Part shown: piece by piece, positions 1 through 52,133 of the stretch
Layout of the letters: each line of letters opens with the position of its first letter
Numbering within the stretch: position 1 is the first letter of the stretch
NCBI GenBank assembly: GCA_028288965.1
Contig: JAQGHD010000021.1
Location: 1 to 52,133, forward strand
DNA length: 52,133 bases
DNA from: Candidatus Saccharimonadota bacterium
GTDB lineage: Bacteria; Patescibacteriota; Saccharimonadia; Saccharimonadales; JAQGHD01
Reading direction: 5' to 3'
Translations under genes and position numbers: made by a program
The notes under the pieces: generated by a model
Seen by the model: the letters and a program-made list of their open reading frames with translations, nothing else
What the model was told of the DNA's origin: nothing
Databases searched by the model: none

Positions 1-2
1 TA

Positions 3-287
3 GCCGGGCATAAGCAGCTGAGTAAGCTAAGTAAGACCGAGCTACTGCATCTGCTCAGTACCGCAGAAACCAGCTTAAAACAAAGTGACTTTACCCTAAG
101 CGATCTAACCGAGCGGCTCAATGACCTGCTAGAACAAACCGAACAAAAACCAGCCGTGCTGTTTAGCCTCATTCGCATCGCCACCACCCAAGCACCCGCC
201 AGCCCGGGCCTGGCTGAAACCCTTACCGTACTTGGTAAAGAGACATCATTAAAGCGAATTGATCAACAGATCAAGTCTCTGGATTAG
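3..287 (+). CDS. gltX: Glutamyl-tRNA synthetase, C-terminal end (partial)
   Basis: This is the last 94 codons of an open frame that enters from outside the window and stops with TAG at 285-287. The translation is helical and contains FSLIRIATTQAPASPGL followed by LVLGKE-like and RIDQQIKSL segments. That matches the end of the anticodon-binding domain of class I glutamyl-tRNA synthetases (a phenylalanine/arginine-rich helix, a 'SPGL' turn, 'LGKE', and a final helix with 'RI'). The enzyme charges tRNA-Glu in the cytoplasm; a tRNA-Glu gene lies at 22053-22129. The catalytic domain is outside the window, so identity rests on the C-terminus only. Discriminating GluRS might charge tRNA-Gln too; this cannot be judged here. 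Confidence 0.8.
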   Translation, partial: AGHKQLSKLSKTELLHLLSTAETSLKQSDFTLSDLTERLNDLLEQTEQKPAVLFSLIRIATTQAPASPGLAETLTVLGKETSLKRIDQQIKSLD

Positions 288-441
288 CCGTCCGGCGCGA
301 TCGGGCAACAGCTTGAATCACCTCAAATTGTAGCACCTTGATTTCTGGCTCAAGCATAGCAACCGTGTCCTCAATGACGGCCACTCCAATAGCCATATCC
401 GTGGATAAGAATTTTAGTCGCTGTAGTTCAGGTCGTTCCAT
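271..441 (-). CDS. Small hypothetical protein, 56 aa, convergent with gltX
   Basis: An ATG at 441-439 opens a 56-codon frame ending in TGA at 273-271. Seven bases before the ATG on the minus strand is AGGTGG, a plausible Shine-Dalgarno site. The product (MERPELQRLKFLSTDMAIGV...) has a hydrophobic-acidic middle (VAVIEDTVAMLEPEIKVLQF) that could form a strand-helix unit, and an Arg-rich end. Its 3' end overlaps the 3' end of gltX by 17 bp in tail-to-tail orientation, and it diverges from the sigma-like gene at 509. I recognise no family. The codons look ordinary for the genome, but so short a frame may be chance. Confidence 0.4.
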   Translation of the reverse strand: MERPELQRLKFLSTDMAIGVAVIEDTVAMLEPEIKVLQFEVIQAVARSRRTANPET

Positions 442-508
442 AATTACGCCACCTATAAAGTCAATAATTTGGCTTACACTTATTAATATTTTTATATATA
501 GTAATAGA

Positions 509-2029
509 ATGTACGAAAAATTACCAATTACTGGTGAAATAGGTTTTGATAAGAATGTTGGCGCTGAGGCTAGTGATCAAAATCCGGCTGCCACTTTAGG
601 CACAACTGCCATGCATGCATTCAGCAGCAACGGCGAAATAATCCAGTTGGATACAGAGCTAAATACGCTTGATATCCTGGAAGGCTTACAAGCATCTGGC
701 TTAGAACCAACCGCCTTACTGTATATTGATCGAGCCATGGGCCTAAAACCGGTCAAGTTACAGGAACTTATGGTAAAAGAGTGGGATTTTATTGTTTTGT
801 CCGATGCCCAAAAGCAGGCTTTTGCCGATAATCTACTTGGTTTGCACGAACAAGTAAGTTGCCATTTGGCAGATAAAGGCATATTGAGTCAGTGGTTCAC
901 GGAGGACCACGATGATAAACCAGCCTACCAGCTCTTTGTTGGCAAACCAGCACCAGCACCAGCACCAGCACCAGCCCCCCAAGAGACCCCCGCACCCCCC
1001 AAGTCAAAGCCAGCTAAAGCTAAAGACAAGCCAGAGGACTTCATGTTACGAAGAGTGAAGTTTATCTTCTCTGAACTTGATCAGCAACTCGACGACCCCG
1101 ATCTCATTAAAATGTATTTTGCAGATGCCTATCAGTATAAACTACTCACCCGTGACGATGAGCAGCGCCTTAGCCAGCTTATAGATGAAGGCGTAGCAGC
1201 TCAGAGAATTCTCGACGCCCATGACGCCACAGAAGGCAATAGTACAGCCGACAATAGCCACGCCCTACAGACAGCGGTAAAAGATGGCCAAGCAGCTCGC
1301 CAAGAGTTCATCCAAGCAAACTTGCGGCTAGTGGTACGATCGGCAACAAGCTATCTTGGGCGCGGGGCAGCACTGCTTGATCTTATCCAAAGTGGTAACC
1401 GACAGCTGATTCGGGCGGTTGACAAATTTGATGCGCGTTTGGGCTTTAAGTTTAGCACCTACGCCTCGTCACGGATTCATAGAGCAATGTATACGTGTGT
1501 TACCGAGGCACAATCCATCTATTTACCAGAGCCGACTTACAGAGAACTAGAGGGTATCAAGGACTACGAACAGCAATTTGCCGTTGCACACGGGCGGTAC
1601 CCAACCGTTGATGAAATGGCAAACAACTTAGAGCAAACGCCGGATCGCATCCGAAAATTAATGCAATTTGCCGAACCGCCGCTGTCATTAGACGAGCCCA
1701 TTGCAGACGAAACAATGGAACGCGCTGAACAGCTCGCCGATCCGCAAGCAGAAATAATTATGAACAGCGCCCTTACGCGCATAGCCTGTCAGGGCATTCT
1801 TGATGAGTTATTGACGGTCTTGGATGATCGTGAGCAGGCGGTAATTGAATTGCGGCATCCTTTGGACGGTAGCCAAGCGCTTACCCTGGAAGAAGCAGGC
1901 AATGAGTTTGGAGTAACGAGAGAAAGGGTTCGTCAAATTGAGGCTAAAGCCTTTGCTAAAATGCGGGCCAATCCAATAGCCCGCACAATTTCTGCCGGGG
2001 AATTGTTTTCAGAGGAAGTGTTTTCATAA
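509..2029 (+). CDS. Sigma-70-family factor with novel N-terminal domain
   Basis: A 506-residue RNA polymerase sigma factor. I start it at ATG 509 because a TATATA -10 box ends about ten bases before it, as in other apparently leaderless genes here, and because the N-terminus (MYEKLPIT) resembles that of the next gene (MFETLPIT). An N-terminal domain of about 95 residues (LDILEGLQASG ... YQLFVG) is shared with the proteins at 4512 and 20450. A PAPAPAPAP linker follows, then sigma region 2 (NLRLVVRSATSYLGRG, LLDLIQSGN, AVDKFDARLGFKFSTYAS), region 3, and region 4 (LTLEEAGNEFGVTRERVRQIEAKA) for -35 recognition. The region 2.3 tryptophan pair of housekeeping sigma factors (TYATWWIRQ) is replaced by TYASSRIHR, so promoter opening may differ. 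Probably an alternative rather than the primary sigma. Confidence 0.85.
   Translation: MYEKLPITGEIGFDKNVGAEASDQNPAATLGTTAMHAFSSNGEIIQLDTELNTLDILEGLQASGLEPTALLYIDRAMGLKPVKLQELMVKEWDFIVLSDAQKQAFADNLLGLHEQVSCHLADKGILSQWFTEDHDDKPAYQLFVGKPAPAPAPAPAPQETPAPPKSKPAKAKDKPEDFMLRRVKFIFSELDQQLDDPDLIKMYFADAYQYKLLTRDDEQRLSQLIDEGVAAQRILDAHDATEGNSTADNSHALQTAVKDGQAARQEFIQANLRLVVRSATSYLGRGAALLDLIQSGNRQLIRAVDKFDARLGFKFSTYASSRIHRAMYTCVTEAQSIYLPEPTYRELEGIKDYEQQFAVAHGRYPTVDEMANNLEQTPDRIRKLMQFAEPPLSLDEPIADETMERAEQLADPQAEIIMNSALTRIACQGILDELLTVLDDREQAVIELRHPLDGSQALTLEEAGNEFGVTRERVRQIEAKAFAKMRANPIARTISAGELFSEEVFS
945..977 (+). repeat. Hexanucleotide repeat encoding (PA)n linker
   Basis: Tandem CCAGCA-type units within the sigma gene encode an alternating Pro-Ala linker between the N-terminal domain and the sigma regions. 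The unit is six bases, so slippage would change linker length without a frameshift. Confidence 0.6.
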
Positions 2030-2043
2030 GTAATAAATTGGAT

Positions 2044-2079
2044 TTACTGTCAAACTAAAATAGACTTATAATTAAACAG
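2044..2079 (+). promoter_or_regulatory. Leaderless promoter of the 2080 gene
   Basis: TTACTG at 2044-2049, a 17-base spacer, and TATAAT at 2067-2072. The expected transcription start falls at about 2079-2080, that is, at the ATG itself. No Shine-Dalgarno sequence is present. This is the clearest example of the leaderless pattern of core genes in this window. Confidence 0.75.
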
Positions 2080-2340
2080 ATGTTTGAAACTCTACCAATT
2101 ACCGATGACTTTTATTTGGAAGAAGCTGTAAATCAGGATGAACTTTATACTGATACTATTTTAGATCACTTAAAAGACGCTGATTTTAATGGTGGTGAGC
2201 CAGCCACTTATGAAGAAGTTGCCAAAGAATTCGGTTTAACCCGAGAAAGAATTCGCCAAATAGAGGCGCGCGTCATGTCCAAGCTTCGTCACCCAGCTAC
2301 TATTGCTAGCCTGGGCATTTTAGGCATGTTATCTAGCTAG
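2080..2340 (+). CDS. Stand-alone sigma region 4 protein
   Basis: An 86-residue protein whose second half ([20 protein letters not shown]) is a sigma-70 region 4.2 helix-turn-helix, the -35-binding element, ending MSKLRHP as in RpoD-type factors. There is no region 2, so it cannot act as a full sigma. It may occupy the beta-flap or act with another factor, or be a remnant. Its first residues resemble those of the preceding sigma gene, suggesting partial duplication. It is leaderless (promoter 2044-2072) and its stop codon directly abuts the hammerhead ribozyme encoded on the opposite strand at 2341. Confidence 0.8.
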
Positions 2341-2391
2341 ACCCTTTCGTCCTTTTGGACTCATCAGCAGAAATACACATTTCTGGAGGGT
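2341..2391 (-). ncRNA. Hammerhead ribozyme, type III, cassette 1
   Basis: Read on the minus strand: stem III ACCC, then UC at the cleavage site, stem I hairpin CAGAAAU-GUGU-AUUUCUG, the invariant CUGAUGAG, stem II UCC-AAAA-GGA, then CGAAA and the closing stem III strand GGGU. Every core nucleotide of the hammerhead consensus (CUGANGA, GAAA, NUH) is present. Predicted cleavage is between 2386 and 2385. It lies about 135 nt downstream of the stop of the 2524-3273 gene on the same strand, so cleavage would set the 3' end of that mRNA. Copy 6200-6250 has the same core with different, compensated stems. Confidence 0.92.
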
Positions 2392-2395
2392 ATAG

Positions 2396-2497
2396 CACAG
2401 GGCGGGAGAAGATTACGAGAGAAGAATCCGTGGGACGGATTCGATTCTTTCGTAGAGATCTTCTACAACCACCCTATGACCTAGAGACTTTCTCTAG
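2396..2497 (-). ncRNA. Structured 3'-UTR element upstream of ribozyme (cassette 1)
   Basis: On the minus strand a hairpin CUAGAGA-AAG-UCUCUAG (2497-2481) is followed by a three-way junction. P1 pairs 2478-2469 (CAUAGGGUGG) with 2405-2396 (CCGCCCUGUG); P2 is GUAGA/UCUAC; P3 contains an 8-bp stem GAAUCCGU/ACGGAUUC. The same hairpin and the same junction, with different but compensated helices, occur at 6254-6350. Conserved single-stranded bits are GGUUG before P2 and AAUC-UCUCCC before the P1 3' strand. I cannot name the motif. Confidence 0.75.
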
Positions 2498-2509
2498 GAT
2501 TTTTAGTTT

Positions 2510-2520
2510 TGCACTTCACA
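2510..2520 (-). other. 3' pairing segment, cassette 1
   Basis: On the minus strand UGUGAAGUGCA, only a few bases after the stop at 2524. It can pair with UGCACUUUCACA in the leader (4379-4368): eleven base pairs with one bulged U. See the leader entry and findings. Confidence 0.65.
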
Positions 2521-2523
2521 CGC

Positions 2524-3273
2524 TCAGAAGAGCGCTTCCAGCCGTTCGATAAGCTCTTGCAGTCGTTCGGTACCCACCAGATCGCGGATAGCCCGACGAC
2601 GCTCAGTGGACATCGGCTCGAACATCGCCAGGGGATGGTCGCTTGGACCGAGCAGCGTGCTCAGCGATGTCACCAAACTGTCGATAACAGCCGGTTCGTG
2701 GGGCGTACCGACGATGATCGGTTCGGCGCTGGCCGTCTGGTAAGTCGTTACCGGTCCGGAAGTCGACGACAAGTCCAGATCGAGCTTTTGTTCGATCGTT
2801 GCGATCAACGTGGCTCGACGCTTCTGAACCTCTGCCGCCATCTCCTTGATCATGCCATCCAGCGCGATCAACTTGTCGGAAGGCAATCGAACTGTTTCCC
2901 CCCGCAAAAGCCGGTGCACGTCTTGCTCATTCTGGTAGCCCAGACGCACTTTGACGTTTTTCAGGGTGAGTACCTGAAGCCCGAGAATCTCGGCCAAGCT
3001 GCGGTAATTCTTGGGCAGCTGAGTGAGCTCGCTGATGCGATAGCCCGCAGCCGTCAAGAAAACCGCTAACCGAAACTTTACCTCGCCGGTGGGGGCACTC
3101 GGTTTGTGAATACCACCACGGGTTTCACCCTCGCGCCAACGAAGAACCGTGTCGGTGCTCACCGAACAGGATTCGGCAATGAGGTTACGGACAGTAAGCC
3201 AGCCGGTGGGATACTTCGCCACAAAGTGATGAAAGCATACCACCACTTCACCTTCGTAGGTCCGGGGAGGCAT
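2524..3273 (-). CDS. HTH-like protein, partner of the DGQHR protein
   Basis: A 249-residue soluble protein. I start it at the ATG at 3273-3271 that overlaps the TAA of the upstream gene (TAATG), which implies translational coupling. The N-terminal part (WLTVRNLIAESCSVSTDTVLRW) looks like a helix-turn-helix, and a second segment (YRSLAEILGLQVLTLKNVKV) might be another. The C-terminal half is a long amphipathic helical region (IKEMAAEVQKRRATLIATIEQKL) followed by an acidic, helical tail. I recognise no named family. Because it is coupled to the DGQHR-domain gene and shares its promoter and ribozyme-ended mRNA, it probably acts with it, perhaps as the DNA-binding partner. GC content and codon use are higher than in flanking core genes. 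Confidence 0.8.
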   Translation of the reverse strand: MPPRTYEGEVVVCFHHFVAKYPTGWLTVRNLIAESCSVSTDTVLRWREGETRGGIHKPSAPTGEVKFRLAVFLTAAGYRISELTQLPKNYRSLAEILGLQVLTLKNVKVRLGYQNEQDVHRLLRGETVRLPSDKLIALDGMIKEMAAEVQKRRATLIATIEQKLDLDLSSTSGPVTTYQTASAEPIIVGTPHEPAVIDSLVTSLSTLLGPSDHPLAMFEPMSTERRRAIRDLVGTERLQELIERLEALF

Positions 3274-4316
3274 TATTCCGCAGCCCTTCTTTCCGCCTCG
3301 GCCCATGTCTCCAGATCACTGGACATCCAACGCCTCGTGATTTGCTCCGTAAACGTCCGGCGCATCATGTGGCGAGCGTCTTTGTCGCGCCCGAAGGCAT
3401 GGATTCGAACCGATTCACTGGAAGGGTTGATTCCGGCCAGTTGCTTACGCACCGGCGGTGCAATCTTCAGTCGGGTGCCCTCCCAGAAATAGGTGTAGTC
3501 GGCAAAGACATCGGCCAGGATGAGCATGAAGTTGTGGCTCAAGATGGTCGCGCCCTTGCGCTCTATCTTGGACAACTCCCAGCACTCCTCGAACACGTCG
3601 AAGAACTCCTCGACGTTGGCCTTGAAGCTGGCTTCGCCCACCTTGTCGATGATCTGCAGGAGGTTGGCCGCCAGTTCATCGGAACCACTGGCTTTGCCAG
3701 GACCCCAGTGACTGTGCAACCGAGCCACAATCTTGACCAGCGTGGGCGCTGACATCAAGTGCGTCGGCTTGGCCCCCTGGTCCCACGTCACTCGCTTGAG
3801 CAGCGGCCGAGACCGGTTTTCGGTGTAGCGCAACAAGATGCGCATGGCCGGGTTCGTATCTGCCAAGTTGCGCAGCTTGATGTTCGCCGACAGTTGCGTG
3901 CGATGGAAGTTGAGCAGGTCGAACTGCCGCTTCTCCCATTCGTACGTCTGGTTGACGGCAATGCTGACGCCAATTAGGGGTTCGCTCGGAGCGCCGTTCT
4001 TCATGGCCAGCTCTTTGGAACGGACACGCTGTTGGCCGTCAACGATGAAGACATCGTCTTGGATTTCAACACTGCCATCATCATGCAGCTTGAAACGGCG
4101 GCCGCGGATGTTGAGGTTGATGTCGTTAACGCGTTCACCCGCCGTGTGGGCTTCTACGAGCTCCTGGAAATTCTTCTTTTGTACCAACACTTCGCGCTGG
4201 TAGTCGTCAACCTGCAAAGCAGGCAAGCTGCTGGAGTCCACGTACCCATGGATGAACACATCGCCATCCTCAAGTTCATGGACCATGGCATGTCGAATCA
4301 CTACTTTTCCAGCCAC
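3273..4316 (-). CDS. DGQHR-domain (DndB/ParB-like) protein
   Basis: A 347-residue protein with the motif VDGQQR at about residues 92-97, followed by FDLLNFHRTQLSANIKLR. This is the signature of the DGQHR family, related to the ParB/Srx fold and to DndB of DNA phosphorothioate systems. I see none of the dnd modification genes nearby, so a DNA-sulfur role is not supported. Members of the fold bind nucleotides or DNA and often sit in defence or mobile loci. The start is GTG at 4316, chosen for the AAAAAAGGAG Shine-Dalgarno five bases upstream. It is the first gene of cassette 1 and is translationally coupled to the 2524-3273 gene. Role uncertain. Confidence 0.75.
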   Translation of the reverse strand: MAGKVVIRHAMVHELEDGDVFIHGYVDSSSLPALQVDDYQREVLVQKKNFQELVEAHTAGERVNDINLNIRGRRFKLHDDGSVEIQDDVFIVDGQQRVRSKELAMKNGAPSEPLIGVSIAVNQTYEWEKRQFDLLNFHRTQLSANIKLRNLADTNPAMRILLRYTENRSRPLLKRVTWDQGAKPTHLMSAPTLVKIVARLHSHWGPGKASGSDELAANLLQIIDKVGEASFKANVEEFFDVFEECWELSKIERKGATILSHNFMLILADVFADYTYFWEGTRLKIAPPVRKQLAGINPSSESVRIHAFGRDKDARHMMRRTFTEQITRRWMSSDLETWAEAERRAAE

Positions 4317-4496
4317 AAGGGCTCCTTTTTTCAGTGGGGACAGATGTCAGGTGACAAATTTGCCCCATGTGAAAGTGCAGCGCGTATTTAAGGACCCGGC
4401 AGTCCGTTACCGCCTCGACCGCAGTCGATTTAGCCTCCCAAATGGAAAATTTCCCAAAGGTTATATCATTATTCTATAAAATTACAGTTTAGTCAA
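4317..4496 (-). promoter_or_regulatory. Promoter and structured leader of cassette 1
   Basis: On the minus strand TTGACT (4496-4491), a 17-base spacer and AATAAT (4473-4468) predict a start near 4461. A leader of about 145 nt follows, with a small CGAC-UGCG-GUCG hairpin and the segment UGCACUUUCACA (4379-4368), complementary to the sequence right after the last stop codon of the cassette (2520-2510). A strong Shine-Dalgarno site precedes the GTG at 4316. This contrasts with the leaderless core genes. Confidence 0.75.
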
Positions 4497-4511
4497 CGGC
4501 CAGTACAAGGG

Positions 4512-6107
4512 TCAATCCTGCTCGTTTACGTCTTTCAAAGGCAGTAAATAAGCGCTCTTGTCCGCACGATACTGATTCCACTCTACCGCTGAGGGAAACA
4601 AGTAAACATTCTTGGTAGTATTTTTGCTAGAGCGTGGACTGCGGCTACGCACAACTCTACCTGCTCGCGTTAGAATGCCATATCTTACAAGCTTATTACA
4701 TAAAGCACGGGTCGATTCTTCATCAAGGCCAATGTCCTGGGCAATATCCTCAGCTTCTTTGCCTCTACCCGGATAGCGCATGGCAATAATCGCGTCCAGT
4801 ATTCTCGGTGCAAGTGACAGATCTTCGTCAGTTATGGCATTTACATCTTCTTTTTGTGGCTTAGGGTTGTCGTTAGCCTTTTTCTTTACTAACGGCGCTA
4901 CCGGCTTTTCGAGAGACACCATGCGGCTGCCTTTCTGGGCACCACTGTAAAATAAATGCTCGCCGTCAACATACTTGGCGATCATAGCCTTGGCTTCCAA
5001 ACGGCTACAGTTTTTAAACTCGGTCAGCACCCCGGTGAGTTGCGGCAAGAGCACATCTCCCGTAGATAGGGTTTCGCGGAGCACACGGAGGATTTCGTGG
5101 TCTTCTAAGTGAAGGACCTGTGCTGGTTGTGGCCGACCAATTTGCTCAATTGTCTCGGTTGGCATGGTTTTAACAGTAGGTTGGCGCCGACCTTGACGGT
5201 CAGGCATAGCAACATCAATAATCGTGCCAAAGGTTTGTTTCAAGCCAGCCTTTTTATCGATCGGGGTTGGTTCTACCGGTTCAACCGCAGCCGGTCCAAC
5301 AATCAGTTGATAAAATTCCTTTTTATTAGTACGCCCGGTAGTTTTTACTTCCCACCTGGCAGGCACCTGTACATCCCCTAGAAGGGCAAGCACTTGGTGA
5401 CGGAGTTCACTTAAGTTTTGTTTGAAGTCATTGAACTCCGAATCGCTCAAAGCCATAAACTTCCAGCTTTTTTCGCGTAAAACTGCGAGCTCAACCGGAC
5501 GAATATCTAAAGCTGCTTCTACAAAACTAAGCTGCACCTGATCAAAACCATATCGCCCAAGATGCTCTAAAATATCTAGGGTGTTAATTTCCGCTGCAGC
5601 TGCTGCCTCTTCTTCAGCCTGGCGCTCAGCTTCCTCGGCAGCTTTTTGCTCAGCGGCTTTTTGCTCGGCGGCTTGACGTCGAGCAGCTTCGCGTTCGGCG
5701 GCTTTTTCTGCCAATGGCTGGGCAAATAAGGTATCGAAGGCATTCACAGCTTGTTTGTCATAGCCTAGTTCGGCTACGGCTGACATTGATGCCGGTACAG
5801 GAAGTTGATCGGCCGGAAGTATGCCCTCAGCCGCATATTGACTCAGTCTCATAAAAGAAGTTTGTCGCTGCCGGTCTTCATCATTCATTGCCAGTGCCAA
5901 TTGGCCAAGGGCCGTATAGTTTTTGGCCAGCTTGGGATTTTTTTCTATATAGGTAAACGCTCGCTCGTAACTAGTCGCTAAAGCTGTCTGATAGGCGTCA
6001 CGATGTTCCTCCGGTGCAGCGGCACTAGCTTCTAGCACCTCGGCCATAATTTTGGCCAGGCGATCAAACTCCAAGCGATCTGGATTTATACTAGCTTCTG
6101 TACTCAC
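4512..6107 (-). CDS. Protein with sigma-associated N-domain, coiled coil and possible C-terminal winged helix
   Basis: A 531-residue cytoplasmic protein starting at GTG 6107 (AGGA upstream). Order: a helical N-terminal part (about 1-120), an Ala/Glu-rich coiled coil (AEQKAAEQKAAEEAERQAEEE), then a domain of about 95 residues (TLDILEHLGRYGFDQVQLSFVEAALDIRPVELAVLREKSWKFMALSD ... YQLIVG) shared with the sigma-like proteins at 509 and 20450. The C-terminal third (ILDAIIAMRYPGRGKEAEDIAQDIGLDEESTRALCNKLVRYGILTR) resembles a winged-helix DNA-binding domain. It lacks sigma regions 2 and 4. I infer a transcription regulator that uses the common domain to contact the same partner as the two sigma proteins. 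It lies between cassettes 1 and 2 but has core-like base composition. Confidence 0.75.
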   Translation of the reverse strand: MSTEASINPDRLEFDRLAKIMAEVLEASAAAPEEHRDAYQTALATSYERAFTYIEKNPKLAKNYTALGQLALAMNDEDRQRQTSFMRLSQYAAEGILPADQLPVPASMSAVAELGYDKQAVNAFDTLFAQPLAEKAAEREAARRQAAEQKAAEQKAAEEAERQAEEEAAAAAEINTLDILEHLGRYGFDQVQLSFVEAALDIRPVELAVLREKSWKFMALSDSEFNDFKQNLSELRHQVLALLGDVQVPARWEVKTTGRTNKKEFYQLIVGPAAVEPVEPTPIDKKAGLKQTFGTIIDVAMPDRQGRRQPTVKTMPTETIEQIGRPQPAQVLHLEDHEILRVLRETLSTGDVLLPQLTGVLTEFKNCSRLEAKAMIAKYVDGEHLFYSGAQKGSRMVSLEKPVAPLVKKKANDNPKPQKEDVNAITDEDLSLAPRILDAIIAMRYPGRGKEAEDIAQDIGLDEESTRALCNKLVRYGILTRAGRVVRSRSPRSSKNTTKNVYLFPSAVEWNQYRADKSAYLLPLKDVNEQD

Positions 6108-6199
6108 GACTCATTCCTAATTAGCCACTACTCAAAACATATACTTTACTACTTTATTGCTTATGTAGCAACATCGTGCGAAGTCTTTGTTTTTATTTT

Positions 6200-6250
6200 A
6201 AGCTTTCGTCCTTTTGGACTCATCAGCATGAATACGCATTCATGGAGCTT
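6200..6250 (-). ncRNA. Hammerhead ribozyme, type III, cassette 2
   Basis: On the minus strand: stem III AAGC, UC at the cleavage site, stem I hairpin CAUGAAU-GCGU-AUUCAUG, CUGAUGAG, stem II UCC-AAAA-GGA, CGAAA, then GCUU closing stem III. Predicted cleavage is between 6245 and 6244. Compared with the copy at 2341-2391 the stem I pairs CAGAAAU/AUUUCUG become CAUGAAU/AUUCAUG and stem III ACCC/GGGU becomes AAGC/GCUU, so pairing is kept while sequence changes. It lies downstream of the ubiquitin-like gene that ends cassette 2. Confidence 0.92.
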
Positions 6251-6253
6251 TTG

Positions 6254-6350
6254 CACGGAATGGGAGACGATTGGTATGAAGAGTGCTAAGGCACTGCAAT
6301 CCATACACAGAATCATCTGCAACCATCCCGTGACTAGAGACTTTCTCTAG
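6254..6350 (-). ncRNA. Structured 3'-UTR element upstream of ribozyme (cassette 2)
   Basis: On the minus strand hairpin CUAGAGA-AAG-UCUCUAG (6350-6334) is identical to that of cassette 1. A three-way junction follows: P1 CACGGGAUGG (6332-6323) with CCAUUCCGUG (6263-6254), P2 GCAGA/UCUGU, P3 GUAUG/CAUAC enclosing AGUGC-CUUA-GCACU. The helices differ from those at 2396-2478 but pair in the same order, while GGUUG and AAUC-UCUCCC are kept. Confidence 0.75.
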
Positions 6351-6357
6351 GTTTTTG

Positions 6358-6366
6358 TAAGACGAG
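6358..6366 (-). other. 3' pairing segment, cassette 2
   Basis: On the minus strand CUCGUCUUA, just after the stop of the Ubl gene. It is the exact complement of UAAGACGAG in the leader of the same cassette (9433-9425), about 3 kb upstream. Confidence 0.7.
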
Positions 6367-6382
6367 GGGTCAGTGGGCTGTC

Positions 6383-6628
6383 TTAGCCGTTGATCACCTT
6401 GCCGACGACGACGAGCACGCTGTTGGCGGTCACCTCGTCGGTCGGAGCTGCCGGCGCGCCGTTGAGCGTTACCACCTGACCAGCCACCAGCCGAACATTG
6501 GCTCGGTCCAGGGCCTCCTGCACAGTGACGCCCGGCTCGTAATCGAGCGTTACGGTGTCACCGGCCAGTTGGGTAACGCGAATGACTTGTGCTTCGGCGG
6601 CTTCTTCGATGGTAGGTTCAGTAGTCAC
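6383..6628 (-). CDS. Ubiquitin-like beta-grasp protein (MoaD/ThiS/PRTRC-C-like)
   Basis: An 81-residue protein, the last gene of cassette 2. After a short acidic N-terminus the pattern is strand (QVIRVTQLAG), strand (TVTLDYEPG), helix (TVQEALDRANV), strand (QVVTLNGAPA) and a last strand ending VLVVVGKVING. The 'LNG' turn and C-terminal glycine are typical of MoaD/ThiS-type and prokaryotic ubiquitin-like proteins, whose terminal Gly is adenylated by an E1. Here the tail is NG rather than GG. Immediate neighbours are E1-, JAB- and E2-like genes, as in PRTRC and other bacterial Ubl operons, which favours protein conjugation over sulfur carrying. Translation starts at ATG 6628 with an AAGGAG-like site upstream. 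Confidence 0.8.
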   Translation of the reverse strand: MTTEPTIEEAAEAQVIRVTQLAGDTVTLDYEPGVTVQEALDRANVRLVAGQVVTLNGAPAAPTDEVTANSVLVVVGKVING

Positions 6629-6681
6629 GATTTCTCCTTGTTGGGTTCGTTTCGGTGTGGTCTAACTGTAATCACCTGTGA

Positions 6682-7353
6682 TCAGGCGGCCGCGAATTGC
6701 ATGGCTTTGAGGTGAGCGGTGAGATTGAGTTTGTAGGCCTCCTCTCGCAAGAAAAGCGTGAGCTGAGCCACCATGAGGTTGGCTAGTACGCCGGCGGGAT
6801 GGATAACTGTCCGAGCTGCGCAAGGCAATTCCATGCCTTCCGAGTCCGGAAACAGCCACTTCTCGTAGAACTCTGTCTCGTCGAAATTCGACGGGTTCAC
6901 GCAAAGCAACTGTAGTTGCTCGCCACCGATTCGTCCGTCCAAGTAGAACGGCACCAAGGGGTTGTACTTGACCGCCTCCCAGATGTCCGACCGACTCGAC
7001 ATGGAATCGACACAACTGAATACGACGCCCTCCAGAGCGGTCTCAGAAGTAACGTACTCCTCGTGCTGGACGACCTTGCAGTCGGCCTCTTGGCGTTCGA
7101 GGAAGTGCATCGCCGCTTCCACCTTGTTCAGACCCACGTCACTGGGACGATAGATCAATTGCGCAGGGATGTTGTGTGGTTCGACCGCATCGTGATCCCA
7201 CAGGTGAAGTTGGCTGACGCCGAGCTTGACCAACGGGTAGAGCAACGCGCTCCCGATACCACCGACACCAATGACATGCACTGGCCAGGTGAACTTATCG
7301 GGATCGAAGATCGCCCGTTGATCGCGGTAGTCAACATTCAGTCGGCTTCCCAT
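6682..7353 (-). CDS. E1-like ThiF/MoeB-family adenylating enzyme
   Basis: A 223-residue E1-like enzyme. A Rossmann ATP-binding loop GVGGIGS lies at residues 29-35, acidic residues WDHDAVEPHN at 52-61, and CVDSMSSR carries the conserved Asp at about 116. Cys178 in LPCAARTVIHPAG is in the position of the E1 catalytic cysteine. The Arg of the usual NxxRQ motif is replaced (NIPAQ), and the zinc-binding Cys pairs of MoeB/ThiF are absent, as in the short E1 enzymes of bacterial ubiquitin-like operons. It should activate the C-terminus of the Ubl encoded 53 bp downstream and hand it to the E2-like protein. It overlaps the JAB gene by 16 bp. Confidence 0.85.
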   Translation of the reverse strand: MGSRLNVDYRDQRAIFDPDKFTWPVHVIGVGGIGSALLYPLVKLGVSQLHLWDHDAVEPHNIPAQLIYRPSDVGLNKVEAAMHFLERQEADCKVVQHEEYVTSETALEGVVFSCVDSMSSRSDIWEAVKYNPLVPFYLDGRIGGEQLQLLCVNPSNFDETEFYEKWLFPDSEGMELPCAARTVIHPAGVLANLMVAQLTLFLREEAYKLNLTAHLKAMQFAAA

Positions 7354-7970
7354 GGAAGAATCTCCTCTCCACGTAGCGCCGCATGGACATTGTCGTTAGT
7401 CGGTTTGACGTGATTTTGTCGCATGAACCGACGCGGCTGACGCACCTTAGCGGCAACTTCGATTCGACACTCTGCAGCTAACCGCTCATCGACCACCGAA
7501 ACAACCTTGAGCTCGAGCGGAGTCCAGGTTCGGAACGGACGAAAAACGTCCAGTCTGAGCTCGTATTCGCCTAGCTTGTTGGTCACCATGCTGACCATCC
7601 AGTCAGCTGTGTACGCCTCGATGTTGGCCATGTCGGTACCGGAGAAAAACGCCGGCATACGAACATGTGAGTGCCACTGGAAACGCATCCGTGCCGTGTC
7701 CTCGCCCTGCAGGACCATGTCAGTAATGAAACGACCGAGTGCTATTGGGTCGATTTCTACCGCAGCGGGTTCGGCGGTTTGCTCGAGAATGAAGATGTTG
7801 CTCAGCTGGAGCTGATTTCCCAACCGATCGATCATCCCAAACCCGTTGATCTCCACCGGACAGGCCTGCACATACGCCATGATCTTCTGCCACATCTGGT
7901 ATGGCATGATCAGTGTCGGTGTCGGCATGAACCCCGCGGTTGCCTGATGCATTCCGGATTGATAGGTCAC
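7338..7970 (-). CDS. JAB/MPN+ metalloprotease (deubiquitinase-like)
   Basis: A 210-residue protein with a complete JAMM zinc motif: Glu40 (VEINGFG), His100 and His102 in HSHVRMPAFFSGTD, Ser110 and Asp113, giving H-x-H-x7-S-x2-D exactly. JAB peptidases of Ubl operons trim the Ubl precursor or remove it from targets. The Ubl here ends at its Gly, so no maturation is needed and deconjugation is the more likely role. It overlaps the E2-like gene by 4 bp (ATGA) and the E1 gene by 16 bp, so all are translated from one mRNA. The arrangement resembles PRTRC protein A and the JAB of Bil-type systems. Confidence 0.88.
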   Translation of the reverse strand: MTYQSGMHQATAGFMPTPTLIMPYQMWQKIMAYVQACPVEINGFGMIDRLGNQLQLSNIFILEQTAEPAAVEIDPIALGRFITDMVLQGEDTARMRFQWHSHVRMPAFFSGTDMANIEAYTADWMVSMVTNKLGEYELRLDVFRPFRTWTPLELKVVSVVDERLAAECRIEVAAKVRQPRRFMRQNHVKPTNDNVHAALRGEEILPWEAD

Positions 7971-9337
7971 TTCGCCTCCTTAAAGGCCTCGGGGATCCGG
8001 TACAAGTGCACGTCATTGACCGAGTGCAGACAATCTACTGCCACCTCCACGGCTTCCAGGAACTGGCCTTTATTCAAATTGTTGGAGATCACTGTAGCGC
8101 GATCGCCAAAACAGAAATGGCCATTCCCAAGCCGGTAAGCCGGATAGTAACCATCATCCCAACTTCTCCGAACGCCTGTTCGTAATTCTTTCGCGAACAG
8201 TCTAGGTGAAGCATCGAAGCGTATTTCCCAGTCACCCAGGTCATACACTGTACCTTCGTACACGATCTGCGGCTTCACTAGCACAGCGATGGAGTCATTT
8301 ACCACCCGAACGCCCTCGACGCCACGAAGGTTAAGCAAGCGATCGAACTCGATGTTGAGGTGTGCAAGATCCGGTGGTTCCGTATCCAGCTCCATTTTTT
8401 CAAGCTCAGCCTGAGCTACACGGACTTCATTGCGCTGTCCTTGCAGCAGACGAATTTCTTCACCTGCGTTGCGCAGTCGCTCCTCAACATCTTGCTGATC
8501 CTGGCGCAATTGATCGCGACGGCTTGCAATAACCTGCCCTCGGTTCATTGTTCGGATCTTCCGATACAACGATCGGGCCGCTTGAGGAGCACTGAAGAAC
8601 CGATACGACGGCTCGTGTTGTTGTTCAGTCTGCTCCAGCTCAGTAGCAAACGGGTCAAGAGCCTGATCAGCCCATTGGGCAGCTGCTTCAAGCTCCGTGT
8701 GCACGACCTCAATCTGCTGGTGAGTCGGCATGGTCAGCCGTTTGCGCGCTTTTCTAACCCGAACCGCACTTACCACGTAAAATGGCCAACCAAGCGGCAG
8801 AGCAGTAAAGAACACAGACGGATAAACCCATCCTTCGTTCCACCGGATGTCCAGCAACCCTTCGTGCCGTTTCCGAGACTGCAAGCCATATGAGGCAAAC
8901 AGTATCATTGAAAACAAACCGTAAATGGCGGCCAGGGTCAACGGCACATCCCGCTGCCAGAAATCTCTTCCGACATGGGGGTGGGGGTGCTCTAAGACCA
9001 ACCGGCTACCATCCTTGGCTACGGTTTGCAGATGTTTGACCTCCTGACTATCGAGGGTAACCACACTTATCGGTTGGGTGTGCATGTACAGGATTTCCTT
9101 GGCCAGGAGCATGCGCTTGGTCGGATCATGAACTGAGTTGACCGTTCGCATGAGGTATTCGTGCTCGTGTGAAGTGCGCAGTTGATGCGATTCTGAAACT
9201 GAATACGTAATGCCGCCAACAACTATGAACAAGAAGCCAACTAAGGCCACCAAGATCATGAGTGTGGCGTACCCGCGGTTATTACTCAACCTTGAAGCCA
9301 CGTCATCGTAGTCGAAGTGCCTGGGGCGAAGTACCAT
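7967..9337 (-). CDS. Membrane protein with coiled coil and E2-like C-terminal domain
   Basis: A 456-residue protein opening cassette 2, start ATG 9337 behind AAGGAG. It has a transmembrane segment near residues 24-46, two more near 130-150 and 172-192, a long coiled coil about 205-330, and a C-terminal soluble domain. That domain contains DGYYPAYRLGNGHFCFGD, followed by a helix and AVDCLHSVND. The pattern (Tyr/His-Pro, Gly, then Cys-x-Gly-Asp, then a long helix) matches prokaryotic E2-like domains such as PRTRC protein B; Cys409 would be the Ubl-accepting residue. With the E1, Ubl and JAB genes this makes a full conjugation set, but with the conjugating enzyme tied to the membrane. The E2 assignment is by motif and context only. 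Confidence 0.6.
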   Translation of the reverse strand: MVLRPRHFDYDDVASRLSNNRGYATLMILVALVGFLFIVVGGITYSVSESHQLRTSHEHEYLMRTVNSVHDPTKRMLLAKEILYMHTQPISVVTLDSQEVKHLQTVAKDGSRLVLEHPHPHVGRDFWQRDVPLTLAAIYGLFSMILFASYGLQSRKRHEGLLDIRWNEGWVYPSVFFTALPLGWPFYVVSAVRVRKARKRLTMPTHQQIEVVHTELEAAAQWADQALDPFATELEQTEQQHEPSYRFFSAPQAARSLYRKIRTMNRGQVIASRRDQLRQDQQDVEERLRNAGEEIRLLQGQRNEVRVAQAELEKMELDTEPPDLAHLNIEFDRLLNLRGVEGVRVVNDSIAVLVKPQIVYEGTVYDLGDWEIRFDASPRLFAKELRTGVRRSWDDGYYPAYRLGNGHFCFGDRATVISNNLNKGQFLEAVEVAVDCLHSVNDVHLYRIPEAFKEAK

Positions 9338-9507
9338 GACTATTCTCCTTACAAGTTGCTACTGCCTAGGTGACGGCTCACCGTAATAAGCCAGCACCTA
9401 AGCAGAAAATCTCGTAAGAAGTTACTCGTCTTAAGTTTTTAAATAACAAAAAGCCAGAAACTGACTTTTCAGGGGGTAATTATATAATTATAAATGAATT
9501 AGGTCAA
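9338..9507 (-). promoter_or_regulatory. Promoter and structured leader of cassette 2
   Basis: On the minus strand TTGACC (9507-9502), 17 bases, TATAAT (9484-9479); start near 9472. The ~135-nt leader opens with a small CUGA-AAAG-UCAG hairpin, then GUUAUUUA (9447-9440), and six bases later UAAGACGAG (9433-9425), the complement of the segment at 6366-6358 behind the last gene. A hairpin with CUGCUUAGGUG/CACCUAGGCAG stands before the AAGGAG ribosome-binding site. Confidence 0.8.
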
Positions 9508-9519
9508 TGGGGTTAGCTT

Positions 9520-12201
9520 CTAGCGGAAGCGAATGACGTGTTCGTCGGAGAGATCGCCAGAGACGTCGGCAGACGGCGTCGGATAATGTGAATTTATTGG
9601 AGAGGTTTGCTCGATTGGATGGTCGCTGGTTTTCTTTTTGCGGCGTCGAGTGCGTTTGCGTTTAGGTTTTGGCTCCTCCGAGCCGTTTCCTGAGGGGTGG
9701 CCAGGAGTTATGGAAGCAGGAGTTTCGGGAATTACCTTATTCAATCGATTGCTTATTTCTATCACGAACTGGCTTGGGGTTTGGGGCTTGGCTGGTAGGG
9801 CAGCGCTCGGCGTTGATTTTGATGGTTGCGAAGGGGCTTCCGTAGGAGTGGCCGGTGTAGTCGGGGCGCCGCGGTTGGCATCATCGGGTCGGGGCGCCCG
9901 CGGGCGAGTTGGGCGGACTGGCTCGAGCTTTGGTGTGCCGACGTAGCGCTCTTGGACAAAACTTTCTATGTCTGCTCGATTAACAGCGTAGGTACGGCGA
10001 GTGTGTTCGATAATCTGGGGGCTGTAATCGGTAGGGGCCGGCGGCAAATCCAGGGTAGTGGCCGAAAAGGCTTGGGCTTTTTCGCCCTCAATGGTCATGC
10101 TAATGGCAAAATGGCGGTTGTGCATGTGCACCAGGTCGTATTCTAAAAAGTTCGGCTCAAAGTACTTCATCATGGTGCGGGAATCGTCAGCGCTCATACG
10201 AAAACCAATGATCGAGCCAACGTTACCAAACACGGCGTCCTTGACGGTCATGTCCATCTGGGCAATGTACTGGTTGGCGACAGTTAAGTTGAGGCCGTAC
10301 TTGCGAGCCTCGGATAGAATAGTGGCAAAGGACTCCGTGGCAAAGTTCTGGAATTCATCCACATAGAGGTAGAACGGATGCCGCTCTTCAATGCCAATGT
10401 CGGCCCGGCTCATGGCCGCCAGCTGGATTTTGGTTACCAGCAGGGCACCCAGTAGTGCGGCGTTGTCTTCGCCAATCAGCCCGCGCGACAGGTTTACAAT
10501 CAAAATTTTGCGCTCATCCATGATTTTACGGATATTAAAGCTGCTCTTGGGCTGGCCAATAATGTTGCGCACCGTCGGATTAGCCGTAAAGGCGCCCACC
10601 TTGTTTAATACCGGCGCCACGGCTTCGGCGGCGAATTTATCGTTCCAGCTGGCAAATTCTACGGTCCAGAAGTTTTTGACCACTGGGTCTTGCACGTAGC
10701 TGAGCACCTCGTTGCGGAATTTCTTATCGGTTAATATGCGCGTAATGTCCAGCATGGTGGCCTGCGGGTAGTCGAGTAGCGCCAACAGACTGTAGCGCAA
10801 AATGTATTCCAGGCGCGGGCCCCACGACTCAAACATGCGCTTCAGCACACCGATGAGCTCAGAGGTGGTGTGAGTCTTGAGCTTTTCGTCGTAGACTTCC
10901 ATGGGGTTAAAGGCAATCGGAAAGTCAGTGTCAGCCGGGTTAAAATATATAACGTCTTTGATACGATCTTCTGGTATCCGGCGCAAAATGTTCAGCGCGT
11001 AGTCACCATGTGGGTCGATCACCGCAAAGCCGTAGGGATGATCAATTTCCGAGATGGTCAAAAGCTCTAGCAAGGCCGATTTACCGACACCGGTCTGTCC
11101 AATAATGTACAAGTGCCGGCCGCGGTCTACCCGGGGCATACCAAACATGGTGTTATGTCCCCGGAAGTTAGTAACGGCAATTGGGCTGACCAAATCACGC
11201 GTAGCCTCTGTTACCAGCGGCAAATTAGCCGGCGGCTCAGCTGTTTTGGCGCTGGCCCACAAAATGTTGGGCGTTTCCACGTTGGTATGCGGCAGGTGAT
11301 ATAAACTCGCCAGTTCTTCAATGTTACAAATCAGGCCCTTACTCTCAAAGGCACGAGCGTGATACTGATGAATAAAGTGATTGCCGGTGCCCAGGTACTT
11401 CAGTACAAAGCCGTTTAAGTAGGTACCATTGAACTGCTTAAAGCTGGCGCCAATAGCCTGGATGCGCATGCGGGCTTGAGCCTCGGTGCCGTGGCCCCGG
11501 TAAATAATGCGGATCTTGGTTTCATAAGCTAGTTTGTGGCTTTTTTCTTCGGCAGCACTGGCTCGGGCCGTGTCAAACTCGGTCAGCTTGGGCGGCGCAG
11601 CGGCCGTCGGCGAGGTCGATAAAATCTTAAGCAGGTTAGTTGAGCCGCCGCGTTTTTTGGCCACATATTTTTCACTGCTTTTATACCAATTGTCTTTGGC
11701 CGGACGGATCAGCACCTGCAGCCAGGCTTCCTCGTTACCTTCAAACTGGGCCAGACCGGCGGTAATAGCAGCCAGCGGGTCAACCTCAAAGCTGGGAAAC
11801 GTCCTCAGCGGTAAGGCATCGTCTGCTGTAAAGCGCAGCTCGGCCGATAGCTGTGAGGTGTAATCGCTCGACGGCACAGCATAGTCCACCACTTCGCTAA
11901 TGTTCACCTCTGGGTACTGGGCATAAATCTGCTCCTCTACAAAAGCTTTCAGATGTTCCGGCACCCACACATAGAAGCAAATGCGCTTGTTTTGGACAGC
12001 TATTTCAAAGCTGAGCGTGTCGCGCAGCGCCGCTTGAAACATTTTTTTCTCTGAGCTCAGGAGGCCGTGCAAGCTGGCAAACATTTGCTCAGCAGCTAGT
12101 TCCTTCTTTTCGTTGGTGCGCGGAATCTGTAGGAGCAGGACAACGCCATCGGGTCGGAGGGGTGGGGAAGCAGCAAGGCTACGCCGCAGGGGATTTTGCA
12201 T
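9520..12201 (-). CDS. VirD4/TraG-like type IV secretion/coupling ATPase
   Basis: An 893-residue P-loop ATPase. I start it at ATG 12201 (MQNPLRRSL), ten bases after a TATAAT on the minus strand, rather than further upstream. The first ~400 residues form a mixed domain seen with type IV secretion ATPases. Then come Walker A IIGQTGVGKSALLELL, AVIDPHGDY, Walker B FYLYVDEFQNF, and the VirD4/TraM-recognition pattern NQYIAQMD. The C-terminal ~140 residues are Pro/Thr-rich and end in a Lys/Arg tail (KPKRKRTRRRKKK). Proteins of this kind in CPR genomes are thought to power pili or export of DNA or protein at the membrane. No other T4SS gene is in this window. It sits between cassettes 2 and 3, with core-like promoter style. 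Confidence 0.8.
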   Translation of the reverse strand: MQNPLRRSLAASPPLRPDGVVLLLQIPRTNEKKELAAEQMFASLHGLLSSEKKMFQAALRDTLSFEIAVQNKRICFYVWVPEHLKAFVEEQIYAQYPEVNISEVVDYAVPSSDYTSQLSAELRFTADDALPLRTFPSFEVDPLAAITAGLAQFEGNEEAWLQVLIRPAKDNWYKSSEKYVAKKRGGSTNLLKILSTSPTAAAPPKLTEFDTARASAAEEKSHKLAYETKIRIIYRGHGTEAQARMRIQAIGASFKQFNGTYLNGFVLKYLGTGNHFIHQYHARAFESKGLICNIEELASLYHLPHTNVETPNILWASAKTAEPPANLPLVTEATRDLVSPIAVTNFRGHNTMFGMPRVDRGRHLYIIGQTGVGKSALLELLTISEIDHPYGFAVIDPHGDYALNILRRIPEDRIKDVIYFNPADTDFPIAFNPMEVYDEKLKTHTTSELIGVLKRMFESWGPRLEYILRYSLLALLDYPQATMLDITRILTDKKFRNEVLSYVQDPVVKNFWTVEFASWNDKFAAEAVAPVLNKVGAFTANPTVRNIIGQPKSSFNIRKIMDERKILIVNLSRGLIGEDNAALLGALLVTKIQLAAMSRADIGIEERHPFYLYVDEFQNFATESFATILSEARKYGLNLTVANQYIAQMDMTVKDAVFGNVGSIIGFRMSADDSRTMMKYFEPNFLEYDLVHMHNRHFAISMTIEGEKAQAFSATTLDLPPAPTDYSPQIIEHTRRTYAVNRADIESFVQERYVGTPKLEPVRPTRPRAPRPDDANRGAPTTPATPTEAPSQPSKSTPSAALPAKPQTPSQFVIEISNRLNKVIPETPASITPGHPSGNGSEEPKPKRKRTRRRKKKTSDHPIEQTSPINSHYPTPSADVSGDLSDEHVIRFR

Positions 12202-12549
12202 ATGTTTTATTATACCTGGTTTTAATATAGTTATTATACTATAAATCCTTATATTTATCAATATGCTAATCAATCCTTTTGCATTTTTACAACTTTTATT
12301 AAATAACTTGTATTTTATTGACATCAGCAGTAAAATATGGACACCTAACCAAAGGTGAGGAACATTCATCCGCGAGGAGAAATAGTTAATCCCAAATGGT
12401 CGGCGTACCCACTGTAGGTCCGTTAAGGTGCTAAGGCACTCCAGCAGACTTCGGCGGGGGAGTTATTTAACAGATCGCACTGCAAAACACAGCTAAAGCC
12501 AAGAGGACTCTTCGGGGTCTTGTTACCGCCTCAATGTAAGGAGCTAGTC
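12202..12549 (+). promoter_or_regulatory. Promoter and structured leader of cassette 3
   Basis: TTGTAT (12308-12313), 17 bases and TAAAAT (12331-12336) predict a start near 12343. The leader of about 205 nt begins with hairpin CACC-UAACCAAA-GGUG (12342-12357). It later holds GUUAUUUA (12462-12469) and, five bases on, UCGCACUGCA (12475-12484), the complement of 14716-14725 behind the last gene. A hairpin with a UUCG loop (about 12500-12525) precedes UAAGGAG and the ATG at 12550. Bases 12202-12300 are AT-rich and hold the minus-strand promoter of the ATPase gene (TATAAT at 12214-12209). Confidence 0.75.
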
Positions 12550-14220
12550 ATGAGCAGAAGCAGGAAAGTATTCCTGTTACCTCTGGTCATTACGCTGCTC
12601 GCTGTAGCAATGAGTTCGGCCAGTATGCAGGCAAGCGCAGACAGCGCAACTGCTACAACACCGACCACAGCGTCGACAGCCGGAACACCACCCGCCCCGC
12701 AGGCAACATCAGCCTGCATTTCCCAGCCAGTCCCCACCACAGCTGATACCCCGTTTACCACCGACACGCAACAACGCGTACAGGCGGCCCAACGAGCGGT
12801 ACCAGCCGAGTTCAAATCGGAAATGCCGCCTAGCAATCCGGCCGCACCCCTGTCGGCTACGACACACCTCCCGGCCACCCTGAACGAACCCGTCGTTCTG
12901 TCTGGCTTGGTGGCGGTGCAGCTACAAGGAACACGAGCTGGAGCCGCTCAGGCATCCAACCGGGCTCAGAAGCTGTTCGCCAATGGTTTGTCCAACACGG
13001 ACGTCGTTGTTGAACAGGGAGATGACACCGTACGGACCAGTCTGGTGCTTAACAACGCTGGCGCACCCCGCCAGTTCCAATTCTCGTTTGCGCCGATTTG
13101 CGCCGACGGGAAGAGCACCAGCCCCAATACGATCCACCTGGAACAGGGCCGCGACGGCAACGTTCAGGTGATTTCGGACAACGGGCTCGATGAACACGCT
13201 ATTGGCGTGGCGTACAAGCCGTGGGCAGTTGACGCCGTCGGTAAGCGTTTGGCAACATCGTATCGAATCAGCGGCAACACGCTGACTCAACGTGTCGATG
13301 TCAAGAACGCGGTATTCCCGGTGGTCGCTGACCCGACCTACTACGCCATGACCTGCGACGCCGGGTACTACACGTCTGCGTCGGCAGATCAGTTCGTGGA
13401 CTTCGGGTACTGCCCAGTGTGGGCCTGGTTCTATGCCGCAAGGGGATATACTCCCGTGCGCGCCTACGCTCCCCACATCTACAACGACCGCAAGTACGTC
13501 TACGTTGACCAGGGAGGCGACTGTTCACATGCTCCTGACACAGGACTGAATTTCGATTTCTCGGTTCCGTGTCGAGCCCACGACTACTGCTATGACCTGC
13601 TCAGAGCGGCCATGGGTGGCGTCGTAAAGTCAGCGTGCGACAATCTTTTCCTCGCGCTGATGAACGATGACTGCAACGACCGTACCTTTCCTGGTACTGG
13701 TGCCGCCTGTCGGTTCATTGCCAAAACGTACTACGACGCTGTCGGATTGGTCGGCAGCCCGGCGAAATTCAATTCGCCTTACCTGCACTTGGTGGCGTCG
13801 CACAGTAGTAAGTGTGCCGACATCAACAACAAGAACGGTGGAGCAGTCCAGTCGTTTGCGGTACTCCAGCAGTACGGCTGCTCGGGAGGTAGCAACCAGA
13901 CCTTCCGGTTCTTCAAGTACGACAACGCCGGCACCTACACCATCCAGTCGCTGATAAACACCGGCAACTGCTTGGCGCGGGACTGGAACAAGTACAGCCA
14001 GGAATGGATTATCTGGACGGAATACTGCACAGCACTTCGCTCCGTTGCGAACTCCATCTGGAGGCCGCGGGGCATCAACTACCACAACCAGTATTCCATC
14101 TTCCTGTCCGGGCAATTGGTGTGCTGGGATGTGCCGTACTCCTCGTTGTTCGACGAAGTGTGGATAATCACTTATCCATGCTCGGAGACCAGCAACGAGG
14201 TTTGGTACATGAGACGTTAA
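12550..14220 (+). CDS. Secreted phospholipase A2 with ricin-type lectin domain
   Basis: A 556-residue exported protein. ATG 12550 is preferred because TAAGGAG lies seven bases upstream and a signal peptide follows (MSRSRKVFLLPLVITLLAVA...ASA). A Thr/Ala/Pro-rich stretch and a ~200-residue unknown domain come first. Residues about 325-385 contain VPCRAHDYCYDLL: His344-Asp345 flanked by Cys341 and Cys347 is the catalytic signature of the prokaryotic/fungal phospholipase A2 family. Many further cysteines suggest disulfides. The C-terminus (about 410-555) has ricin-B-like features (KCADINNKNGGAVQ ... NQTFRF, NCLARDWN), a sugar-binding fold. It should hydrolyse phospholipids outside the cell after glycan binding. 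For an epibiont this would suit attack on, or feeding from, a host cell. GC-rich, Actinobacteria-like codon use. Confidence 0.8.
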   Translation: MSRSRKVFLLPLVITLLAVAMSSASMQASADSATATTPTTASTAGTPPAPQATSACISQPVPTTADTPFTTDTQQRVQAAQRAVPAEFKSEMPPSNPAAPLSATTHLPATLNEPVVLSGLVAVQLQGTRAGAAQASNRAQKLFANGLSNTDVVVEQGDDTVRTSLVLNNAGAPRQFQFSFAPICADGKSTSPNTIHLEQGRDGNVQVISDNGLDEHAIGVAYKPWAVDAVGKRLATSYRISGNTLTQRVDVKNAVFPVVADPTYYAMTCDAGYYTSASADQFVDFGYCPVWAWFYAARGYTPVRAYAPHIYNDRKYVYVDQGGDCSHAPDTGLNFDFSVPCRAHDYCYDLLRAAMGGVVKSACDNLFLALMNDDCNDRTFPGTGAACRFIAKTYYDAVGLVGSPAKFNSPYLHLVASHSSKCADINNKNGGAVQSFAVLQQYGCSGGSNQTFRFFKYDNAGTYTIQSLINTGNCLARDWNKYSQEWIIWTEYCTALRSVANSIWRPRGINYHNQYSIFLSGQLVCWDVPYSSLFDEVWIITYPCSETSNEVWYMRR

Positions 14221-14232
14221 GAAAGAGGAGAG

Positions 14233-14664
14233 ATGCTCGACGAATTGAAACATCGGCCCGGCAAGGCATTCCTTGCAGGGATAATCGCTACCGTGATCGG
14301 CTGGATAGCCCTCACCCTGGTGTGGTGGAAGGACAGCAAGGCTGGTTTGCTAATCGGCCTGGTGCTCGTCCTGGCTTGTGTAGGTGGAAAGCTGACAAGC
14401 ACTCGTCGCTGGAGCGGCTTCTGGTTCTTGACCAGCAGTTTGGTTACCCACCTACTCTTGTTCACTCTGAGTATTCAGCTCACCCACCCCGGCGACGGAC
14501 TGTGGATCATCGGGCTGATACTCCTAGCAGGCGGTGCCGCTGTGATGTACGCTGTCGCGTTCGTTATTGGTGGAAGCTTCTCCAGAACTGGCAAGAGCCA
14601 GTCCGTGACGAGTAGACCACCCCACGACAACGACTTGCTTCCAGGTAGGCCGCGGCGACGCTAA
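14233..14664 (+). CDS. Four-helix membrane protein downstream of phospholipase
   Basis: A 143-residue protein starting at ATG 14233 behind GAAAGAGGAGAG, only 12 bp after the phospholipase stop. It has about four hydrophobic segments (AFLAGIIATVIGWIALTLVW, AGLLIGLVLVLACVGG, a third around FWFLTSSLVTHLLLFTLSI, and WIIGLILLAGGAAVMYAVAFVIG) and a basic, polar tail. No family recognised. Co-transcription with a secreted lipase, in the same order as the secreted/membrane pair of cassette 4, suggests protection of the producer's membrane or help in export. This is inference from position only. Confidence 0.75.
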   Translation: MLDELKHRPGKAFLAGIIATVIGWIALTLVWWKDSKAGLLIGLVLVLACVGGKLTSTRRWSGFWFLTSSLVTHLLLFTLSIQLTHPGDGLWIIGLILLAGGAAVMYAVAFVIGGSFSRTGKSQSVTSRPPHDNDLLPGRPRRR

Positions 14665-14715
14665 CCGAGTAACCAGCAATGGGGCGGTCCTGTCAAGGAT
14701 GACGGGAAACAGTTA

Positions 14716-14725
14716 TGCAGTGCGA
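14716..14725 (+). other. 3' pairing segment, cassette 3
   Basis: UGCAGUGCGA, exact complement of UCGCACUGCA in the leader at 12475-12484, lying just before the terminal hairpin. Confidence 0.7.
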
Positions 14726-14728
14726 AGC

Positions 14729-14812
14729 AATAAGAGTGAGAGCGGGCGAATGTGTCGAGGGTCGCAAACAGCGATCAAACCCTCGGCACATTCCGCCCGC
14801 AATCCTCTTATT
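14729..14812 (+). ncRNA. Long 3'-UTR hairpin of cassette 3
   Basis: AAUAAGAG pairs with CUCUUAUU at the ends, then GCGGGCG/CGCCCGC, GAAUGUG/CACAUUC, CGAGGGU/ACCCUCG, and CGC/GCG around a short loop. A five-base bulge AUCAA (14774-14778) interrupts the 3' arm near the top. It is not followed by a U-tract, so it is not an intrinsic terminator. The ribozyme starts where it ends. A hairpin with the same top and bulge position occurs at 16112-16185. Confidence 0.85.
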
Positions 14813-14885
14813 AATTTGATCAACGAATAGCACCAATAAGGTGAAGAGTCGTTCTGATGAGCTGTATACAGCGAAATCAAATTTA
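14811..14885 (+). ncRNA. Hammerhead ribozyme, type III, cassette 3
   Basis: Stem III UUUGA/UCAAA (14815-14819 with 14877-14881, extendable by two A-U pairs), cleavage triplet AUC with the cut after 14821, stem I AACGA/UCGUU with internal loop AUAG/AAGAG and distal CACC/GGUG, core CUGAUGAG at 14854-14861, stem II CUG-UAUA-CAG, then CGAAA. All conserved core bases are present. The stem I internal loop and the stem II loop are placed for the loop-loop contact known to speed natural hammerheads. Confidence 0.93.
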
Positions 14886-14932
14886 TAATCTAACCCATAA
14901 ACTTGCGTTGTTATAATTATTATTAAATAGTA

Positions 14933-15174
14933 TTGACATTAGCTATCTATTAGGTATAGACTTCGCTTGACACACCTACGTGAGACATTCTCACTTGATG
15001 AAAGGAAAGAAAAGTTTCCGTACGGCGCAGTCACCCATCTGGGAAAGACGTGAGGCTTACATAGCTGACACTTTTCCTAGAAGGAGTTATTTACCAGACT
15101 GCTAACTGAATTTCCTGCAATGCCCACCTTGGGAATGCTTGTTCAAGCATTCCATCCGCCTCTAAGGAGGGGCA
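14933..15174 (+). promoter_or_regulatory. Promoter and structured leader of cassette 4
   Basis: TTGACA (14933-14938), 16 bases, TATAGA (14955-14960); start near 14967. The ~205-nt leader has GUGAGA-CAU-UCUCAC (14980-14994), GGAAA/UUUCC, GUUAUUUA (15086-15093) followed after five bases by CUGCUAACU (15099-15107), which complements 16052-16060, and a perfect 10-bp hairpin GGAAUGCUUG-UU-CAAGCAUUCC before AAGGAGGGGC and the ATG at 15175. Bases 14886-14932 between ribozyme and promoter are AT-rich with nothing else visible. Confidence 0.8.
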
Positions 15175-15696
15175 ATGTCCAAAACCAAGCTGATCCTGGC
15201 CGCCCTTGTGGTTGCCATGGTCGCATCCGTTGCGGCACCCGCCGTTGCGGCAACCCCCAAGCACCAAACGCCCAGCATGCCCATCATGTCTGCGCAGCAA
15301 GCCAAAGAGCTCGTTGCTGCCAGCAACGCTGCCCTCAAGGCCTCGCCTCACGCTGCAGCACTTGTTGCTGTTCGCGACGCGGCCCTGAACGTGGCTCAGA
15401 ACACCGGTTCCGGTGCTACTCCACTGATGGCCAAGCACTGTGCCTGGGCCGAGTGCTCGTACTACTTCAACCGAAACGAGACGTGGAAGATCTCGCACGC
15501 CGGCCTCGTCGGAGTGGCAGTCTTGGCATTCTTGCCCGGCCCGCTGAAGCTCCTGGCCATCGCGGTCTTCGCGTACATCGTCTACGTCGCGGACAAAGCC
15601 GTGCACGATCACAAGTGCATCAAGCTGAACTTCCTGGTGTGGCCGACCTACTCGCTCATCGGCGTGTACGAGTACCTCACCTATCACTGCTGGTAA
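15175..15696 (+). CDS. Small secreted protein, possible bacteriocin-like effector
   Basis: A 173-residue protein with a clear signal peptide (MSKTKLILAALVVAMVASVAAPAVAA) and strong AAGGAGG site. The mature N-terminal half is helical and Ala-rich. The second half begins KHCAWAECSYYFNRNETWKI and continues with a hydrophobic stretch (GLVGVAVLAFLPGPLKLLAIAVFAYIVYVAD) and two late cysteines. A Cys, a Tyr/Phe-Asn-Arg-x-Glu-Thr segment and a glycine-rich hydrophobic hairpin resemble small exported proteins of Actinobacteria that I recall as uncharacterised, some suspected bacteriocins. The following gene encodes a tiny membrane protein, an arrangement typical of toxin/immunity pairs. Function not proven. 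Confidence 0.75.
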   Translation: MSKTKLILAALVVAMVASVAAPAVAATPKHQTPSMPIMSAQQAKELVAASNAALKASPHAAALVAVRDAALNVAQNTGSGATPLMAKHCAWAECSYYFNRNETWKISHAGLVGVAVLAFLPGPLKLLAIAVFAYIVYVADKAVHDHKCIKLNFLVWPTYSLIGVYEYLTYHCW

Positions 15697-15735
15697 CAGC
15701 AACCCGGAGGTCTAACCACCAGATCGGAGAAAGAA

Positions 15736-16002
15736 GTGTCGATCACGTTGCTGTGGATGGTTCTCGCCGCAGTTGCGGGTTTCGGCTTGTTTGCCGTTGC
15801 CTTGTGGCTAAAGCGTCAGGGAGTTAACCCGGTTCTTGCGCATGTCGCCGTCGCTTTCTCAGTCCTTGCGATCGGATGTGTGCTGTACATACAAGGGTTC
15901 TTCAACCAGGACCGTGCCAGTCTGTACACGATGGCCTTTGTCGCTGGCGCCCTTACGTGCGAAACATGCGCGTGGAAGCGTCAACGAGCGGGGTCACAGT
16001 AG
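15736..16002 (+). CDS. Small membrane protein, putative immunity partner
   Basis: An 88-residue protein from GTG 15736 with GGAGAAAGAA upstream. It has three hydrophobic segments (TLLWMVLAAVAGFGLFAVALWL, VLAHVAVAFSVLAIGCVLYI, and a shorter ASLYTMAFVAGALTC) and a basic end. No family recognised. It is 39 bp after the small secreted protein and shares its mRNA. By analogy with bacteriocin operons it could protect the producer, but this is only positional inference. Confidence 0.65.
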   Translation: MSITLLWMVLAAVAGFGLFAVALWLKRQGVNPVLAHVAVAFSVLAIGCVLYIQGFFNQDRASLYTMAFVAGALTCETCAWKRQRAGSQ

Positions 16003-16051
16003 GAGTTCATACGACTTCGGTCGCGTAGCGCCTACTGGGCACAGAAAGCAA

Positions 16052-16060
16052 AGTTAGCAG
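16052..16060 (+). other. 3' pairing segment, cassette 4
   Basis: AGUUAGCAG, exact complement of CUGCUAACU in the leader at 15099-15107. Confidence 0.7.
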
Positions 16061-16111
16061 AAAGTTTGAGCGAGCCGCCCCAGTCAAGGCCTTGGCCTTG
16101 GCACTCGCTCA

Positions 16112-16185
16112 GAAGGGCGCGGGCGGGAGTTCCGAGGGTCGCATACGCGATCACACCCTCGGTTCATCCCGCCCGCTATCCCTTC
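16112..16185 (+). ncRNA. Long 3'-UTR hairpin of cassette 4
   Basis: GAAGGG/CCCUUC, then GCGGGCGGGA/UCCCGCCCGC, CCGAGGGU/ACCCUCGG and CGC-AUAC-GCG, with bulge AUCAC (16150-16154) in the 3' arm, the same place as AUCAA in the hairpin at 14729. A separate hairpin UGAGCGAG/CUCGCUCA lies just upstream (about 16067-16111). The ribozyme follows directly. Confidence 0.85.
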
Positions 16186-16256
16186 GCTCGAATAAACGAA
16201 TAGCACCTAATAAGGTGAGAAGTCGTTCTGATGAGCTGTAAACAGCGAAATCGAGC
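16186..16256 (+). ncRNA. Hammerhead ribozyme, type III, cassette 4
   Basis: Stem III GCUCGA/UCGAGC (16186-16191, 16251-16256), stem I AACGA/UCGUU with distal CACCU/AGGUG and internal loop AUAG/AGAAG, CUGAUGAG, stem II CUG-UAAA-CAG, CGAAA. The expected cut follows AUA at 16194. One extra A (16192) lies between stem III and the cleavage triplet compared with the other copies. This could slow cleavage or be accommodated as a bulge. Confidence 0.88.
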
Positions 16257-16276
16257 TTAAGATAAAAAGCTATGTA

Positions 16277-16405
16277 TTGATGTGATTAAGTAACTTATCA
16301 CATATTTTTGCTGTCTAGTAATCTTTGTTGATTAACTTGCTTTTTTATACACAAGAGAGTATGTTAAACATAGCCCAGCGTATCTGGGGTACGAAAGGGG
16401 AAGCC
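16277..16405 (+). promoter_or_regulatory. Promoter/operator region and leader of cassette 5
   Basis: TTGATG (16277-16282) with CATATT 18 bases on, or TTGTTG (16325-16330) with TATACA 15 bases on, could serve as promoters; neither is as good as in the other cassettes. The first overlaps an imperfect inverted repeat TGTGAT...ATCACA (about 16280-16301), a possible operator. Bases 16257-16276 hold nothing recognisable. I find no long-range pairing segment here. Confidence 0.45.
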
Positions 16406-16774
16406 GTGCGCTTCTCAGTCCAAAAGATCGTTGCTTCGGCAGCGATTATCGGGTGCATCGCCATAGGCGGCGCAAGTACAGCAATGGCAAGTGTTGCCAC
16501 CAGCCACAAGGCAGTGGTGACCAGCCAGGGTTGCGTGGTCCAGCGACCGACTTTCTGCAGTGTGGCGTTTACCGCTCAGCAGACGAGCCAGATGGCCCAG
16601 AATCCACAGACCACTCGGCGAGTGATTCTCAGCCTCGGGTTGCCCAGTCGGTTCGAGACTCCGTTACTCCTCAACGTCGACCGCATTTACGACGCGGCGC
16701 GCAAGGCAGTTGCCATGCACAAAGCGCTCTTTGCAGCGGTCGCCGGCCACACGGTCTACCTCCACTTCAGCTGA
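16406..16774 (+). CDS. Small secreted protein, cassette 5
   Basis: I start this at GTG 16406, behind GAAAGGGGAAG, giving 122 residues with a signal peptide (MRFSVQKIVASAAIIGCIAIGGASTAMA). An upstream ATG at 16361 in the same frame has no ribosome site. The mature protein is short (about 95 residues), with CVVQRPTFCSVAFTAQQTSQM near its start. The pattern Cys, six residues, Cys-Ser-x-x-Phe-x-x-x-x-Thr resembles CAWAECSYYFNRNETWKI of the cassette 4 protein, so the two may be distantly related exported effectors. No partner membrane gene follows. No family recognised. Confidence 0.65.
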   Translation: MRFSVQKIVASAAIIGCIAIGGASTAMASVATSHKAVVTSQGCVVQRPTFCSVAFTAQQTSQMAQNPQTTRRVILSLGLPSRFETPLLLNVDRIYDAARKAVAMHKALFAAVAGHTVYLHFS

Positions 16775-16874
16775 AGTGATGATCACGCGGGGCGGCGTGC
16801 TCAGAAATGACCGTACAACGGGCCAATTGACTAAGGTCCTTAAGTCGAATTCATCGACACAGCGTCAGCGAGAC

Positions 16875-16950
16875 GAGGCAACGGGTGGGGAAGTCCTTAG
16901 TTGATTCGCTTACTAGCGAATAAACTTGGATCACTCCACCCGTTAGCCTC
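16875..16950 (+). ncRNA. Long 3'-UTR hairpin of cassette 5
   Basis: GAGGC/GCCUC and AACGGGUGG/CCACCCGUU form the base, with an upper stem AUUCGCU-UACU-AGCGAAU. A GGAUCAC segment lies in the 3' arm where AUCAA/AUCAC bulges occur in the hairpins of cassettes 3 and 4. No U-tract follows; the hammerhead does. Confidence 0.75.
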
Positions 16951-16955
16951 TCTCA

Positions 16956-17029
16956 TATCGATAAACGAATAGTGCCCATCCCATAGGGCAAAAAGTCGTT
17001 CTGATGAGCTGTAAACAGCGAAATCGATA
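16956..17029 (+). ncRNA. Hammerhead ribozyme, type III, cassette 5
   Basis: Stem III UAUCGA/UCGAUA (16956-16961, 17024-17029), cut after AUA at 16963, stem I AACGA/UCGUU with internal loop AUAG/AAAAG and distal UGCCC/GGGCA, core CUGAUGAG at 17001-17008, stem II CUG-UAAA-CAG, CGAAA. The distal stem I helix is wholly different from CACC/GGUG of the other plus-strand copies yet pairs fully, strong support for a conserved RNA. Confidence 0.93.
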
Positions 17030-17036
17030 CCAGGCC

Positions 17037-17073
17037 TTCAAAAAGCATAAGCGTTTGCTATAATGGATTTCAT
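17037..17073 (+). promoter_or_regulatory. Leaderless-type promoter of the DUF3048 gene
   Basis: TTCAAA (17037-17042), 16 bases, TATAAT (17059-17064), nine bases, then ATG. The promoter starts right after the cassette 5 ribozyme, so the core gene resumes with the leaderless pattern. Confidence 0.65.
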
Positions 17074-18267
17074 ATGTTCGATGACATTAAGTTACCGTCA
17101 GGACAAGGCGGGGCTAAAACAGACACCGCTAAAATAGAAGCACCAGCAACCGATAACAAACCGGCTATTTCTGGCGAGTTGCCCTCAAAAGTCCATGCCT
17201 CGTCCAAAGGGCGACGGTTCCACATAGGACGGCTTCATATAAATAGGAAGTGGCTGCTCATTGGTGGGGTGTCACTCTTAGTTATTAGTGCCGGCGTTAC
17301 CACGTTCATGCTTATGCACAAAAAACCAAAACCGGTAGCTCACGTTACCGTTGCACCTCCAGTCCCACCACCCGTCCCCACGACAGTCGCCGCCGGTTTA
17401 AGTGGCCTGTTAGTTACGCCCGATCAAGCCAAACGCCCCGTACGTGGCTTTATGATAGAAAACAGTCCTGATGCTCGCCCGCAATCTGGCCTTACCCAAG
17501 CCGAGGTCGTTTACGAAGCCGTGGCCGAGGGTGGCATCACCCGTTTTTTGGCGCTGTTTCAAGTTAATGAGCCGAGCTATATTGGCCCAGTACGCAGCGC
17601 CCGTCCGTATTATCTTGATTTCTTGCTGCCCTATGATGCCGCGCTGGCGCATGCTGGCGGCAGCCCTGATGCCTTAGCGGCCATTAAAACGCTAGGTGTT
17701 AAAGACCTAGATCAGTTTGCCAATTCTGACAGCTACCAACGCGTTAGCAATCGTTATGCGCCGCATAATCTGTACACCGGCATGAATAAAATTGATGCCT
17801 TACTGGCCAAGAAGGGCTACACCAGCAGCACCTTTACTGGCTTTGCACGCAAGGGCGAGGCCGCCAGCGCCACCCCGAATGCCAAAAGCATAGACTTCAA
17901 CATCTCCAGCTTCTTATATAACCCACATTGGGACTACGACGCCCCAACCAATACCTATAAACGCGGTGAGGGTGGTAAGCCGCACATCGATGAGAAATCT
18001 GGCGCTCAAATCGCTCCCAAGGTAGTTGTTGCCGTTGTTATGAACAAAGGGTTAGCCGCCGATCACTTACACAGCACCTACGCCACCACTGGCAATGGAC
18101 AGATCTTCGTCTTTCAGGATGGGATGGTTACCGCCGGCACATGGAGCAAAGCGGGCAGTAAGAATCCGTTTGTCTTTGGTGATGCGGCCGGTAAGCCGCT
18201 GGCCCTTAACCCCGGCCAAACTTGGGTCAGTATTGTCGATGCCACTAGCAAAGTGGTCTATAAGTAA
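17074..18267 (+). CDS. DUF3048 (YerB-family) membrane-anchored protein
   Basis: A 397-residue protein: a cytoplasmic N-terminus of ~65 residues, one transmembrane helix (WLLIGGVSLLVISAGVTTFML), a Pro/Val linker and an extracellular domain. RPVRGFMIENSPDARPQSGL, VYEAVAEGGITRFLALF and SARPYYLDFLLPYDA are hallmarks of DUF3048, the YerB lipoprotein family. In B. subtilis YerB the protein is a lipoprotein; here the lipobox is replaced by a signal-anchor. The biochemical role is unknown; cell-envelope functions are suspected. Standard core composition and leaderless promoter set it apart from the cassettes just upstream. Confidence 0.8.
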   Translation: MFDDIKLPSGQGGAKTDTAKIEAPATDNKPAISGELPSKVHASSKGRRFHIGRLHINRKWLLIGGVSLLVISAGVTTFMLMHKKPKPVAHVTVAPPVPPPVPTTVAAGLSGLLVTPDQAKRPVRGFMIENSPDARPQSGLTQAEVVYEAVAEGGITRFLALFQVNEPSYIGPVRSARPYYLDFLLPYDAALAHAGGSPDALAAIKTLGVKDLDQFANSDSYQRVSNRYAPHNLYTGMNKIDALLAKKGYTSSTFTGFARKGEAASATPNAKSIDFNISSFLYNPHWDYDAPTNTYKRGEGGKPHIDEKSGAQIAPKVVVAVVMNKGLAADHLHSTYATTGNGQIFVFQDGMVTAGTWSKAGSKNPFVFGDAAGKPLALNPGQTWVSIVDATSKVVYK

Positions 18268-18547
18268 GCATTTGCTGCCAAAGTAAAAAATCTGCTATAC
18301 AAAGCATATGGTTAGTGCTAAAACTAAGAGCAGTCATGTGAGTACTTCCATTTGGATTTTTACGCACAGACTTATCTAAAGCTCGTGGCAGCATACTTCG
18401 GTCCCTGTTAGCCACTCATATGTTTCTCGGTAACGAATCGTAATCGAACGGTTTACGACATCTGCTGGGCAACTCTCCAACTTTAAATCCGTTCGCTGGT
18501 AGTAATCTCTTACCGGCAATTTTTTAATTAACTTCAGGAGCTTAGAT

Positions 18548-18799
18548 ATGAACACCTTATCAGTCAACAAAGAAGTCGAAGTGAACGCCTTTTCTTTTGT
18601 AAACCGCCACGGTTTGCAGGGCGTACCACGCACCATTACCGTCGAAAACAAACAATATTCATTTGTGGATAACGGCATTCGTTACCTCATCCAAAAAGGG
18701 CAGGAGCTGAGCCGCTTGTTCGATATGACCGATGGGCAACGAACTTTTCGCTTACGCCACGAGAACGACCACTGGCTGCTGGTCAGTATTAAGGGCTAA
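18548..18799 (+). CDS. Small hypothetical protein ahead of umuDC
   Basis: An 83-residue basic/acidic mixed protein (MNTLSVNKEVEVNAFSFVNRHGLQ...) with AGGAG upstream of the ATG. The predicted strands and charged turns suggest a small beta-rich fold. It is two codons ahead of the UmuD-like gene and so probably co-transcribed as the first gene of a three-gene operon. No family recognised. The 280 bp in front (18268-18547) has no gene and no clear LexA-type box; I see only a weak hairpin with CCGGTAAGAG on one arm. Confidence 0.65.
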   Translation: MNTLSVNKEVEVNAFSFVNRHGLQGVPRTITVENKQYSFVDNGIRYLIQKGQELSRLFDMTDGQRTFRLRHENDHWLLVSIKG

Positions 18800-18801
18800 G
18801 T

Positions 18802-19146
18802 ATGAAAGCTAATCATACCGACGGTACAGAGGTATCCATCCACGCTGGCTTTCCCAATCCGGCCACTGATAGATCCCTCCACACCCTCGATCTCCATCAG
18901 CTGCTCATCCAGCACACGCATAGCACGTACTTTGTGAGAATACGTGGTCATGAGTGGAGCCGGCTAGGTATCTTTGATGACGATATAGCGCTTGTGGATA
19001 AAGCTCTGGACCCCGGTGGTAACGATATTGTTATGTGGTGGAAAGAGGGGGATTTTATGTTATCCACACTAAACAGTTTGCCGCTGGAGGCCACGGTGTG
19101 GGGAGTCATTACGGCAGTTATCCACCAGTTTAGGGGCAAGGCATGA
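18802..19146 (+). CDS. umuD: UmuD'-like protein lacking the Ser/Lys dyad
   Basis: A 114-residue S24/LexA-fold protein aligned to E. coli UmuD: GFPNPATD matches the GFPSPAAD after the cleavage site, LDLHQLLIQH matches IDLNQLLIQH, and TYFVRIRGHEW...GIFDDDIALVD matches TYFVKASGDSM...GISDGDLLIVD. In this alignment the nucleophile Ser is Glu51 and the general-base Lys is Ser88. The residue before the scissile Gly is Ala instead of Cys, and the N-terminal arm is short. It therefore cannot self-cleave and resembles a permanently processed UmuD'. It overlaps umuC by 4 bp, so it likely acts as the polymerase V accessory subunit. Confidence 0.8.
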   Translation: MKANHTDGTEVSIHAGFPNPATDRSLHTLDLHQLLIQHTHSTYFVRIRGHEWSRLGIFDDDIALVDKALDPGGNDIVMWWKEGDFMLSTLNSLPLEATVWGVITAVIHQFRGKA

Positions 19147-20429
19147 ACACAGTCTTTGCGCTTATAGACTGTAATAACTTTTTTGTCAGTTGTGAGCGCA
19201 TCTTTCGGCCGGATCTGGAAGGCCAGCCGGTGGTGGTGCTGTCGAGCAATGATGGCTGTGCCGTGGCCCGCAGTAACGAGGCCAAGGCGCTGGGTATTCC
19301 CATGGGCGCGCCAGCTTTTAAGTATCGGCAACTTTTTAAAGATCATGGGGTGGTGCAATTCTCGGCCAACTTTGAACTCTACGGAGATATTTCTAAGCGT
19401 ATCATTCAACTTTTATCGGCTATAACACCGCGTATTGAGGTGTATTCGGTGGATGAATCCTTTTTAGATCTCAGCGCCTTGCTCATACAAAATTACGAAG
19501 CCTGGGGCCGCTGGGTAGTGGAGCGAATCAGCCGTGAAATCGGCATACCAGTGTCGATTGGCATTGCTCCTACTAAAACCCTGGCCAAGCTGGCCAGTGA
19601 CCGGGCTAAAAAAGATCCCCGGCTAGCAGGCGTACTGAATTTAGCCAGCCGTGATAAAGAATTTGTTTATAGTTATGCGGAGGCCACGGCCATTGAAGAT
19701 GTGTGGGGAGTAGGGCGGCGTTTGGCTCCACGGTTGCGCGGTGAAGGCATTGCTACGGCCGCCCAGTTAGCGGACATGCGGCCCCAGCACGCTCGACAGC
19801 TCATGGGTATTCGCGGTGAGCAACTGGTTCGTGAGCTGGCTGGGGAGGGCTGTTTTGGGCTGGAACTGGAGCACAAGTTGCAAAAGAGCATTGCCCGCAC
19901 CCGCACGTTTGGCGAGGATACCAACGATCCGGCGGTGCTGCAGGCCGCTATCGCTAATTTTGCCGTTCAAGCCGCTTTTAGGCTGCGCCGAGAAGGCCTG
20001 CTAACTAGGCGAGCCAGTTTATTTATAACCACCAGCCGACATAAACCTGGCTACAAACAATGGCACCGAGAACTCCGGTTTGATGTGCCGACCGCCGATA
20101 GCGGTCTACTCATTAGCAAACTGGTCGAGGCCTTGCAGGGCCTCTACGAGCCGCAGCAGTTGTACCACCGGGCAGGAGTGTGGCTACATGATTTTTACCC
20201 AGAGGTGGCAGTTCAAACCGATTTATTTGGTCAACTGAGCCCGGCGGCCCATGATTTGTCCCGCTTGCGCATGCAAACCATAGACAATATCAACCACCGC
20301 TACGGCAAACGCCGTATTCATTATGCAGCCGAAGATCTTGGTAATAAATGGGAACCTAAACATCGCCTGCGTAGTCCCCGCTATGTCTCAGCTTGGCAAG
20401 AATTACCTATTGCTCTAATTGGCCAGTAG
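19143..20429 (+). CDS. umuC: Y-family DNA polymerase, UmuC
   Basis: A 428-residue translesion polymerase. FALIDCNNFFVSCERIFRPDLEGQPVVVLSSNDGC is the Y-family N-terminus with catalytic Asp; YSVDESFLDLS carries the second acidic pair; VSIGIAPTKTLAKLA and WGVGRR.. are the palm and thumb (HhH) motifs. The C-terminal little-finger domain includes PAAHDLSRLRMQTIDNINHRYGKRRI, found in UmuC rather than DinB. It copies damaged DNA with UmuD'. ATG overlaps the umuD stop (ATGA). Length is normal for UmuC (about 420). Confidence 0.92.
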   Translation: MNTVFALIDCNNFFVSCERIFRPDLEGQPVVVLSSNDGCAVARSNEAKALGIPMGAPAFKYRQLFKDHGVVQFSANFELYGDISKRIIQLLSAITPRIEVYSVDESFLDLSALLIQNYEAWGRWVVERISREIGIPVSIGIAPTKTLAKLASDRAKKDPRLAGVLNLASRDKEFVYSYAEATAIEDVWGVGRRLAPRLRGEGIATAAQLADMRPQHARQLMGIRGEQLVRELAGEGCFGLELEHKLQKSIARTRTFGEDTNDPAVLQAAIANFAVQAAFRLRREGLLTRRASLFITTSRHKPGYKQWHRELRFDVPTADSGLLISKLVEALQGLYEPQQLYHRAGVWLHDFYPEVAVQTDLFGQLSPAAHDLSRLRMQTIDNINHRYGKRRIHYAAEDLGNKWEPKHRLRSPRYVSAWQELPIALIGQ

Positions 20430-20449
20430 GCAGCCGTAACCTAGCTGTC

Positions 20450-21871
20450 TTATAAAATTTCATAGATCTTTGCGAGAGACCTCAATCTCTTAAGGGCACC
20501 CCCGACGATTTGGCAAGCACGTGACTCAGTAAAACCCAGTTGTCTACCTATTTCAGCCAATTTATAATCCGACTCGTACGGCGTCAGACCGAAGTACATG
20601 CGAGTAACCATTTGCTGCCGTTCAGGTAACATACTAACAATATTTTCTAGATCAACAGCTTGGGCGGTAGCTAGAACCTCATCTTCGACACTTACGGTAT
20701 CTGGTATATCCCATGCTTGGCGATCAGAATCAACCGTCTCGTGAATAGACAGTGTGTGGGCTCGGTTTGATCTGGCTTGTATAATTTGAACTTTCGGGAT
20801 ATCGATATCTAAACCTTCAGCAACAGTTATTAGATCTACGCCGGTCGCCTGGGCGTCTTTTATTTTTTTCATATGCTGCATATCATGGCGACTCAAACGT
20901 ATAGCATTACCAGTCCTGCGCAGAGCATCTATGGCCGCACCCTTGATACGGTATATACAGAAAGTACTTACTTTAGCCTCAGTGGTACCTAGGTCAAAGC
21001 GAGCCATAGACTCGAGTAGGCCATCAAGGCCTTCGGCGGTGAGGTCTTGCTGGGTAAGACTACTAGCCATGTGAACATACGAACGAATAAGCGACGCTAC
21101 AAGAGGCTGGGCCTGTCTGAAAAAGGTATTGAATGTTTCGGTTATGGCCAAAGCAGTCTCTATGTAATCTGCCTCTGGCATACTGTTTTTAAAGACATCG
21201 TGGGCCCGCAGTAACAGCACCATACTGCGCATAATGTCATCTTCGTAAAACCAATTAGGATGGGCCAGCTCGGTCCTCATATTGGCCGCTAACGCCCGCA
21301 AATTTTCTAACTTACTTGGCAAGTCCTCGCCCTGAATGAAGTAATCAATAGTCTCTTGATCGCTCAGCTCTACTTGGGGTGCCACAAAGGCTTTTTGTAG
21401 ATGCCCTCCCTTAAAGACCGTTATTTCTACAGTTGGCTTGTGGTTCAGGTAGATTTCAAGTTCTGTTGGTGGCTCTTCATCAGGTATCTGCTCAGCGGCT
21501 TCGCCTAAAATGAGCTGCTGATGGGCCTTTTCGCCAAAGCCACGCACCGCCCATTTGGCAATAATATCTACGGCCTTTAGGTGGTCTACGACGTCTTGAC
21601 GAATATCAGGTAAAAGGCTTGCGAATCTTTGATATTCAAGGTCAGAAAGTTTAACTATATCCCAGGTTTCCTGGCGCAATACCTGCAGAGTTACCGGCTG
21701 ACGATCCAAGGCGCGATCAACCAACGTGAGCACCGGATCATCGAAACCACTCTTCTTTAAATAGTCTAAAATGTCTATATCATTTAACTCTTCACTTAAT
21801 CCTTGTCCAGGCACATTATCAAGGACTGCTTCGTGGTTAAAACTGTCTAATAATTCTGGTGAACTTGACAT
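20450..21871 (-). CDS. Sigma-70-family factor (FliA/WhiG-like) with novel N-domain
   Basis: A 473-residue protein. The first ~130 residues carry the domain shared with the proteins at 509 and 4512 (DIDILDYLKKSGFDDPVLTLVDRALDRQPVTLQVLRQETWDIVKLSD ... QLILGEAAE). After a ~130-residue helical middle come region 2-like sequence (ESMARFDLGTTEAKVSTFCIYRIKGAAIDALRR, as in FliA-type 'RIRGAMLDELR'), a region 3-like part, and region 4 (MLPERQQMVTRMYFGL ... LAEIGRQLGFTESRACQI). The start ATG 21871 lies nine bases after TATATA on the minus strand, so the mRNA is probably leaderless. Probably an alternative sigma with regulon unknown. Confidence 0.8.
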   Translation of the reverse strand: MSSSPELLDSFNHEAVLDNVPGQGLSEELNDIDILDYLKKSGFDDPVLTLVDRALDRQPVTLQVLRQETWDIVKLSDLEYQRFASLLPDIRQDVVDHLKAVDIIAKWAVRGFGEKAHQQLILGEAAEQIPDEEPPTELEIYLNHKPTVEITVFKGGHLQKAFVAPQVELSDQETIDYFIQGEDLPSKLENLRALAANMRTELAHPNWFYEDDIMRSMVLLLRAHDVFKNSMPEADYIETALAITETFNTFFRQAQPLVASLIRSYVHMASSLTQQDLTAEGLDGLLESMARFDLGTTEAKVSTFCIYRIKGAAIDALRRTGNAIRLSRHDMQHMKKIKDAQATGVDLITVAEGLDIDIPKVQIIQARSNRAHTLSIHETVDSDRQAWDIPDTVSVEDEVLATAQAVDLENIVSMLPERQQMVTRMYFGLTPYESDYKLAEIGRQLGFTESRACQIVGGALKRLRSLAKIYEIL

Positions 21872-22052
21872 GACGGGGTTATATATCCTTAAACATCTAC
21901 CATAATATGTTGCTTGATATAATACAATAAAACGATAGATACCAGCTAATTGTTATTCCTAACTACAAATTTCGTAGAAAACCCGCACGAGGGTGACACT
22001 CACAGCTTGAGGAAATCTATTTAACATGAGTTGATTATGACACAACAATCTT

Positions 22053-22129
22053 TGGTGACCCCTGCGGGATTCGAACCCGCGATCTTCAGGATGAGAACCT
22101 GATGTCCTAAACCGCTAGACGAAGGGGCC
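22053..22129 (-). tRNA. tRNA-Glu (anticodon CUC)
   Basis: A complete cloverleaf on the minus strand: acceptor GGCCCCU/AGGGGUC, D arm with UAGCGGUUUAGGA, anticodon stem UCAGG/CCUGA with loop UUCUCAU giving anticodon CUC, T arm GCGGGUUCGAAUCCCGC, discriminator A and encoded CCA. It reads GAG. A 10-bp palindrome (CCAUGGUGAC-CC-GUCACCAUGG, 22130-22151) sits directly at its 5' side and would form a hairpin in the precursor. Confidence 0.95.
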
Positions 22130-22224
22130 CCATGGTGACCCGTCACCATGGGTACATGGATAGGGCCATATGGCTCACTGCCAGAATGGGAATGCTAGTA
22201 AAGAGCCTTAGTTTGAACCGGCAA

Positions 22225-22253
22225 ATTGTAGCATAACAGAGGTAAACTGTCCA
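22225..22253 (-). promoter_or_regulatory. Probable promoter of tRNA-Glu
   Basis: On the minus strand TGGACA (22253-22248), 17 bases, TACAAT (22230-22225), about 90 bases before the mature tRNA 5' end. Confidence 0.55.
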
Positions 22254-22343
22254 TCTAAGAAGTTGAAAAAAGCTGCCAAAACCCTGATAATGAACAGAAG
22301 CATAAGCATCAACAGTAGAAAGCGAGTCATACAAGTAACGCTC

Positions 22344-23672
22344 ATGCCGATTCATTTATCTAGTGGCGGACGAATTGTTGTTATTGTTAATGGCGTCTTT
22401 TTGGCGCTTATTGGCTTGGCTATATTTTTATACCACCGGCACAAACATAATAAGTCCAGCCAGGCCACGGTGGATACAATCGTTAAACGAGAGGTTCGTA
22501 AAGAGCGGCTCAAGTCCGACATCATTTTAACGGCTATTGAAGATGGAGTGATTGTGGTGGATAACAATGGCACAATTCAGTTGTTCAATCCCGGGGCGGC
22601 GCGCATTACCGGTTGGTCGGCTGAGGAAGCAATCGGACTAGATTACGCCGCGGTACTGCGTCTGGTTGACGATAAAAACGGCGCTATCAACAAAGAGGTT
22701 AATCCATTAAGCCGAATATTCCACGAGGGTAAACCGATCCACGATAATAGTGCTTCTTTGGTGGCTAAGGCCGGCGATCGATTTCCCATTAGCTTGAGCG
22801 TTTCGCCACTCATAGATAGTGGTAATAAGGTTTCGGCCGCGGTGGGAATATTTAGGGACATCAGTACCGAGCGGGCTGAGGAGCAGCGCCGGGCTGAATT
22901 TATCAGCACCGCCAGCCACGAGATGCGCACTCCGGTAGCCGCCATTGAGGGCTATCTGGCCTTGGCGCTTAATGATCGAGTTTCGCATATTGATAGTAAA
23001 GCCAGGGAATACCTAGATAAAGCTCATGCTTCCACCCAACACCTTGGTAAGTTGTTTCAGGATCTCTTGACCAGTGCTCGGGCCGAAGATGGTCGATTGA
23101 GCAATCATCCGGTGGCAGTAGAGATGAGTGCCTTTTTAGAACAGCTGATCGATGGCCTGCGCTTTACGGCCGAGAAAAAGGGTTTGCACCTGGAATTTTT
23201 AATTGGTAGCAATACCGCTACCGTCGACGCCACCGACGCCTCCAAAGCTGTTGTCAAGCCGCTGTATTACGTCCACGTCGACCCAGACCGCATGCGAGAA
23301 GTAGTCGTCAACTTGTTTGATAACGCCGTGAAATACACCGAGTCTGGCAAAGTATCTATTGGTTTGACCGGGGATAGCGAAGTGGTGCAGCTACGTATAA
23401 CTGACACCGGTACCGGTATTCCTACCGAAGATATTTCACATTTGTTTCAAAAGTTTTATCGAGTGGATAGCTCGGCCACGCGGACCATTGGCGGTACAGG
23501 GCTCGGGCTGTTTATTGCTAGAAAAATTATCGAACTGTATCACGGAAAAATTTGGGTTGAGAGCCAATTACAAAAGGGCAGTACCTTTTTTATCAACTTA
23601 CCACGACTGTCCACCCAGAAAGCTACACAGCTACAATCGCAAGAGGCTAAGGATACCTCGCCGTTGATATGA
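22344..23672 (+). CDS. Membrane-bound PAS-domain sensor histidine kinase
   Basis: I place the start at ATG 22344 (442 residues), giving one transmembrane helix at the N-terminus (IVVIVNGVFLALIGLAIFLY); an in-frame TTG 81 bases upstream is possible. Order: helix, short linker, PAS domain (DGVIVVDNNGTIQLFNPGAARITGW), HisKA with phospho-acceptor His in FISTASHEMRTPVAAIEGY, and HATPase_c with N box NLFDNAVKYTESG, G1 DTGTGIP and G2 GTGLGLFIARK. It phosphorylates the response regulator encoded 64 bp downstream. The sensed signal is unknown; there is no large external domain, so sensing is probably through PAS or the membrane. Confidence 0.9.
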   Translation: MPIHLSSGGRIVVIVNGVFLALIGLAIFLYHRHKHNKSSQATVDTIVKREVRKERLKSDIILTAIEDGVIVVDNNGTIQLFNPGAARITGWSAEEAIGLDYAAVLRLVDDKNGAINKEVNPLSRIFHEGKPIHDNSASLVAKAGDRFPISLSVSPLIDSGNKVSAAVGIFRDISTERAEEQRRAEFISTASHEMRTPVAAIEGYLALALNDRVSHIDSKAREYLDKAHASTQHLGKLFQDLLTSARAEDGRLSNHPVAVEMSAFLEQLIDGLRFTAEKKGLHLEFLIGSNTATVDATDASKAVVKPLYYVHVDPDRMREVVVNLFDNAVKYTESGKVSIGLTGDSEVVQLRITDTGTGIPTEDISHLFQKFYRVDSSATRTIGGTGLGLFIARKIIELYHGKIWVESQLQKGSTFFINLPRLSTQKATQLQSQEAKDTSPLI

Positions 23673-23736
23673 CACAACAAAGTTCATGTTACAATAATTC
23701 AAGAGAAACATAAGCACCATAAAAGGCACCACCCCT

Positions 23737-25152
23737 ATGGCAAAAATAATGCTGGTTGAAGACGACAATAACCTGCGGGAAATCTACCAAGCCCGCTTGA
23801 CAGCTGAAGGCTATGAGACCGTTTCCGCTGCCGATGGTGAAGAAGCCTTAGCATTGGCCGTCAAGGAAAAACCAGACCTGATTATTGCCGATATTATGAT
23901 GCCTAAAATTAGTGGCTTTGACATGCTCGACATTTTGCGGAGCACCCCAGAAATCAAGCACACCAAGATTATTATGATGACCGCCTTAAGTCAGGCCGAA
24001 GACCGTGCCCGAGCCAACAAGCTTGGCGCCGATAGGTACCTGGTAAAGTCACAGGTCACCCTCGAAGATGTGGTTAAAACCGCCAAAGAGGTACTCGAAA
24101 GCAATGACGGACCGCCCAATCAACCAGCCGCCGACAAACCATCAACTGCTACTACCATACCAATGTCAGTCGCGCCCGGCCCATCCGATTCTCCCGCGAC
24201 TACACCCACACCTGTTGCCACACCCAGCGAGCCATCGATCACCACGTCCATTCCAATGGCTAGCCCGCCAAGCGATCCAGCAACCATAACTACGCCAACC
24301 CAAGACATCACACCGGCACCCCCAGCCGATACTCCAGCAGCTGCCACACCAGCCGAGCCTACCAGTCCGCTAAACGAGGCGCCTGACCCAAAAGTCCTTG
24401 AACCCTCGGCCGGGACAAAGCCGGCAGTATTATCTCCTGCTCACGATCCCTCGCCTAAACCTAGCACCGATACAGCAGCCAGCACCGCGGTGGCAATTGA
24501 TGCCGCAGGTAATTTAAGTCAGCCAGCAACTGCCGAAGAAGCCAGCGTAGAAGCTCAAATTCAAGACTTTATTAAACAAACCGGCACCAAAACGAGTGAG
24601 CCCAATCCAACACCAGCCTCTCCGGCTGGGCCAGCGCCGGCACTCGGCACGCCACCTACCGATGCCCCCGCTGCCAGTACATCAGCTCCTATTATTACCG
24701 GAGCCAAACCAAGTGATGGCAGCGTTGCCAAAGTTACCGCGTTTACGGTTGGCACCCCCTCGACTCCTGCGGCTCCAGGCAGTAATAATCCCAACGCTGT
24801 GCCAGCGCCTCAATTGACAAAATCAGAGGTACCCACACATAGCAATAAAATCATTCAGCCTATCAACGATCTCACCAAGCAGCCCGACCTCAACGCCCTG
24901 GTCGCCGAAGAAGGAGTGACAGCCACCGCCGCACCATCGGCCGACACAGTTATCGCCCCAGATGGCACCACCACCGTAGCTAGCTCCGAGCCCTTACCGG
25001 CAGAGCCCGAAGCCCCACCCAGCCAAGACGGGTCAGCCCCAGCGCCTCCCAGCACGCCGCATCCACCAGGACACGTCTTTTTGCCGCAAACACCGCCAGT
25101 CGTCGATGATGAAACAACGCCGCCAGTCGATCCCAATAGCGTAGCCCTCTAG
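23737..25152 (+). CDS. Response regulator with long Pro/Ala/Thr-rich tail
   Basis: A 471-residue protein. Residues 1-122 are a receiver domain: acidic pair VEDDNN, phospho-acceptor Asp in LIIADIMMP, MMTAL and K in YLVKSQ. The remaining ~345 residues are low complexity, rich in Pro, Ala, Thr and Ser, with no DNA-binding or enzymatic domain. Output must be through protein contacts or the tail itself. It is the partner of the upstream kinase. Such long disordered tails on receiver domains are unusual; the tail might tether or space a binding partner. A promoter-like TACAAT lies 45 bases upstream of the ATG. Confidence 0.85.
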   Translation: MAKIMLVEDDNNLREIYQARLTAEGYETVSAADGEEALALAVKEKPDLIIADIMMPKISGFDMLDILRSTPEIKHTKIIMMTALSQAEDRARANKLGADRYLVKSQVTLEDVVKTAKEVLESNDGPPNQPAADKPSTATTIPMSVAPGPSDSPATTPTPVATPSEPSITTSIPMASPPSDPATITTPTQDITPAPPADTPAAATPAEPTSPLNEAPDPKVLEPSAGTKPAVLSPAHDPSPKPSTDTAASTAVAIDAAGNLSQPATAEEASVEAQIQDFIKQTGTKTSEPNPTPASPAGPAPALGTPPTDAPAASTSAPIITGAKPSDGSVAKVTAFTVGTPSTPAAPGSNNPNAVPAPQLTKSEVPTHSNKIIQPINDLTKQPDLNALVAEEGVTATAAPSADTVIAPDGTTTVASSEPLPAEPEAPPSQDGSAPAPPSTPHPPGHVFLPQTPPVVDDETTPPVDPNSVAL

Positions 25153-25186
25153 GCTAAAACACCTCTGTTTATAGTAGACTAGCTGT

Positions 25187-25831
25187 ATGCGCATTAATCA
25201 ATACATTGCCTTGGCTACCGGTTTATCACGCCGTAAAGCCGATGAACTAGTGGCGAGTGGCAAGGTTGCGGTTAATAATCGGCCGGCTGAGACCGGACAA
25301 ACAATCCAAGACACCGATAGCGTCACGGTCAATAATCAAGCCGTCGGTTTGCCGAGCCTGACTACCATCATGCTCAACAAGCCGCCAGGTTACGTGACCA
25401 GCCGAGATGGCCAAGGCAGTCCGACCATTTATGATTTATTACCAACCCAGTTGCATCACCTCAAGCCCATCGGTCGACTGGATAAAGACTCATCCGGACT
25501 GTTATTACTCACCAATGACGGCCAGCTCGCCCAGCAACTGACGCATCCACGGCACCAAAAAACCAAACGGTATCAAGTAGCGCTCGACAAGCCTTTAGCC
25601 AATAAAGATCAGCCAGCCATGGAACAAGGAGTGTCGCTAGAAGACGGTCTCAGTCGCCTAAAGCTCAAAGGGCAGGGCACAGTCTGGACTGTCACCATGA
25701 GCGAAGGCCGCAACCGCCAAATTCGCCGCACCTTTGCGGCTCTGGGGTATAGGGTGACCGCACTCCATCGTACTCATTTTGGTTCGTATTTTTTAGGCGA
25801 TCTCAAGTCAGCTGCCTACGTATCAGTCTAA
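25187..25831 (+). CDS. RsuA/RluB-family rRNA pseudouridine synthase
   Basis: A 214-residue enzyme with an N-terminal S4 RNA-binding domain (RINQYIALATGLSRRKADELVASGKVAVNN) and a catalytic domain with GRLDKDSSGLLLLTNDG, where the Asp attacks uridine, and MSEGRNRQIRRTFAALGYRVTALHR. It converts a uridine of rRNA to pseudouridine; RluB/RluE/RluF-like or RsuA-like cannot be separated by eye. A TAGACT/leaderless arrangement precedes ATG 25187. Confidence 0.88.
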   Translation: MRINQYIALATGLSRRKADELVASGKVAVNNRPAETGQTIQDTDSVTVNNQAVGLPSLTTIMLNKPPGYVTSRDGQGSPTIYDLLPTQLHHLKPIGRLDKDSSGLLLLTNDGQLAQQLTHPRHQKTKRYQVALDKPLANKDQPAMEQGVSLEDGLSRLKLKGQGTVWTVTMSEGRNRQIRRTFAALGYRVTALHRTHFGSYFLGDLKSAAYVSV

Positions 25832-25907
25832 AAGCCTAAAGTAAGTTTATTATGAAATATAGACAAATACTTTGCAATACGGCTTATCTCAGTTAGACTT
25901 AGGACAT

Positions 25908-27227
25908 ATGGCACAGCAAAAAGTACCCATCGTAGCAATTGTAGGACGAGCCAATGTTGGCAAGTCCAGCTTATTTAACACGATTTTAAATCGACGCGAA
26001 GCGATTGTCGCCAGAGAAGCAGGCACCACCCGAGACAGCATTATTGCCAGAGCCAGCCATAAAAGTAAGGACTTTTGGCTGGTAGACACCGCCGGCATGA
26101 AAGATCCGGAGGATGATTTTGAATTTACCATTCAAGAACAGATAACTCAGGCCGTCAGTGATGCTGATATTATCTGGCTAGTACTAGAAGCTGACCTGCC
26201 GATCACCGATGAAGATCGGCGCATTGCCAAACTGGCGCTCAAGAGTCGCAAGCCAGTGATGCTGGTGGTAAATAAGCTCGATAAAGCGCCGCGCGCAGAT
26301 CTGGCAGATTTTCAAAAACTCGGGGTTAAGCCGATTATTGGTACCAGCACCACCCAAAATCAGGGTATCCAGACACTGCTTGACGAACTGGTAGCCAATA
26401 TTCCTAAGGCTAGTATTAAAGAGGCCCCGGATCGCATACGGGTAGCGATTGTCGGCCGTCCAAATGTGGGCAAATCTCAACTGTTTAACTCTTTAAGCAA
26501 AAAACAACAAGCTATTGTGGCTGACCGAGCCGGCACCACTCGGGATATAAACCGATCAATTATTCGATACAACGGTCGCGAAATTGAGCTGCTGGATACG
26601 GCTGGTATTCGCCGCAGCGGCCGGATAGAGAGAGGGGTGGAGAAGTTTAGCGTCCTAAGAGCCCTCAGCGCCATTGAGCAAGCCGATGTGGCCCTGGTGC
26701 TGATGGATGTCAACGAACTAAACGTCCAGTTAGACCAAAAAATTGCCGGTATGGTGAAGGAAGCGGGCAAGGGATTAATCTTAGTGGTCAGTAAGTGGGA
26801 TAGCGCCGAAGGCAAAACCGCCTTCACCCGTGACGAATTAGCCCCTCAGATCCAACAAGAGTTTGTCTTTGTACCCTGGGCACCGCTTGTTTTTACCAGC
26901 GCCGTTACCGGACAGAACGTCACTAAGTTGTTTGATTTGGTGGTCGACATTGTCGCGCGCCGCACGCAGCGCATCAGTACCCCTGAGCTGAACCGTTGGC
27001 TACGTAAAACCACCGACACCCATCCGCCAGCTGGCCTCAAGAGCCGCACACCAAAACTAAACTACATTGCCCAAGAAAGCCAGACCGACATGCCCAGCTT
27101 TAAAGTCTTTGGCTCGCATACTAAATTCTTGCACTGGAGCTACAAACGCTACATGGATCGTAAACTGCGCGAAACCTACGATTATGCCGGCACACCGGTC
27201 AAATTTTGGTACATAGAAAAACATTAA
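25908..27227 (+). CDS. der: Ribosome-assembly GTPase Der (EngA)
   Basis: A 439-residue protein starting at ATG 25908, the usual Der N-terminus MAQQKVPIVAIVGRANVGKSSLFN. Two tandem G domains: first P-loop GRANVGKSS, DTAG and NKLD; second P-loop GRPNVGKSQ, DTAGIRR and SKWD. The C-terminal KH-like domain follows (VFGSHTKFLHWSYKRYMDRKLRETYDYAGTPVKFWY). Der is essential for maturation of the 50S subunit. Length is normal. Ends just before the cassette 6 promoter. Confidence 0.95.
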   Translation: MAQQKVPIVAIVGRANVGKSSLFNTILNRREAIVAREAGTTRDSIIARASHKSKDFWLVDTAGMKDPEDDFEFTIQEQITQAVSDADIIWLVLEADLPITDEDRRIAKLALKSRKPVMLVVNKLDKAPRADLADFQKLGVKPIIGTSTTQNQGIQTLLDELVANIPKASIKEAPDRIRVAIVGRPNVGKSQLFNSLSKKQQAIVADRAGTTRDINRSIIRYNGREIELLDTAGIRRSGRIERGVEKFSVLRALSAIEQADVALVLMDVNELNVQLDQKIAGMVKEAGKGLILVVSKWDSAEGKTAFTRDELAPQIQQEFVFVPWAPLVFTSAVTGQNVTKLFDLVVDIVARRTQRISTPELNRWLRKTTDTHPPAGLKSRTPKLNYIAQESQTDMPSFKVFGSHTKFLHWSYKRYMDRKLRETYDYAGTPVKFWYIEKH

Positions 27228-27243
27228 TTAGCCCGTAAGGGTA

Positions 27244-27472
27244 TTGACTTTTTATCACCTCTGTTATATAATAGTTAACCTTGGTGAGCGAGGTTTACCT
27301 CTGTTTACCAAGTAATTTTACAATCAGATAGGTAGAGAAGTTAGGCACATTCAGTGCTGAGCGTAGAGTATCGTTGCCAGAAACGATTTTGTACGCTCAG
27401 CGCCATGGATGGCACTAGCTCGGAGGCATCCGCCTCCACCCCAAACCCCTAGTTACGAAAGCAGGTGGTTGC
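27244..27472 (+). promoter_or_regulatory. Promoter and structured leader of cassette 6
   Basis: TTGACT (27244-27249), 17 bases, TATAAT (27267-27272); start near 27279. The transcript opens with hairpin CUUGGU...ACCAAG (27280-27312), then GUAAUUUUACAA and AUCAGAUAGGUAGAG (27323-27337), which is perfectly complementary over 15 bases to 28551-28565 behind the gene. Next is a strong hairpin GCUGAGCGUA/UACGCUCAGC with inner AUCGUU/AACGAU, and GGAGGC/GCCUCC. AGGUGG is the ribosome site for GTG 27473. Confidence 0.85.
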
Positions 27473-28444
27473 GTGCGCAAGGCACGAAACTTGGTTGCTG
27501 CAATTTTCTTCATGTTGGCTCCGATTCTCGGCGTGCAGGCCTTTGACATGGTCAAGGCATACGCCCACTCGGGCAACCTGAGTGCAAACTGCGTGGAGGG
27601 CGTTGTCTTCCACTACAAGCACTTCAGCCAGCTGACACCGATCGACTCCTTGGTCACCGTCAAGGGTGCCAAGATCAGCGACATTTACAACCCAGATGCC
27701 AAGCCGGCAGTCGTCGGCGACGGCGATTTGGTGTTGGTCGGTCCCAACAACCTGAAGAACCTTGGCAGCATCGTCGCGACGGCTACGGCCGATTGGTTTG
27801 CCGATAACGTACAGGCCCATGCCGAACCGATTTCGGTACAACTCAATTGCGGAGAAGTACCCGTTGTGCCACCGCTAACTGGTGACCACTCGAGCAGCTT
27901 TCCGACCTGCCAAGACGTCATCGCGGCACACGACCAGCACACGTCCATGACCTTCGACCTCATCTTCAGCACCGGTAACGGCACTACTACGACTCACATG
28001 CAGCTGTTCATCTCCGAACAGGATCACGAACCGCTGTACGACGAGCAGGTAGCGGCGAACCAGACGCGTACGGTGAAAATACCAATCGGCCCCGGGCAGA
28101 CGGTGCAACCAGTGTTGGTGCAAGACGGCAACGTCGTCCCGCACATCCCGCCGGCTACGGCTCCCACACTCGCAGAGTGCCTGCCCAAGTCGCCCACACC
28201 TCAACCGAAGTGCGGTCAGTACGGCGGTGGCGACTGCAGCAACCCGACAACCCCGACCCCGGAGGTCAAACACAACACACCAACTGCACCAGCCGGGCAG
28301 CTGCCATTCACCGGTCCGCGGAAATACCTCGGGCTGACGATCCACCAGTGGTTCCTCGTGGGACTCTGTACGATCGGATTCGGCATCTTGTTCCTCGCCG
28401 GCGCAAGCTTTGGCAATAAGGATCGTTTGCGGTATATGCAGTAG
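27473..28444 (+). CDS. Surface protein with LPFTG sorting signal
   Basis: A 323-residue exported protein starting at GTG 27473. N-terminal signal peptide (ARNLVAAIFFMLAPILGVQAF), an extracellular part that looks beta-rich, including one segment VVHFHYKHF-like after NCVEGVVF and a second domain (MTFDLIFSTGNGTTTTHMQLF), then a Pro/Thr-rich wall-spanning stretch. The C-terminus is LPFTG followed by a hydrophobic helix (WFLVGLCTIGFGILFLAGASF) and KDR, the classic sortase cell-wall anchor. It is probably displayed on the outer face and might mediate host contact. No sortase gene is in the window. GC-rich relative to der and pth on either side; expressed from cassette-type RNA but without a hammerhead. 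Confidence 0.8.
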   Translation: MRKARNLVAAIFFMLAPILGVQAFDMVKAYAHSGNLSANCVEGVVFHYKHFSQLTPIDSLVTVKGAKISDIYNPDAKPAVVGDGDLVLVGPNNLKNLGSIVATATADWFADNVQAHAEPISVQLNCGEVPVVPPLTGDHSSSFPTCQDVIAAHDQHTSMTFDLIFSTGNGTTTTHMQLFISEQDHEPLYDEQVAANQTRTVKIPIGPGQTVQPVLVQDGNVVPHIPPATAPTLAECLPKSPTPQPKCGQYGGGDCSNPTTPTPEVKHNTPTAPAGQLPFTGPRKYLGLTIHQWFLVGLCTIGFGILFLAGASFGNKDRLRYMQ

Positions 28445-28575
28445 GGGGAACTTCCTTCGGGAAGTAGGAGGCGGAGTAGCCAGAGGGCCGGGAGGTAAGT
28501 CTGAGTGATGGCATTCGCCGTCAACCAGCACTCTCGGCCTTCGGCCACCGCTCTACCTATCTGATATACCCCCTT
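28443..28575 (+). ncRNA. Structured 3'-UTR of cassette 6 (no hammerhead)
   Basis: AGGGGG/CCCCCU (28443-28448, 28569-28574) could close the module. Inside are ACUUCC-UUCG-GGAAGU (28450-28465), GGCCGGGAG/CUCUCGGCC, UGAUGGC/GCCGUCA, and CUCUACCUAUCUGAU (28551-28565), the partner of the leader segment at 27323-27337. A weaker local alternative pairs UAGGAGGCGG with the same 3' strand. I find no CUGANGA/GAAA core and no U-tract. Confidence 0.75.
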
Positions 28576-28679
28576 AAACCCACGCATGATTGCTTTATAA
28601 AGAAATAATGCCTGTGTTTAAGACTTACAAGTGCCTGGCGTTAAGTGTATTTTGCCGCCATTTCTTTTATAGTAAGGGA

Positions 28680-29318
28680 ATGCCTTTTCTGCAGAAAAAA
28701 CCACTTATAGGCACCAGTGTGCCGTTATACACCGTTGGATTGAACCGGACCCTAGTCATTGTGGGTCTTGGCAACCCCGGCAAAGAATACACCGCCACTC
28801 GGCATAATATTGGTTTTGCGTGCCTAGACGCTATCCATGCCAGCAGTGACTTTCCGGCCTGGATACATAAAAAAGATCTCCAGGCCCAAATTAGTGTCCA
28901 GAATGTGGCGGGCACCCGAGTTATTTTGGCTAAGCCGACCACTTTTATGAACCGCAGCGGTGAGGCCACGCAGGCTATCCTGCATTTTTATAAACTAACA
29001 CCGCGCGATCTGCTGGTCGTCCACGACGAACTGGATATTCCATTTGGTCAGATTCGTTTGCGCGTGGGGGGCAGTTCGGCCGGTAACAACGGTGTGGCCA
29101 GCATTATCCAACACACGGGCGAAGAATTTGCGCGGGTGCGCGTTGGCATTCGTAACGAGATTGCCGAGCAGGCCGACGGCGCTGATTTTGTTTTAAGCAA
29201 ATTTAGCAAAGAGGAACAAGCACAGTTGAAAGCGCTCACCCAAGAAGTCACCGTTACCCTAACCGAGTTCATCCACCAGGTCCAAATAACCACCGAGACC
29301 AGAAGTTTTATTATCTAA
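28680..29318 (+). CDS. pth: Peptidyl-tRNA hydrolase
   Basis: Pth cleaves peptidyl-tRNA released from stalled ribosomes. The core motifs are LVIVGLGNPGKEYTATRHNIGF (catalytic His in RHNIGF), AKPTTFMNRSGEA, VVHDELDIPFGQIRLR and GGSSAGNNGVASI. I choose ATG 28680 because TATAGT lies about eight bases upstream, but this leaves ~20 extra residues before the conserved core. A TTG at 28740 would give the standard N-terminus, and an ATG at 28608 a longer one. The C-terminus is normal (about 190 residues of core). Confidence 0.92.
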   Translation: MPFLQKKPLIGTSVPLYTVGLNRTLVIVGLGNPGKEYTATRHNIGFACLDAIHASSDFPAWIHKKDLQAQISVQNVAGTRVILAKPTTFMNRSGEATQAILHFYKLTPRDLLVVHDELDIPFGQIRLRVGGSSAGNNGVASIIQHTGEEFARVRVGIRNEIAEQADGADFVLSKFSKEEQAQLKALTQEVTVTLTEFIHQVQITTETRSFII

Positions 29319-29343
29319 TGCCACGGCCTGTCCAGCCGTTTAA

Positions 29344-30309
29344 CTACTGCAGTTGCAGCGATTTAATAATGTCTATAGCTTGCTTGTAGGCTTTGGTAGT
29401 TTGGAATGAGGTAGTGGGCACGGTGTTGGTGGCCATGTCGTCGACCAGGTCTTTGGCCGAATAACCACCAGAGATAATATAGGTGTCAGCTTCTTTGCCG
29501 TAATTTGGCCCCAAGGTATCGTCTTTTTTCAGATTGAAATTGCCAGCCACAAAGAAGTAGGCAAAATTGTCCGCAGTATCCAGCCCAAAGAACGAGACGT
29601 AAGTTTGCTTGCGCTGCGAGCTAGTGGGCTGCGTGTAGGTTAATTGCTCGGAGGGCTGAATGGCCACCCCGCGACCAATGTATTTGCTGTCAGGCGGACG
29701 GGCACCTTGCCGAATATAAATCCTAAAATTGCCCGTCAGCGTGCCTTTATTGGTCGTTTTATAAGTAAAATCTGGCGATACAAACCGGACGCCACCATCC
29801 GTGCCATCGGTAGCCGTCCAGGTACTGGGGTAGTTTAGCGTCAGGCTCAGCGCGGCATTAGTATATTTCTTGGTACCGGTAACATCTGGGACATCACTGG
29901 TTTTAGCAGTGCTCGGCGCTGGACTACTGGCGGTACTTTTGGCAGCTGTAGGCGTAACGGCGGGTTTATTGCGCTTGCTCCACCAAAACTTGTAGCCTCC
30001 GTAACCGCCCCCGGCCAAAAGAATCAGCACCAGAAGGCCCACTACGATCTTACCGATAGGCATTGGCGTTTTTGGCTTTTTTGAAACCGGGGCAGGCGGG
30101 CTGGCATCTTCTGGCATGTTTAGAGGTGCGCTTAAATCATCATCTAAGGAGCGGGATCTGGGCGCCGGCAGCGAAGCTGATGCAGCCGGCTCGGGCTGGT
30201 GGGTTGGCGGGTGTGTATGCACGGGCACAGCCTTAGGCTGCCCTTTTTCATCAGCTGAGTCATGTGGCAGGGGTGGAGGGCCTGGAATTTGTGATTCGTT
30301 ATCAGCCAT
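29344..30309 (-). CDS. Single-pass membrane protein with extracellular domain
   Basis: A 321-residue protein: a Pro-rich acidic cytoplasmic N-terminus of ~85 residues, a membrane helix (IGKIVVGLLVLILLAGGGYGGYKFWW), a Ser/Thr/Ala linker and an external domain beginning KKYTNAALSLTLNYPSTWTATDGTDGGVRFVSPDF. That strand-rich opening resembles PsbP-like domains of bacterial lipoproteins. Function unknown. It converges with pth and diverges from the zincin gene. Confidence 0.7.
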   Translation of the reverse strand: MADNESQIPGPPPLPHDSADEKGQPKAVPVHTHPPTHQPEPAASASLPAPRSRSLDDDLSAPLNMPEDASPPAPVSKKPKTPMPIGKIVVGLLVLILLAGGGYGGYKFWWSKRNKPAVTPTAAKSTASSPAPSTAKTSDVPDVTGTKKYTNAALSLTLNYPSTWTATDGTDGGVRFVSPDFTYKTTNKGTLTGNFRIYIRQGARPPDSKYIGRGVAIQPSEQLTYTQPTSSQRKQTYVSFFGLDTADNFAYFFVAGNFNLKKDDTLGPNYGKEADTYIISGGYSAKDLVDDMATNTVPTTSFQTTKAYKQAIDIIKSLQLQ

Positions 30310-30362
30310 TATCTAGTAATCCTTATCCTTACTGTATCACAAAGCTATGGTAAAGTGAGGGG

Positions 30363-30734
30363 ATGACCATCAGCGACAAAGAGTTTGAGGAAATTGTCAC
30401 CCAGGCAATTGATAAACTGCCAGAAAAGTACGGCCAGCGGCTGAAGAATGTAGCCTTTGTGATCGAAGATGATCCAACCGAAGAACAGCGCCAGCAGCTG
30501 CATTTGTATAACGGTCAAACCTTGTTTGGCCTGTACCAGGGCGTGCCGCTGACGCGTCGAGGGTCGGGGTACAACCTGGTGTTGCCGGATAAAATCACCT
30601 TATTTAAGAATCCCTTGTCAGCCACCTGTTTTACGCTTGCCCAACTAAAAGAACGGGTCTACCACACCATTTGGCACGAAGTCGCGCACTATTTTGGCCT
30701 GGATCATACTGATATTGCTAAACGCGAGCGCTAA
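30363..30734 (+). CDS. Zincin-like metallopeptidase (PF06262 type)
   Basis: A 123-residue cytoplasmic protein with HTIWHEVAHYFGLDH near the C-terminus: HExxH plus GxxH two residues on, the zinc ligands of the small 'Zincin_1' family. LPEKYGQRLKNVAFVIEDDPT and TLFGLYQGVPLTRR are also typical of it. Substrate is unknown. Normal length for the family. The leaderless-type start follows TATGGTAAAG. Confidence 0.85.
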   Translation: MTISDKEFEEIVTQAIDKLPEKYGQRLKNVAFVIEDDPTEEQRQQLHLYNGQTLFGLYQGVPLTRRGSGYNLVLPDKITLFKNPLSATCFTLAQLKERVYHTIWHEVAHYFGLDHTDIAKRER

Positions 30735-30772
30735 ACTACATTGTTACGACAAATTCTGGTAGCGTTATATAT

Positions 30773-31687
30773 ATGAGAAAAGTTGGCCACGACCAGCCCT
30801 TTGACCACATCGCTGTTATTTATAATCCCCGCAGTCATAGTCAAAAGGCCGATAAAATAGCCGCGCGGTTGGTTCGCCGACTTAAGCGAGCTGGTTTTAG
30901 TAACATTACCCTGGCAGACTCCCAACATTTTGGCCATGCCCGAGAACTGGCCTATCAAGTAGCAGCCAAGTATAAAACGCCGTTAATTATCTCGGTCAGT
31001 GGCGATGGCGGCTACAACGAAGTTATCAATGGCATTATGGATGCCAAAGAAGACGGCACCGCCCAGCAGCCCTACGCCGCTGTCGAGGCCGCTGGTAACG
31101 CCAACGATCATTACACAGTACTTAGGCATAAGACCACCTTGGTGCAGGCCTTTAAAAGAAATGATGTTTTGCCCATAGACTTGCTCCAACTAGAGGCCAG
31201 GGCAGCTGATTTTCAGCTTAAACGCTACGCACACAGTTATATTGGTTTTGGAGTCACGCCCTATATTGCTCGAGAGTTAAATTTACAAAAGCGTACTCGA
31301 CTCCAAGAAATCCAACTTTTGGCTAGCATGGTAGCTAAATTCCCACCGTTTCTAGTCCAGTTTGAAAATGGCACCGAAAAAGCCTTTGATAGCCTCATTT
31401 TCAGTAATATTCGCCGCATGGCCAAAGTTTTACGGGTAGCCCGACAAACAGAACCAGATGACGGTAGCTTTGAGGTTGTAGCCCATCCACACCAAAAACG
31501 GCGAGCATTTGTGCTTACAGCCATAAAAACAGCTGTACGGGGCCGTAAAAGCTCACAGAAGGCCATAAATTACAGCTTTGCACTCCCTGAAGCCCAGAGT
31601 GTGCAGTTTGACGGTGAAGTTATCCAGTTGCCAGCCGGTTGTGAAATAACCATAACCTGTAAACACCACGCCCTCAGAACGTTCTAA
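30773..31687 (+). CDS. Diacylglycerol/sphingosine kinase-like lipid kinase
   Basis: A 304-residue protein with the DAGK catalytic domain: VIYNPRSHSQKADKIA (nucleotide-binding turn), ISVSGDGGYNEVINGIMD (the GDG motif) and AAGNANDHY. It resembles YegS/DgkB-type kinases that phosphorylate lipids at the membrane surface. Start ATG 30773 follows TATATA within eight bases (leaderless). The C-terminal domain is the usual beta-sandwich. Substrate unknown. Confidence 0.85.
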   Translation: MRKVGHDQPFDHIAVIYNPRSHSQKADKIAARLVRRLKRAGFSNITLADSQHFGHARELAYQVAAKYKTPLIISVSGDGGYNEVINGIMDAKEDGTAQQPYAAVEAAGNANDHYTVLRHKTTLVQAFKRNDVLPIDLLQLEARAADFQLKRYAHSYIGFGVTPYIARELNLQKRTRLQEIQLLASMVAKFPPFLVQFENGTEKAFDSLIFSNIRRMAKVLRVARQTEPDDGSFEVVAHPHQKRRAFVLTAIKTAVRGRKSSQKAINYSFALPEAQSVQFDGEVIQLPAGCEITITCKHHALRTF

Positions 31688-31695
31688 AATAGTTG

Positions 31696-32661
31696 CTAGG
31701 ATTGAGCTTCTGGCTCAAAAGTGAGCACGTAATTATCGGTGTGGCGAGGATCTTCACCAGTTATGGTGTAGCCAGCTCGTTGTAAAACAGCCAGACTGGC
31801 GGCATTAGACTTGGCGACTTTGGCTATTACTTTGGTTTGGCGAAGTGATTCGGTGGCATAGCTAGTAAGAGCAACTACGGCCTTTGTGGCATGGCCTCTG
31901 CCCTGGAATTCAGAGCCTAAATAATACCCAATCTCAAGAGGCTGACCGATTATCCGGGTTAACTTGGCAAAGCCCACATTACTATCTCCATCCCATATGT
32001 TAAAGCGCCATTCCCTGTCATGTTGGTTAGCATTGCGTTCCACCATAGCTTCTGGCGATTGATATTTAGCAGCAGTGTCATCACCATGCTGGCTAAGATG
32101 TGTTCGGTTACGATCAATCAACGCAAACATAGCTGCTGAGTCAGAAGGATATACTTCTCGCAAGACTATACCTTCGTCTACAGGTATTTCTACAGGAGCC
32201 AGCCTTAGGCCGTGTTGTTCTAACTTATCTTTGACCTCTTTAAGGCTGCGCCAACCAAATAAAGGATCTTTCGTAAGATCTTGGCTCGTTTTTAGCATAA
32301 GTTGCCCTAGAGTATGTACGCCCATCCGTCTTTCCAGCACACGTTGTTGGCGATCATTTAGATCTATGGCATCTAGTGGTAAATATGGCACAATCTCCGG
32401 ATGCTCAGTTTCTAAGTGCTTAAGTACGCCTAAAAAATGTTGGCGCTGCTCATCCGCACCTTGGTAATAACCTTCACGTTTTGCCAGCGCAATTTGGCCA
32501 GCGTTATTTCTTTCAACCTCTGTGCGGCCCTGTTCCACTCCGCTTTCAAAACCAGCTCCGTAGGCAGCGTCATGGACCTGTTGCAAACCATCGAGGATTG
32601 GTTCGGGAATTTCAAAAGATGGTTCCATACCTTCGTGTTTGCCAAAAGAGTCAGTACTCAT
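31696..32661 (-). CDS. RNA polymerase alpha-CTD-like/GNAT acetyltransferase fusion
   Basis: A 321-residue protein. I use ATG 32661 (MSTDSFGKHEG), which follows TATGAT by four bases. Residues ~1-85 are helical and acidic. Residues ~90-160 (LDAIDLNDRQQRVLERRMGVHTLGQLMLKTSQDLTK ... GWRSLKEVKDKLEQHGLRL) match the helix-hairpin-helix C-terminal domain of RNA polymerase alpha (LSVRANNCLKRAGI..TIGDLL..SEDDL..NLGKKSLEEI). Residues ~170-321 are a RimJ/RimL-like GNAT domain (FAKLTRIIGQPLEIGYYLGSEFQGRGHATKA, SNAASLAVLQRAGY). I infer an acetyltransferase that docks to transcription complexes or DNA. The pairing of these two domains is unusual. Confidence 0.75.
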   Translation of the reverse strand: MSTDSFGKHEGMEPSFEIPEPILDGLQQVHDAAYGAGFESGVEQGRTEVERNNAGQIALAKREGYYQGADEQRQHFLGVLKHLETEHPEIVPYLPLDAIDLNDRQQRVLERRMGVHTLGQLMLKTSQDLTKDPLFGWRSLKEVKDKLEQHGLRLAPVEIPVDEGIVLREVYPSDSAAMFALIDRNRTHLSQHGDDTAAKYQSPEAMVERNANQHDREWRFNIWDGDSNVGFAKLTRIIGQPLEIGYYLGSEFQGRGHATKAVVALTSYATESLRQTKVIAKVAKSNAASLAVLQRAGYTITGEDPRHTDNYVLTFEPEAQS

Positions 32662-32714
32662 ATAGCTATCATACCACAATTACGTAATTCTGTCTACCAA
32701 AGAAAAATACTTGG

Positions 32715-32757
32715 AATAAAAAGAGCCTCCAGAGGGGGTGGGCACCGCTGGAGGCTC
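32715..32757 (-). terminator. Intrinsic terminator of the unidentified RNA
   Basis: On the minus strand GAGCCUCCAG, a 15-base loop, CUGGAGGCUC, then UUUUUAUU: a perfect 10-bp stem and U-tract. Confidence 0.9.
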
Positions 32758-33129
32758 ATTACACCCTTCAACCCACCCCGGATGAAGCGTCATTGTCCAA
32801 TATTCTTAAAGACATGCGCCGGCCAATTGGCCATACTGACGTACTCATCATTGAATCGGGACCCGGAAACCGAAGTTTCTGGGGCCTACTGGAGTAAACT
32901 CCGGCAGGTTTCGTTAAAGGGGTTAGTATGTTTTAGAGCGCCGAGTCAAATACTTTAGAAGCACCTGACTTTAAAGCCAAAATAAGTGGAGGGTAACAAC
33001 TTATAATGGCACGCTCTAAAACACTCTAACGTGATCCTTACTCTGTTAAACAGGGTAAGGGTTAGAAATTTGGGGGTATAAGGTACAGTAAGATCGTGAG
33101 TGTTGTATTTATCACGCTTACGGATTGCG
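32715..33129 (-). ncRNA. Unidentified ~400-nt structured RNA
   Basis: A 500-bp gap without a gene holds a complete minus-strand transcription unit: promoter at 33158-33130 and intrinsic terminator at 32757-32715. Between them are a hairpin GUAAG-CGUGA...UCACG-AU-CUUAC at the 5' end, a stem CUAAC-CCUUAC...GUAAGG-AUCAC-GUUAG with an asymmetric bulge, an 11-bp closing helix GUUUUAGAGCG (33022-33012) with CGCUCUAAAAC (32940-32930), and inside it a 12-bp stem AGUCAGGUGCUU/AAGUAUUUGACU that pairs fully only on this strand thanks to G-U pairs. I find no RNase P, tmRNA or SRP RNA signature. Confidence 0.7.
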
Positions 33130-33158
33130 ATTTTATCAAAATTGTTGCATACTGTCAA
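33130..33158 (-). promoter_or_regulatory. Promoter of the unidentified RNA
   Basis: On the minus strand TTGACA (33158-33153), 17 bases, TAAAAT (33135-33130). It is divergent from, and overlaps, the dprA promoter region (TTGCAT at about 33145 and TATATT on the plus strand). Confidence 0.8.
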
Positions 33159-33189
33159 TACTAAAATATATTTTGAGGGATAAATCAAT

Positions 33190-34035
33190 ATGCTTACGCT
33201 TGAACCGGCTGACTATTCAGAAGCTTTGCGCCAAGCTATGCCGCTGCCCGAACGGCTCTATTATGAAGGGGACTTGCCAGCGCTGCTTGAAAAACGCCGT
33301 CTAGCAGTGGTCGGCAGCCGCAAAGCCTCTGCGTACGGCAAACAAGTGACTACCGAACTTGTTCGGGAAGTGGCGGTCAAGGGTGTGGTCATTATCAGCG
33401 GCTTGGCTTTTGGGCTAGACTCCATTGCGCACCGCGCAGCGCTAGAGGCCGGCGGCTTTACCATAGCCGTACTGCCAGCTGGGCTAGACACTATTTATCC
33501 AACCGGACACACCGCTTTGGCCAGACAGATTATTAAGCAGGGCGGGGCACTGGTGAGTGAGTATCCAGAGCATACCACCGCTCGCAAACATCATTTTATT
33601 GCCCGTAATCGAATAATCTCAGCACTGAGCGAAGCCGTACTCATCCCCGAAGCGGCCAGCAAAAGCGGCAGCCTGCATACCGCCCAATTTGCTTTAGAGC
33701 AAGGCAGGGAAGTGTTAGCCGTTCCTGGCAACATCACCAGTCCGCTATCGGTCGGCACCAATAATCTGATTCGCACCGGAGCCACACCAATTACTTCCGC
33801 CCAAGATATCTTAGAAAGCCTGAATATGGATGGCGCCTTAGCGCAGCTCGAAATCTTGGCTGCCAATGATTCAGAGCACGCTATATTATCTCTGCTCCAA
33901 AAGGGAGTCAACGAAGCGTCGTCATTATTGGCCTTAAGCCAATTACCACCGTCTGACTTTAATCAAACACTCACCATGTTAGAGATTAGCGGTAAGATCC
34001 GTAGCTTAGGTGGCGGCCATTGGGCTCCGCGCTAA
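33190..34035 (+). CDS. dprA: DNA processing protein DprA
   Basis: A 281-residue DprA/Smf protein: Rossmann-like core with RRLAVVGSRKASAYG, IISGLAFGLDSIAHRAALEAGG, VLPAGLDTIYPTGH, SEYPEHTTARKHHFIARNRIISALSEAVLIPEAASKSGSLHTAQFALEQGREVLAVPGNI, and a C-terminal winged-helix part (LLQKGVNEASSLLALSQLP). It binds incoming single-stranded DNA and loads RecA in natural transformation, in line with DNA uptake by CPR cells. The ATG has a GAGG site, unlike the leaderless genes. N-terminal SAM domain is absent. Confidence 0.93.
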   Translation: MLTLEPADYSEALRQAMPLPERLYYEGDLPALLEKRRLAVVGSRKASAYGKQVTTELVREVAVKGVVIISGLAFGLDSIAHRAALEAGGFTIAVLPAGLDTIYPTGHTALARQIIKQGGALVSEYPEHTTARKHHFIARNRIISALSEAVLIPEAASKSGSLHTAQFALEQGREVLAVPGNITSPLSVGTNNLIRTGATPITSAQDILESLNMDGALAQLEILAANDSEHAILSLLQKGVNEASSLLALSQLPPSDFNQTLTMLEISGKIRSLGGGHWAPR

Positions 34036-34085
34036 ATCATTAACCGATGGCAACTTTTAGGTAAGTACTTGCGCCTTGAGCGGCT

Positions 34086-34099
34086 TTAGCTTAAGCTAA
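34086..34099. promoter_or_regulatory. 14-bp perfect palindrome ahead of topA
   Basis: TTAGCTTAAGCTAA lies between dprA and topA, about 20 bases before the likely topA -35 (TTGAGA). It could be an operator; no factor can be assigned. Confidence 0.4.
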
Positions 34100-34158
34100 C
34101 AAATTCAATCATTCAACGAGCTTGAGAAACATTAGCATAAAGGTATACTGAGTCGTAC

Positions 34159-36444
34159 ATGGCAAAAAACCTCGTAATAGTAGAGAGTCCGGCCAAGGCC
34201 AAAACCATTGGGCAGTACCTGGGCAAAGATTACACCGTAAAAAGTAGCTTCGGGCATATTCGTGATCTGCCTAAAAAGGGCATATCAGTAGATGTTGACC
34301 ATAATTTTGCGCCAACTTATGAAATTCCGGCCGATAAGAAAAAAATCGTCAGCGAGCTCAAGAAAGCTGCTGTAGGCGCCACCGTCTGGCTAGCCAGCGA
34401 TGAAGACCGCGAAGGTGAGGCCATTGCTTGGCACCTGACTCAGGCGCTCAAGTTAGACCCTAAAACCACCAAACGAATTGTTTTTCACGAAATTACCAAA
34501 CCGGCCATTGAGCGTGCCATTGAAAAGCCTCGGATAGTCGATCAACGTTTGGTTGATGCCCAACAAGCCCGCCGTATTTTGGACCGTTTAGTCGGCTATG
34601 AACTATCACCTGTACTCTGGAAAAAGGTGCAGACTGGCCTAAGTGCCGGCCGGGTGCAAAGTGTTGCTGTGCGCTTAATCGTGGAGCGGGAACGTGACAT
34701 CCGGAACTTTAAACCAGAGGTTAACTTTAAGGTAACAGCCCTGTTTGGCACCAAGGCCGATGATTTGCCGGCCGAACTAGCCATCCGTCTCAAAGACGCC
34801 GACAGTGTCAGAGTGTTTTTAGCAGCCGCCGCTAAAGAAACCTTCACTATCAGCGCCATAGATACCAAGCCCGGCACCCGCAGTCCTAGTCCGCCGTTTA
34901 CCACCAGTAGCCTGCAACAAGAAGCGGCCCGACGGCTGGGCTTTAGCGTTCGCCAAACCATGAGTGTGGCGCAACGCCTGTACGAAGCCGGCAGTATTAC
35001 CTATATGCGCACCGATAGCACCAACTTGGCCGCCAGTGCGCTGGAATCAATTGGCAACTTTATAACCAAAACGTACGGCGCCAAGTATCACGACAGCAAG
35101 CAGTATAAAACGCGCATCGCCGGCGCCCAAGAAGCCCACGAAGCCATTCGACCCACCGATGTGGCCCGCGAACAAGCCGGCGAGGATGATCAACAGCGTA
35201 AACTTTATGACCTTATTCGTCGTAGGGCTATTGCCAGCCAAATGTCGCCAGCCCAAATTGAGCGCACTGAGGTGACCATCGCCATGAGCAACCGGTCCGA
35301 AGTATTCAACGCCAAGGGCGAAATCTTACTATTTGACGGTTTCTTTAAGGTCTACGGCGGTGGCAAGGACGATGTGCTGCTGCCGCCACTCAAACAAGGG
35401 GACAAACTGAATCTCAAGACGCTCACAGGTACCGAGACGTACAGCCGATCATCAGCCCGTTACTCAGAAGCCAGCCTGGTCAAAAAACTCGAAGAACTAG
35501 GCATTGGCCGGCCGAGCACTTACGCACCCACTATCAGCACCATCCAAACCCGTGGCTACATTCAAAAAGCCGATGTGGAGGGTACCGAGCGTACCATCCA
35601 GGTCTTAACGCTGCTGAGTGGCGCTATAACAGATGAAACCATTACCGAAATCACCGGCGCTGACCGCAACAAACTGCTGCCAACAGCCTTGGCGGACATG
35701 ACCACTGATTTCTTGGTTAAATACTTCGGTGAGATTTTGGATTACGATTTTACAGCCCACGTCGAACAAGATTTTGATGATATTGCCGACGGCAAACAGC
35801 AGTGGGAGAAGATGCTGCAAGACTTTTACAAGGGTTTTCACCCCTTGATCGAAAAGAGTGATGACATCAGCCGCGAAGAAGCTAGCCAGGCCAGAGAACT
35901 GGGCACCGATCCTAAGACCAAACGGCCAGTGATCGCTCGGTATGGCCGGTATGGCCCCATGCTCCAGCTAGGCGAAGCCGAAGACGAGGAAAAGCCCAAG
36001 TTTGCCTCCTTGCCAGCGGACACCACACTCGAGACCGTCACCCTAGAACAAGCCCTAGAAATGTTTACGTTGCCGCGCACCGTCGGTAAAACCGAGGATG
36101 GCCAAGACATTCTGGCCGATATTGGCCGCTACGGTCCATATATTAAGGTGGGTAAGACGTTTGTATCTATCAAAGATCAAGATCCACTAACTATTGATGA
36201 AGAAACGGCCCGTATGGCGTACGAGGAAAAGCTCAAGCAAAACGCCGATAAGTACATTGCTGAGTTTAAAGGCGGTCTAAAAATAGTTAACGGCCCGTAC
36301 GGCCCGTACGTCACCAATGGCAAAAAGAACGCTAAAATTCCTAAGGAAACCGATCCAGCCAAGCTCACCGAAGCTCAAGCCAAGAAGTTACTGGCCGAAG
36401 CTCCCGCCAAGCGTCCGCGTTTCCGCCGCTCCAAAGCCGCTTAA
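34159..36444 (+). CDS. topA: DNA topoisomerase I
   Basis: A 761-residue type IA topoisomerase that relaxes negative supercoils. N-terminal TOPRIM (LVIVESPAKAKTIGQYLG, ASDEDREGEAIAWHL), active-site Tyr in GSITYMRTDSTNL, GRPSTYAPTISTIQTRGY, and basic/Gly-rich C-terminal repeats (RYGRYGPMLQLG, IGRYGPYIKVGKTFVSI, VNGPYGPYVTNGKKNAKIP). No zinc-finger cysteines are in the tail; instead these short repeats and a Lys/Arg-rich end are present. TATACT lies nine bases before the ATG (leaderless). Confidence 0.95.
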   Translation: MAKNLVIVESPAKAKTIGQYLGKDYTVKSSFGHIRDLPKKGISVDVDHNFAPTYEIPADKKKIVSELKKAAVGATVWLASDEDREGEAIAWHLTQALKLDPKTTKRIVFHEITKPAIERAIEKPRIVDQRLVDAQQARRILDRLVGYELSPVLWKKVQTGLSAGRVQSVAVRLIVERERDIRNFKPEVNFKVTALFGTKADDLPAELAIRLKDADSVRVFLAAAAKETFTISAIDTKPGTRSPSPPFTTSSLQQEAARRLGFSVRQTMSVAQRLYEAGSITYMRTDSTNLAASALESIGNFITKTYGAKYHDSKQYKTRIAGAQEAHEAIRPTDVAREQAGEDDQQRKLYDLIRRRAIASQMSPAQIERTEVTIAMSNRSEVFNAKGEILLFDGFFKVYGGGKDDVLLPPLKQGDKLNLKTLTGTETYSRSSARYSEASLVKKLEELGIGRPSTYAPTISTIQTRGYIQKADVEGTERTIQVLTLLSGAITDETITEITGADRNKLLPTALADMTTDFLVKYFGEILDYDFTAHVEQDFDDIADGKQQWEKMLQDFYKGFHPLIEKSDDISREEASQARELGTDPKTKRPVIARYGRYGPMLQLGEAEDEEKPKFASLPADTTLETVTLEQALEMFTLPRTVGKTEDGQDILADIGRYGPYIKVGKTFVSIKDQDPLTIDEETARMAYEEKLKQNADKYIAEFKGGLKIVNGPYGPYVTNGKKNAKIPKETDPAKLTEAQAKKLLAEAPAKRPRFRRSKAA

Positions 36445-36640
36445 GGGCGGACTCTCCGTTATCTCCCCGTTTGTCACATGCCTCTATTACATAGACCTCT
36501 ATTCCAAAAATGGCTAAAAGCAATCCAAGGTTATCCACAATTTGCTCGGGGAGCAAGTACGTTTTATGGTGATATTTCTACACCATGTATTGTGCTTATG
36601 CGTCCATTTCGTGCTAAAATAACATATAGTACAATTATAC

Positions 36641-36669
36641 TTGACGCATTAAAATATAGTTGTTATAAT
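36641..36669 (+). promoter_or_regulatory. Promoter of the sigma4/HARE-HTH gene
   Basis: TTGACG (36641-36646), 17 bases, TATAAT (36664-36669). The transcript has a ~30-nt leader with AGGAAAAG before ATG 36706. A TTATCCACA (DnaA-box-like) at about 36531-36539 lies upstream. Confidence 0.8.
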
Positions 36670-36705
36670 AGTATAAATTCATTGATTTAACAGATTAGGA
36701 AAAGA

Positions 36706-37743
36706 ATGGCAGACCAAAAAACATCACCGGTACTGAATATTGAGAACATTGTGGGTGATATTCTTGGCACCATCGAACGCGAGCGTGAACGCGAGATCGT
36801 ATCACGTCGCTTTGGCTTATATGACCGCAAAGAAACACTAGAACAAATTGGTGAGCTTTTAGGCATTACCCGCGAGCGTGTTCGCCAGCTTGAAAAAGCC
36901 GTGGTTACCCGCTTGAAGGCTACAGCCGAAAAAGATCTACCAAATATTACAGACGTTCAGAAAACTTTTATTGAACAGTTAAAAAAGATGGGCGGCGTGG
37001 CTCGCGTTCAGGACCTCGGCGCTACTTTGACCACTGATAATAGTCGTACCGATCAAGCTCGCGTTTCCTTCTTAGCTCAACTCAGTCCAAAGCTGGTTGT
37101 GATTGATGAAAACGATCACTTCTACCAATCTGTTGGTCTAGCCGACCTCCACAACGAAAAAGCCCTGCGCGACCAAGTAGGGAAGGTGATCGAGGCCATT
37201 AAGAAGATTGGTGAGCCCACTACTATTGATAAAGTCGCCGAAGCCGTAGGGGATAAGGATCAAAAGCATGTTGAGGCTTTAGCAAGCACCAGCAAGCAGC
37301 TGGCCAGCCTGAACAACCGTTGGGGACTGATAAAGTGGCCAATGGTCAATCCTAAGAACATTCGTGACAAAATCTACGTTATTTTAAAAGAAAACGGCAA
37401 GCACATGCACTTTAACGAGATTGCTGGCGCCATCAAAGACTCTGAATTTAAGCGCAAAGACGTGACCACTCAGGCTATTCATAATGAGCTGATCAAAGAC
37501 GGCCGCTTTGTATTAATTGGCCGTGGTATTTACGCGCTTAGGGAATGGGGCTACAAAAAGGGAACTGTTGCCGATATCATCAGTGATGTGCTCAAAAAAG
37601 CTAATGAGCCGCTGCACCGTGACGAAATTGTCAAACGAGTGCTTAAGAGCCGCTACGTCAAAGAAACTACTATCCTATTGAACCTACAGGGCAAGCCGCA
37701 GTTCAAGCGTGTCGCCAAAGCCACTTACTCCTTAGCAGAATAA
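36706..37743 (+). CDS. Sigma region 4 plus HARE-HTH repeats protein
   Basis: A 345-residue regulator. Residues ~15-75 are a sigma region 4-like unit (IEREREREIVSRRFGLYDRKETLEQIGELLGITRERVRQLEKAVVTRL), which should bind -35-like DNA or the polymerase flap. Then come winged-helix repeats resembling the HARE-HTH domain of RNA polymerase delta: one around ALRDQVGKVIEAIKKIGEPTTIDKVAEAVG, one with IRDKIYVILKENGKHMHFNEIAGAI, and one with VADIISDVLKKANEPLHRDEIVKRVLK. No region 2 is present, so it is not a full sigma. It could be a polymerase-associated modulator. Strong own promoter. Confidence 0.85.
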   Translation: MADQKTSPVLNIENIVGDILGTIEREREREIVSRRFGLYDRKETLEQIGELLGITRERVRQLEKAVVTRLKATAEKDLPNITDVQKTFIEQLKKMGGVARVQDLGATLTTDNSRTDQARVSFLAQLSPKLVVIDENDHFYQSVGLADLHNEKALRDQVGKVIEAIKKIGEPTTIDKVAEAVGDKDQKHVEALASTSKQLASLNNRWGLIKWPMVNPKNIRDKIYVILKENGKHMHFNEIAGAIKDSEFKRKDVTTQAIHNELIKDGRFVLIGRGIYALREWGYKKGTVADIISDVLKKANEPLHRDEIVKRVLKSRYVKETTILLNLQGKPQFKRVAKATYSLAE

Positions 37744-37754
37744 GGATTGTGCCG

Positions 37755-38075
37755 ATGCCTGGTGCGGAGAAGCTTCAGTTAACGCCAATGCAAGAAGTTG
37801 TGGTCGTGCGATTAGCCTGCAATGGTCCAGAAACCAGCTTGTCTTTAATGCAGGCCTTCGAGTTAGGTCATTCCACGGTGTATAATCACCTTGATGCTCT
37901 TACTGAAGCTGGGCTTATTGCCGCGACTGTGGCTTCTTCAGACGTACCTACCCGCGGACGACAGCCAAAGCTATACAGCGTTTCCGAGGAAGGTACTTAT
38001 AAGCTTATCGACTACTTCCAAGAGAAAGCAGACCGAATAGCTGAGGTTCTGGAAGCCTTACGGCTAATTATTTAG
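37755..38075 (+). CDS. PadR/MarR-like winged-helix regulator
   Basis: A 106-residue DNA-binding protein. ATG 37755 is favoured because AAGGA lies eight bases upstream; a GTG at 37749 is too close to it. EVVVVRLACNGPETSLSLMQAFELGHSTVYNHLDALTEAGLIAA is a winged helix with the PadR-like 'STVYNHLDALTEAGL' recognition segment, followed by a wing (RGRQPKLYSVSEEG) and a dimerisation helix. It is 11 bp after the sigma4/HARE-HTH gene, so probably co-transcribed. Confidence 0.8.
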   Translation: MPGAEKLQLTPMQEVVVVRLACNGPETSLSLMQAFELGHSTVYNHLDALTEAGLIAATVASSDVPTRGRQPKLYSVSEEGTYKLIDYFQEKADRIAEVLEALRLII

Positions 38076-38084
38076 CTTGTTAAT

Positions 38085-38685
38085 AAACTGTACAAATTGC
38101 GAACACGGCTGAAGTGGTTGGCTTAATAGGAGATTAGTACGACAGCTGGCAAATGAGGACTGTCATGGAATAAAGCAGGGTGCTTAAAAATTCAAAACAA
38201 AAATTAAAACGTGAGGAGGAAATTAGGCGGCTGGCAGCAGCAGTAGAGCACAAAGCAAGACCGACATGTGTTGTCGTACAATATATCTTTTACGACGTTA
38301 CCTATAGTTTTAAAGATGGCTCCTATTACCTCACTTACAGGGGAGTATGAAGCCTTACTAGGCTTTTATGCTGACTTGCAACGGTACTGCCCGGGTTAGC
38401 TAGCTACGAACTTGATCATTAGGCGCTAGTGCCCCTAAAAGCCATGTCCTATAGCTTCCAGCCACCGGCCGTGAGTGTTTGCTTTTTTACGACATTGATA
38501 TTGTTATAAAGTTTTCCACAGGCCAATTATTTGACTTTTGGTCGCCTGCATTGCTTTATAATATTTTTTGAGTTCCCCTGCCTTACTTATGTTTCACGCT
38601 AAATATTTGACTTTTCACGTTTCTGATACTTTTATATAGTTTATTGCATTTGTCTGGTAGATAGCAAACTGAACAAATTACGAAC
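38085..38685. repeat. Gene-poor 630-bp gap with 20-bp direct repeat
   Basis: The segment between the PadR-like gene and ftsQ (38076-38708) holds no recognisable gene. Its borders carry AAACTGTACAAATTGCGAAC (38085-38104) and AAACTGAACAAATTACGAAC (38666-38685), 18 of 20 identical. Inside, ATTTGACTTTT occurs twice (about 38529 and 38607), each ~20 bases before a TATAAT/TATATA box. It may be a decayed insertion or a small RNA locus. Confidence 0.4.
38180..38350 (+). CDS. Possible small protein, 56 aa
   Basis: GTG 38180 opens 56 codons ending at TGA 38350: a charged helix (LKNSKQKLKREEEIRRLAAAVE) then a Tyr-rich, strand-like half (VVVQYIFYDVTYSFKDGSYYLTYRGV). The second half looks like a real beta-hairpin, but the ribosome site (AGG next to the start) is poor. 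It may be a gene remnant. Confidence 0.25.
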   Translation: MLKNSKQKLKREEEIRRLAAAVEHKARPTCVVVQYIFYDVTYSFKDGSYYLTYRGV

Positions 38686-38708
38686 TATTAGGGGAGAGCG
38701 GTGCATTG

Positions 38709-39629
38709 CTACTTGTAATATGCTCGTTCTGGTACTCGAACATCGATGTATTCGGCCGGTGTTATATGGCTTTGTTCTAGATTATCTTTTAGGGCTAAGT
38801 AGGTCCCTGCCTGCTGCCTAGGGTCCTCGGCCATATTGAATTTTACATAGTAAGCCACACCCTTGATATGAACCTGGAGCTCATTGGCACTGGTTGGCAG
38901 CACTAAGGACTCTAGGCTAATGTGCTTGGCCTGGAGCTGGGCTACTACCTCTTTAATAAAGCTCACACTCTCTTTTGGCAGGACCACCTTGCCAACCGCC
39001 ACTTGCAGTCCGCTTTGATCTGTAACAGCCGGTAAATCACCGGTACCTAGTTTTTGGGCTTGGTCAGCTGGCAGCATTACCCGGCCGCTGTCGTCTAAGA
39101 CATACTGGCGGTGATCACTGCTCATCAGCAGTAGCTGTGGCTGAGCCAGCTGCAGGCTTATAACCGGCCGGCGGCCAACCAACGGCACGCTAATATAGGC
39201 GTTGCTGATCTCTGGAAAGTGTTGTTTCAGCTTCATGCTTACGGCCTGCGTGTCAATGGTCAGTTTGCTGCGGCTGCTGAATGAGCTGTTCAATATCTTG
39301 CGACCTTCCGCTTGGTAGACTGATGAGTCACGGAGGTGCTGATTAGGAGCTAGGGTGTCTTGTAGTTGGATAATCCGGGGGTTGGTACTAAGGCCCAAAC
39401 TAAACAGCAAACTGATGACGATCGCTGCCAAAGCCAGATAGCTCGGTAGTTGATGCAGCCAGCTAAGCTTGGCTTTACGGGGCGCCGATTGCCCTTCCCT
39501 GCGCCGCGGCACATCTTCTGGACGATTACCACGATTAGCATAATAGGAAAATGTACTGCTCTGCTTTTGGTTCTCTTGAATACTGCGGCGTCTACCGGTG
39601 TTCTGCTGCTGTTTTTTTCGCCCCAACAC
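38709..39629 (-). CDS. ftsQ: Cell division protein FtsQ/DivIB
   Basis: A 306-residue bitopic protein, last of the division cluster. A basic cytoplasmic N-terminus of ~60 residues, a membrane helix (LPSYLALAAIVISLLFSLGL), a POTRA domain (SKLTIDTQAVSMKLKQHFPEISNAYISVPLVGRRPVISLQLAQP) and a FtsQ beta domain (YVLDDSGRVMLPADQ ... VAYYVKFN). It links FtsL/FtsI/FtsW in the divisome. Five bases separate it from murG. Confidence 0.82.
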   Translation of the reverse strand: MLGRKKQQQNTGRRRSIQENQKQSSTFSYYANRGNRPEDVPRRREGQSAPRKAKLSWLHQLPSYLALAAIVISLLFSLGLSTNPRIIQLQDTLAPNQHLRDSSVYQAEGRKILNSSFSSRSKLTIDTQAVSMKLKQHFPEISNAYISVPLVGRRPVISLQLAQPQLLLMSSDHRQYVLDDSGRVMLPADQAQKLGTGDLPAVTDQSGLQVAVGKVVLPKESVSFIKEVVAQLQAKHISLESLVLPTSANELQVHIKGVAYYVKFNMAEDPRQQAGTYLALKDNLEQSHITPAEYIDVRVPERAYYK

Positions 39630-39634
39630 GGCGC

Positions 39635-40849
39635 TTACCCTTCCCTTTTAGGCATGAAACTTTCTAAAAGCAAAGTGGCCAGCTCATGAGCGGCCGCCGG
39701 CTTAGCAAACTGGGCAATATTATCGCCGAGTTGCTGACGCCTACCTGAATCATCTAGCAGCTGCTGGATAGCCGTTTGGAGTACGGTCTTATCCTTGAGT
39801 TGCGATTCTGCCACTTCGATAATGGCTTGTTTTTGAACAAAAGCTTGCGTGTTCTTGAGCTGGTGACCACCGGTTAATAAGGGATTAGGGATCACGATGC
39901 AAGCTTTGTGCAGGGCTGCCCATTCGGCCAGATTGGTAGCACCTGCCCGGGTAATCACCACGTCGGCAGCCACGCCAACCTGGTACATATCATGAATATA
40001 GCCGTGAACCTGCACCCGTTTACGCTGGTCATCCGGAATGACTGCGTCATAGGCTGCCTGCATAAGCTTCTCGTGGTCTAAACCAACGGCATGAATTATG
40101 GCCAAGCCGGGATTTTTTTCAAGCAAGACTGGCGCAATGCCTATCAGCGCTTCATTAACGCGTTGGGCTCCCAAACCACCACCAGTCACCAGCATGACTT
40201 GCGAGTAGCCACCCAGCCCTAATGTTTGCTTAATCTGTTTTTTCTCGGCCTCGGTGGCTACTTGGTAGTGGCTGTCGATTGGCACACCAGTGTAGCGCAT
40301 CTTATCGGGCGCATAGCTGTATAGCTCTGGAGGCATACCCACCGCGTACAGCAAGGCCCATCGGCCAATTAAGCGATTAGCCAGCCCGGGCAACGCATCA
40401 GAATCATGCGTAATAAATGGAATGTGGAGCTGGTGCGCAGCTACGCCTACCGGTACGGAAACAAAGCCACCTTTAATAAAAATACCAACCGGATGCAAAC
40501 GCTTAAGTAGGCGGCGACTTTGCTGGATGCCCCGAGCCACCCGAGTCGTATCTCGAGTATTTTTAGCCAGTGTCGGTATATCAACCAGCTGACGCCACTT
40601 TTCCCCGTGATAGCGCCGCCACTTCCCTGCCCAGATGTACGCCACCTGGTCTATATCACTTGAGCGAGCAATAACATTGTGCAGCTTTTCGCCTTTTTGC
40701 CCTATATAGACGAGCTTTACATCCGGCCTGAGCTTCTTTAACTGGTGGGCCACGGCTAAGATGGGCGTAATGTGGCCCCCTGAGCCACCACCGGTCAGCA
40801 CGATGGTTTTAGGTTCGGTAGCGGACGGCTGTGGTCGCAAAACGCTCAC
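39635..40849 (-). CDS. murG: Lipid II synthase MurG
   Basis: UDP-GlcNAc transferase that adds GlcNAc to lipid I at the membrane. VLTGGGSGGHITPILAVAHQL (N-terminal glycine loop), FIKGGFVSVPVGVAA, HDSDALPGLANR, VTGGGLGAQRVNEAL and ITRAGATNLAEWAALHKACIVIPNPL are MurG motifs. I take GTG 40849, with AGGAG five bases upstream, giving 404 residues; it overlaps ftsW by 41 bp. Confidence 0.93.
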   Translation of the reverse strand: MSVLRPQPSATEPKTIVLTGGGSGGHITPILAVAHQLKKLRPDVKLVYIGQKGEKLHNVIARSSDIDQVAYIWAGKWRRYHGEKWRQLVDIPTLAKNTRDTTRVARGIQQSRRLLKRLHPVGIFIKGGFVSVPVGVAAHQLHIPFITHDSDALPGLANRLIGRWALLYAVGMPPELYSYAPDKMRYTGVPIDSHYQVATEAEKKQIKQTLGLGGYSQVMLVTGGGLGAQRVNEALIGIAPVLLEKNPGLAIIHAVGLDHEKLMQAAYDAVIPDDQRKRVQVHGYIHDMYQVGVAADVVITRAGATNLAEWAALHKACIVIPNPLLTGGHQLKNTQAFVQKQAIIEVAESQLKDKTVLQTAIQQLLDDSGRRQQLGDNIAQFAKPAAAHELATLLLESFMPKREG

Positions 40850-42035
40850 GCGAGGCTCCTTCCTTGTTTGGCGGCTGATTAGTTTGCGGCACAAAGGTGG
40901 TGTAGCGAGAAATATTAAAGGCCACGCCTAGAGCCCCAGCCACAAACAGCAAGCTGGTACCACCATAGCTAATAAACGGTAAAGTGATGCCCTTAATAGG
41001 CAGTAGCCCAATCATGGCCCCAATATTAATCAAAGCTTGCGTGCTAAACCAGGCCAATATACCCATGACTATCAATCGGCTGTAATCGTCAGGTGCTCGT
41101 TCGGCAATAGCCTTTAAGCGAGCAAAAAAAGCTGCATAGATAGCTAACAGTAAGGTAACTCCTATAAAACCAAACTTTTCGGCAATAATGGCAAAGATAG
41201 AGTCGTTGGCGGCTTCTGGTAAGTAGCCATAGGCTTGCACGCTACGAGCCAGCCCCAGCCCGGCTATGCCGCCGGAGCCTACCGCAATCAAGGCCTGACA
41301 AGCTTGATAGCCAGCGTTTTGGCAATCGCGCTCCGGGTGCAGGTATGTTAGCAGGCGATCACGTCGATAGCCGCTGGAAGCCACGGCTAATACCGTGCCA
41401 ATCACCACAATACCGGCGATCATACCTACCCGCTTCAGTGGCATGCCGGCCACAAAGACCATAGCTGCCATCATAGCCACCATAACGCCTGTAGAGCCTA
41501 AATCACTTTGAAAGACCGCCACAACCGCTCCTATGGCTCCTAAAACAATCATTAGTGGCTTGAGCGTTTGTTGGTAGTTGTTGAGGGCGCCACGGCGAAT
41601 TCGATCACTTAAAAAGCCAGCTAGCCAAATCAGGAGTGCAAACTTGATCAGCTCAACTGCCTGGAACGACATACCGCCAAATTGAATCCATCGGTAGGCG
41701 CCGTTAACTCGCTGGCCAAACAAACGGACCGCCACAGCAGCCACAGCAGCGGCAATGATCATTGGTTTTTCTACCTTGCGCCACCACTGGACTGGCGTGT
41801 TGGCCACGGCTAAAAATGCCACGGCACTTAAGCCAATAGCCATAAACTGTTTACTGACATAATAACCGCCACCGGCGCCATTTTTATCAAGTCCGGGACT
41901 AATGGCGTAAACCACCACCAAGCCTATGGCAATCAAAGCAGTTGCCAGCATCACTAACCAATAATCAGGTCGGTGACGGCGCTGCTCGCGAGCGTCAATG
42001 GTCGACGGGCGTCTACGTTGACTGGTCGACATCAT
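40809..42035 (-). CDS. ftsW: Peptidoglycan glycosyltransferase FtsW
   Basis: A 408-residue SEDS protein with about ten membrane helices. FQSDLGSTGVMVAMMAAMVFVAG, GYLPEAANDSIFAIIAEKFGFIG and GLLPIKGITLPFISYGGTSLL are SEDS signatures, the last being the FtsW/RodA family motif. It polymerises septal glycan strands with FtsI, whose gene is in the same cluster, which favours FtsW over RodA. Basic N-terminal tail (SQRRRPS...). Confidence 0.92.
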   Translation of the reverse strand: MMSTSQRRRPSTIDAREQRRHRPDYWLVMLATALIAIGLVVVYAISPGLDKNGAGGGYYVSKQFMAIGLSAVAFLAVANTPVQWWRKVEKPMIIAAAVAAVAVRLFGQRVNGAYRWIQFGGMSFQAVELIKFALLIWLAGFLSDRIRRGALNNYQQTLKPLMIVLGAIGAVVAVFQSDLGSTGVMVAMMAAMVFVAGMPLKRVGMIAGIVVIGTVLAVASSGYRRDRLLTYLHPERDCQNAGYQACQALIAVGSGGIAGLGLARSVQAYGYLPEAANDSIFAIIAEKFGFIGVTLLLAIYAAFFARLKAIAERAPDDYSRLIVMGILAWFSTQALINIGAMIGLLPIKGITLPFISYGGTSLLFVAGALGVAFNISRYTTFVPQTNQPPNKEGASRERFATTAVRYRT

Positions 42036-42050
42036 CTGAGTGGCCCCTTA

Positions 42051-43091
42051 TTATTTCTGCCACCACAGGAGAAAGATAATCAATCCAAGGACGCTACAGA
42101 CTTGGCCGAGCACCCAAAAGCGCATGGTCACTTTGGTTTCTGGCCAGCCGCTGGCTTCAAAATGATGATGAATTGGCGCTACCTTGAAGATCTTTTTCCC
42201 ATTGCGGAGTTTTTTAGAAGCAATCTGCAGTAAGGTGGAGCCGGCTTCGGCTACAAAAACCAACCCAATAATCGGCAGCAAAATAACAGTATTGGTCAGC
42301 ATGGCCACCACCCCTAGCGCGGTCCCCAGTGCAAACGAGCCGATATCGCCCATAAAAAACCGAGCTGGATAAATATTAAACCAGGTATAGCTAAACAAGG
42401 CGCCAACCACGCTCATACAAAAACCGGCAATGCCATAGCGGTGCTCAATAAAAGCAATGACGGCGTAAGTGCCGAACGCAATCGCTACCAGCCCACCAGC
42501 TAAGCCATCGAGCCCATCGGTAATATTGACGGCGTTGGCGGTAGAAACCACTACTAAGACAAATAGCGGGATGATCAGCCAGCCAATATGAACCGTATTT
42601 AAAACCGGCACGTGAATGCTCGTCACATCAAGCTTAAAGTAAAAGAACCAACCACCAATGAGAGCCACCAGAGTAGTCAGCAGCAACTTGAGCTTTGAAG
42701 GCAATCCAGCCACGCCAAGCCCATTGCCGCGGATATTAATAATATCGTCGATAAGCCCAACCAAACCGGCGCCGGCAAAGGCTGCAATGGGCAGCCAGGT
42801 CTCTGCCCGACTAAGGTTGGCAATAAGCGTTACAAAACCCACAGCGGCCACAAAAACTATGCCTGCCATGGTGGGAATATGCCGTTTATGTTTCTCGGCG
42901 TGCAGACTAGTAAAAATTTTGGCTACTTCGCCGGTCACGGCATTGGTGCGGGGCTTTTTCCACCATTCAAACTTATAGGCCAGCGTGGTATACACCGGCG
43001 TTAGCAACATGCTCACCAAAAAACTGAGAAAGCCCAGCAGTAATATGCGGATAACGGTGTTTGTTTCGACGACGATGTATAAGGTATTCAT
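42051..43091 (-). CDS. mraY: Phospho-MurNAc-pentapeptide transferase MraY
   Basis: A 346-residue polytopic enzyme making lipid I. KHKRHIPTMAGIVFVAAVGF, LIDDIINIRG (the Asp pair), NAVNITDGLDGLAGGL, FFMGDIGSFALGTALG and FKVAPIHHHFEASGWPETKVTMRFWV are MraY motifs. Normal length. Fifteen bp from ftsW. Confidence 0.94.
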   Translation of the reverse strand: MNTLYIVVETNTVIRILLLGFLSFLVSMLLTPVYTTLAYKFEWWKKPRTNAVTGEVAKIFTSLHAEKHKRHIPTMAGIVFVAAVGFVTLIANLSRAETWLPIAAFAGAGLVGLIDDIINIRGNGLGVAGLPSKLKLLLTTLVALIGGWFFYFKLDVTSIHVPVLNTVHIGWLIIPLFVLVVVSTANAVNITDGLDGLAGGLVAIAFGTYAVIAFIEHRYGIAGFCMSVVGALFSYTWFNIYPARFFMGDIGSFALGTALGVVAMLTNTVILLPIIGLVFVAEAGSTLLQIASKKLRNGKKIFKVAPIHHHFEASGWPETKVTMRFWVLGQVCSVLGLIIFLLWWQK

Positions 43092-43126
43092 GTCTGTTTT
43101 TTCTCTTTAAATCTCATTATAGCAGT

Positions 43127-44899
43127 TTAACTCTTTGGCAGCACCCCAAAATTATCAATTAACATATTGGTCAGATTGCCAAAAATTGGAGCCGCGGCTT
43201 TTGACCCGGCATAGCCAGTAATGCCGGGTTGATCAACCCGTACCACAATCACGTACTGCGCCTTGTTGCCGCCGACAAAGCCCATAAACATACCGTTGTA
43301 CTTATCTTCGTAGTAGCCGCCGGTGGGCTTGGCGATCTGCGCCGTGCCGGTTTTACCGCCAATCATAAATTGGGACCGGAGATTGGGCATGCCGTACGTA
43401 ATGTGGTTACGATTAATCACGTTTTCCAAAAAGCCAACCAGTGTCGTACTGACATTAGCACTGACCACACCATTCTTAATTATGGTTGGCTGCTTAGTAG
43501 TTATCCTGCCGTCTGCGGCAGTAGTTCTATCAATCAAATGCGGCTGATAATAGGTGCCGCCATTTACTAGGCTGGATAGCGCCGCGCCCATCTGGAGCGG
43601 TGTGGCCGTCATACCCTGGCCAAAAGCCGTGTTGGCGTACTGAATATTGAGGCCAAAGCCCTTATCTGGATCAGGAATACTGCCACCTGCTTCATAGCCT
43701 TGCTCTATGCCAGTTGGTTTGCCAAATTGATAGTGATTTACCATATAATCATGCCAAGCATCGCGGGCTTTTTGATTGACTTCTCCCCCACCCATTTGCA
43801 TGAGCAGCCAGGTGGCGCCGGTGTTTAAAGATAACGACAAAATATCAGAAATGCTGCGAGTACCTGGACCGCCATCTTCTTCGATATTAGTGACCGTGGC
43901 GTCACCGATAGTAAATCGACTGGGGTCAAAATACGTGGTGTTGGCATTTACCACTCCCTGGTTTAGGGCGGCGGCGGCCGTTAAGGGCTTCATAATTGAA
44001 CCCACCTCCAGCGGCGAGCTGACATCATTGTTATTAAACGCATTGGCGTCGGTTACTTTATAAAACTCCCCCGGATTATAGGTTGGATAATTGGCCATGG
44101 CTTTAATAGCCCCGGTGTACGGGTCCATGATGATGGCCCCGCCCGACTTTGATTTGGCGGCGTCCAACCCCGCCTTAAGGATGTCTTCAGCCTGGCGCTG
44201 CATGGCAATATCAATCGTCATGGTCACTCGGTCGCCGCTCTTAGGCGCTTTTAAAACATTGTCCTTGTTGGCGGCCAGCGGCACACCCTGGGCATCGGTA
44301 ATAGCCTTAAGTTCGCCGGGTGTTCCCTGTAGTTCTTTATTGAGGTACTGCTCAAGGCCATACTTGCCCTGCCCCTCGTCGTTGACAAAGCCCAGCAACT
44401 GAGCGGCCAAAGGCCCTTGCGGATAGGTTCGGTAGTCTTCTTCTCTGGTACCAATGCCCAGCAGATTCAGTTTATCGAGTTTATCCTTTTGTTCTTTGGT
44501 AAGCTTTTTGGCCAGCACCGCGTAGCGGCTATTTTGCTTCATGACATTTATGTACTGGCTATAGTCACCACCGATGTTTCCTTGGATTTTTCCCGCCGCC
44601 TGAGCTGGATCTTTAACATATTTTGGATCGGCAAATAAGGTGTAGCGCGGTTCGTTCAAGACAATCGGAACCACTTGATCGCCTTCGTGGGCCTCAATAA
44701 TACCGCGAGCCGGTGGAATTTCATATTGTTTGAGCTGAGTTTGCAGAGCGGCAATGTGGTAATGGTTATAACGAATAACCTGTAAATAAAATAAACGCAC
44801 CACAAACACAGCCATGATTATGGCCAGTAGTCCGTACCATACGCGAATCCGTGTAGTCGGTGATAAAAATGGTCGGTTAACAGCCGGAGGGGTCATCAA
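43127..44899 (-). CDS. ftsI: Septal transpeptidase FtsI/PBP2-type
   Basis: A 590-residue class B penicillin-binding protein: one N-terminal helix (VWYGLLAIIMAVFVVRLFYL), a pedestal domain, and the transpeptidase domain with SxxK EVGSIMKPLTAAAAL, SxN SLSLNTGA, and KTG FMIGGKTGTAQIAKP. It cross-links septal peptidoglycan. No PASTA repeats. It overlaps the ftsL-like gene by 4 bp. Confidence 0.92.
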   Translation of the reverse strand: MMTPPAVNRPFLSPTTRIRVWYGLLAIIMAVFVVRLFYLQVIRYNHYHIAALQTQLKQYEIPPARGIIEAHEGDQVVPIVLNEPRYTLFADPKYVKDPAQAAGKIQGNIGGDYSQYINVMKQNSRYAVLAKKLTKEQKDKLDKLNLLGIGTREEDYRTYPQGPLAAQLLGFVNDEGQGKYGLEQYLNKELQGTPGELKAITDAQGVPLAANKDNVLKAPKSGDRVTMTIDIAMQRQAEDILKAGLDAAKSKSGGAIIMDPYTGAIKAMANYPTYNPGEFYKVTDANAFNNNDVSSPLEVGSIMKPLTAAAALNQGVVNANTTYFDPSRFTIGDATVTNIEEDGGPGTRSISDILSLSLNTGATWLLMQMGGGEVNQKARDAWHDYMVNHYQFGKPTGIEQGYEAGGSIPDPDKGFGLNIQYANTAFGQGMTATPLQMGAALSSLVNGGTYYQPHLIDRTTAADGRITTKQPTIIKNGVVSANVSTTLVGFLENVINRNHITYGMPNLRSQFMIGGKTGTAQIAKPTGGYYEDKYNGMFMGFVGGNKAQYVIVVRVDQPGITGYAGSKAAAPIFGNLTNMLIDNFGVLPKS

Positions 44900-45243
44900 T
44901 CAGAAATAGTAGACTTAGGCGCTGCCGCTACCAAATTCTTGGTCGCCTCACTATTCTTTACGCGATCAAGTGCTTGCAAGCGAGCCGAAGCTACCTCTAA
45001 GTCATCATGTTCTTGCTTGAGACTGGTCTGTTGCTTTTGAAGATCGTTAATATGATAGCCGTAGGCATTGGTTTTTGTAACTTGCGTCAGATATAAGAGT
45101 CCGAGCACGCAGGCCAAGACGATCAAGATAACAGTGTTACTGACCGGTCCTAGGGTGCGTGTAGTGTCTTTAAAACTAACTGCGTTTTGGTTACGCTGTC
45201 CGTAGCGCTGACGCCCTAAAGCGAGTGAACTTGAGTATGTCAT
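44896..45243 (-). CDS. ftsL: FtsL-like divisome protein
   Basis: A 115-residue bitopic protein: short basic N-terminus, one helix (VILIVLACVLGLLYLTQVTK) and an extracytoplasmic coiled coil (YHINDLQKQQTSLKQEHDDLEVASARLQAL). Sequence identity is too low for direct recognition, but size, topology and position between rsmH and ftsI are those of FtsL. Confidence 0.75.
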   Translation of the reverse strand: MTYSSSLALGRQRYGQRNQNAVSFKDTTRTLGPVSNTVILIVLACVLGLLYLTQVTKTNAYGYHINDLQKQQTSLKQEHDDLEVASARLQALDRVKNSEATKNLVAAAPKSTISD

Positions 45244-45356
45244 AATACCTTTTTGTTTTTATATTTGTTGATTTGGAGCGGTGGACGGTTTTGGCGCCCA
45301 CCGCATATTTTCGAGCGTACTAAAGTACTTTTACGCGAACTTTGTACGCCCTGGAG

Positions 45357-46286
45357 CTACTTTTTACCGTTATCGGCATAAGTAACGCTCCTTTCATTGT
45401 TTATTTTTACTGCGGCTCGCAGTTTTGCACTGCGGGCTCGCGGATTGAAAGCTAATTCTTGGGCGCTAGCCATGACTGGATTTTTGGTCAGGAGTCTTAG
45501 ACTAGCATCATATCGGTTACCGGCCCGCTCTTTAAACGCCAGTTTTACGATGCGGTCTTCTAGGCTATGAAAGCTGATGATGGCAATACGGCCACCTACG
45601 GCTAACAGATCAAACCACAGTGGTAATGCGGCTTCCAGCATGCTTAGTTCGCTATTTACCGCGATCCTAAGCGCTTGGAAAGTGCGCGTGGCTGGATGAA
45701 CCCTGCTACTCCCCCGCCCAACTGCCTTACTAATAACTAAGGCCAGTTCGGTTGTGGTATGCAGTGGCCGGTGCTCAACTATAGCTCGCACTATAGTTTT
45801 AGCCCGCGGCTCTTCACCCTCGGACCTCAGCAAGTTTTCCAGCTCGGTTTGCCCAAACGTATTGACTATGTGCTCAGCTGTTAAGGTCTGGCGCTGGTCC
45901 ATTCGCATGTCCAACGGTCCATCTTGGCTAAACGCAAAGCCCCTGTCGGGGTTGTCAAGGTGCGGTGACGAAACGCCCAAATCGGCCAAAATAAGATTAA
46001 ACTGTTGTCCTTCGCGTATAAGCAACTGGCTGGCCGCCAGAAAATCACTATGGATGATGCTGACATCTTGGCCATTAAAGTGCTGCTTCAGACTATCCAC
46101 GGCCTGCTGGTCCCGATCGACCAATACGGCTTGGTGCTTTGTCTGCGCTAGTACTAGTTCAGCGTGTCCACCATACCCTGCCGTTAAGTCCAGATAGGCA
46201 TCTCCGGATTGTGGGGTTAGGTTGGCGAGCACTTCTTGACTGAGTACTGGTATATGTTTGGTATTTTTATTTTGGTTTTGGTGCAT
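45357..46286 (-). CDS. rsmH: 16S rRNA m4C1402 methyltransferase RsmH
   Basis: A 309-residue SAM-dependent enzyme. HIPVLSQEVLANLTPQSGDAYLDLTAGYGGHAELVL (SAM loop), LADLGVSSPHLDNPDRGFAFSQDGPLDMRMD, SEGEEPRAKTIVRAIVEHRP, RTFQALRIAVNSEL and ISFHSLEDRIVKLAFKE are all RsmH motifs. It methylates C1402 of 16S rRNA. No ribosome site precedes its ATG; a hairpin (ACCUUU-GAA-AAAGGU) lies in the upstream region. Confidence 0.95.
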   Translation of the reverse strand: MHQNQNKNTKHIPVLSQEVLANLTPQSGDAYLDLTAGYGGHAELVLAQTKHQAVLVDRDQQAVDSLKQHFNGQDVSIIHSDFLAASQLLIREGQQFNLILADLGVSSPHLDNPDRGFAFSQDGPLDMRMDQRQTLTAEHIVNTFGQTELENLLRSEGEEPRAKTIVRAIVEHRPLHTTTELALVISKAVGRGSSRVHPATRTFQALRIAVNSELSMLEAALPLWFDLLAVGGRIAIISFHSLEDRIVKLAFKERAGNRYDASLRLLTKNPVMASAQELAFNPRARSAKLRAAVKINNERSVTYADNGKK

Positions 46287-46847
46287 CTTTTTGTTTTTGT
46301 TAGATTAGCTTGCAAGGGTTTTGCGCCTTACTCGTTAGCTAACCTTTTTCAAAGGTCACCTAATCAGCAATCAACTGTTTGTTTTTTTGTAATAGTTTTT
46401 GTTTTTGTACTTCACTACTAGCTTTATGCTAATAGTTTTTAGTTACGGGCGGAACTATCTGAAGTTTTGTGAGAAAGACATATGAGCCTTATAACTTCAG
46501 ACTACCTGTAACTGTAAGTTTTGAGAGACTTATGTGTGAGGTGGAGTTTTGGGAGGTGTTTTTTAGGAAAGGTGCGAGGGTTTTTACAGTGGTTACCCTT
46601 TTGGCCACCTGTTGACTGCCGATTAGCTAACCTCATAACAACCTCATGCCACGCCAGCCTGCTGCCCGGCAAAGCCGGTCACCCGCTGGTGCTCTTGACG
46701 TATTGCTGTGTCAGATTCTGCGGTACTCCCTCACCGTATTTCATATACGGCTCGGTCCGTTCCTCGCCTCTTCCTTGCACTACGTTCAAGCATGAGCTTG
46801 TTTACTAAAGTACTAATCGTTTGGTGAATTGTTAAAGGACTTCTTTT
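46287..46847 (-). other. 561-bp structured gap between mraZ and rsmH
   Basis: No gene. The block 46640-46795 is GC-rich and highly folded on the minus strand: CCGUAU/AUACGG, CCGGC-UUU-GCCGG inside CCAGC/GCUGG. It contains GAGGAA and AAGAGCACC, reminiscent of RNase P RNA, but the rest of that RNA is not found. Nearer rsmH are CUGAAGUU/AACUUCAG and ACCUUU/AAAGGU hairpins, repeated UUAGCUAACCU and TAATAGTTTTT blocks. It could be a small RNA gene or a long regulated leader. Confidence 0.45.
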
Positions 46848-47207
46848 TTATTTGGCGATTAGGCGCCAGTATTTTCCAGCCCGGACCGCTACTACATCTC
46901 GGTTGATGCCGGCGTAGTCAAGCAAGTGCTGCTCAATGGTGACCCTGCCCTGCTTTTGATCCAGCGGGGCTTCTAGTTTACCTGAGCGGAATTGAACATT
47001 TATGTCGGCCGTCTTTTCGTCCAGGATGTTTCCCTGAAGTGACGGTTCAACCTGTTCATCCCACACTGACTGAGGGTACAGGTGCAGATAGTTTTGGAAG
47101 CCACGAGTAAGAACTACACCGCTCGCGAACTCGCTTCGAAGCTCAGCCGGTATGGTTAACCGCCGCTTGTCGTCAAGCTTGCGTTCGAAGTAATCCGTAG
47201 TCGCCAT
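46848..47207 (-). CDS. mraZ: Transcriptional regulator MraZ
   Basis: A 119-residue AbrB-fold protein with two SpoVT-like repeats: YFERKLDDKRRLTIPAELR and GRVTIEQHLLDYAGINRDVVAVRAGKYWRL. It regulates the division cluster by binding direct repeats in its own promoter; such repeats are visible at 47280-47328. First gene of the cluster. Confidence 0.93.
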   Translation of the reverse strand: MATTDYFERKLDDKRRLTIPAELRSEFASGVVLTRGFQNYLHLYPQSVWDEQVEPSLQGNILDEKTADINVQFRSGKLEAPLDQKQGRVTIEQHLLDYAGINRDVVAVRAGKYWRLIAK

Positions 47208-47279
47208 CCCTTTTAATCTGCTAGTGGTTTTTATTTTTTCTCTCGTAAGTAGCCTAAGGCACGTGCGTTATGCTTTGAC

Positions 47280-47328
47280 TACCCACGACTACCCACTGAC
47301 AAGAATAGTACTACCCACTATTACCCAC
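47280..47328 (-). promoter_or_regulatory. Four MraZ boxes upstream of mraZ
   Basis: On the minus strand GTGGGTA occurs at 47328-47322, 47318-47312, 47296-47290 and 47286-47280: two pairs, ten bases apart within each pair. This is the known MraZ operator form (repeated GTGGG at about one helical turn). I infer autoregulation. Confidence 0.85.
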
Positions 47329-47388
47329 TTGCAAGCACTTTATCTCTAAAATCGACTTTTAACACATAAGTTATCCACAATTTTGGGT

Positions 47389-47420
47389 AAAATAAAAATC
47401 CACCACAACATGTGGTGGAT
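47389..47420 (-). terminator. Intrinsic terminator of the 47442-47792 gene
   Basis: On the minus strand UCCACCACA-UGU-UGUGGUGGA followed by UUUUUAUUUU: nine perfect pairs and a U-rich tail, about 20 bases after the stop codon. Confidence 0.9.
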
Positions 47421-47441
47421 AAGTCAGTGAGCTAGACGCTA

Positions 47442-47792
47442 TTACTGGTCGGACTTATTTGGGCTTACTGCATGAGCGCTTGGATCAACCGGCTGAATAT
47501 CGTTAGGAGATACCATATGGCCGCCAGCATTAACCATATCAAATGTTCGAGCACTTGGTGCGTCAAAGCGTTGCTTGGCCTTGGCATCGTTTTCACTAGC
47601 GTTAACCATCGCTGTTGCGCTTGCAGCAGCAAGAGCAGCCATTGCCACAGCTTTACTACCTACTCTTAGGGCACCACGGCGCCGTACAATAGTATCGGAA
47701 CTGACGTTAGCCTGGTCAATGCCCATGCTTTTTTCGCCTTTTCGGTAAAAATATTCTTGTACGCGGTTTTTGTTATTTGGATTTCTACTCAT
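47442..47792 (-). CDS. Small membrane-associated hypothetical protein
   Basis: A 116-residue protein from ATG 47792, which follows TATTAT by about ten bases (leaderless). A basic N-terminal half (NPNNKNRVQEYFYRKGEKS, VRRRGALRVGSK) precedes one Ala-rich hydrophobic segment (AVAMAALAAASATAMV) and a polar, disordered end. No family recognised. It may be a small bitopic protein. Own terminator at 47389-47420. Confidence 0.65.
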   Translation of the reverse strand: MSRNPNNKNRVQEYFYRKGEKSMGIDQANVSSDTIVRRRGALRVGSKAVAMAALAAASATAMVNASENDAKAKQRFDAPSARTFDMVNAGGHMVSPNDIQPVDPSAHAVSPNKSDQ

Positions 47793-47837
47793 AAGCACCT
47801 ATAATAGCAAAACATATGCGTTTTGTCAACTATAGGG

Positions 47838-49088
47838 TTAACTGTGTTTTTTGATGTAGTCCGCAAACCACTTCCCACTTGGTCGAACAGTGCGCTTCAT
47901 TCCATGGGCTCTATCTACTTCTACTAAACCAAACTTTGGCCACCAGCCATAGGCCCACTCAAAATTGTCTAGTAAGCTCCAGTGGAAGTAGCCGCGAACA
48001 TCCACGCCTTCGCTCATAGCTCGCTGCAGGGCGATTATGGATTCCTGCAGCCACCATTGCCGATATTGATCTTGTTCGTCGGCCACGCCATTTTCCGTAA
48101 TAAAGATTGGTTTTTTGTAGCGGGCCCAGACGCGCAGCAGTAATGGGTACAGCCCTTCTGGCTCCATGTACCAGCCAAGATCGCTCAATGGTACGTGGGG
48201 GTTTTCTCGTTTAAAGGTTTTGTAGTAATCGGTGAAGTAATAGTTAAAACCAACAAAATCCTGCTGCTTGCGGATACGCCGCAAAAACCACCAGTTCCAA
48301 AGGTAACGCATAACCTTGGTGGATAACTCATCGAGCACATCATGTGGCCGTTTGGCTTGGATGTTAGCCAACTGGGCGGCCACGCCAATTTGCAGCGATG
48401 GTTTGGTGGCTTTTAAGATTTTATAGGCCTGGCGGTGCGCCGACACCAAATTAATGTAGACCCGTATTAGGCTCCAGTAACTATGTTCTTGTGGAGGCCA
48501 TTCACCGGTAACGTAGCCAAAGCTAGTAAAGACGTTTGGCTCGTTAAGCGTTATGACATATGTCAGATCATCAACGTATTCTTCGGCAATCTTACCCACC
48601 AGCCGAGTAAAATACTTTATGTTCTGATGTTTCTTAAAGCCGCCCTTGGCATCGAACCAGGTTGGCACTGTCCAGTGCCAAATATTTAAAAATGGCTCGA
48701 GCCCACGTTTTTTCATGGCTTTAATGTACCGGCGATAATGCTCAATCGCTTCTTGATTCCACTGCCCTTCTTCGGGCTCTAACCTGGACCACTCAATACC
48801 AAAACGAAAGGCATTGAGATTGAGGCTTTTAGCTATACCAAAATCTTCGTCGTAACGGTTAAAATGATCAACACCTTTGCCGGAGACATAGTTATTGGGA
48901 TCTTCGGCTCGCTTTTTTATATGTTCCCAGTTAGGTAACCACCCCAGTCGCTTTTCGGCAGTTTTGGCAAATTCAGCGGCGTGGGCCAACTCCCAAACGG
49001 TCCATTGATTGTGCGCGCCACCCTCTACCTGGTAGGACGCCGTGCTGGCGCCCCAATAAAATTCTTTAGGAAAATCTGCTTTATCCAC
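47838..49088 (-). CDS. Glycoside hydrolase family 1 (beta-glucosidase-like)
   Basis: A 416-residue TIM-barrel enzyme: FYWGASTASYQVEGG, FRFGIEWSRLEPEEGQWN, acid/base Glu in ITLNEPNVF, nucleophile Glu in IFITENGVAD, and YFHWSLLDNFEWAYGW with FGLVEVDR. These are GH1 hallmarks with both catalytic Glu residues present. It releases a terminal sugar from beta-glycosides. No signal peptide, so it acts on imported sugars. Slightly short for GH1 (about 440). Confidence 0.92.
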   Translation of the reverse strand: MDKADFPKEFYWGASTASYQVEGGAHNQWTVWELAHAAEFAKTAEKRLGWLPNWEHIKKRAEDPNNYVSGKGVDHFNRYDEDFGIAKSLNLNAFRFGIEWSRLEPEEGQWNQEAIEHYRRYIKAMKKRGLEPFLNIWHWTVPTWFDAKGGFKKHQNIKYFTRLVGKIAEEYVDDLTYVITLNEPNVFTSFGYVTGEWPPQEHSYWSLIRVYINLVSAHRQAYKILKATKPSLQIGVAAQLANIQAKRPHDVLDELSTKVMRYLWNWWFLRRIRKQQDFVGFNYYFTDYYKTFKRENPHVPLSDLGWYMEPEGLYPLLLRVWARYKKPIFITENGVADEQDQYRQWWLQESIIALQRAMSEGVDVRGYFHWSLLDNFEWAYGWWPKFGLVEVDRAHGMKRTVRPSGKWFADYIKKHS

Positions 49089-49129
49089 GTTAGCTGCTAT
49101 TATACCTCACCGCTTATCTATAACCATGG

Positions 49130-49912
49130 TTACAAATTGTTGAGCCGCTGCATATCCTCTTTTGCGAGCTCAAAGTCAAAGACGGCCAGATTTTCACGGA
49201 TCCGATCGGGGTTAGTCGACTTAGGAATGGGTATAGTATCGTGTTGGATTGCCCAGCGCAGCATGACCTGTGCGTTAGACTTACCAACTTTCTTAGCAAC
49301 CTCTGTAATGCTGGGATGGTTGAGATGTGAACCTCGAGCCAAAGGGCTATAGGCTTCTACGACTATGTTATGGGCTTTACAGAAAGCCAAGATCGGTTGC
49401 TGACGCCGGTATACAAAGGGATGAAATTCTATTTGGTTCACAGCCGGTACAACTTCGGACTCGCCCAAAACTTCTTCAAGATGCTCCACCATGTAATTGG
49501 ATACACCGATGGCTTTGGCCCGCCCTACTTTATATATATCTTGCAGAGCCCGCCAGGCATCATGGCGGCGCTCGGTAGCTGGCCAATGAATCAAATATAA
49601 ATCAATGTAGCTAAAACCCAGTCGCGCCAGCGAATCATCAAAGGCGTCGATGGCGCTGTCATAGCCTTGATCGGAGTTCCAAAGTTTGGTGGTGAGAAAA
49701 ATTTCCTCTCGAGGAATGCCCGATTCGCGAATGGCCTGTCCAACTCCCTTTTCATTGCCATAAATTTTGGCCGTATCTATTAACCGGTAGCCGGCCTTAA
49801 GTGCCTCGGCAACGGCATTTTTGGCTTTGCCATTGAGCAAAATTTGCCAGGTACCAAAACCAATAGCCGGTATAACCAAACCATTATTTAGCGTGTGACC
49901 TTGTCCCATCAA
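49130..49912 (-). CDS. Aldo/keto reductase
   Basis: A 260-residue NADPH-dependent reductase: IPAIGFGTWQI, GYRLIDTAKIYGNEKGVGQAIRESGIPREEIFLTTKLWNSDQGY (Asp-Tyr-Lys of the catalytic tetrad), IDLYLIHWPAT (His), NQIEFHPF and IPIPKSTNPDRIRENLAVFDF (cofactor site). It reduces aldehydes or ketones; similar to 2,5-diketo-gluconate reductases. Next to the GH1 gene, same strand, 41 bp apart. Confidence 0.92.
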   Translation of the reverse strand: MMGQGHTLNNGLVIPAIGFGTWQILLNGKAKNAVAEALKAGYRLIDTAKIYGNEKGVGQAIRESGIPREEIFLTTKLWNSDQGYDSAIDAFDDSLARLGFSYIDLYLIHWPATERRHDAWRALQDIYKVGRAKAIGVSNYMVEHLEEVLGESEVVPAVNQIEFHPFVYRRQQPILAFCKAHNIVVEAYSPLARGSHLNHPSITEVAKKVGKSNAQVMLRWAIQHDTIPIPKSTNPDRIRENLAVFDFELAKEDMQRLNNL

Positions 49913-49945
49913 TCCTCCTCCTACAGCCTTATTGTAAGCAAATAG

Positions 49946-50536
49946 CTACGAGTTCGATGTTGGTTTTCCGACACTTGGCCTTGGTTTAGAGCCTCTGAAT
50001 TGCAATTGCTGCTTCATTTTATCTAGCCTGACAATGTATTTTTCAAACTGATTTAAAAGCTGTGAGTACTGCCAGTTAGGCGTTAATATCTGGCCTAGTT
50101 TACCTTGCTCGTCCAGGTATTCGGCCAAGCAGTAAAAATCCCCGTCACCAGAGATAATAATCGCCTTTTGGTAATTCTTAAACTCTTTCATGGCCCAAAG
50201 TACTAGCTCAGCATCGATGTTACCTTTAATTGGCTTCTTTTCTTCTGGTTTATCGTCTTTGTTGTCGGCATCCACTGGTTTATCGACGTGTGGTTTGGTC
50301 ATGTCCTGGGTCGGCTTTAAAACTATAAGATACCCAGCGTCGTGCAACTGTAAGTACATATCTTCGTATTCGGGCACGTGACCGATAAACATATAAGCCT
50401 GTGTGACGCCATATCTCTCTTGTAAAAAGCGGCGGAACTTTCGCCAGTCCATTTTCCACCCTAGTTTTTGAATGCCTAAATTCAAATTTTGGTTGTCTAT
50501 AAAAGCAAAAACTTCCGGTTTCTTAGCACTTGTCAT
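49946..50536 (-). CDS. NYN domain (LabA-like) putative RNase
   Basis: A 196-residue protein with the PIN-like NYN fold: FAFIDNQNLNLGI (first Asp), DAELVLWAMKEFKNYQKAIIISGDGDFYCLAEYL (metal-binding Asp residues). Such proteins are thought to cut RNA using Mg ions. A charged insert (KPHVDKPVDADNKDDKPEEKKP) splits the domain. Partners unknown. Confidence 0.82.
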   Translation of the reverse strand: MTSAKKPEVFAFIDNQNLNLGIQKLGWKMDWRKFRRFLQERYGVTQAYMFIGHVPEYEDMYLQLHDAGYLIVLKPTQDMTKPHVDKPVDADNKDDKPEEKKPIKGNIDAELVLWAMKEFKNYQKAIIISGDGDFYCLAEYLDEQGKLGQILTPNWQYSQLLNQFEKYIVRLDKMKQQLQFRGSKPRPSVGKPTSNS

Positions 50537-50565
50537 CTACACTCATCATACCATTTTGCTTTAAT

Positions 50566-51060
50566 TTATTCTTTTGGATCGTGAGCGAATACTGGAGCCC
50601 GAGCAGCCAGGACCACATTATTATTGAAAGGTAAGGTTAGCTCACCCCAATTACTAGCCCACCCATGTAGCTCCCAGAATGGTAAGCCCGAGCTAATTCC
50701 CCCATCATCGACTGGCTCAATAACTATACCTAATCCGTGTGAACACCATTCACTTTTAGCATTGACTGGATTTTCCATAAAGACCGTTGGGCGAACGCCC
50801 TGAATAGTCCCAAAGACATCTGGTTCGGTCAAATAACCCTCGCCGTTTACGGCATAGAGACTCGTTAAAAATAACAAGCGACTACCGATTTCTTGGCGTA
50901 TGTATCGTTCCGCTTCGGCAACTAAGAGGTCACTATCGCGTTCATCAGCATCAGCCAGGGTGTCGAAAATAGTATGATACGTCTGCGCCATATCGTTAAG
51001 CGGTGATAGATCAATCGGATCCTTCTCAAGGAGTTCATGCTTTAGGGTTACGAATGGCAT
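50566..51060 (-). CDS. Hypothetical protein, 164 aa
   Basis: A soluble mixed alpha/beta protein (MPFVTLKHELLEKDPIDLSPLND...). A helical N-terminal half (AQTYHTIFDTLADADERDSDLLVAEAERYIRQEIGSRL) precedes a strand-rich half (GLGIVIEPVDDGG, WELHGWASNWGELTLPFNNNVVLAARAPVF). No family recognised. It is a single gene with convergent and same-strand neighbours that give no hint of role. Confidence 0.7.
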   Translation of the reverse strand: MPFVTLKHELLEKDPIDLSPLNDMAQTYHTIFDTLADADERDSDLLVAEAERYIRQEIGSRLLFLTSLYAVNGEGYLTEPDVFGTIQGVRPTVFMENPVNAKSEWCSHGLGIVIEPVDDGGISSGLPFWELHGWASNWGELTLPFNNNVVLAARAPVFAHDPKE

Positions 51061-51145
51061 AGTTTTTTAAACACCTTATTGCTTTTGCAACAATAATACC
51101 ACTTTTGAGCTTTTATTAAATAGCTTTGGCCCGCGGCTGGCTAGC

Positions 51146-51493
51146 TTAGGTAGTAGGTGTTTTTGGAGTAATAGCAATATCTGTGGTGTCAGCCTGTTTA
51201 GTGACGTGATCACCAATATTCACTTGCTGATACTTGCCTTCACTCACCTGCCAGTTAATAGTTTTGCCGGTACTCGTTTGCACTTTGATCATGTAACTGT
51301 GGGTTACATTGCCAGTATTTCCGCCCATGTTAATGGTCAGGCCGCCTTGACCTTGATTGGTGTTGTTCACCATTTCTCGCACATCTTTGTCTATGACTTC
51401 TCCCTCAAACGCCATGCTCCGTCGGCGCAGATAAAGCCCAATTACAAATGCCAGTATGGCTACCACTACCCCGACTAATAAAGCTGGTTTCAT
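51146..51493 (-). CDS. Small membrane-anchored protein
   Basis: A 115-residue protein with one N-terminal helix (ALLVGVVVAILAFVIGLYL), then a short strand-rich external part (FEGEVIDKDVREMVNNTNQGQGGLTINMGGNTGNVTHSYMIKVQTSTGKTINWQVSEGKYQQVNIGDHVTKQADT). The latter looks like a small OB- or SH3-like barrel. No family recognised. Confidence 0.65.
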   Translation of the reverse strand: MKPALLVGVVVAILAFVIGLYLRRRSMAFEGEVIDKDVREMVNNTNQGQGGLTINMGGNTGNVTHSYMIKVQTSTGKTINWQVSEGKYQQVNIGDHVTKQADTTDIAITPKTPTT

Positions 51494-51532
51494 GTGCTCA
51501 TAATAGCAGCTATTTTATGTATACTAAAAGTG

Positions 51533-51973
51533 ATGAAACGACGCATTGCTGTTCGTGGTATTGTGGCGCACAACAACAAACTGTTGTGCGTAAAGTTAAA
51601 GCCCTACAAAGGAGCCATCAAGGGAGATTTTTGGTGCACACTTGGTGGGGGTGTTGATACTGGCGAAGCCCTGGTGCCAGCCCTCAAGCGCGAAATAATC
51701 GAAGAAGCTGGAGTGGTACCAGTAATTGGTGACCTCTTATATATTCAGCAATTCAGACACGAAGCCACGGAGCATTTAGAGTTCTTTTTTCATATAACAA
51801 ATTGGAATGATTTTGTTAACCTCGACGTTTCTAAAACGTCTCATGGGACAATCGAAATAGCCACTCTGGCATTTATCGACCCCACGAAAGAGCACCTTTT
51901 ACCGCAATTTTTAACCACTGAGGACTTTTCTGATCTGCATAATCAGCCCACCAAAATCTTTGACTATCTATGA
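51533..51973 (+). CDS. NUDIX hydrolase
   Basis: A 146-residue enzyme starting at ATG 51533, seven bases after TATACT (leaderless). Full Nudix box GGVDTGEALVPALKREIIEEAGV (GX5EX7REUXEEXGU). It hydrolyses a nucleoside diphosphate linked to another group; exact substrate unknown. Its 3' end overlaps the convergent gene at 51968. Confidence 0.9.
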   Translation: MKRRIAVRGIVAHNNKLLCVKLKPYKGAIKGDFWCTLGGGVDTGEALVPALKREIIEEAGVVPVIGDLLYIQQFRHEATEHLEFFFHITNWNDFVNLDVSKTSHGTIEIATLAFIDPTKEHLLPQFLTTEDFSDLHNQPTKIFDYL

Positions 51974-52132
51974 TTCTATAGCGTCTTCACCAAAGTGCTT
52001 TTTAAGACGAGCCCGAATGGAACCGGGATGACGGCCAAACGTCTCTGTTAGCTCTGCAATGGTAATACTTTTTCCAGCCGAAAATAACTTGACCAGCTTG
52101 GTGTCGTCGGTAGTCTGCCAGGGCCGGTAGGC
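51968..52132 (-). CDS. C-terminal end of a protein with HTH-like tail (partial)
   Basis: The last 54 codons of a minus-strand gene that continues beyond the window: AYRPWQTTDDTKLVKLFSAGKSITIAELTETFGRHPGSIRARLKKHFGED. The pattern 'Trp...Asp..Leu..Leu...Gly.s...iAe..gR.pgsIraRL' is a short helix-turn-helix found at the C-termini of some helicases and regulators. The parent protein cannot be named from this piece. Confidence 0.6.
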   Translation of the reverse strand, partial: AYRPWQTTDDTKLVKLFSAGKSITIAELTETFGRHPGSIRARLKKHFGEDAIES

Positions 52133-52133
52133 G

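Follow-up and report, generated by a model that had tools for sequence, protein, structure and literature searches.

Predicted hammerhead ribozymes joined to a long hairpin at the 3′ ends of unrelated accessory genes in Saccharibacteria and their relatives

Five accessory cassettes in the window carry type III hammerheads

The window analysed here, a 52,133-nucleotide stretch of a Candidatus Saccharimonadota genome (contig JAQGHD010000021.1), contains five accessory cassettes whose genes are followed by a long hairpin and a predicted hammerhead ribozyme (Table 1). In cassette 2, which has an E1–E2 match in PADLOC (E 1.3e-11), the ThiF/E1-like gene matches ThiF in Pfam (E 1.8e-22) and the JAB-like gene matches Prok-JAB below the cut-off (E 2.3e-4).

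Table 1 Cassette genes, hairpins, predicted ribozymes and terminator-like hairpins in the window
Feature	Position	Strand	Basis
Cassette 1 gene adjoining ribozyme, 260 aa, no family	2524..3306	-	ORF; no Pfam match
Cassette 1 gene, 347 aa, weak GmrSD_N match	3273..4316	-	Pfam E 0.00059, below cut-off
Cassette 2 genes: 81 aa, ThiF/E1-like 223 aa, JAB-like 210 aa, 456 aa	6383..9337	-	
Cassette 3 gene, 566 aa, phospholipase A2-like + ricin-type lectin domain	12520..14220	+	Pfam PF09056 E 6e-10, PF14200 E 2e-7
Cassette 3 second gene, 143 aa, no family	14233..14664	+	ORF; no Pfam match
Cassette 4 genes, 173 aa and 88 aa, no family	15175..16002	+	ORFs; no Pfam match
Cassette 5 gene, 149 aa, no family	16325..16774	+	ORF; no Pfam match
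Long hairpin just 5′ of hammerhead, cassette 1	2396..2478	-	fold; MFE z -6.8 (110 nt before cut)
Long hairpin just 5′ of hammerhead, cassette 2	6254..6332	-	fold; z -4.6
Long hairpin 5′ of hammerhead, cassette 3	14729..14812	+	fold; z -11.0
Long hairpin 5′ of hammerhead, cassette 4	16112..16183	+	fold; z -8.8
Long hairpin 5′ of hammerhead, cassette 5	16870..16954	+	fold; z -9.4
Predicted type III hammerhead, cassette 1	2341..2391	-	cleavage after 2386; R1 71.8 bits; RF00008 38.9 bits, E 2e-5, below gathering
Predicted type III hammerhead, cassette 2	6200..6250	-	cleavage after 6245; R1 71.8 bits; RF00008 32.2 bits, E 0.0015, below gathering
Predicted type III hammerhead, cassette 3	14813..14883	+	cleavage after 14821; R1 57.0 bits; stems
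Predicted type III hammerhead, cassette 4	16188..16254	+	cleavage after 16194; R1 50.7 bits, E 1.4e-11; absent from training set
Predicted type III hammerhead, cassette 5	16956..17029	+	cleavage after 16963; R1 57.6 bits; stems
Terminator-like hairpin, opposite strand, cassette 1 3′ region	2480..2498	+	scan; also in cassette 2
Terminator-like hairpin, opposite strand, cassette 2 3′ region	6334..6350	+	scan

The five sites proposed by a first-pass annotation of this DNA proved to be real. The core letters CUGAUGA, GAAA, U16.1 and H17 (C or A) are intact in every copy, and the cleavage positions that had been claimed agree with the hammerhead model. R1, a model built from 24 loci, scores the five copies at 50.7–71.8 bits, four of them being members of its training set and the copy at 16188 not. 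The compensated stems that had been described are clean in four copies, whereas the copy at 16188–16254 has a one-base A bulge in stem III. Stem II had been called constant, but it reads GUCC/GGAC in the minus-strand copies and GCUG/CAGC in the plus-strand copies. The predicted structure of all five is that of type III hammerhead ribozymes, and we infer that they cleave themselves.

Rfam recovered these elements only in part: RF00008 (Hammerhead_3) matches the two minus-strand copies, both below its gathering score of 48.5 bits, and leaves the three plus-strand copies unmatched. At gathering score no hammerhead was obtained in the window, the sole match being a tRNA. The copies share with Hammerhead_3 the core nucleotides, three helices, an open stem III and the NUH cleavage site; they differ from it in being coupled to gene 3′ ends, usually with a long hairpin upstream. 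As controls for chance, the pattern CTGATGAGN10CGAAA gave eight matches in the genome and its reversal none, and none of 100 shuffled versions of the window contained CTGATGAGTCCN4GGACGAAA at up to three mismatches. Across the hammerhead set, which folds into three helices with stem III open, covariation was seen in all three helices: 96.4% of cells were paired, the score was 0.925 as against 0.29 for shuffled and at most 0.14 for slid alignments, and 13 of 15 base pairs showed double changes.

A long hairpin precedes the predicted cleavage site

The hairpins of the window are about 70–85 nt long, and in most hammerhead loci one of about 85 nt precedes the ribozyme. Although the genes of cassettes 1 and 2 are unrelated, their hairpin–hammerhead modules align with each other. 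Among 125 hammerhead loci, with related loci counted as separate in this test and in those of position and complementarity below, the hairpin region before the cut had a median z of −4.46 and z < −2 in 88%, compared with −0.19 at random places and −0.71 downstream. This was replicated in an independent set, chosen by a 23-nt core alone, in which z < −2 was found in 72% and stems I and III in 109 of 120 loci. The hairpin was more stable as sense than as antisense RNA in 85 of the 125 loci (P = 6e-6), with unbiased controls, and a consensus fold was obtained for hairpin plus hammerhead.

We considered whether the hairpin reaches into stem III in every case and so competes with the ribozyme. Such extension is confined to a subset (an energy gain below −1 kcal/mol in 45 of 125 loci, P = 8e-5) that does not include most window copies. 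Some cassettes keep the hairpin without a hammerhead, so the architecture can do without the ribozyme. Two of these, L300 and L309, were recovered by the hairpin model, and in both we read an intrinsic terminator at the place where other cassettes have the hammerhead.

The module is reused behind diverse genes in Patescibacteria

The genome of the window (0.92 Mb) has nine hammerhead copies, and the motif occurs in 96 of 393 genomes of the same order, many hammerheads being single in their genome. The core pattern has some chance matches: two of those in a set of 100 genomes look, on our reading, like recA coding sequence. The claim that the hammerheads lie 3′ of a gene on its coding strand held widely: at 105 of 125 loci, a sense open reading frame of at least 100 aa stops no more than 350 nt before the hammerhead, whereas the share is 42% for the antisense strand and 29% for randomly placed points. 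The median distance from stop codon to hammerhead is 103 nt. The genes are diverse, GC-rich and accessory; a single foreign GC-rich donor is unlikely, as cassette GC tracks locus GC (r 0.75). Similar hairpin–hammerhead sequences stand behind unrelated genes both within and between genomes, and of 27 pairs with similar upstream sequence within one genome only one had similar proteins. The same kind of predicted hairpin–hammerhead module closes many accessory genes that are unrelated to one another, both in Saccharibacteria and in their relatives. No literature was found that joins hammerhead or other self-cleaving ribozymes with Saccharibacteria, Patescibacteria or CPR. The hairpin as part of the module, its spread through Patescibacteria and the 5′–3′ complementarity of sister loci described below go beyond the first-pass annotation.

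That annotation had also held that bacterial hammerheads are known singly, which is incorrect: Perreault et al. (2011; PMC3088659) reported that individual prophage genes can be flanked by several hammerheads, and proposed a role in mRNA processing. The window resembles these clusters in having several hammerheads beside individual genes, and differs in that the loci are accessory regions of Patescibacteria with diverse genes and few phage matches. The precedent, the exact core in 34 IMG/VR contigs and the tandem array at 14813–17029 would all fit an array that is transcribed as one long polycistronic phage-like RNA and cut into gene-length mRNAs. We regard this as unlikely, given that many hammerheads are single in their genome, that at several loci the cassettes come with a promoter and leader of their own, and that PHROGs matches are few among 116 upstream proteins. 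Phage copies also differ, often lying about 30 nt from the stop codon and having a weaker hairpin (median z −1.87); the homologous hairpin and, in many relatives, gene-specific 5′–3′ complementarity are features of Patescibacteria.

Arrays are also found in G141, G244, G529 and G570. The layout recalls integron attC cassettes: the genes are unrelated, a related imperfect hairpin stands behind each of them, and they are set head to tail in directional arrays with spacing mostly of 0.6–1.4 kb. A genus relative also lacks a cassette at the corresponding position. The hairpin could then be an attC-like site read as single-stranded DNA, with the hammerhead as a passenger on mobile gene cassettes. 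This we consider improbable. No sign of a dedicated integrase was noticed in a count of tyrosine recombinases of any type: these number mostly one per genome, and one or two in nearly all, with none in G057 (five hammerheads) and one in G011 (seven hammerheads), both of which are incomplete genomes. Moreover, hairpin stability favours sense RNA over antisense, a promoter and leader belong to many individual cassettes, and the ribozyme core stays intact within the module.

Leaders complement the 3′ ends of their own genes at related loci

At related loci, a word ending 7–11 nt before the cut is the exact complement of part of the same gene's 5′ leader. Words of at least 12 nt occur in 37 of 125 cassettes, compared with 4 and 1 in controls. 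Besides the common word there are eighteen others, so the complementarity is kept while the sequence changes. Leader:3′ pairing is found also in cassettes without a hammerhead. Three other hammerhead copies of the window's genome show it, one of them imperfectly. A search of the five window cassettes found no canonical 5′–3′ pairing; their longest matches, 10 nt in cassette 3 (TCGCACTGCA) and 9 nt in cassette 2 (TAAGACGAG), are unconvincing and both lie 5′ of the hairpin.

Hammerheads are present in retrozymes and similar elements. With this precedent, and with inverted complementary words near both cassette ends, the cassettes might be retroelement-like, the hammerhead trimming an RNA intermediate before its reverse transcription into DNA and the words serving as a primer site or as terminal repeats. 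Lengthening the word pairs by G·U versus A·C (34 versus 32) gives RNA no advantage and does not distinguish RNA pairing from a DNA inverted repeat. However, no reverse transcriptase (RVT_1) was found in the genome of the window, nor in 20 of 26 hammerhead-bearing genomes. The words sit in the 5′ leader, where in six cassettes they include a Shine–Dalgarno-like purine run just before the start codon, and conserved promoters lie outside them. A retroelement origin is, in our judgement, improbable. Circular mRNAs, whose ends would be brought together by 5′–3′ pairing and ligated, would suit the complementary ends and the 5′-OH and cyclic-phosphate ends expected of tandem hammerheads, but circularization by RtcB was rejected, since RtcB is absent from all 61 order-member genomes tested and present in 9 of 14 control genomes, and circles are a very improbable reading.

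We think it somewhat more likely than not that the related loci represent a class of mRNAs with matched ends, in which a word in a structured leader exactly complements a segment just before the self-cut, hairpin-capped 3′ end, the words varying while pairing is kept. If so, each message could close on itself, sometimes covering its own Shine–Dalgarno sequence, and the hammerhead would be one way of making such a 3′ end. Within the literature searched, gene-specific leader:3′ complementarity with changing words would be an unreported bacterial mRNA architecture; it is the new element here, hammerhead clusters beside single prophage genes being already known. It may also provide a setting for RAGATH-10 RNA (RF03147), a so far unexplained RNA which has weak full-length matches within the 5′ leaders of several cassettes. 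The best of these, in a relative, reaches 33.5 bits against a gathering score of 41.2 bits, and no match was found in window positions 1–18,000 at E up to 10. The accessible literature has no description of RAGATH-10 as the 5′ part of a hammerhead-ended mRNA.

Self-cleavage as a probable source of mRNA 3′ ends

The role of bacterial hammerheads has been described as an open question (PMC6155905). The best-supported reading is that hammerhead self-cleavage probably makes the mRNA 3′ end. This is supported by the position after the stop codon and the strand, the hairpin 5′ of the cut, the reuse of the module and the failure to find Rho above cut-off in 26 hammerhead-bearing genomes. Position, strand, hairpin and module reuse, like the ribozyme structures and the complementarity, are visible at the level of sequence. 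We propose that the transcript passes the stop codon and folds the long imperfect hairpin, then the hammerhead, and that self-cleavage would follow some 3–12 nt beyond the hairpin. The product would be an mRNA with a hairpin-capped 3′ end bearing a 2′,3′-cyclic phosphate, possibly protected from nucleases. Hairpin and hammerhead would together form one portable 3′-end module, used repeatedly downstream of genes that are unrelated. Where leader and 3′ word match, as they do in a large subclass of relatives and in other copies in this genome as distinct from the window five, the finished mRNA may pair its own two ends, which may control ribosome access or stability. We assign a probability of about 0.74 to this joint reading, in which five type III hammerheads end the accessory-cassette transcripts through a portable hairpin–hammerhead module and the ends can pair in many relatives. 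The defined place of hammerheads behind diverse accessory genes, in many genomes of a group that is Rho-less as tested, makes a 3′-end role directly testable.

The first-pass annotation had argued from missing intrinsic terminators. A scan of the five 3′ regions likewise found none on the sense strand, but the argument is weak because gene ends in these loci seldom have a terminator in any case, so that its absence does not set hammerhead genes well apart (10 of 125 hammerhead genes and 37 of 248 others; 10 and 16 in shuffles). On the opposite strand, terminator-like hairpins are present in the 3′ regions of cassettes 1 and 2.

Hammerheads in the window and across the phylum

The first-pass annotation had proposed five complete type III hammerhead ribozymes (HHRs), one behind each accessory cassette. 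On reading and scanning, all five showed the CUGAUGA and GAAA core elements, an NUH site and, in stem II, a loop of four bases. Stems I and III, described there as fully compensated, were clean in four of the five copies; in the remaining one, at 16188-16254, stem III forms only with a single bulged A. In the Rfam check suggested at the time, Hammerhead_3 matched the two minus-strand copies with 38.9 and 32.2 bits, short of its gathering score (48.5), and missed the three plus-strand copies, in which stem I carries an internal loop and an extra distal helix. Across the 916-kb genome, the core pattern CTGATGAGN10CGAAA matched eight times, versus none for a reversed control. A covariance model built from 24 loci found nine copies in this genome, of which five lie in the window, two on contig C15 and one each on C30 and C25, and scored copy 16188 at 50.7 bits, although that copy was outside the training set. 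Covariation in the model alignment was strong: 96.4% of cells were paired, double changes occurred in 13 of 15 pairs, and the score of 0.925 stood against 0.29 after shuffling and no more than 0.14 with slid partners. This figure is biased upwards because the training loci were picked for the presence of stems I and III. Both stems were present in 109 of 120 loci of an independent set selected by the 23-nt core alone.

HHR matches occurred in 96 of 393 genomes of the same order, with a maximum of 14 per genome, and in 33 of 333 genomes drawn across the whole phylum. A search of 84,980 named species genomes returned the exact 23-mer core in at least 116 stretches; among the 80 matches listed, named sources were nearly all Saccharibacteria, Parcubacteria and other Patescibacteria. 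The exceptions, loci L169 (a Polynucleobacter bin) and L228 (Smithella SCADC), may be contaminants or binning errors, or may reflect transfer. Viral HHRs of the same core (L121-L154, IMG/VR contigs) often follow the stop codon by about 30 nt, and the hairpin upstream of them is weaker.

A hairpin-hammerhead module behind unrelated genes

Across 125 distinct loci, folding of the 110 nt that lead up to the predicted cut gave a median z of -4.46 (88% below -2); the corresponding value was -0.19 at random places and -0.71 in the downstream 110 nt. In 105 of these 125 loci, versus 29% at random places, the 350 nt upstream of the HHR contained the end of a sense ORF of 100 aa or more; the median stop-to-HHR distance was 103 nt. 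The hairpin was stabler in the sense RNA than in its complement in 85 of 125 loci (p = 6e-6), whereas random segments were unbiased; this points to selection acting at the level of the transcript.

The module is reused behind different genes. When the 150-nt stretches preceding the HHRs were compared, 80 pairs proved similar. Of these, 27 joined loci of a single genome, and similar upstream proteins accompanied just one of the 27. Similarity typically starts some 85 nt ahead of the HHR; past the HHR, the next 150 nt are seldom alike. Cassettes 1 and 2 of the window have a common module behind unrelated genes, and a second version is common to cassettes 3 and 4. The upstream proteins were diverse: 116 proteins yielded only 20 Pfam families, nearly all matched once. 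In the commonest hairpin family, which spans genera, the basal helix stops about two bases from the cut and G.U pairs are conserved. In a subset of loci, though not in most window copies, stem III overlaps with the 3' arm of the hairpin, so that one strand would pass between hairpin and ribozyme. Terminator-like hairpins for the opposite strand lie inside the 3' regions of both minus-strand cassettes, at 2480-2498(+) and 6334-6350(+), and perhaps stop convergent transcription.

Gene-specific complementarity between leader and 3' end

In 5' leaders, 3' of a promoter and a small hairpin, lies TGACAAGCAGAY, to which the conserved 3' arm RTCTGCTTGTCA is exactly complementary. GACAAGCAG occurred 50 times in 0.75 Mb, versus 5.7 expected, a count that includes the antisense of 3' arms. 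A test that made no use of this word searched the region 300-2600 nt upstream for the longest run exactly complementary to part of the final 110 nt before the cut. The run reached at least 12 nt in 37 of 125 cassettes (two controls: 4 and 1) and at least 13 nt in 31 (controls: 1 and 0). A second set from other genomes gave 5 of 77, versus 0 and 0.

The 3' word mostly ends 7-11 nt before the cut, adjoining stem III. Words of at least 11 nt ending 7-15 nt before the cut defined a class of 35 cassettes: 16 carried the common word, and 18 other words were spread over the remaining 19. For these 19, the own leader was the best of all leaders in 15 and tied in 4. The specificity also held within single genomes; in the window's genome, for example, two cassettes matched their own leaders over 14 and 13 nt, versus 7 and 6 for the other's leader. 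There, the C15 and C30 copies have a complementary word, with one mismatch in that of L009_12995; in the five window copies we found no convincing leader-complementary 3' word. By inspection, six cassettes have a Shine-Dalgarno-like run of purines inside the leader word and a start codon at most five bases away. Several leaders also gave weak full-length matches to RAGATH-10 (RF03147), an Rfam RNA of unknown function.

Features in leaders of HHR cassettes (L, locus; G, genome; C, contig)
Feature	Location	Strand	Context
RAGATH-10 weak match	L064 18127-18205	-	HHR cassette 5' leader
RAGATH-10 weak match	L065 12151-12226	-	HHR cassette 5' leader
RAGATH-10 weak match	G179:C4:186181-186263	+	HHR cassette 5' leader
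RAGATH-10 weak match	G000:C15:68588-68650	-	HHR cassette 5' leader
Shine-Dalgarno-like leader word	L069 (twice)		
Shine-Dalgarno-like leader word	L072 (twice)		
Shine-Dalgarno-like leader word	L077_9368		
Shine-Dalgarno-like leader word	L071_7718		

Loci picked by a hairpin-only model, regardless of HHR or leader, again showed pairing, with altered words such as TGACAAGTAGAT and TGACAAGTGAACA. Several of these loci have hairpin and pairing without an HHR; the ribozyme therefore appears to be one means of making the end and not the core of the arrangement. Two HHR-less cassettes, L300 and L309, have an intrinsic terminator-like sequence at the position the HHR occupies elsewhere.

Routes to the 3' end

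Bacterial hammerheads are already known, including prophage clusters that flank single genes and for which a processing role was proposed (PMC3088659). As far as the literature searched shows, the new elements are their distribution across Patescibacteria, a portable 3' module of hairpin plus hammerhead, and a complementarity of leader and 3' end that is specific to the gene.

RtcB was not found in 61 members of the order, nor a reverse transcriptase in most HHR-bearing genomes; most order members have one tyrosine recombinase. No Rho reached the NCBIfam cut-off in 26 HHR-bearing genomes of the order, where the weak hits, judged by their length and position, resemble ATP synthase subunits, and intrinsic terminators were infrequent at gene ends of HHR loci. 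Together, these results favour a 3' end made by predicted self-cleavage over RNA ligation, retro-mobility or integron recombination. We infer that pairing of the ends may close the message, cover the ribosome site or give protection from nucleases.

Composition and gene content

The 105 ORFs upstream of HHRs had a GC3 of 70%, versus 51% for other ORFs of the same loci (p = 4e-23). The GC of module-bearing genes tracks that of the locus (r = 0.75) with an offset of about 6-10 points, a poor fit to a single high-GC donor; the message itself or codon usage may be under selection. In cassette 2 of the window (6383-9337, minus strand), genes for a ThiF/E1-like and a JAB-like protein stand beside those for proteins of 81 aa and 456 aa, a combination reminiscent of a ubiquitin-like conjugation or defence set. 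At 12520-14220(+) lies a phospholipase A2-like protein, possibly secreted, with a ricin-type lectin domain.

Follow-up and report, generated by a model that had tools for sequence, protein, structure and literature searches.

A structured 3' element beside type III hammerhead ribozymes in cassette genes of a Saccharimonadales bacterium

The window, a stretch of 52,133 nucleotides from Candidatus Saccharimonadota bacterium (contig JAQGHD010000021.1), contains two minus-strand cassettes whose genes are followed by a structured 3' module, termed class B, and by a type III hammerhead. An earlier note on this DNA had described two such modules downstream of cassettes 1 and 2; both exist, and by their coordinates and the map of open reading frames (ORFs) they lie on the minus strand, behind ORFs of that strand. 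The span of 2396-6350 assigned there does not take in the hammerhead of copy 1. The features of this region are as follows.

2340-2391, minus strand: type III hammerhead copy 1, core 2345-2367 (core match, Rfam Hammerhead_3, fold)
2386-2504, minus strand, running from 2504 to 2386: 3' module copy 1, class B (fold z -9.17, homologues, compensatory changes in P1/H1)
2480-2498, minus strand: hairpin H1 of copy 1
2469-2478 and 2396-2405, minus strand: P1 arms of copy 1, followed by a tail up to the cleavage site
2524-4316, minus strand: genes of cassette 1 (ORFs 3273-4316 and 2524-3306)
6199-6250, minus strand: type III hammerhead copy 2, core 6204-6226 (core match, Rfam Hammerhead_3, fold)
6245-6356, minus strand, running from 6356 to 6245: 3' module copy 2, class B (fold z -6.58, homologues, compensatory changes in P1/H1)
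6334-6351, minus strand: hairpin H1 of copy 2
6323-6332 and 6254-6263, minus strand: P1 arms of copy 2, followed by a tail
6383-9337, minus strand: operon of cassette 2, four ORFs
7967-9337, minus strand: ORF without a match
7338-7970, minus strand: JAB-like ORF, below cut-off
6682-7353, minus strand: ThiF/E1-like ORF
6383-6628, minus strand: ORF of 81 aa, ubiquitin-like from its position and size only

In cassette 1, ORF 3273-4316 shows a weak match to GmrSD_N (E 5.9e-4, below cut-off). Homologues of the cassette 1 and cassette 2 genes lie side by side in G026, which belongs to the same taxonomic order but to a different family, with protein identities of 27-65%, and both homologous transcripts end in the class B kind of module. 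The cassette 1 gene was found in five places among 392 genomes: it is followed by the module and a hammerhead in G000 and G140, by the module without a hammerhead in G026, and by a related two-hairpin form with a hammerhead in G118, while no hammerhead was detected in the flanks scanned in G298. The E1-like gene occurs in 18 places in 16 of the 392 genomes, and with the pattern used and the short flanks scanned a hammerhead was identified only at L129 (G026), L133 (G180) and the window's own locus. Thus, not every homologous gene carries a class B module.

Both copies of the class B module consist of the short hairpin H1, a UCA linker and one long irregular hairpin with P1 at its base. As described in the earlier note, H1 (CUAGAGA-AAG-UCUCUAG) has the same letters in the two copies, and the P1 arms differ in sequence with pairing kept in both, which represents compensatory change. 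The minimum-energy folds are highly stable compared with dinucleotide shuffles, with -50.9 kcal/mol and z -9.17 for copy 1 and -41.7 kcal/mol and z -6.58 for copy 2 (0 of 200 shuffles as good in either case), and in both copies they form a single long irregular hairpin. Contrastingly, the proposed P1/P2/P3 three-way junction is not upheld: forcing P2 costs 8.3 kcal/mol in copy 1 and 4.2 kcal/mol in copy 2, its pair probabilities are at most 0.0005 in both copies, and P2 and P3 are absent from the RNAalifold consensus of six aligned modules. A junction with P2 and P3 inside P1 and kept in homologues is therefore ruled out by folding and by this six-member consensus, and of the helices described as varied but paired, P1 stands and P2 does not. 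The consensus keeps ten P1 pairs, five of which show both-sided change, and P1 is the only part that is well placed in a MAFFT alignment of the modules. In nine modules read by hand, 130 of 134 counted cells are paired, with both-sided change at 11 of the 15 positions, a count in which arms were typed by hand, bulges were omitted and several modules are closely related. The proposed covariation is thus found in H1 and P1 (hand-read modules, and RNAalifold on six) and not in P2 and P3, which are not kept. An apical motif (UYGA-stem-UUC) that by eye seemed common to class B and other modules was discarded, as it matched 2 of 76 in a scan and 1 of 150 in the control, both matches among the 76 being the window's own two copies.

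A search of both 3' modules against Rfam 15 returned no family at or near the gathering score. Seven further class B modules were identified in four other families, one of which belongs to another class: two in G026, two in G140 (L035, and L148, which follows a cassette 1 gene homologue), one in G139 (L055, where the stem is shorter) and two short ones in G732, the genome of another class of the phylum. The layout shared by the class B modules runs from an A-rich stretch through a CCU-hairpin-AGG and UCA to a long hairpin with a tail of 8-10 nt; copy 2, L055 and L148 follow it less closely. In G026, module L053 4851-4966 is followed by a hairpin in place of the downstream hammerhead, and this module and its replacement hairpin gave only chance microRNA matches against Rfam (E 0.13 and above). 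The absence of further homologues had been named as a refutation of a new structured 3' element beside hammerheads; with these homologues and the strong folds, the class B module is a real element and, as far as Rfam 15 shows, a new RNA family.

Each module adjoins a hammerhead, as the earlier note had it; this is of type III, and the core is identical in both copies. No hammerhead exceeds the Rfam gathering cut-off in the whole window or in 10 loci; relative to the gathering score of 48.5, Hammerhead_3 scores 38.9 bits (E 4.5e-6, 9.6 bits under) for copy 1 and 36.2 bits (E 2.7e-5, 12.3 bits under) for copy 2. We nevertheless call them hammerheads by sequence and fold because the core is intact: CUGANGA and GAAA are present, together with three stems of which stem III is open, as in type III hammerheads. 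Cleavage on the minus strand is predicted after position 2386 in copy 1 (between ACCCUC and CAGAAA) and after position 6245 in copy 2.

The window contains three additional cassettes on the plus strand, which use long hairpins instead of the class B module (z -9.9, -7.6 and -8.2), as the earlier note had observed.

14730-14821, plus strand: long 3' hairpin of cassette A (fold z -9.89)
14854-14876, plus strand: hammerhead core of cassette A (core match)
16056-16194, plus strand: structured 3' region of cassette B (fold z -7.58)
16228-16250, plus strand: hammerhead core of cassette B (core match)
16826-16963, plus strand: structured 3' region of cassette C (fold z -8.16)
17001-17023, plus strand: hammerhead core of cassette C (core match)

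That two classes of 3' module feed one ribozyme type is true and understated, as several kinds of 3' module, including class B, occur in the order. The hammerhead pattern has at least one match in 60 of 148 genomes of the order. As the backward control gave matches in several genomes as well, only sites whose stem II has at least 4 bp were retained, 76 distinct ones in all, from fetched regions of genomes of the Saccharibacteria order. An ORF ends within 420 nt upstream of 74 of these 76 hammerheads, which mostly lie 100-300 nt past the stop codon of GC-rich genes, mostly of no known kind. A Pfam search of 80 cassette proteins matched a minority, to 23 families that are nearly all found in a single protein each. 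Among 84,980 species genomes, a pattern of tail plus hammerhead matched 14 stretches, 13 from Saccharibacteria or Saccharimonadia and one labelled only 'bacterium', and in a scan of 379 genomes of the phylum, 11 matched a stricter pattern, including six from outside the class. With regard to genomic position, a cassette in G100 replaces another small gene after rnhB in G096 and G111, which we take to be yraN, and dprA-like genes that are homologous to one another precede cassettes in three genomes. The cassettes are foreign-looking, and the class B block is one of several 3' blocks that they use.

In many cassettes the tail just ahead of the cleavage site is complementary to the leader of the same transcript, with the leader TTTGACAAGCAGACA and the tail TGTCTGCTTGTCA. 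At L091, in the window's own genome, neighbouring cassettes carry AAATAGACAG/CTGTCTATTT beside AACCAGACA/TGTCTGGT, so that the letters change and the pairing is kept. Swap controls covered 73 of the 76 hammerheads, the others being too close to a contig end or lacking a usable ORF; swapped tails were re-optimised each time, and relatedness among cassettes remains in the comparison. Because one motif is common to many tails, a swapped tail matches class A leaders as well, making the test more stringent. With leaders defined as the 230 nt before start codons, the own-tail score was 11.81 compared with 10.00 for swapped tails (sd 0.19, maximum 10.95 in 5000 swaps), and pairing was found at p<0.05 in 28 of 73 cassettes (at p<0.01 in 21) and not at p<0.05 in the other 45. 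With leaders taken after the -10 box, the corresponding scores were 9.75 and 8.19 (sd 0.18, maximum 8.92). A search of 2.3 kb upstream gave 13.81 compared with 12.62 (sd 0.19, maximum 13.32) and weak ranks, the own tail ranking first in 6 of 73 (1.1 by chance, maximum of 2000 swaps 6), and was replaced by the promoter- and start-codon-defined leaders. Over the whole set of 73 cassettes, leaders pair better with their own than with swapped tails.

In a selection of 30 leader-tail pairs, pairing is kept in 389 of 420 cells, and 110 of these show both-sided change; the selection was by complementarity, so that a fixed-register swap control is biased there. A promoter match of at least 8 of 12 positions was identified upstream of 24 of the 30 leaders, compared with 96 of 600 random places, and as leaders start a median of 39 nt downstream of the -10 box, they lie inside the transcript. 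The leader of most pairs lies upstream of the ribosome-binding site, at a distance of 77-208 nt from the start codon. In L054+6392 and L061+5727 this distance is 4-5 nt, and the ribosome-binding site falls within the paired leader. Four genomes of family f58, which belongs to another class, share the design with other letters and compensatory changes (TAGCGTGTGGTGA/TCACCACACGCTA, TAGCGTGTGATGA/TCATCACACGCTA and TAGCACAGGATGAA/TTCATCCTGTGCTA), and it is absent at L164, L165 and L151, in or near f58, and at the G674 and G732 sites. In the window's five cassettes, leader-tail pairing was looked for and none was found (p 0.19 to 1.0), so that a panhandle does not explain the window's own element.

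From the computed features, i.e., the modules, their recurrence, the compensatory changes in P1/H1 and between leader and tail, and the promoter position, we infer cleavage in vivo, stability and a purpose, and on balance we lean towards the view that the hammerheads serve mRNA stability by producing 3' ends that are defined and capped by structure, often with closure into a panhandle. RNA polymerase would transcribe the cassette gene together with its 3' module and the hammerhead, the latter, judging from its intact core, then cutting itself off. Hammerhead cleavage leaves a 2',3'-cyclic phosphate, and the resulting mRNA would end in this group, its last 8-10 nt following a very stable hairpin. 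For some two fifths of the cassettes, the leader offers the 3' arm ahead of the cut, as in class A, an alternative pairing partner; a panhandle of both mRNA ends could then form, which might protect, circularise or regulate the transcript, and the window's two copies would represent the self-contained form (H1, UCA and long hairpin). The most likely outcome would be a defined end that resists 3' exonucleases, potentially giving long-lived mRNAs of horizontally circulating cassette genes.

Alternatively, the cassettes could be remnants of phage or other mobile DNA in which hammerheads process polycistronic transcripts in the usual phage manner, with hairpins as 3' protection and no special role. 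The identical hammerhead core is present in 34 viral contigs (35 sites), most sites lying, by eye, shortly past a gene end and a simple hairpin, a plain form of the arrangement, and for prophage hammerheads flanking genes, whose function is unproven, processing is suggested by Perreault et al. (2011, PMC3088659). We consider this reading unlikely, as the cassettes have their own promoters and, by eye, the phage hairpins leave few nucleotides without a leader-complementary arm and the GC content before phage hammerheads is just a few points over that of the contig. Furthermore, no viral contig matches class A tail plus hammerhead, and a phage origin of class A was set aside.

Leader-tail pairing could also serve regulation by hiding the ribosome-binding site or feeding a double-strand nuclease, as published for icaR of Staphylococcus aureus (PMC3868564). 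The covered ribosome-binding sites in L054+6392 and L061+5727 are consistent with such a function, which is quite unlikely given the upstream position of the leader in most pairs.

It is very unlikely that the leader and tail act at the DNA level, as terminal inverted repeats or with the module as an attC-like site, and that a recombinase moves the cassettes. The presence or absence of a cassette after rnhB between congeners (G100 compared with G096 and G111), the cassettes after dprA-like genes and the diverse cargo, mostly without known kind, would fit mobility, but leaders follow promoters and the RNA enzyme is located at one end only. A transposon with terminal inverted repeats is argued against, as repeats bound by one transposase should resemble each other throughout a genome, and the ends of neighbouring cassettes of a genome (L091) differ and co-vary.

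In 25 of 26 genomes, third codon positions are richer in GC (GC3) in cassette ORFs than in ORFs of the ribosomal operon, with a median difference of +0.25. This comparison drew on cassettes of the 30 genomes only, 27 of which had a ribosomal L14 locus, with 26 left after the cassette ORF calls of L041, L049 and L061 were excluded by name as wrong or uncertain, and the in-order ORFs were picked by a frame score using GC3 minus GC2, which favours GC3. GC before compared with downstream of the hammerhead is the fairer control because it is independent of frame, and the side before the hammerhead is the richer one at 65 of 72 sites, by a median of +0.079. Cassettes that are homologous between two families are GC-rich in each, and in the AT-rich genomes G121 and G444 the cassettes are AT-rich too, but less so. 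The gap may stem from recent transfer, from exchange between Saccharibacteria or from selection for the codons of another cell; strong expression in the cell itself explains it poorly because ribosomal genes lack the GC3 shift. A further reading has the cassette mRNAs exported and translated in the host cell that such an epibiont lives on, with their ends protected for the journey and codons that fit the host. The GC differences and the GC-rich homologues are compatible with such export, but recent gene transfer from GC-rich bacteria explains the composition equally well, and the AT-rich cassettes of G121 and G444 argue against export. We know of no export route or host-side RNA, and a literature search on mRNA export to the host found nothing. 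Export is highly improbable, as is its boldest form, in which Saccharibacteria and other ultrasmall members of the phylum would produce a dedicated mRNA class (strong promoter, structured leader, leader-tail panhandle, GC-rich foreign-looking frame and structured, ribozyme-cut 3' end) destined for translation in their host.

With stabilised mRNA 3' ends as the favoured reading, the larger finding would be the context of the element, namely cassette mRNAs of ultrasmall bacteria that putatively end in a ribozyme cut and often pair their two ends. In these very reduced genomes, the difference in GC content from cassettes to resident genes represents a second, independent puzzle. A literature search, with preprints and most subscription journals outside its range, found no work joining hammerheads with Patescibacteria, Saccharibacteria or the candidate phyla radiation.

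Compared with type III hammerheads (RF00008), the window's copies share the core CUGAUGA and GAAA, stems I-III and the cut after an unpaired C or A, and differ in their sub-gathering scores and their coupling to a large 3' module. Integron gene cassettes are single, mostly uncharacterised genes, each with a folded imperfect attC hairpin of variable length. In the cassettes described here, a single, mostly uncharacterised gene likewise precedes a folded imperfect hairpin of variable length, but they have their own promoters, a ribozyme and leader-tail co-variation. Prophage and phage hammerheads, as described in PMC3088659 and PMC6155905, also follow a gene and a hairpin and are of unproven function; their hairpins are simple, in contrast to the large modules, own promoters and leader-tail pairing of the cassettes, which occur in Saccharibacteria and other classes of the phylum. 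The 2017 review (PMC6155905) notes ORFs for small non-conserved proteins and, like PMC3088659, still calls the function of bacterial hammerheads open. As the hammerheads of the cassettes mark a large, recognisable mRNA set with a common design, this question becomes testable. The nearest case of pairing between 5' and 3' untranslated regions is icaR of S. aureus (PMC3868564), a single mRNA without a ribozyme and with pairing at the ribosome-binding site, whereas the cassettes comprise many unrelated mRNAs in which the pairing arm adjoins the ribozyme cut. If the leader-tail pairing holds, it would represent a bacterial counterpart of the closed-loop mRNA, made without proteins.

The second cassette of the window (a cassette being mostly GC-rich genes that end in a folded 3' module and a type III hammerhead ribozyme) encodes an E1/JAB operon, which has a homologue in L053, a region of G026, a genome from another family of the same order. 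The window features described here are:

6383-9337 (-), operon of genes for an E1-like, a JAB-like and a small protein
9338-9560 (-), 5' leader of this operon, with a hairpin that, by eye, the homologous L053 operon appears to share in its own leader
12550-14217 (+), gene of plus cassette A whose protein has phospholipase A2 and ricin-type lectin domains

The PADLOC E1-E2 models matched only the E1-like part of the operon, and thus identified no complete known defence system in 6383-9337 (-). The apparent leader hairpin reads AAAGnCAG...CTGnCTTTTTGT and is followed by ATTTAA. After one class B module of G026, where no hammerhead is present, lies another hairpin, closed by CACCC/GGGUG (L053:4785-4870 (-); fold z -3.95), which may be a site that has degenerated or else a self-cleaving RNA of another kind.

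The N-terminal start of the plus cassette A protein resembles a signal peptide. Mutually unrelated cassettes in three genomes (regions L054, L073 and L042) are preceded by homologous genes with 49-57% identity, which we take to be dprA, and the site following them is possibly an insertion hot spot. Two f3 family genomes (regions L078 and L081) share another 3' module located before the hammerhead, in which a conserved loop, CACCATTAAT or TACCATTAAT, sits atop a varying stem.

An identical copy of the hammerhead core occurs in 34 viral contigs (L213-L246), where the ribozyme mostly follows the end of a gene and then a simple hairpin.

Follow-up and report, generated by a model that had tools for sequence, protein, structure and literature searches.

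A membrane-integral E2-like protein in a new form of bacterial ubiquitin-like conjugation operon from a Saccharibacteria-type bacterium

Few complete E1-E2-DUB-Ubl systems are known from bacteria, and these are regarded as forerunners or cousins of ubiquitin signalling. Among the closest known systems, three are operons like the one analyzed here. The Bil system (bacterial ISG15-like, or Bub; BilA-D) combines a ubiquitin-like modifier (Ubl), an E2, a JAB-type deconjugase, and an E1 in one operon. The Caldiarchaeum ubiquitin operon is a compact prokaryotic E1/E2/Ubl/Rpn11-like set. The PRTRC cassette, which we take to be operon type 6d of Iyer et al. 2006, likewise holds Ubl, JAB, E1, and E2, the latter without the classical active-site His. 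The 6d E2s are defined instead by a His downstream (Iyer et al. 2006, PMC1779556). The literature searched, which covered papers outside subscription, gave no account of a ubiquitin-like system from Saccharibacteria or Patescibacteria. The window, meaning the whole 52,133-nucleotide stretch of DNA that was analyzed, carries on its minus strand a four-gene operon in the order E2-like, JAB/JAMM, E1, and Ubl (Table 1). This operon is a real, new form of bacterial ubiquitin-like conjugation and, taken as a whole, is best explained as a self-contained system for Ubl conjugation and deconjugation, a reading to which we assign a probability of about 85%.

An ORF check located all four genes at the coordinates in Table 1 and in the order that the initial annotation had proposed. 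The overlaps it had reported measure 4 nt (E2-like/JAB) and 16 nt (JAB/E1), while Ubl is set off from the E1 by 53 nt and preceded by a good AAGGAG ribosome-binding site. The initial annotation had also likened the locus to PRTRC and Bil, a comparison that stands for gene content and fails for E2 and Ubl, which neither profile set recognizes. With respect to Bil, the operon E1 matches the BilD profile (6.8e-8 in PADLOC, a generic E1/BilD match), whereas the BilA, BilB, and BilC profiles gave no match at E ≤ 1 for Ubl, E2, or JAB; with the E1 alone matching, membership was rejected on profile scores. The operon further differs from Bil in its membrane-integral E2, in a Ubl that ends in NG, and in loci that lie outside defence islands. 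Similarity to PRTRC is weak, and the scores of PRTRC_A (0.013; 15.1 versus 101.8 bits) and PRTRC_ThiF (1.8e-9; 37.3 versus 144.75 bits) fall far below the NCBIfam cut-offs; PRTRC_B and PRTRC_C matched none of the window operon proteins, no alpha-helical partner gene was seen in the operon, and PRTRC membership was rejected as well. The Caldiarchaeum operon resembles ours in its compactness and in a JAB that is closest to the Rpn11 type but differs in the RING E3, not found here, and in its E2 family (the Caldiarchaeum E1/E2 were not compared directly). Among the members scanned, E2 and Ubl went unrecognized by Pfam, PHROGs, PADLOC, and NCBIfam, and the combination of a membrane E2, a ribozyme-ended mRNA, and a four-gene Ubl kit is unrecognized by the protein-family databases searched. 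What the system brings to the known bacterial set is an E2 integral to the membrane and a modifier that ends in NG.

Table 1. Features of the operon and its flanks, listed in the direction of transcription (window coordinates)
Feature	Position	Strand	Evidence
Putative promoter-like site TTGACC-N17-TATAAT	9479..9507	-	Upstream of operon; consensus scan, 11/12 matches
E2-like gene (456 aa) encoding a membrane domain, a coiled coil, and a UBC-like domain at the C-terminus	7967..9337	-	ORF; relatives in class genomes
Transmembrane segment 1, residues 25-43	9209..9265	-	Hydropathy 2.78; also in 14+ homologues
Transmembrane segment 2, residues 131-149	8891..8947	-	Strong hydrophobic helix
Hydrophobic segment 3, WP motif at its center, about residues 171-192 (174-192 mapped)	8762..8818	-	Conserved WP...VS..R pattern
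Coiled-coil region, about residues 205-315	8393..8725	-	Pfam/PDB matches of coiled-coil type, all weak
UBC-like catalytic domain, residues 312-456	7970..8404	-	AlphaFold2 pLDDT 93.3, pTM 0.86; profile top matches UBE2L3
Proposed catalytic Cys409 (FCFG)	8111..8113	-	Invariant in 45 domains; aligns with the catalytic Cys of UBE2L3
JAB/JAMM isopeptidase gene, 210 aa	7338..7970	-	Prok-JAB 2.3e-4; best PDB profile match Rpn11 2.5e-7
JAMM core HSHx7SxxD, residues 100-113	7632..7673	-	Invariant
E1-like adenylyltransferase gene, 223 aa	6682..7353	-	ThiF 1.8e-22; best PDB match NEDD8 E1 UBA3 6e-20
E1 catalytic Cys178	6820..6822	-	Invariant in 16; aligned with conserved Cys of ThiF-family protein
Ubl gene, 81 aa, C-terminus ...KVING	6383..6628	-	Terminal Gly invariant; AlphaFold2 and Foldseek
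3' UTR small hairpin CTAGAGAAAGTCTCTAG	6334..6350	-	Recurs upstream of second ribozyme
3' UTR long stem-loop directly 5' of ribozyme	6254..6332	-	Folded in window and sister 3' ends
Type III hammerhead ribozyme; predicted cleavage site 6245/6244	6200..6250	-	Rfam RF00008 E 9e-4, 32.2 bits

The E2-like protein had been presumed to be an E2 with Cys409, a reading that a C-terminal domain unlike UBC or a Cys409 varying among homologues would have undone; it passed both checks (Table 1). The confident AlphaFold2 model runs through alpha1, a beta-meander, the Cys loop, and three further helices, the UBC order, and places the catalytic Cys between the beta-meander and alpha2, as the UBC fold requires. 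The top matches in a PDB profile search were all UBE2L3 (UbcH7), with the catalytic Cys in register; the E-value of this Saccharibacteria-weighted profile, 0.09, is non-significant taken alone. The profile of the wider HPH...CxGN sister family reached UBE2L3 at E 0.005, and a continuous chain of profiles links the Saccharibacterial E2s to HPHV...CxGN proteins that occupy the same operon position and match UBE2L3, including the HPN motif and the Cys. A YDxGxFxI strand motif is also shared with UBC enzymes, whereas overall identity is very low and the N-terminal part is a membrane and coiled-coil domain. The window E2 lacks the HPN/HPH motif before the Cys and reads YPAY; HPH[IV] is kept in relatives outside Saccharibacteria, whereas the Saccharibacterial E2s have no HPN/HPH histidine and YP.Y takes the place of HPN. 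The downstream His of the 6d E2s is not invariant in this family.

Checking the domain by structure prediction and against the Prok-E2 families, as initially proposed, gave a UBC-like model and a blank: no Pfam Prok-E2 model matched in the 17 + 9 E2 members scanned. Foldseek against the PDB and BFVD returned nothing at E<0.001; the best E was 0.16, E2s were among the weak matches, and TM reached about 0.46 (UbcH7). Because no match passed that threshold, we regard the domain as a divergent UBC with no close copy. The 26 members unmatched in Pfam and the missing strong Foldseek match could also be read as signs of an unrelated, non-E2 domain with a structural cysteine, but the unbroken profile link to UBE2L3 and the secondary-structure order make this very improbable. 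A crAss-like phage protein, gp78, resembles the E2 family in motif alone; profiles failed to confirm it as a relative, and it was set aside.

Membrane-anchored eukaryotic E2s (UBE2J1/J2, Ubc6) carry a C-terminal tail anchor. The E2 described here shares with them the principle that a membrane-tied enzyme restricts conjugation to nearby substrates; in contrast, its anchor lies at the N-terminus and is followed by a coiled-coil stalk, and the two anchors are not homologous. Of the three membrane helices first annotated, two are strong and the region recurs in homologues, while the third is weaker, has a Pro at its center and positive charge on both flanks, and may be re-entrant. A simple three-pass topology conflicts with the charges on both sides of this segment, whereas the charge pattern of the membrane domain favors a cytoplasmic N-tail and a cytoplasmic C-terminal part. 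The annotated coiled coil was recovered as well, through weak matches of coiled-coil type. Membrane tethering was upheld for this E2 and its homologues in one Saccharibacterial subgroup, in which the three-segment domain recurs, while the remaining family members are soluble. In the membrane subgroup, the predicted outer loop is 60-100 residues long and net-negative. It is conceivable, though unlikely, that this loop senses the envelope, for instance phage or host contact, and turns on Ubl conjugation at the inner face. With such signal gating, this transmembrane E2 would amount to a receptor-type ubiquitin-like conjugating enzyme in a bacterium, for which we know of no precedent.

The E1 contains a ThiF domain (Pfam, 80.1 bits versus a gathering threshold of 28.1) and is the sole ThiF-family protein found in the genome. 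Its G29-x-G31 glycine motif, D53/D55, K77, D116, and C178 are invariant or nearly so in homologues, in agreement with the P-loop and Cys178 initially assigned. The lack of the E1 NxxR arginine was also borne out: N61-IPAQ stands where this motif is expected, and one homologue (L026) retains NLKRQ. Since the E1 is akin to ThiF/MoeB/MccB, the operon might be thought to serve a sulfur-carrier or small-molecule pathway without protein conjugation. This is the least probable of the readings considered, given a UBC-like protein with an invariant Cys in 17/17 systems, an operon without rhodanese or biosynthetic enzymes, and neighbors that change from locus to locus. In the JAB protein, E40, H100-S-H102, S110, and D113 are present, as annotated, and invariant in homologues, corresponding to the E...HxHx7SxxD signature of JAMM/MPN+ metalloproteases; among the wider-family JAB ORFs listed, all but one keep the JAMM core. 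The AlphaFold2 model of the Ubl (pLDDT 86) and its Foldseek match to SAMP1/ubiquitin (E 2e-4) indicate that it is a beta-grasp ubiquitin-like modifier with an exposed C-terminal Gly. The NG ending noted at first recurs in homologues: the terminal Gly is invariant in 27 sequences, and 100% of the Ubls found in the compared systems end in NG, two with one more residue. In the few cases seen, systems without a JAB fit with a Ubl that lacks an extension.

Computation shows which genes are present, how their products are predicted to fold, which residues are conserved, where the membrane segments lie, and that a ribozyme follows; the chemistry, topology, target location, and mRNA stabilization of the system are inferred. 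The E1 would use ATP to adenylate the Ubl at its C-terminal Gly81 and load it on Cys178, from where the Ubl would be transferred to Cys409 of the E2. The E2 catalytic domain, carried on the coiled-coil stalk, would face the cytoplasm, and since the E2 is embedded in the membrane, conjugation would reach only proteins on or close to the inner membrane face. The system encodes no E3; therefore, the E2 probably picks its targets itself. The JAB metalloprotease would take the Ubl off targets and probably also matures the Ubl in relatives with one or two extra residues after NG.

Of 393 genomes sampled from the same class, 16 carry E2 relatives, and the chromosomal sites are unrelated. In the 17 systems compared, window included, E2, E1, and Ubl are present in 17/17 and JAB in 15/17; one genome (L030) holds two diverged operon copies. 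E1, JAB, and E2 co-diverge (r 0.68-0.88; 0/2000 permutations). That one operon is conserved at so many loci unrelated to one another, and that its genes co-diverge, rules out chance. The wider family extends to candidate phyla, to Chloroflexota, NC10, Omnitrophota, and one DPANN archaeon, and to phages. Neighboring genes, sought as a clue to function, vary by locus and are mostly housekeeping (tRNA synthetases, pyruvate kinase, topoisomerase, RNase Y, FtsH), with none conserved beyond close pairs of loci.

The operon is missing from most relatives and so is not a core function. An accessory role with patchy occurrence, for example anti-phage defence, has a slight edge over envelope regulation. 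For defence of the Bil kind, in which a membrane-bound E2 would block entry or assembly by tagging, at the membrane, proteins of phages or mobile elements, we see a real possibility somewhat short of even odds: the operon has the genes described for Bil, occurrence is patchy, the L030 genome has its two copies, and relatives are carried by phages, but the loci sit among housekeeping genes rather than in defence islands and PADLOC picks up the E1 only. More tentatively, reversible Ubl tagging could regulate machinery of the cell itself at its membrane or surface (pili, secretion, host attachment), perhaps with sensing through the extracytoplasmic loop of the E2. The conserved membrane module with its net-negative outer loop and the reversibility implied by a JAB eraser fit this proposal, whereas soluble E2s suffice in related systems and most relatives do without the operon. 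The tiny bacterium belongs to an epibiont-type lineage with a near-minimal genome, and the purpose of protein tagging in such cells becomes testable.

A second testable oddity is the self-cleaving ribozyme that closes the operon at its 3' end. Its score lies below the Rfam gathering threshold of 48.5 bits, yet the CUGAUGA...GAAA core, the NUH site, and the three stems of a type III hammerhead are all present, and the ribozyme-ended mRNA first annotated is found again in homologues: a type III hammerhead follows the Ubl stop at five loci, the window and four others. What sets it apart from RF00008, besides the score, is its position at the end of a Ubl operon, straight after a long stem-loop. 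Cleavage at this point, just past a stable stem-loop, would separate the transcript from the next gene, and the resulting 3' end may stabilize the message. The small hairpin CTAGAGAAAGTCTCTAG has a second copy at 2481-2497, again upstream of a ribozyme, and these two copies are the genome total.

The initial annotation proposed an operon in the order E2-like, JAB, E1 and Ubl, with overlapping genes, and the ORFs agree with it: all four lie on the minus strand, the first three overlap, and the Ubl starts 53 nt past the E1 behind an AAGGAG ribosome-binding site. We regard the operon as very likely a Ubl conjugation system, with a probability of about 0.85. In the source genome (916 kb, 30 contigs, 94% complete), whose near relatives by sequence are labelled Saccharibacteria/Saccharimonadia, no ThiF-family protein other than this E1 was found.

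Coordinates of the operon genes, the window hammerheads and a phage operon (locus L093)
Feature	Position	Strand	Basis
E2-like gene	9337-7967	minus	ORF, 456 aa
JAB gene	7970-7338	minus	ORF, 210 aa
E1 gene	7353-6682	minus	ORF, 223 aa
Ubl gene	6628-6383	minus	ORF, 81 aa
Hammerhead type III	6250-6200	minus	Rfam relaxed threshold, E 9e-4, below gathering score
Hammerhead type III	2393-2339	minus	Rfam relaxed threshold, E 1e-5, below gathering score
PhiXhv-12 Ubl operon (Xanthomonas jumbo phage)	L093 2745-7497

The E1 matches ThiF at 1.8e-22, its profile has UBA3, the NEDD8 E1, as best match, and C178 aligns to a ThiF-family protein at that protein's conserved Cys. The JAB has a weak Pfam match, and its profile matches Rpn11 at 2.5e-7. 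Protein-family searches gave no family match for the Ubl; its AlphaFold2 model is a beta-grasp (pLDDT 86) with Foldseek matches to SAMP1, ubiquitin, NEDD8 and SUMO.

The C-terminal domain of the presumed E2 is taken as a probable divergent UBC. In its AlphaFold2 model (pLDDT 93.3), a helix and beta-meander are followed by the loop of Cys98, which is Cys409 of the full-length protein, and three helices. This is the UBC order. None of 26 E2 members matched a Prok-E2 family. Foldseek gave weak matches only (best TM 0.46), including UbcH7, UbcH8, the TSG101 UEV, RWD and a CBASS E2. When a 45-domain E2 profile was compared with the PDB, the first nine matches were UBE2L3-type chains (E 0.09), aligned through the catalytic Cys, with YDKGAFRIEI facing the consensus YDLGDYEI; the sister-family profile alone matched UBE2L3 at E 0.005, HPNI facing HPHI. 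Cys409 is itself invariant, as are Y365, G368, D369 and F408, in an alignment of 19% mean identity. The E2s of L032 (8620-9945, minus) and L033 (8233-9660, plus), two homologous loci, carry tandem UBC-like domains, one of each pair apparently without the catalytic motif.

By hydropathy, two to three membrane segments occur in the E2s of the window and of loci L021-L028, L030a (one of two L030 copies), L037, L040, L041, L048, L045 and L066; the remaining E2s are soluble, the phage members examined among them. The membrane subgroup has a short basic N-tail, TM1, a net-negative loop of 60-100 residues, TM2, a loop bearing a [YF]xLxDLP-like motif, a hydrophobic segment that has WP at its centre, and a basic stretch. 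Judging from charges, we favour an inside location for the N-tail, second loop and C-terminal part, so the third segment, previously called a helix like the other two, may be re-entrant rather than spanning. The catalytic domain would be cytoplasmic because it must meet the E1, and conjugation is likely membrane-localised. Envelope regulation is a possible role, slightly less favoured than defence.

Gene content is the same as in Bil and PRTRC, the systems first named as similar; the resemblance ends at profile membership, which failed for both. By analogy the system would work like Bil and PRTRC, and we do not file it as a member of either. Defence is a possible role, held tentatively. We take PRTRC to be the type 6d operon of Iyer et al. 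A search of openly available literature found no such system reported in Saccharibacteria/Patescibacteria. The type 6d operon is a class of Iyer et al. (PMC1779556).

Within the same class, 16 of 393 genomes, counting that of the window, have an E2 match. We compared 17 systems, from 15 relatives and the window; they come from 16 loci because L030 has two. All 17 have E2 and E1, 15 have JAB (L026 and L031 lack it), and a Ubl, sometimes overlooked by simple search, adjoins every one. Residues singled out earlier proved conserved: the Ubl NG ending in all 17 (one further residue in two), JAMM residues E40, HSH100-102, S110 and D113 across the JAB alignment, and Cys178 across the E1 alignment, which also keeps G29, G31, D53, D55, K77, D116 and R121. 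E1, JAB and E2 distances are correlated across loci (r 0.68-0.88, 0/2000 permutations), as would be expected of a unit moving and evolving together. Neighbours are mostly housekeeping genes, and outside close pairs of loci they are not shared. At L030 (5720-15608), two diverged four-gene systems, one membrane-type and one soluble, lie ~3 kb apart in one genome; the L029 relative of the gene between them is a DNA topoisomerase.

In a single scan of GTDB contigs, the E1 profile hit loci from Saccharibacteria, Parcubacteria-type lineages, Chloroflexota, Rubrobacter, NC10/Methylomirabilota, Nitrospinota, Omnitrophota, Planctomycetota and an Aenigmatarchaeote; the viral scan gave 19 contigs. Ubl, E2 and/or JAB genes are neighbours in nearly all of these. 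Outside Saccharibacteria, the E2 motif is usually HPH[IV]..G..C[LW]GN, and Ubl endings GG or AG are commoner than NG. Most Saccharibacterial systems cluster in a quick E1 tree (SH-aLRT 93). The 892-aa PhiXhv-12 E2 adjoins an SGG-ending Ubl and an E1, and matches the E2 family profile at 2e-24, a score that is not independent because this domain was a profile row. Its HPHM...CLG lies between cysteine-rich, possibly zinc-binding ends; the E1 is annotated as a thiamine biosynthesis protein. In the crAss-like phage crAss001 (gp79-gp76, L091 2238-6648), gp77 and gp76 form a JAB-E1 pair, preceded by gp78 with HSHV...PCTG; gp79 looks Ubl-like, without terminal Gly. Profiles gave no confirmation of gp78 and gp79 as E2 and Ubl.

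The predicted ribozyme-ended mRNA is borne out by the hammerhead past the Ubl. In both window hammerheads the core is complete, stem I has 7 bp and stem II 4 bp; their stem III letters differ but are complementary in each. Loci L021, L031, L037 and L038 have a hammerhead ~75-160 nt past the Ubl stop, which in L031's genome is the single pattern match. A long stem-loop lies immediately 5' of the ribozyme in the window and three other loci (the L031 fold is less clear). Cleavage would leave an mRNA terminating in this stem, which may stabilise it. The second hammerhead ends the neighbouring P531-P347-P260 gene group and is preceded, like the first, by the same small hairpin (2481-2497) and a long stem-loop, so both transcripts would have one kind of 3' end. 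Three further cores (14854-14876, 16228-16250, 17001-17023, plus) have stem II GCUGUAWACAGC, a longer stem I and a small ORF upstream of each; another contig, C15, holds two copies of a third kind.

Among other genes of the window, those at 338-2029 (plus), 4512-6107 (minus) and 20450-21871 (minus) encode two sigma-70-like proteins and, beside the Ubl operon, the 531-aa protein; by eye their translations have a common N-terminal segment, LNTLDIL..L...G......LIDRAL...PV.L-like. A DGQHR/DndB-like protein lies at 3273-4316 (minus; TIGR03187, 3.7e-9), and another stands beside the L021 operon with relatives of the 260-aa protein and a TraD-like ATPase. A secreted-looking protein at 12520-14220 (plus) combines prokaryotic phospholipase A2 and ricin-type lectin domains.
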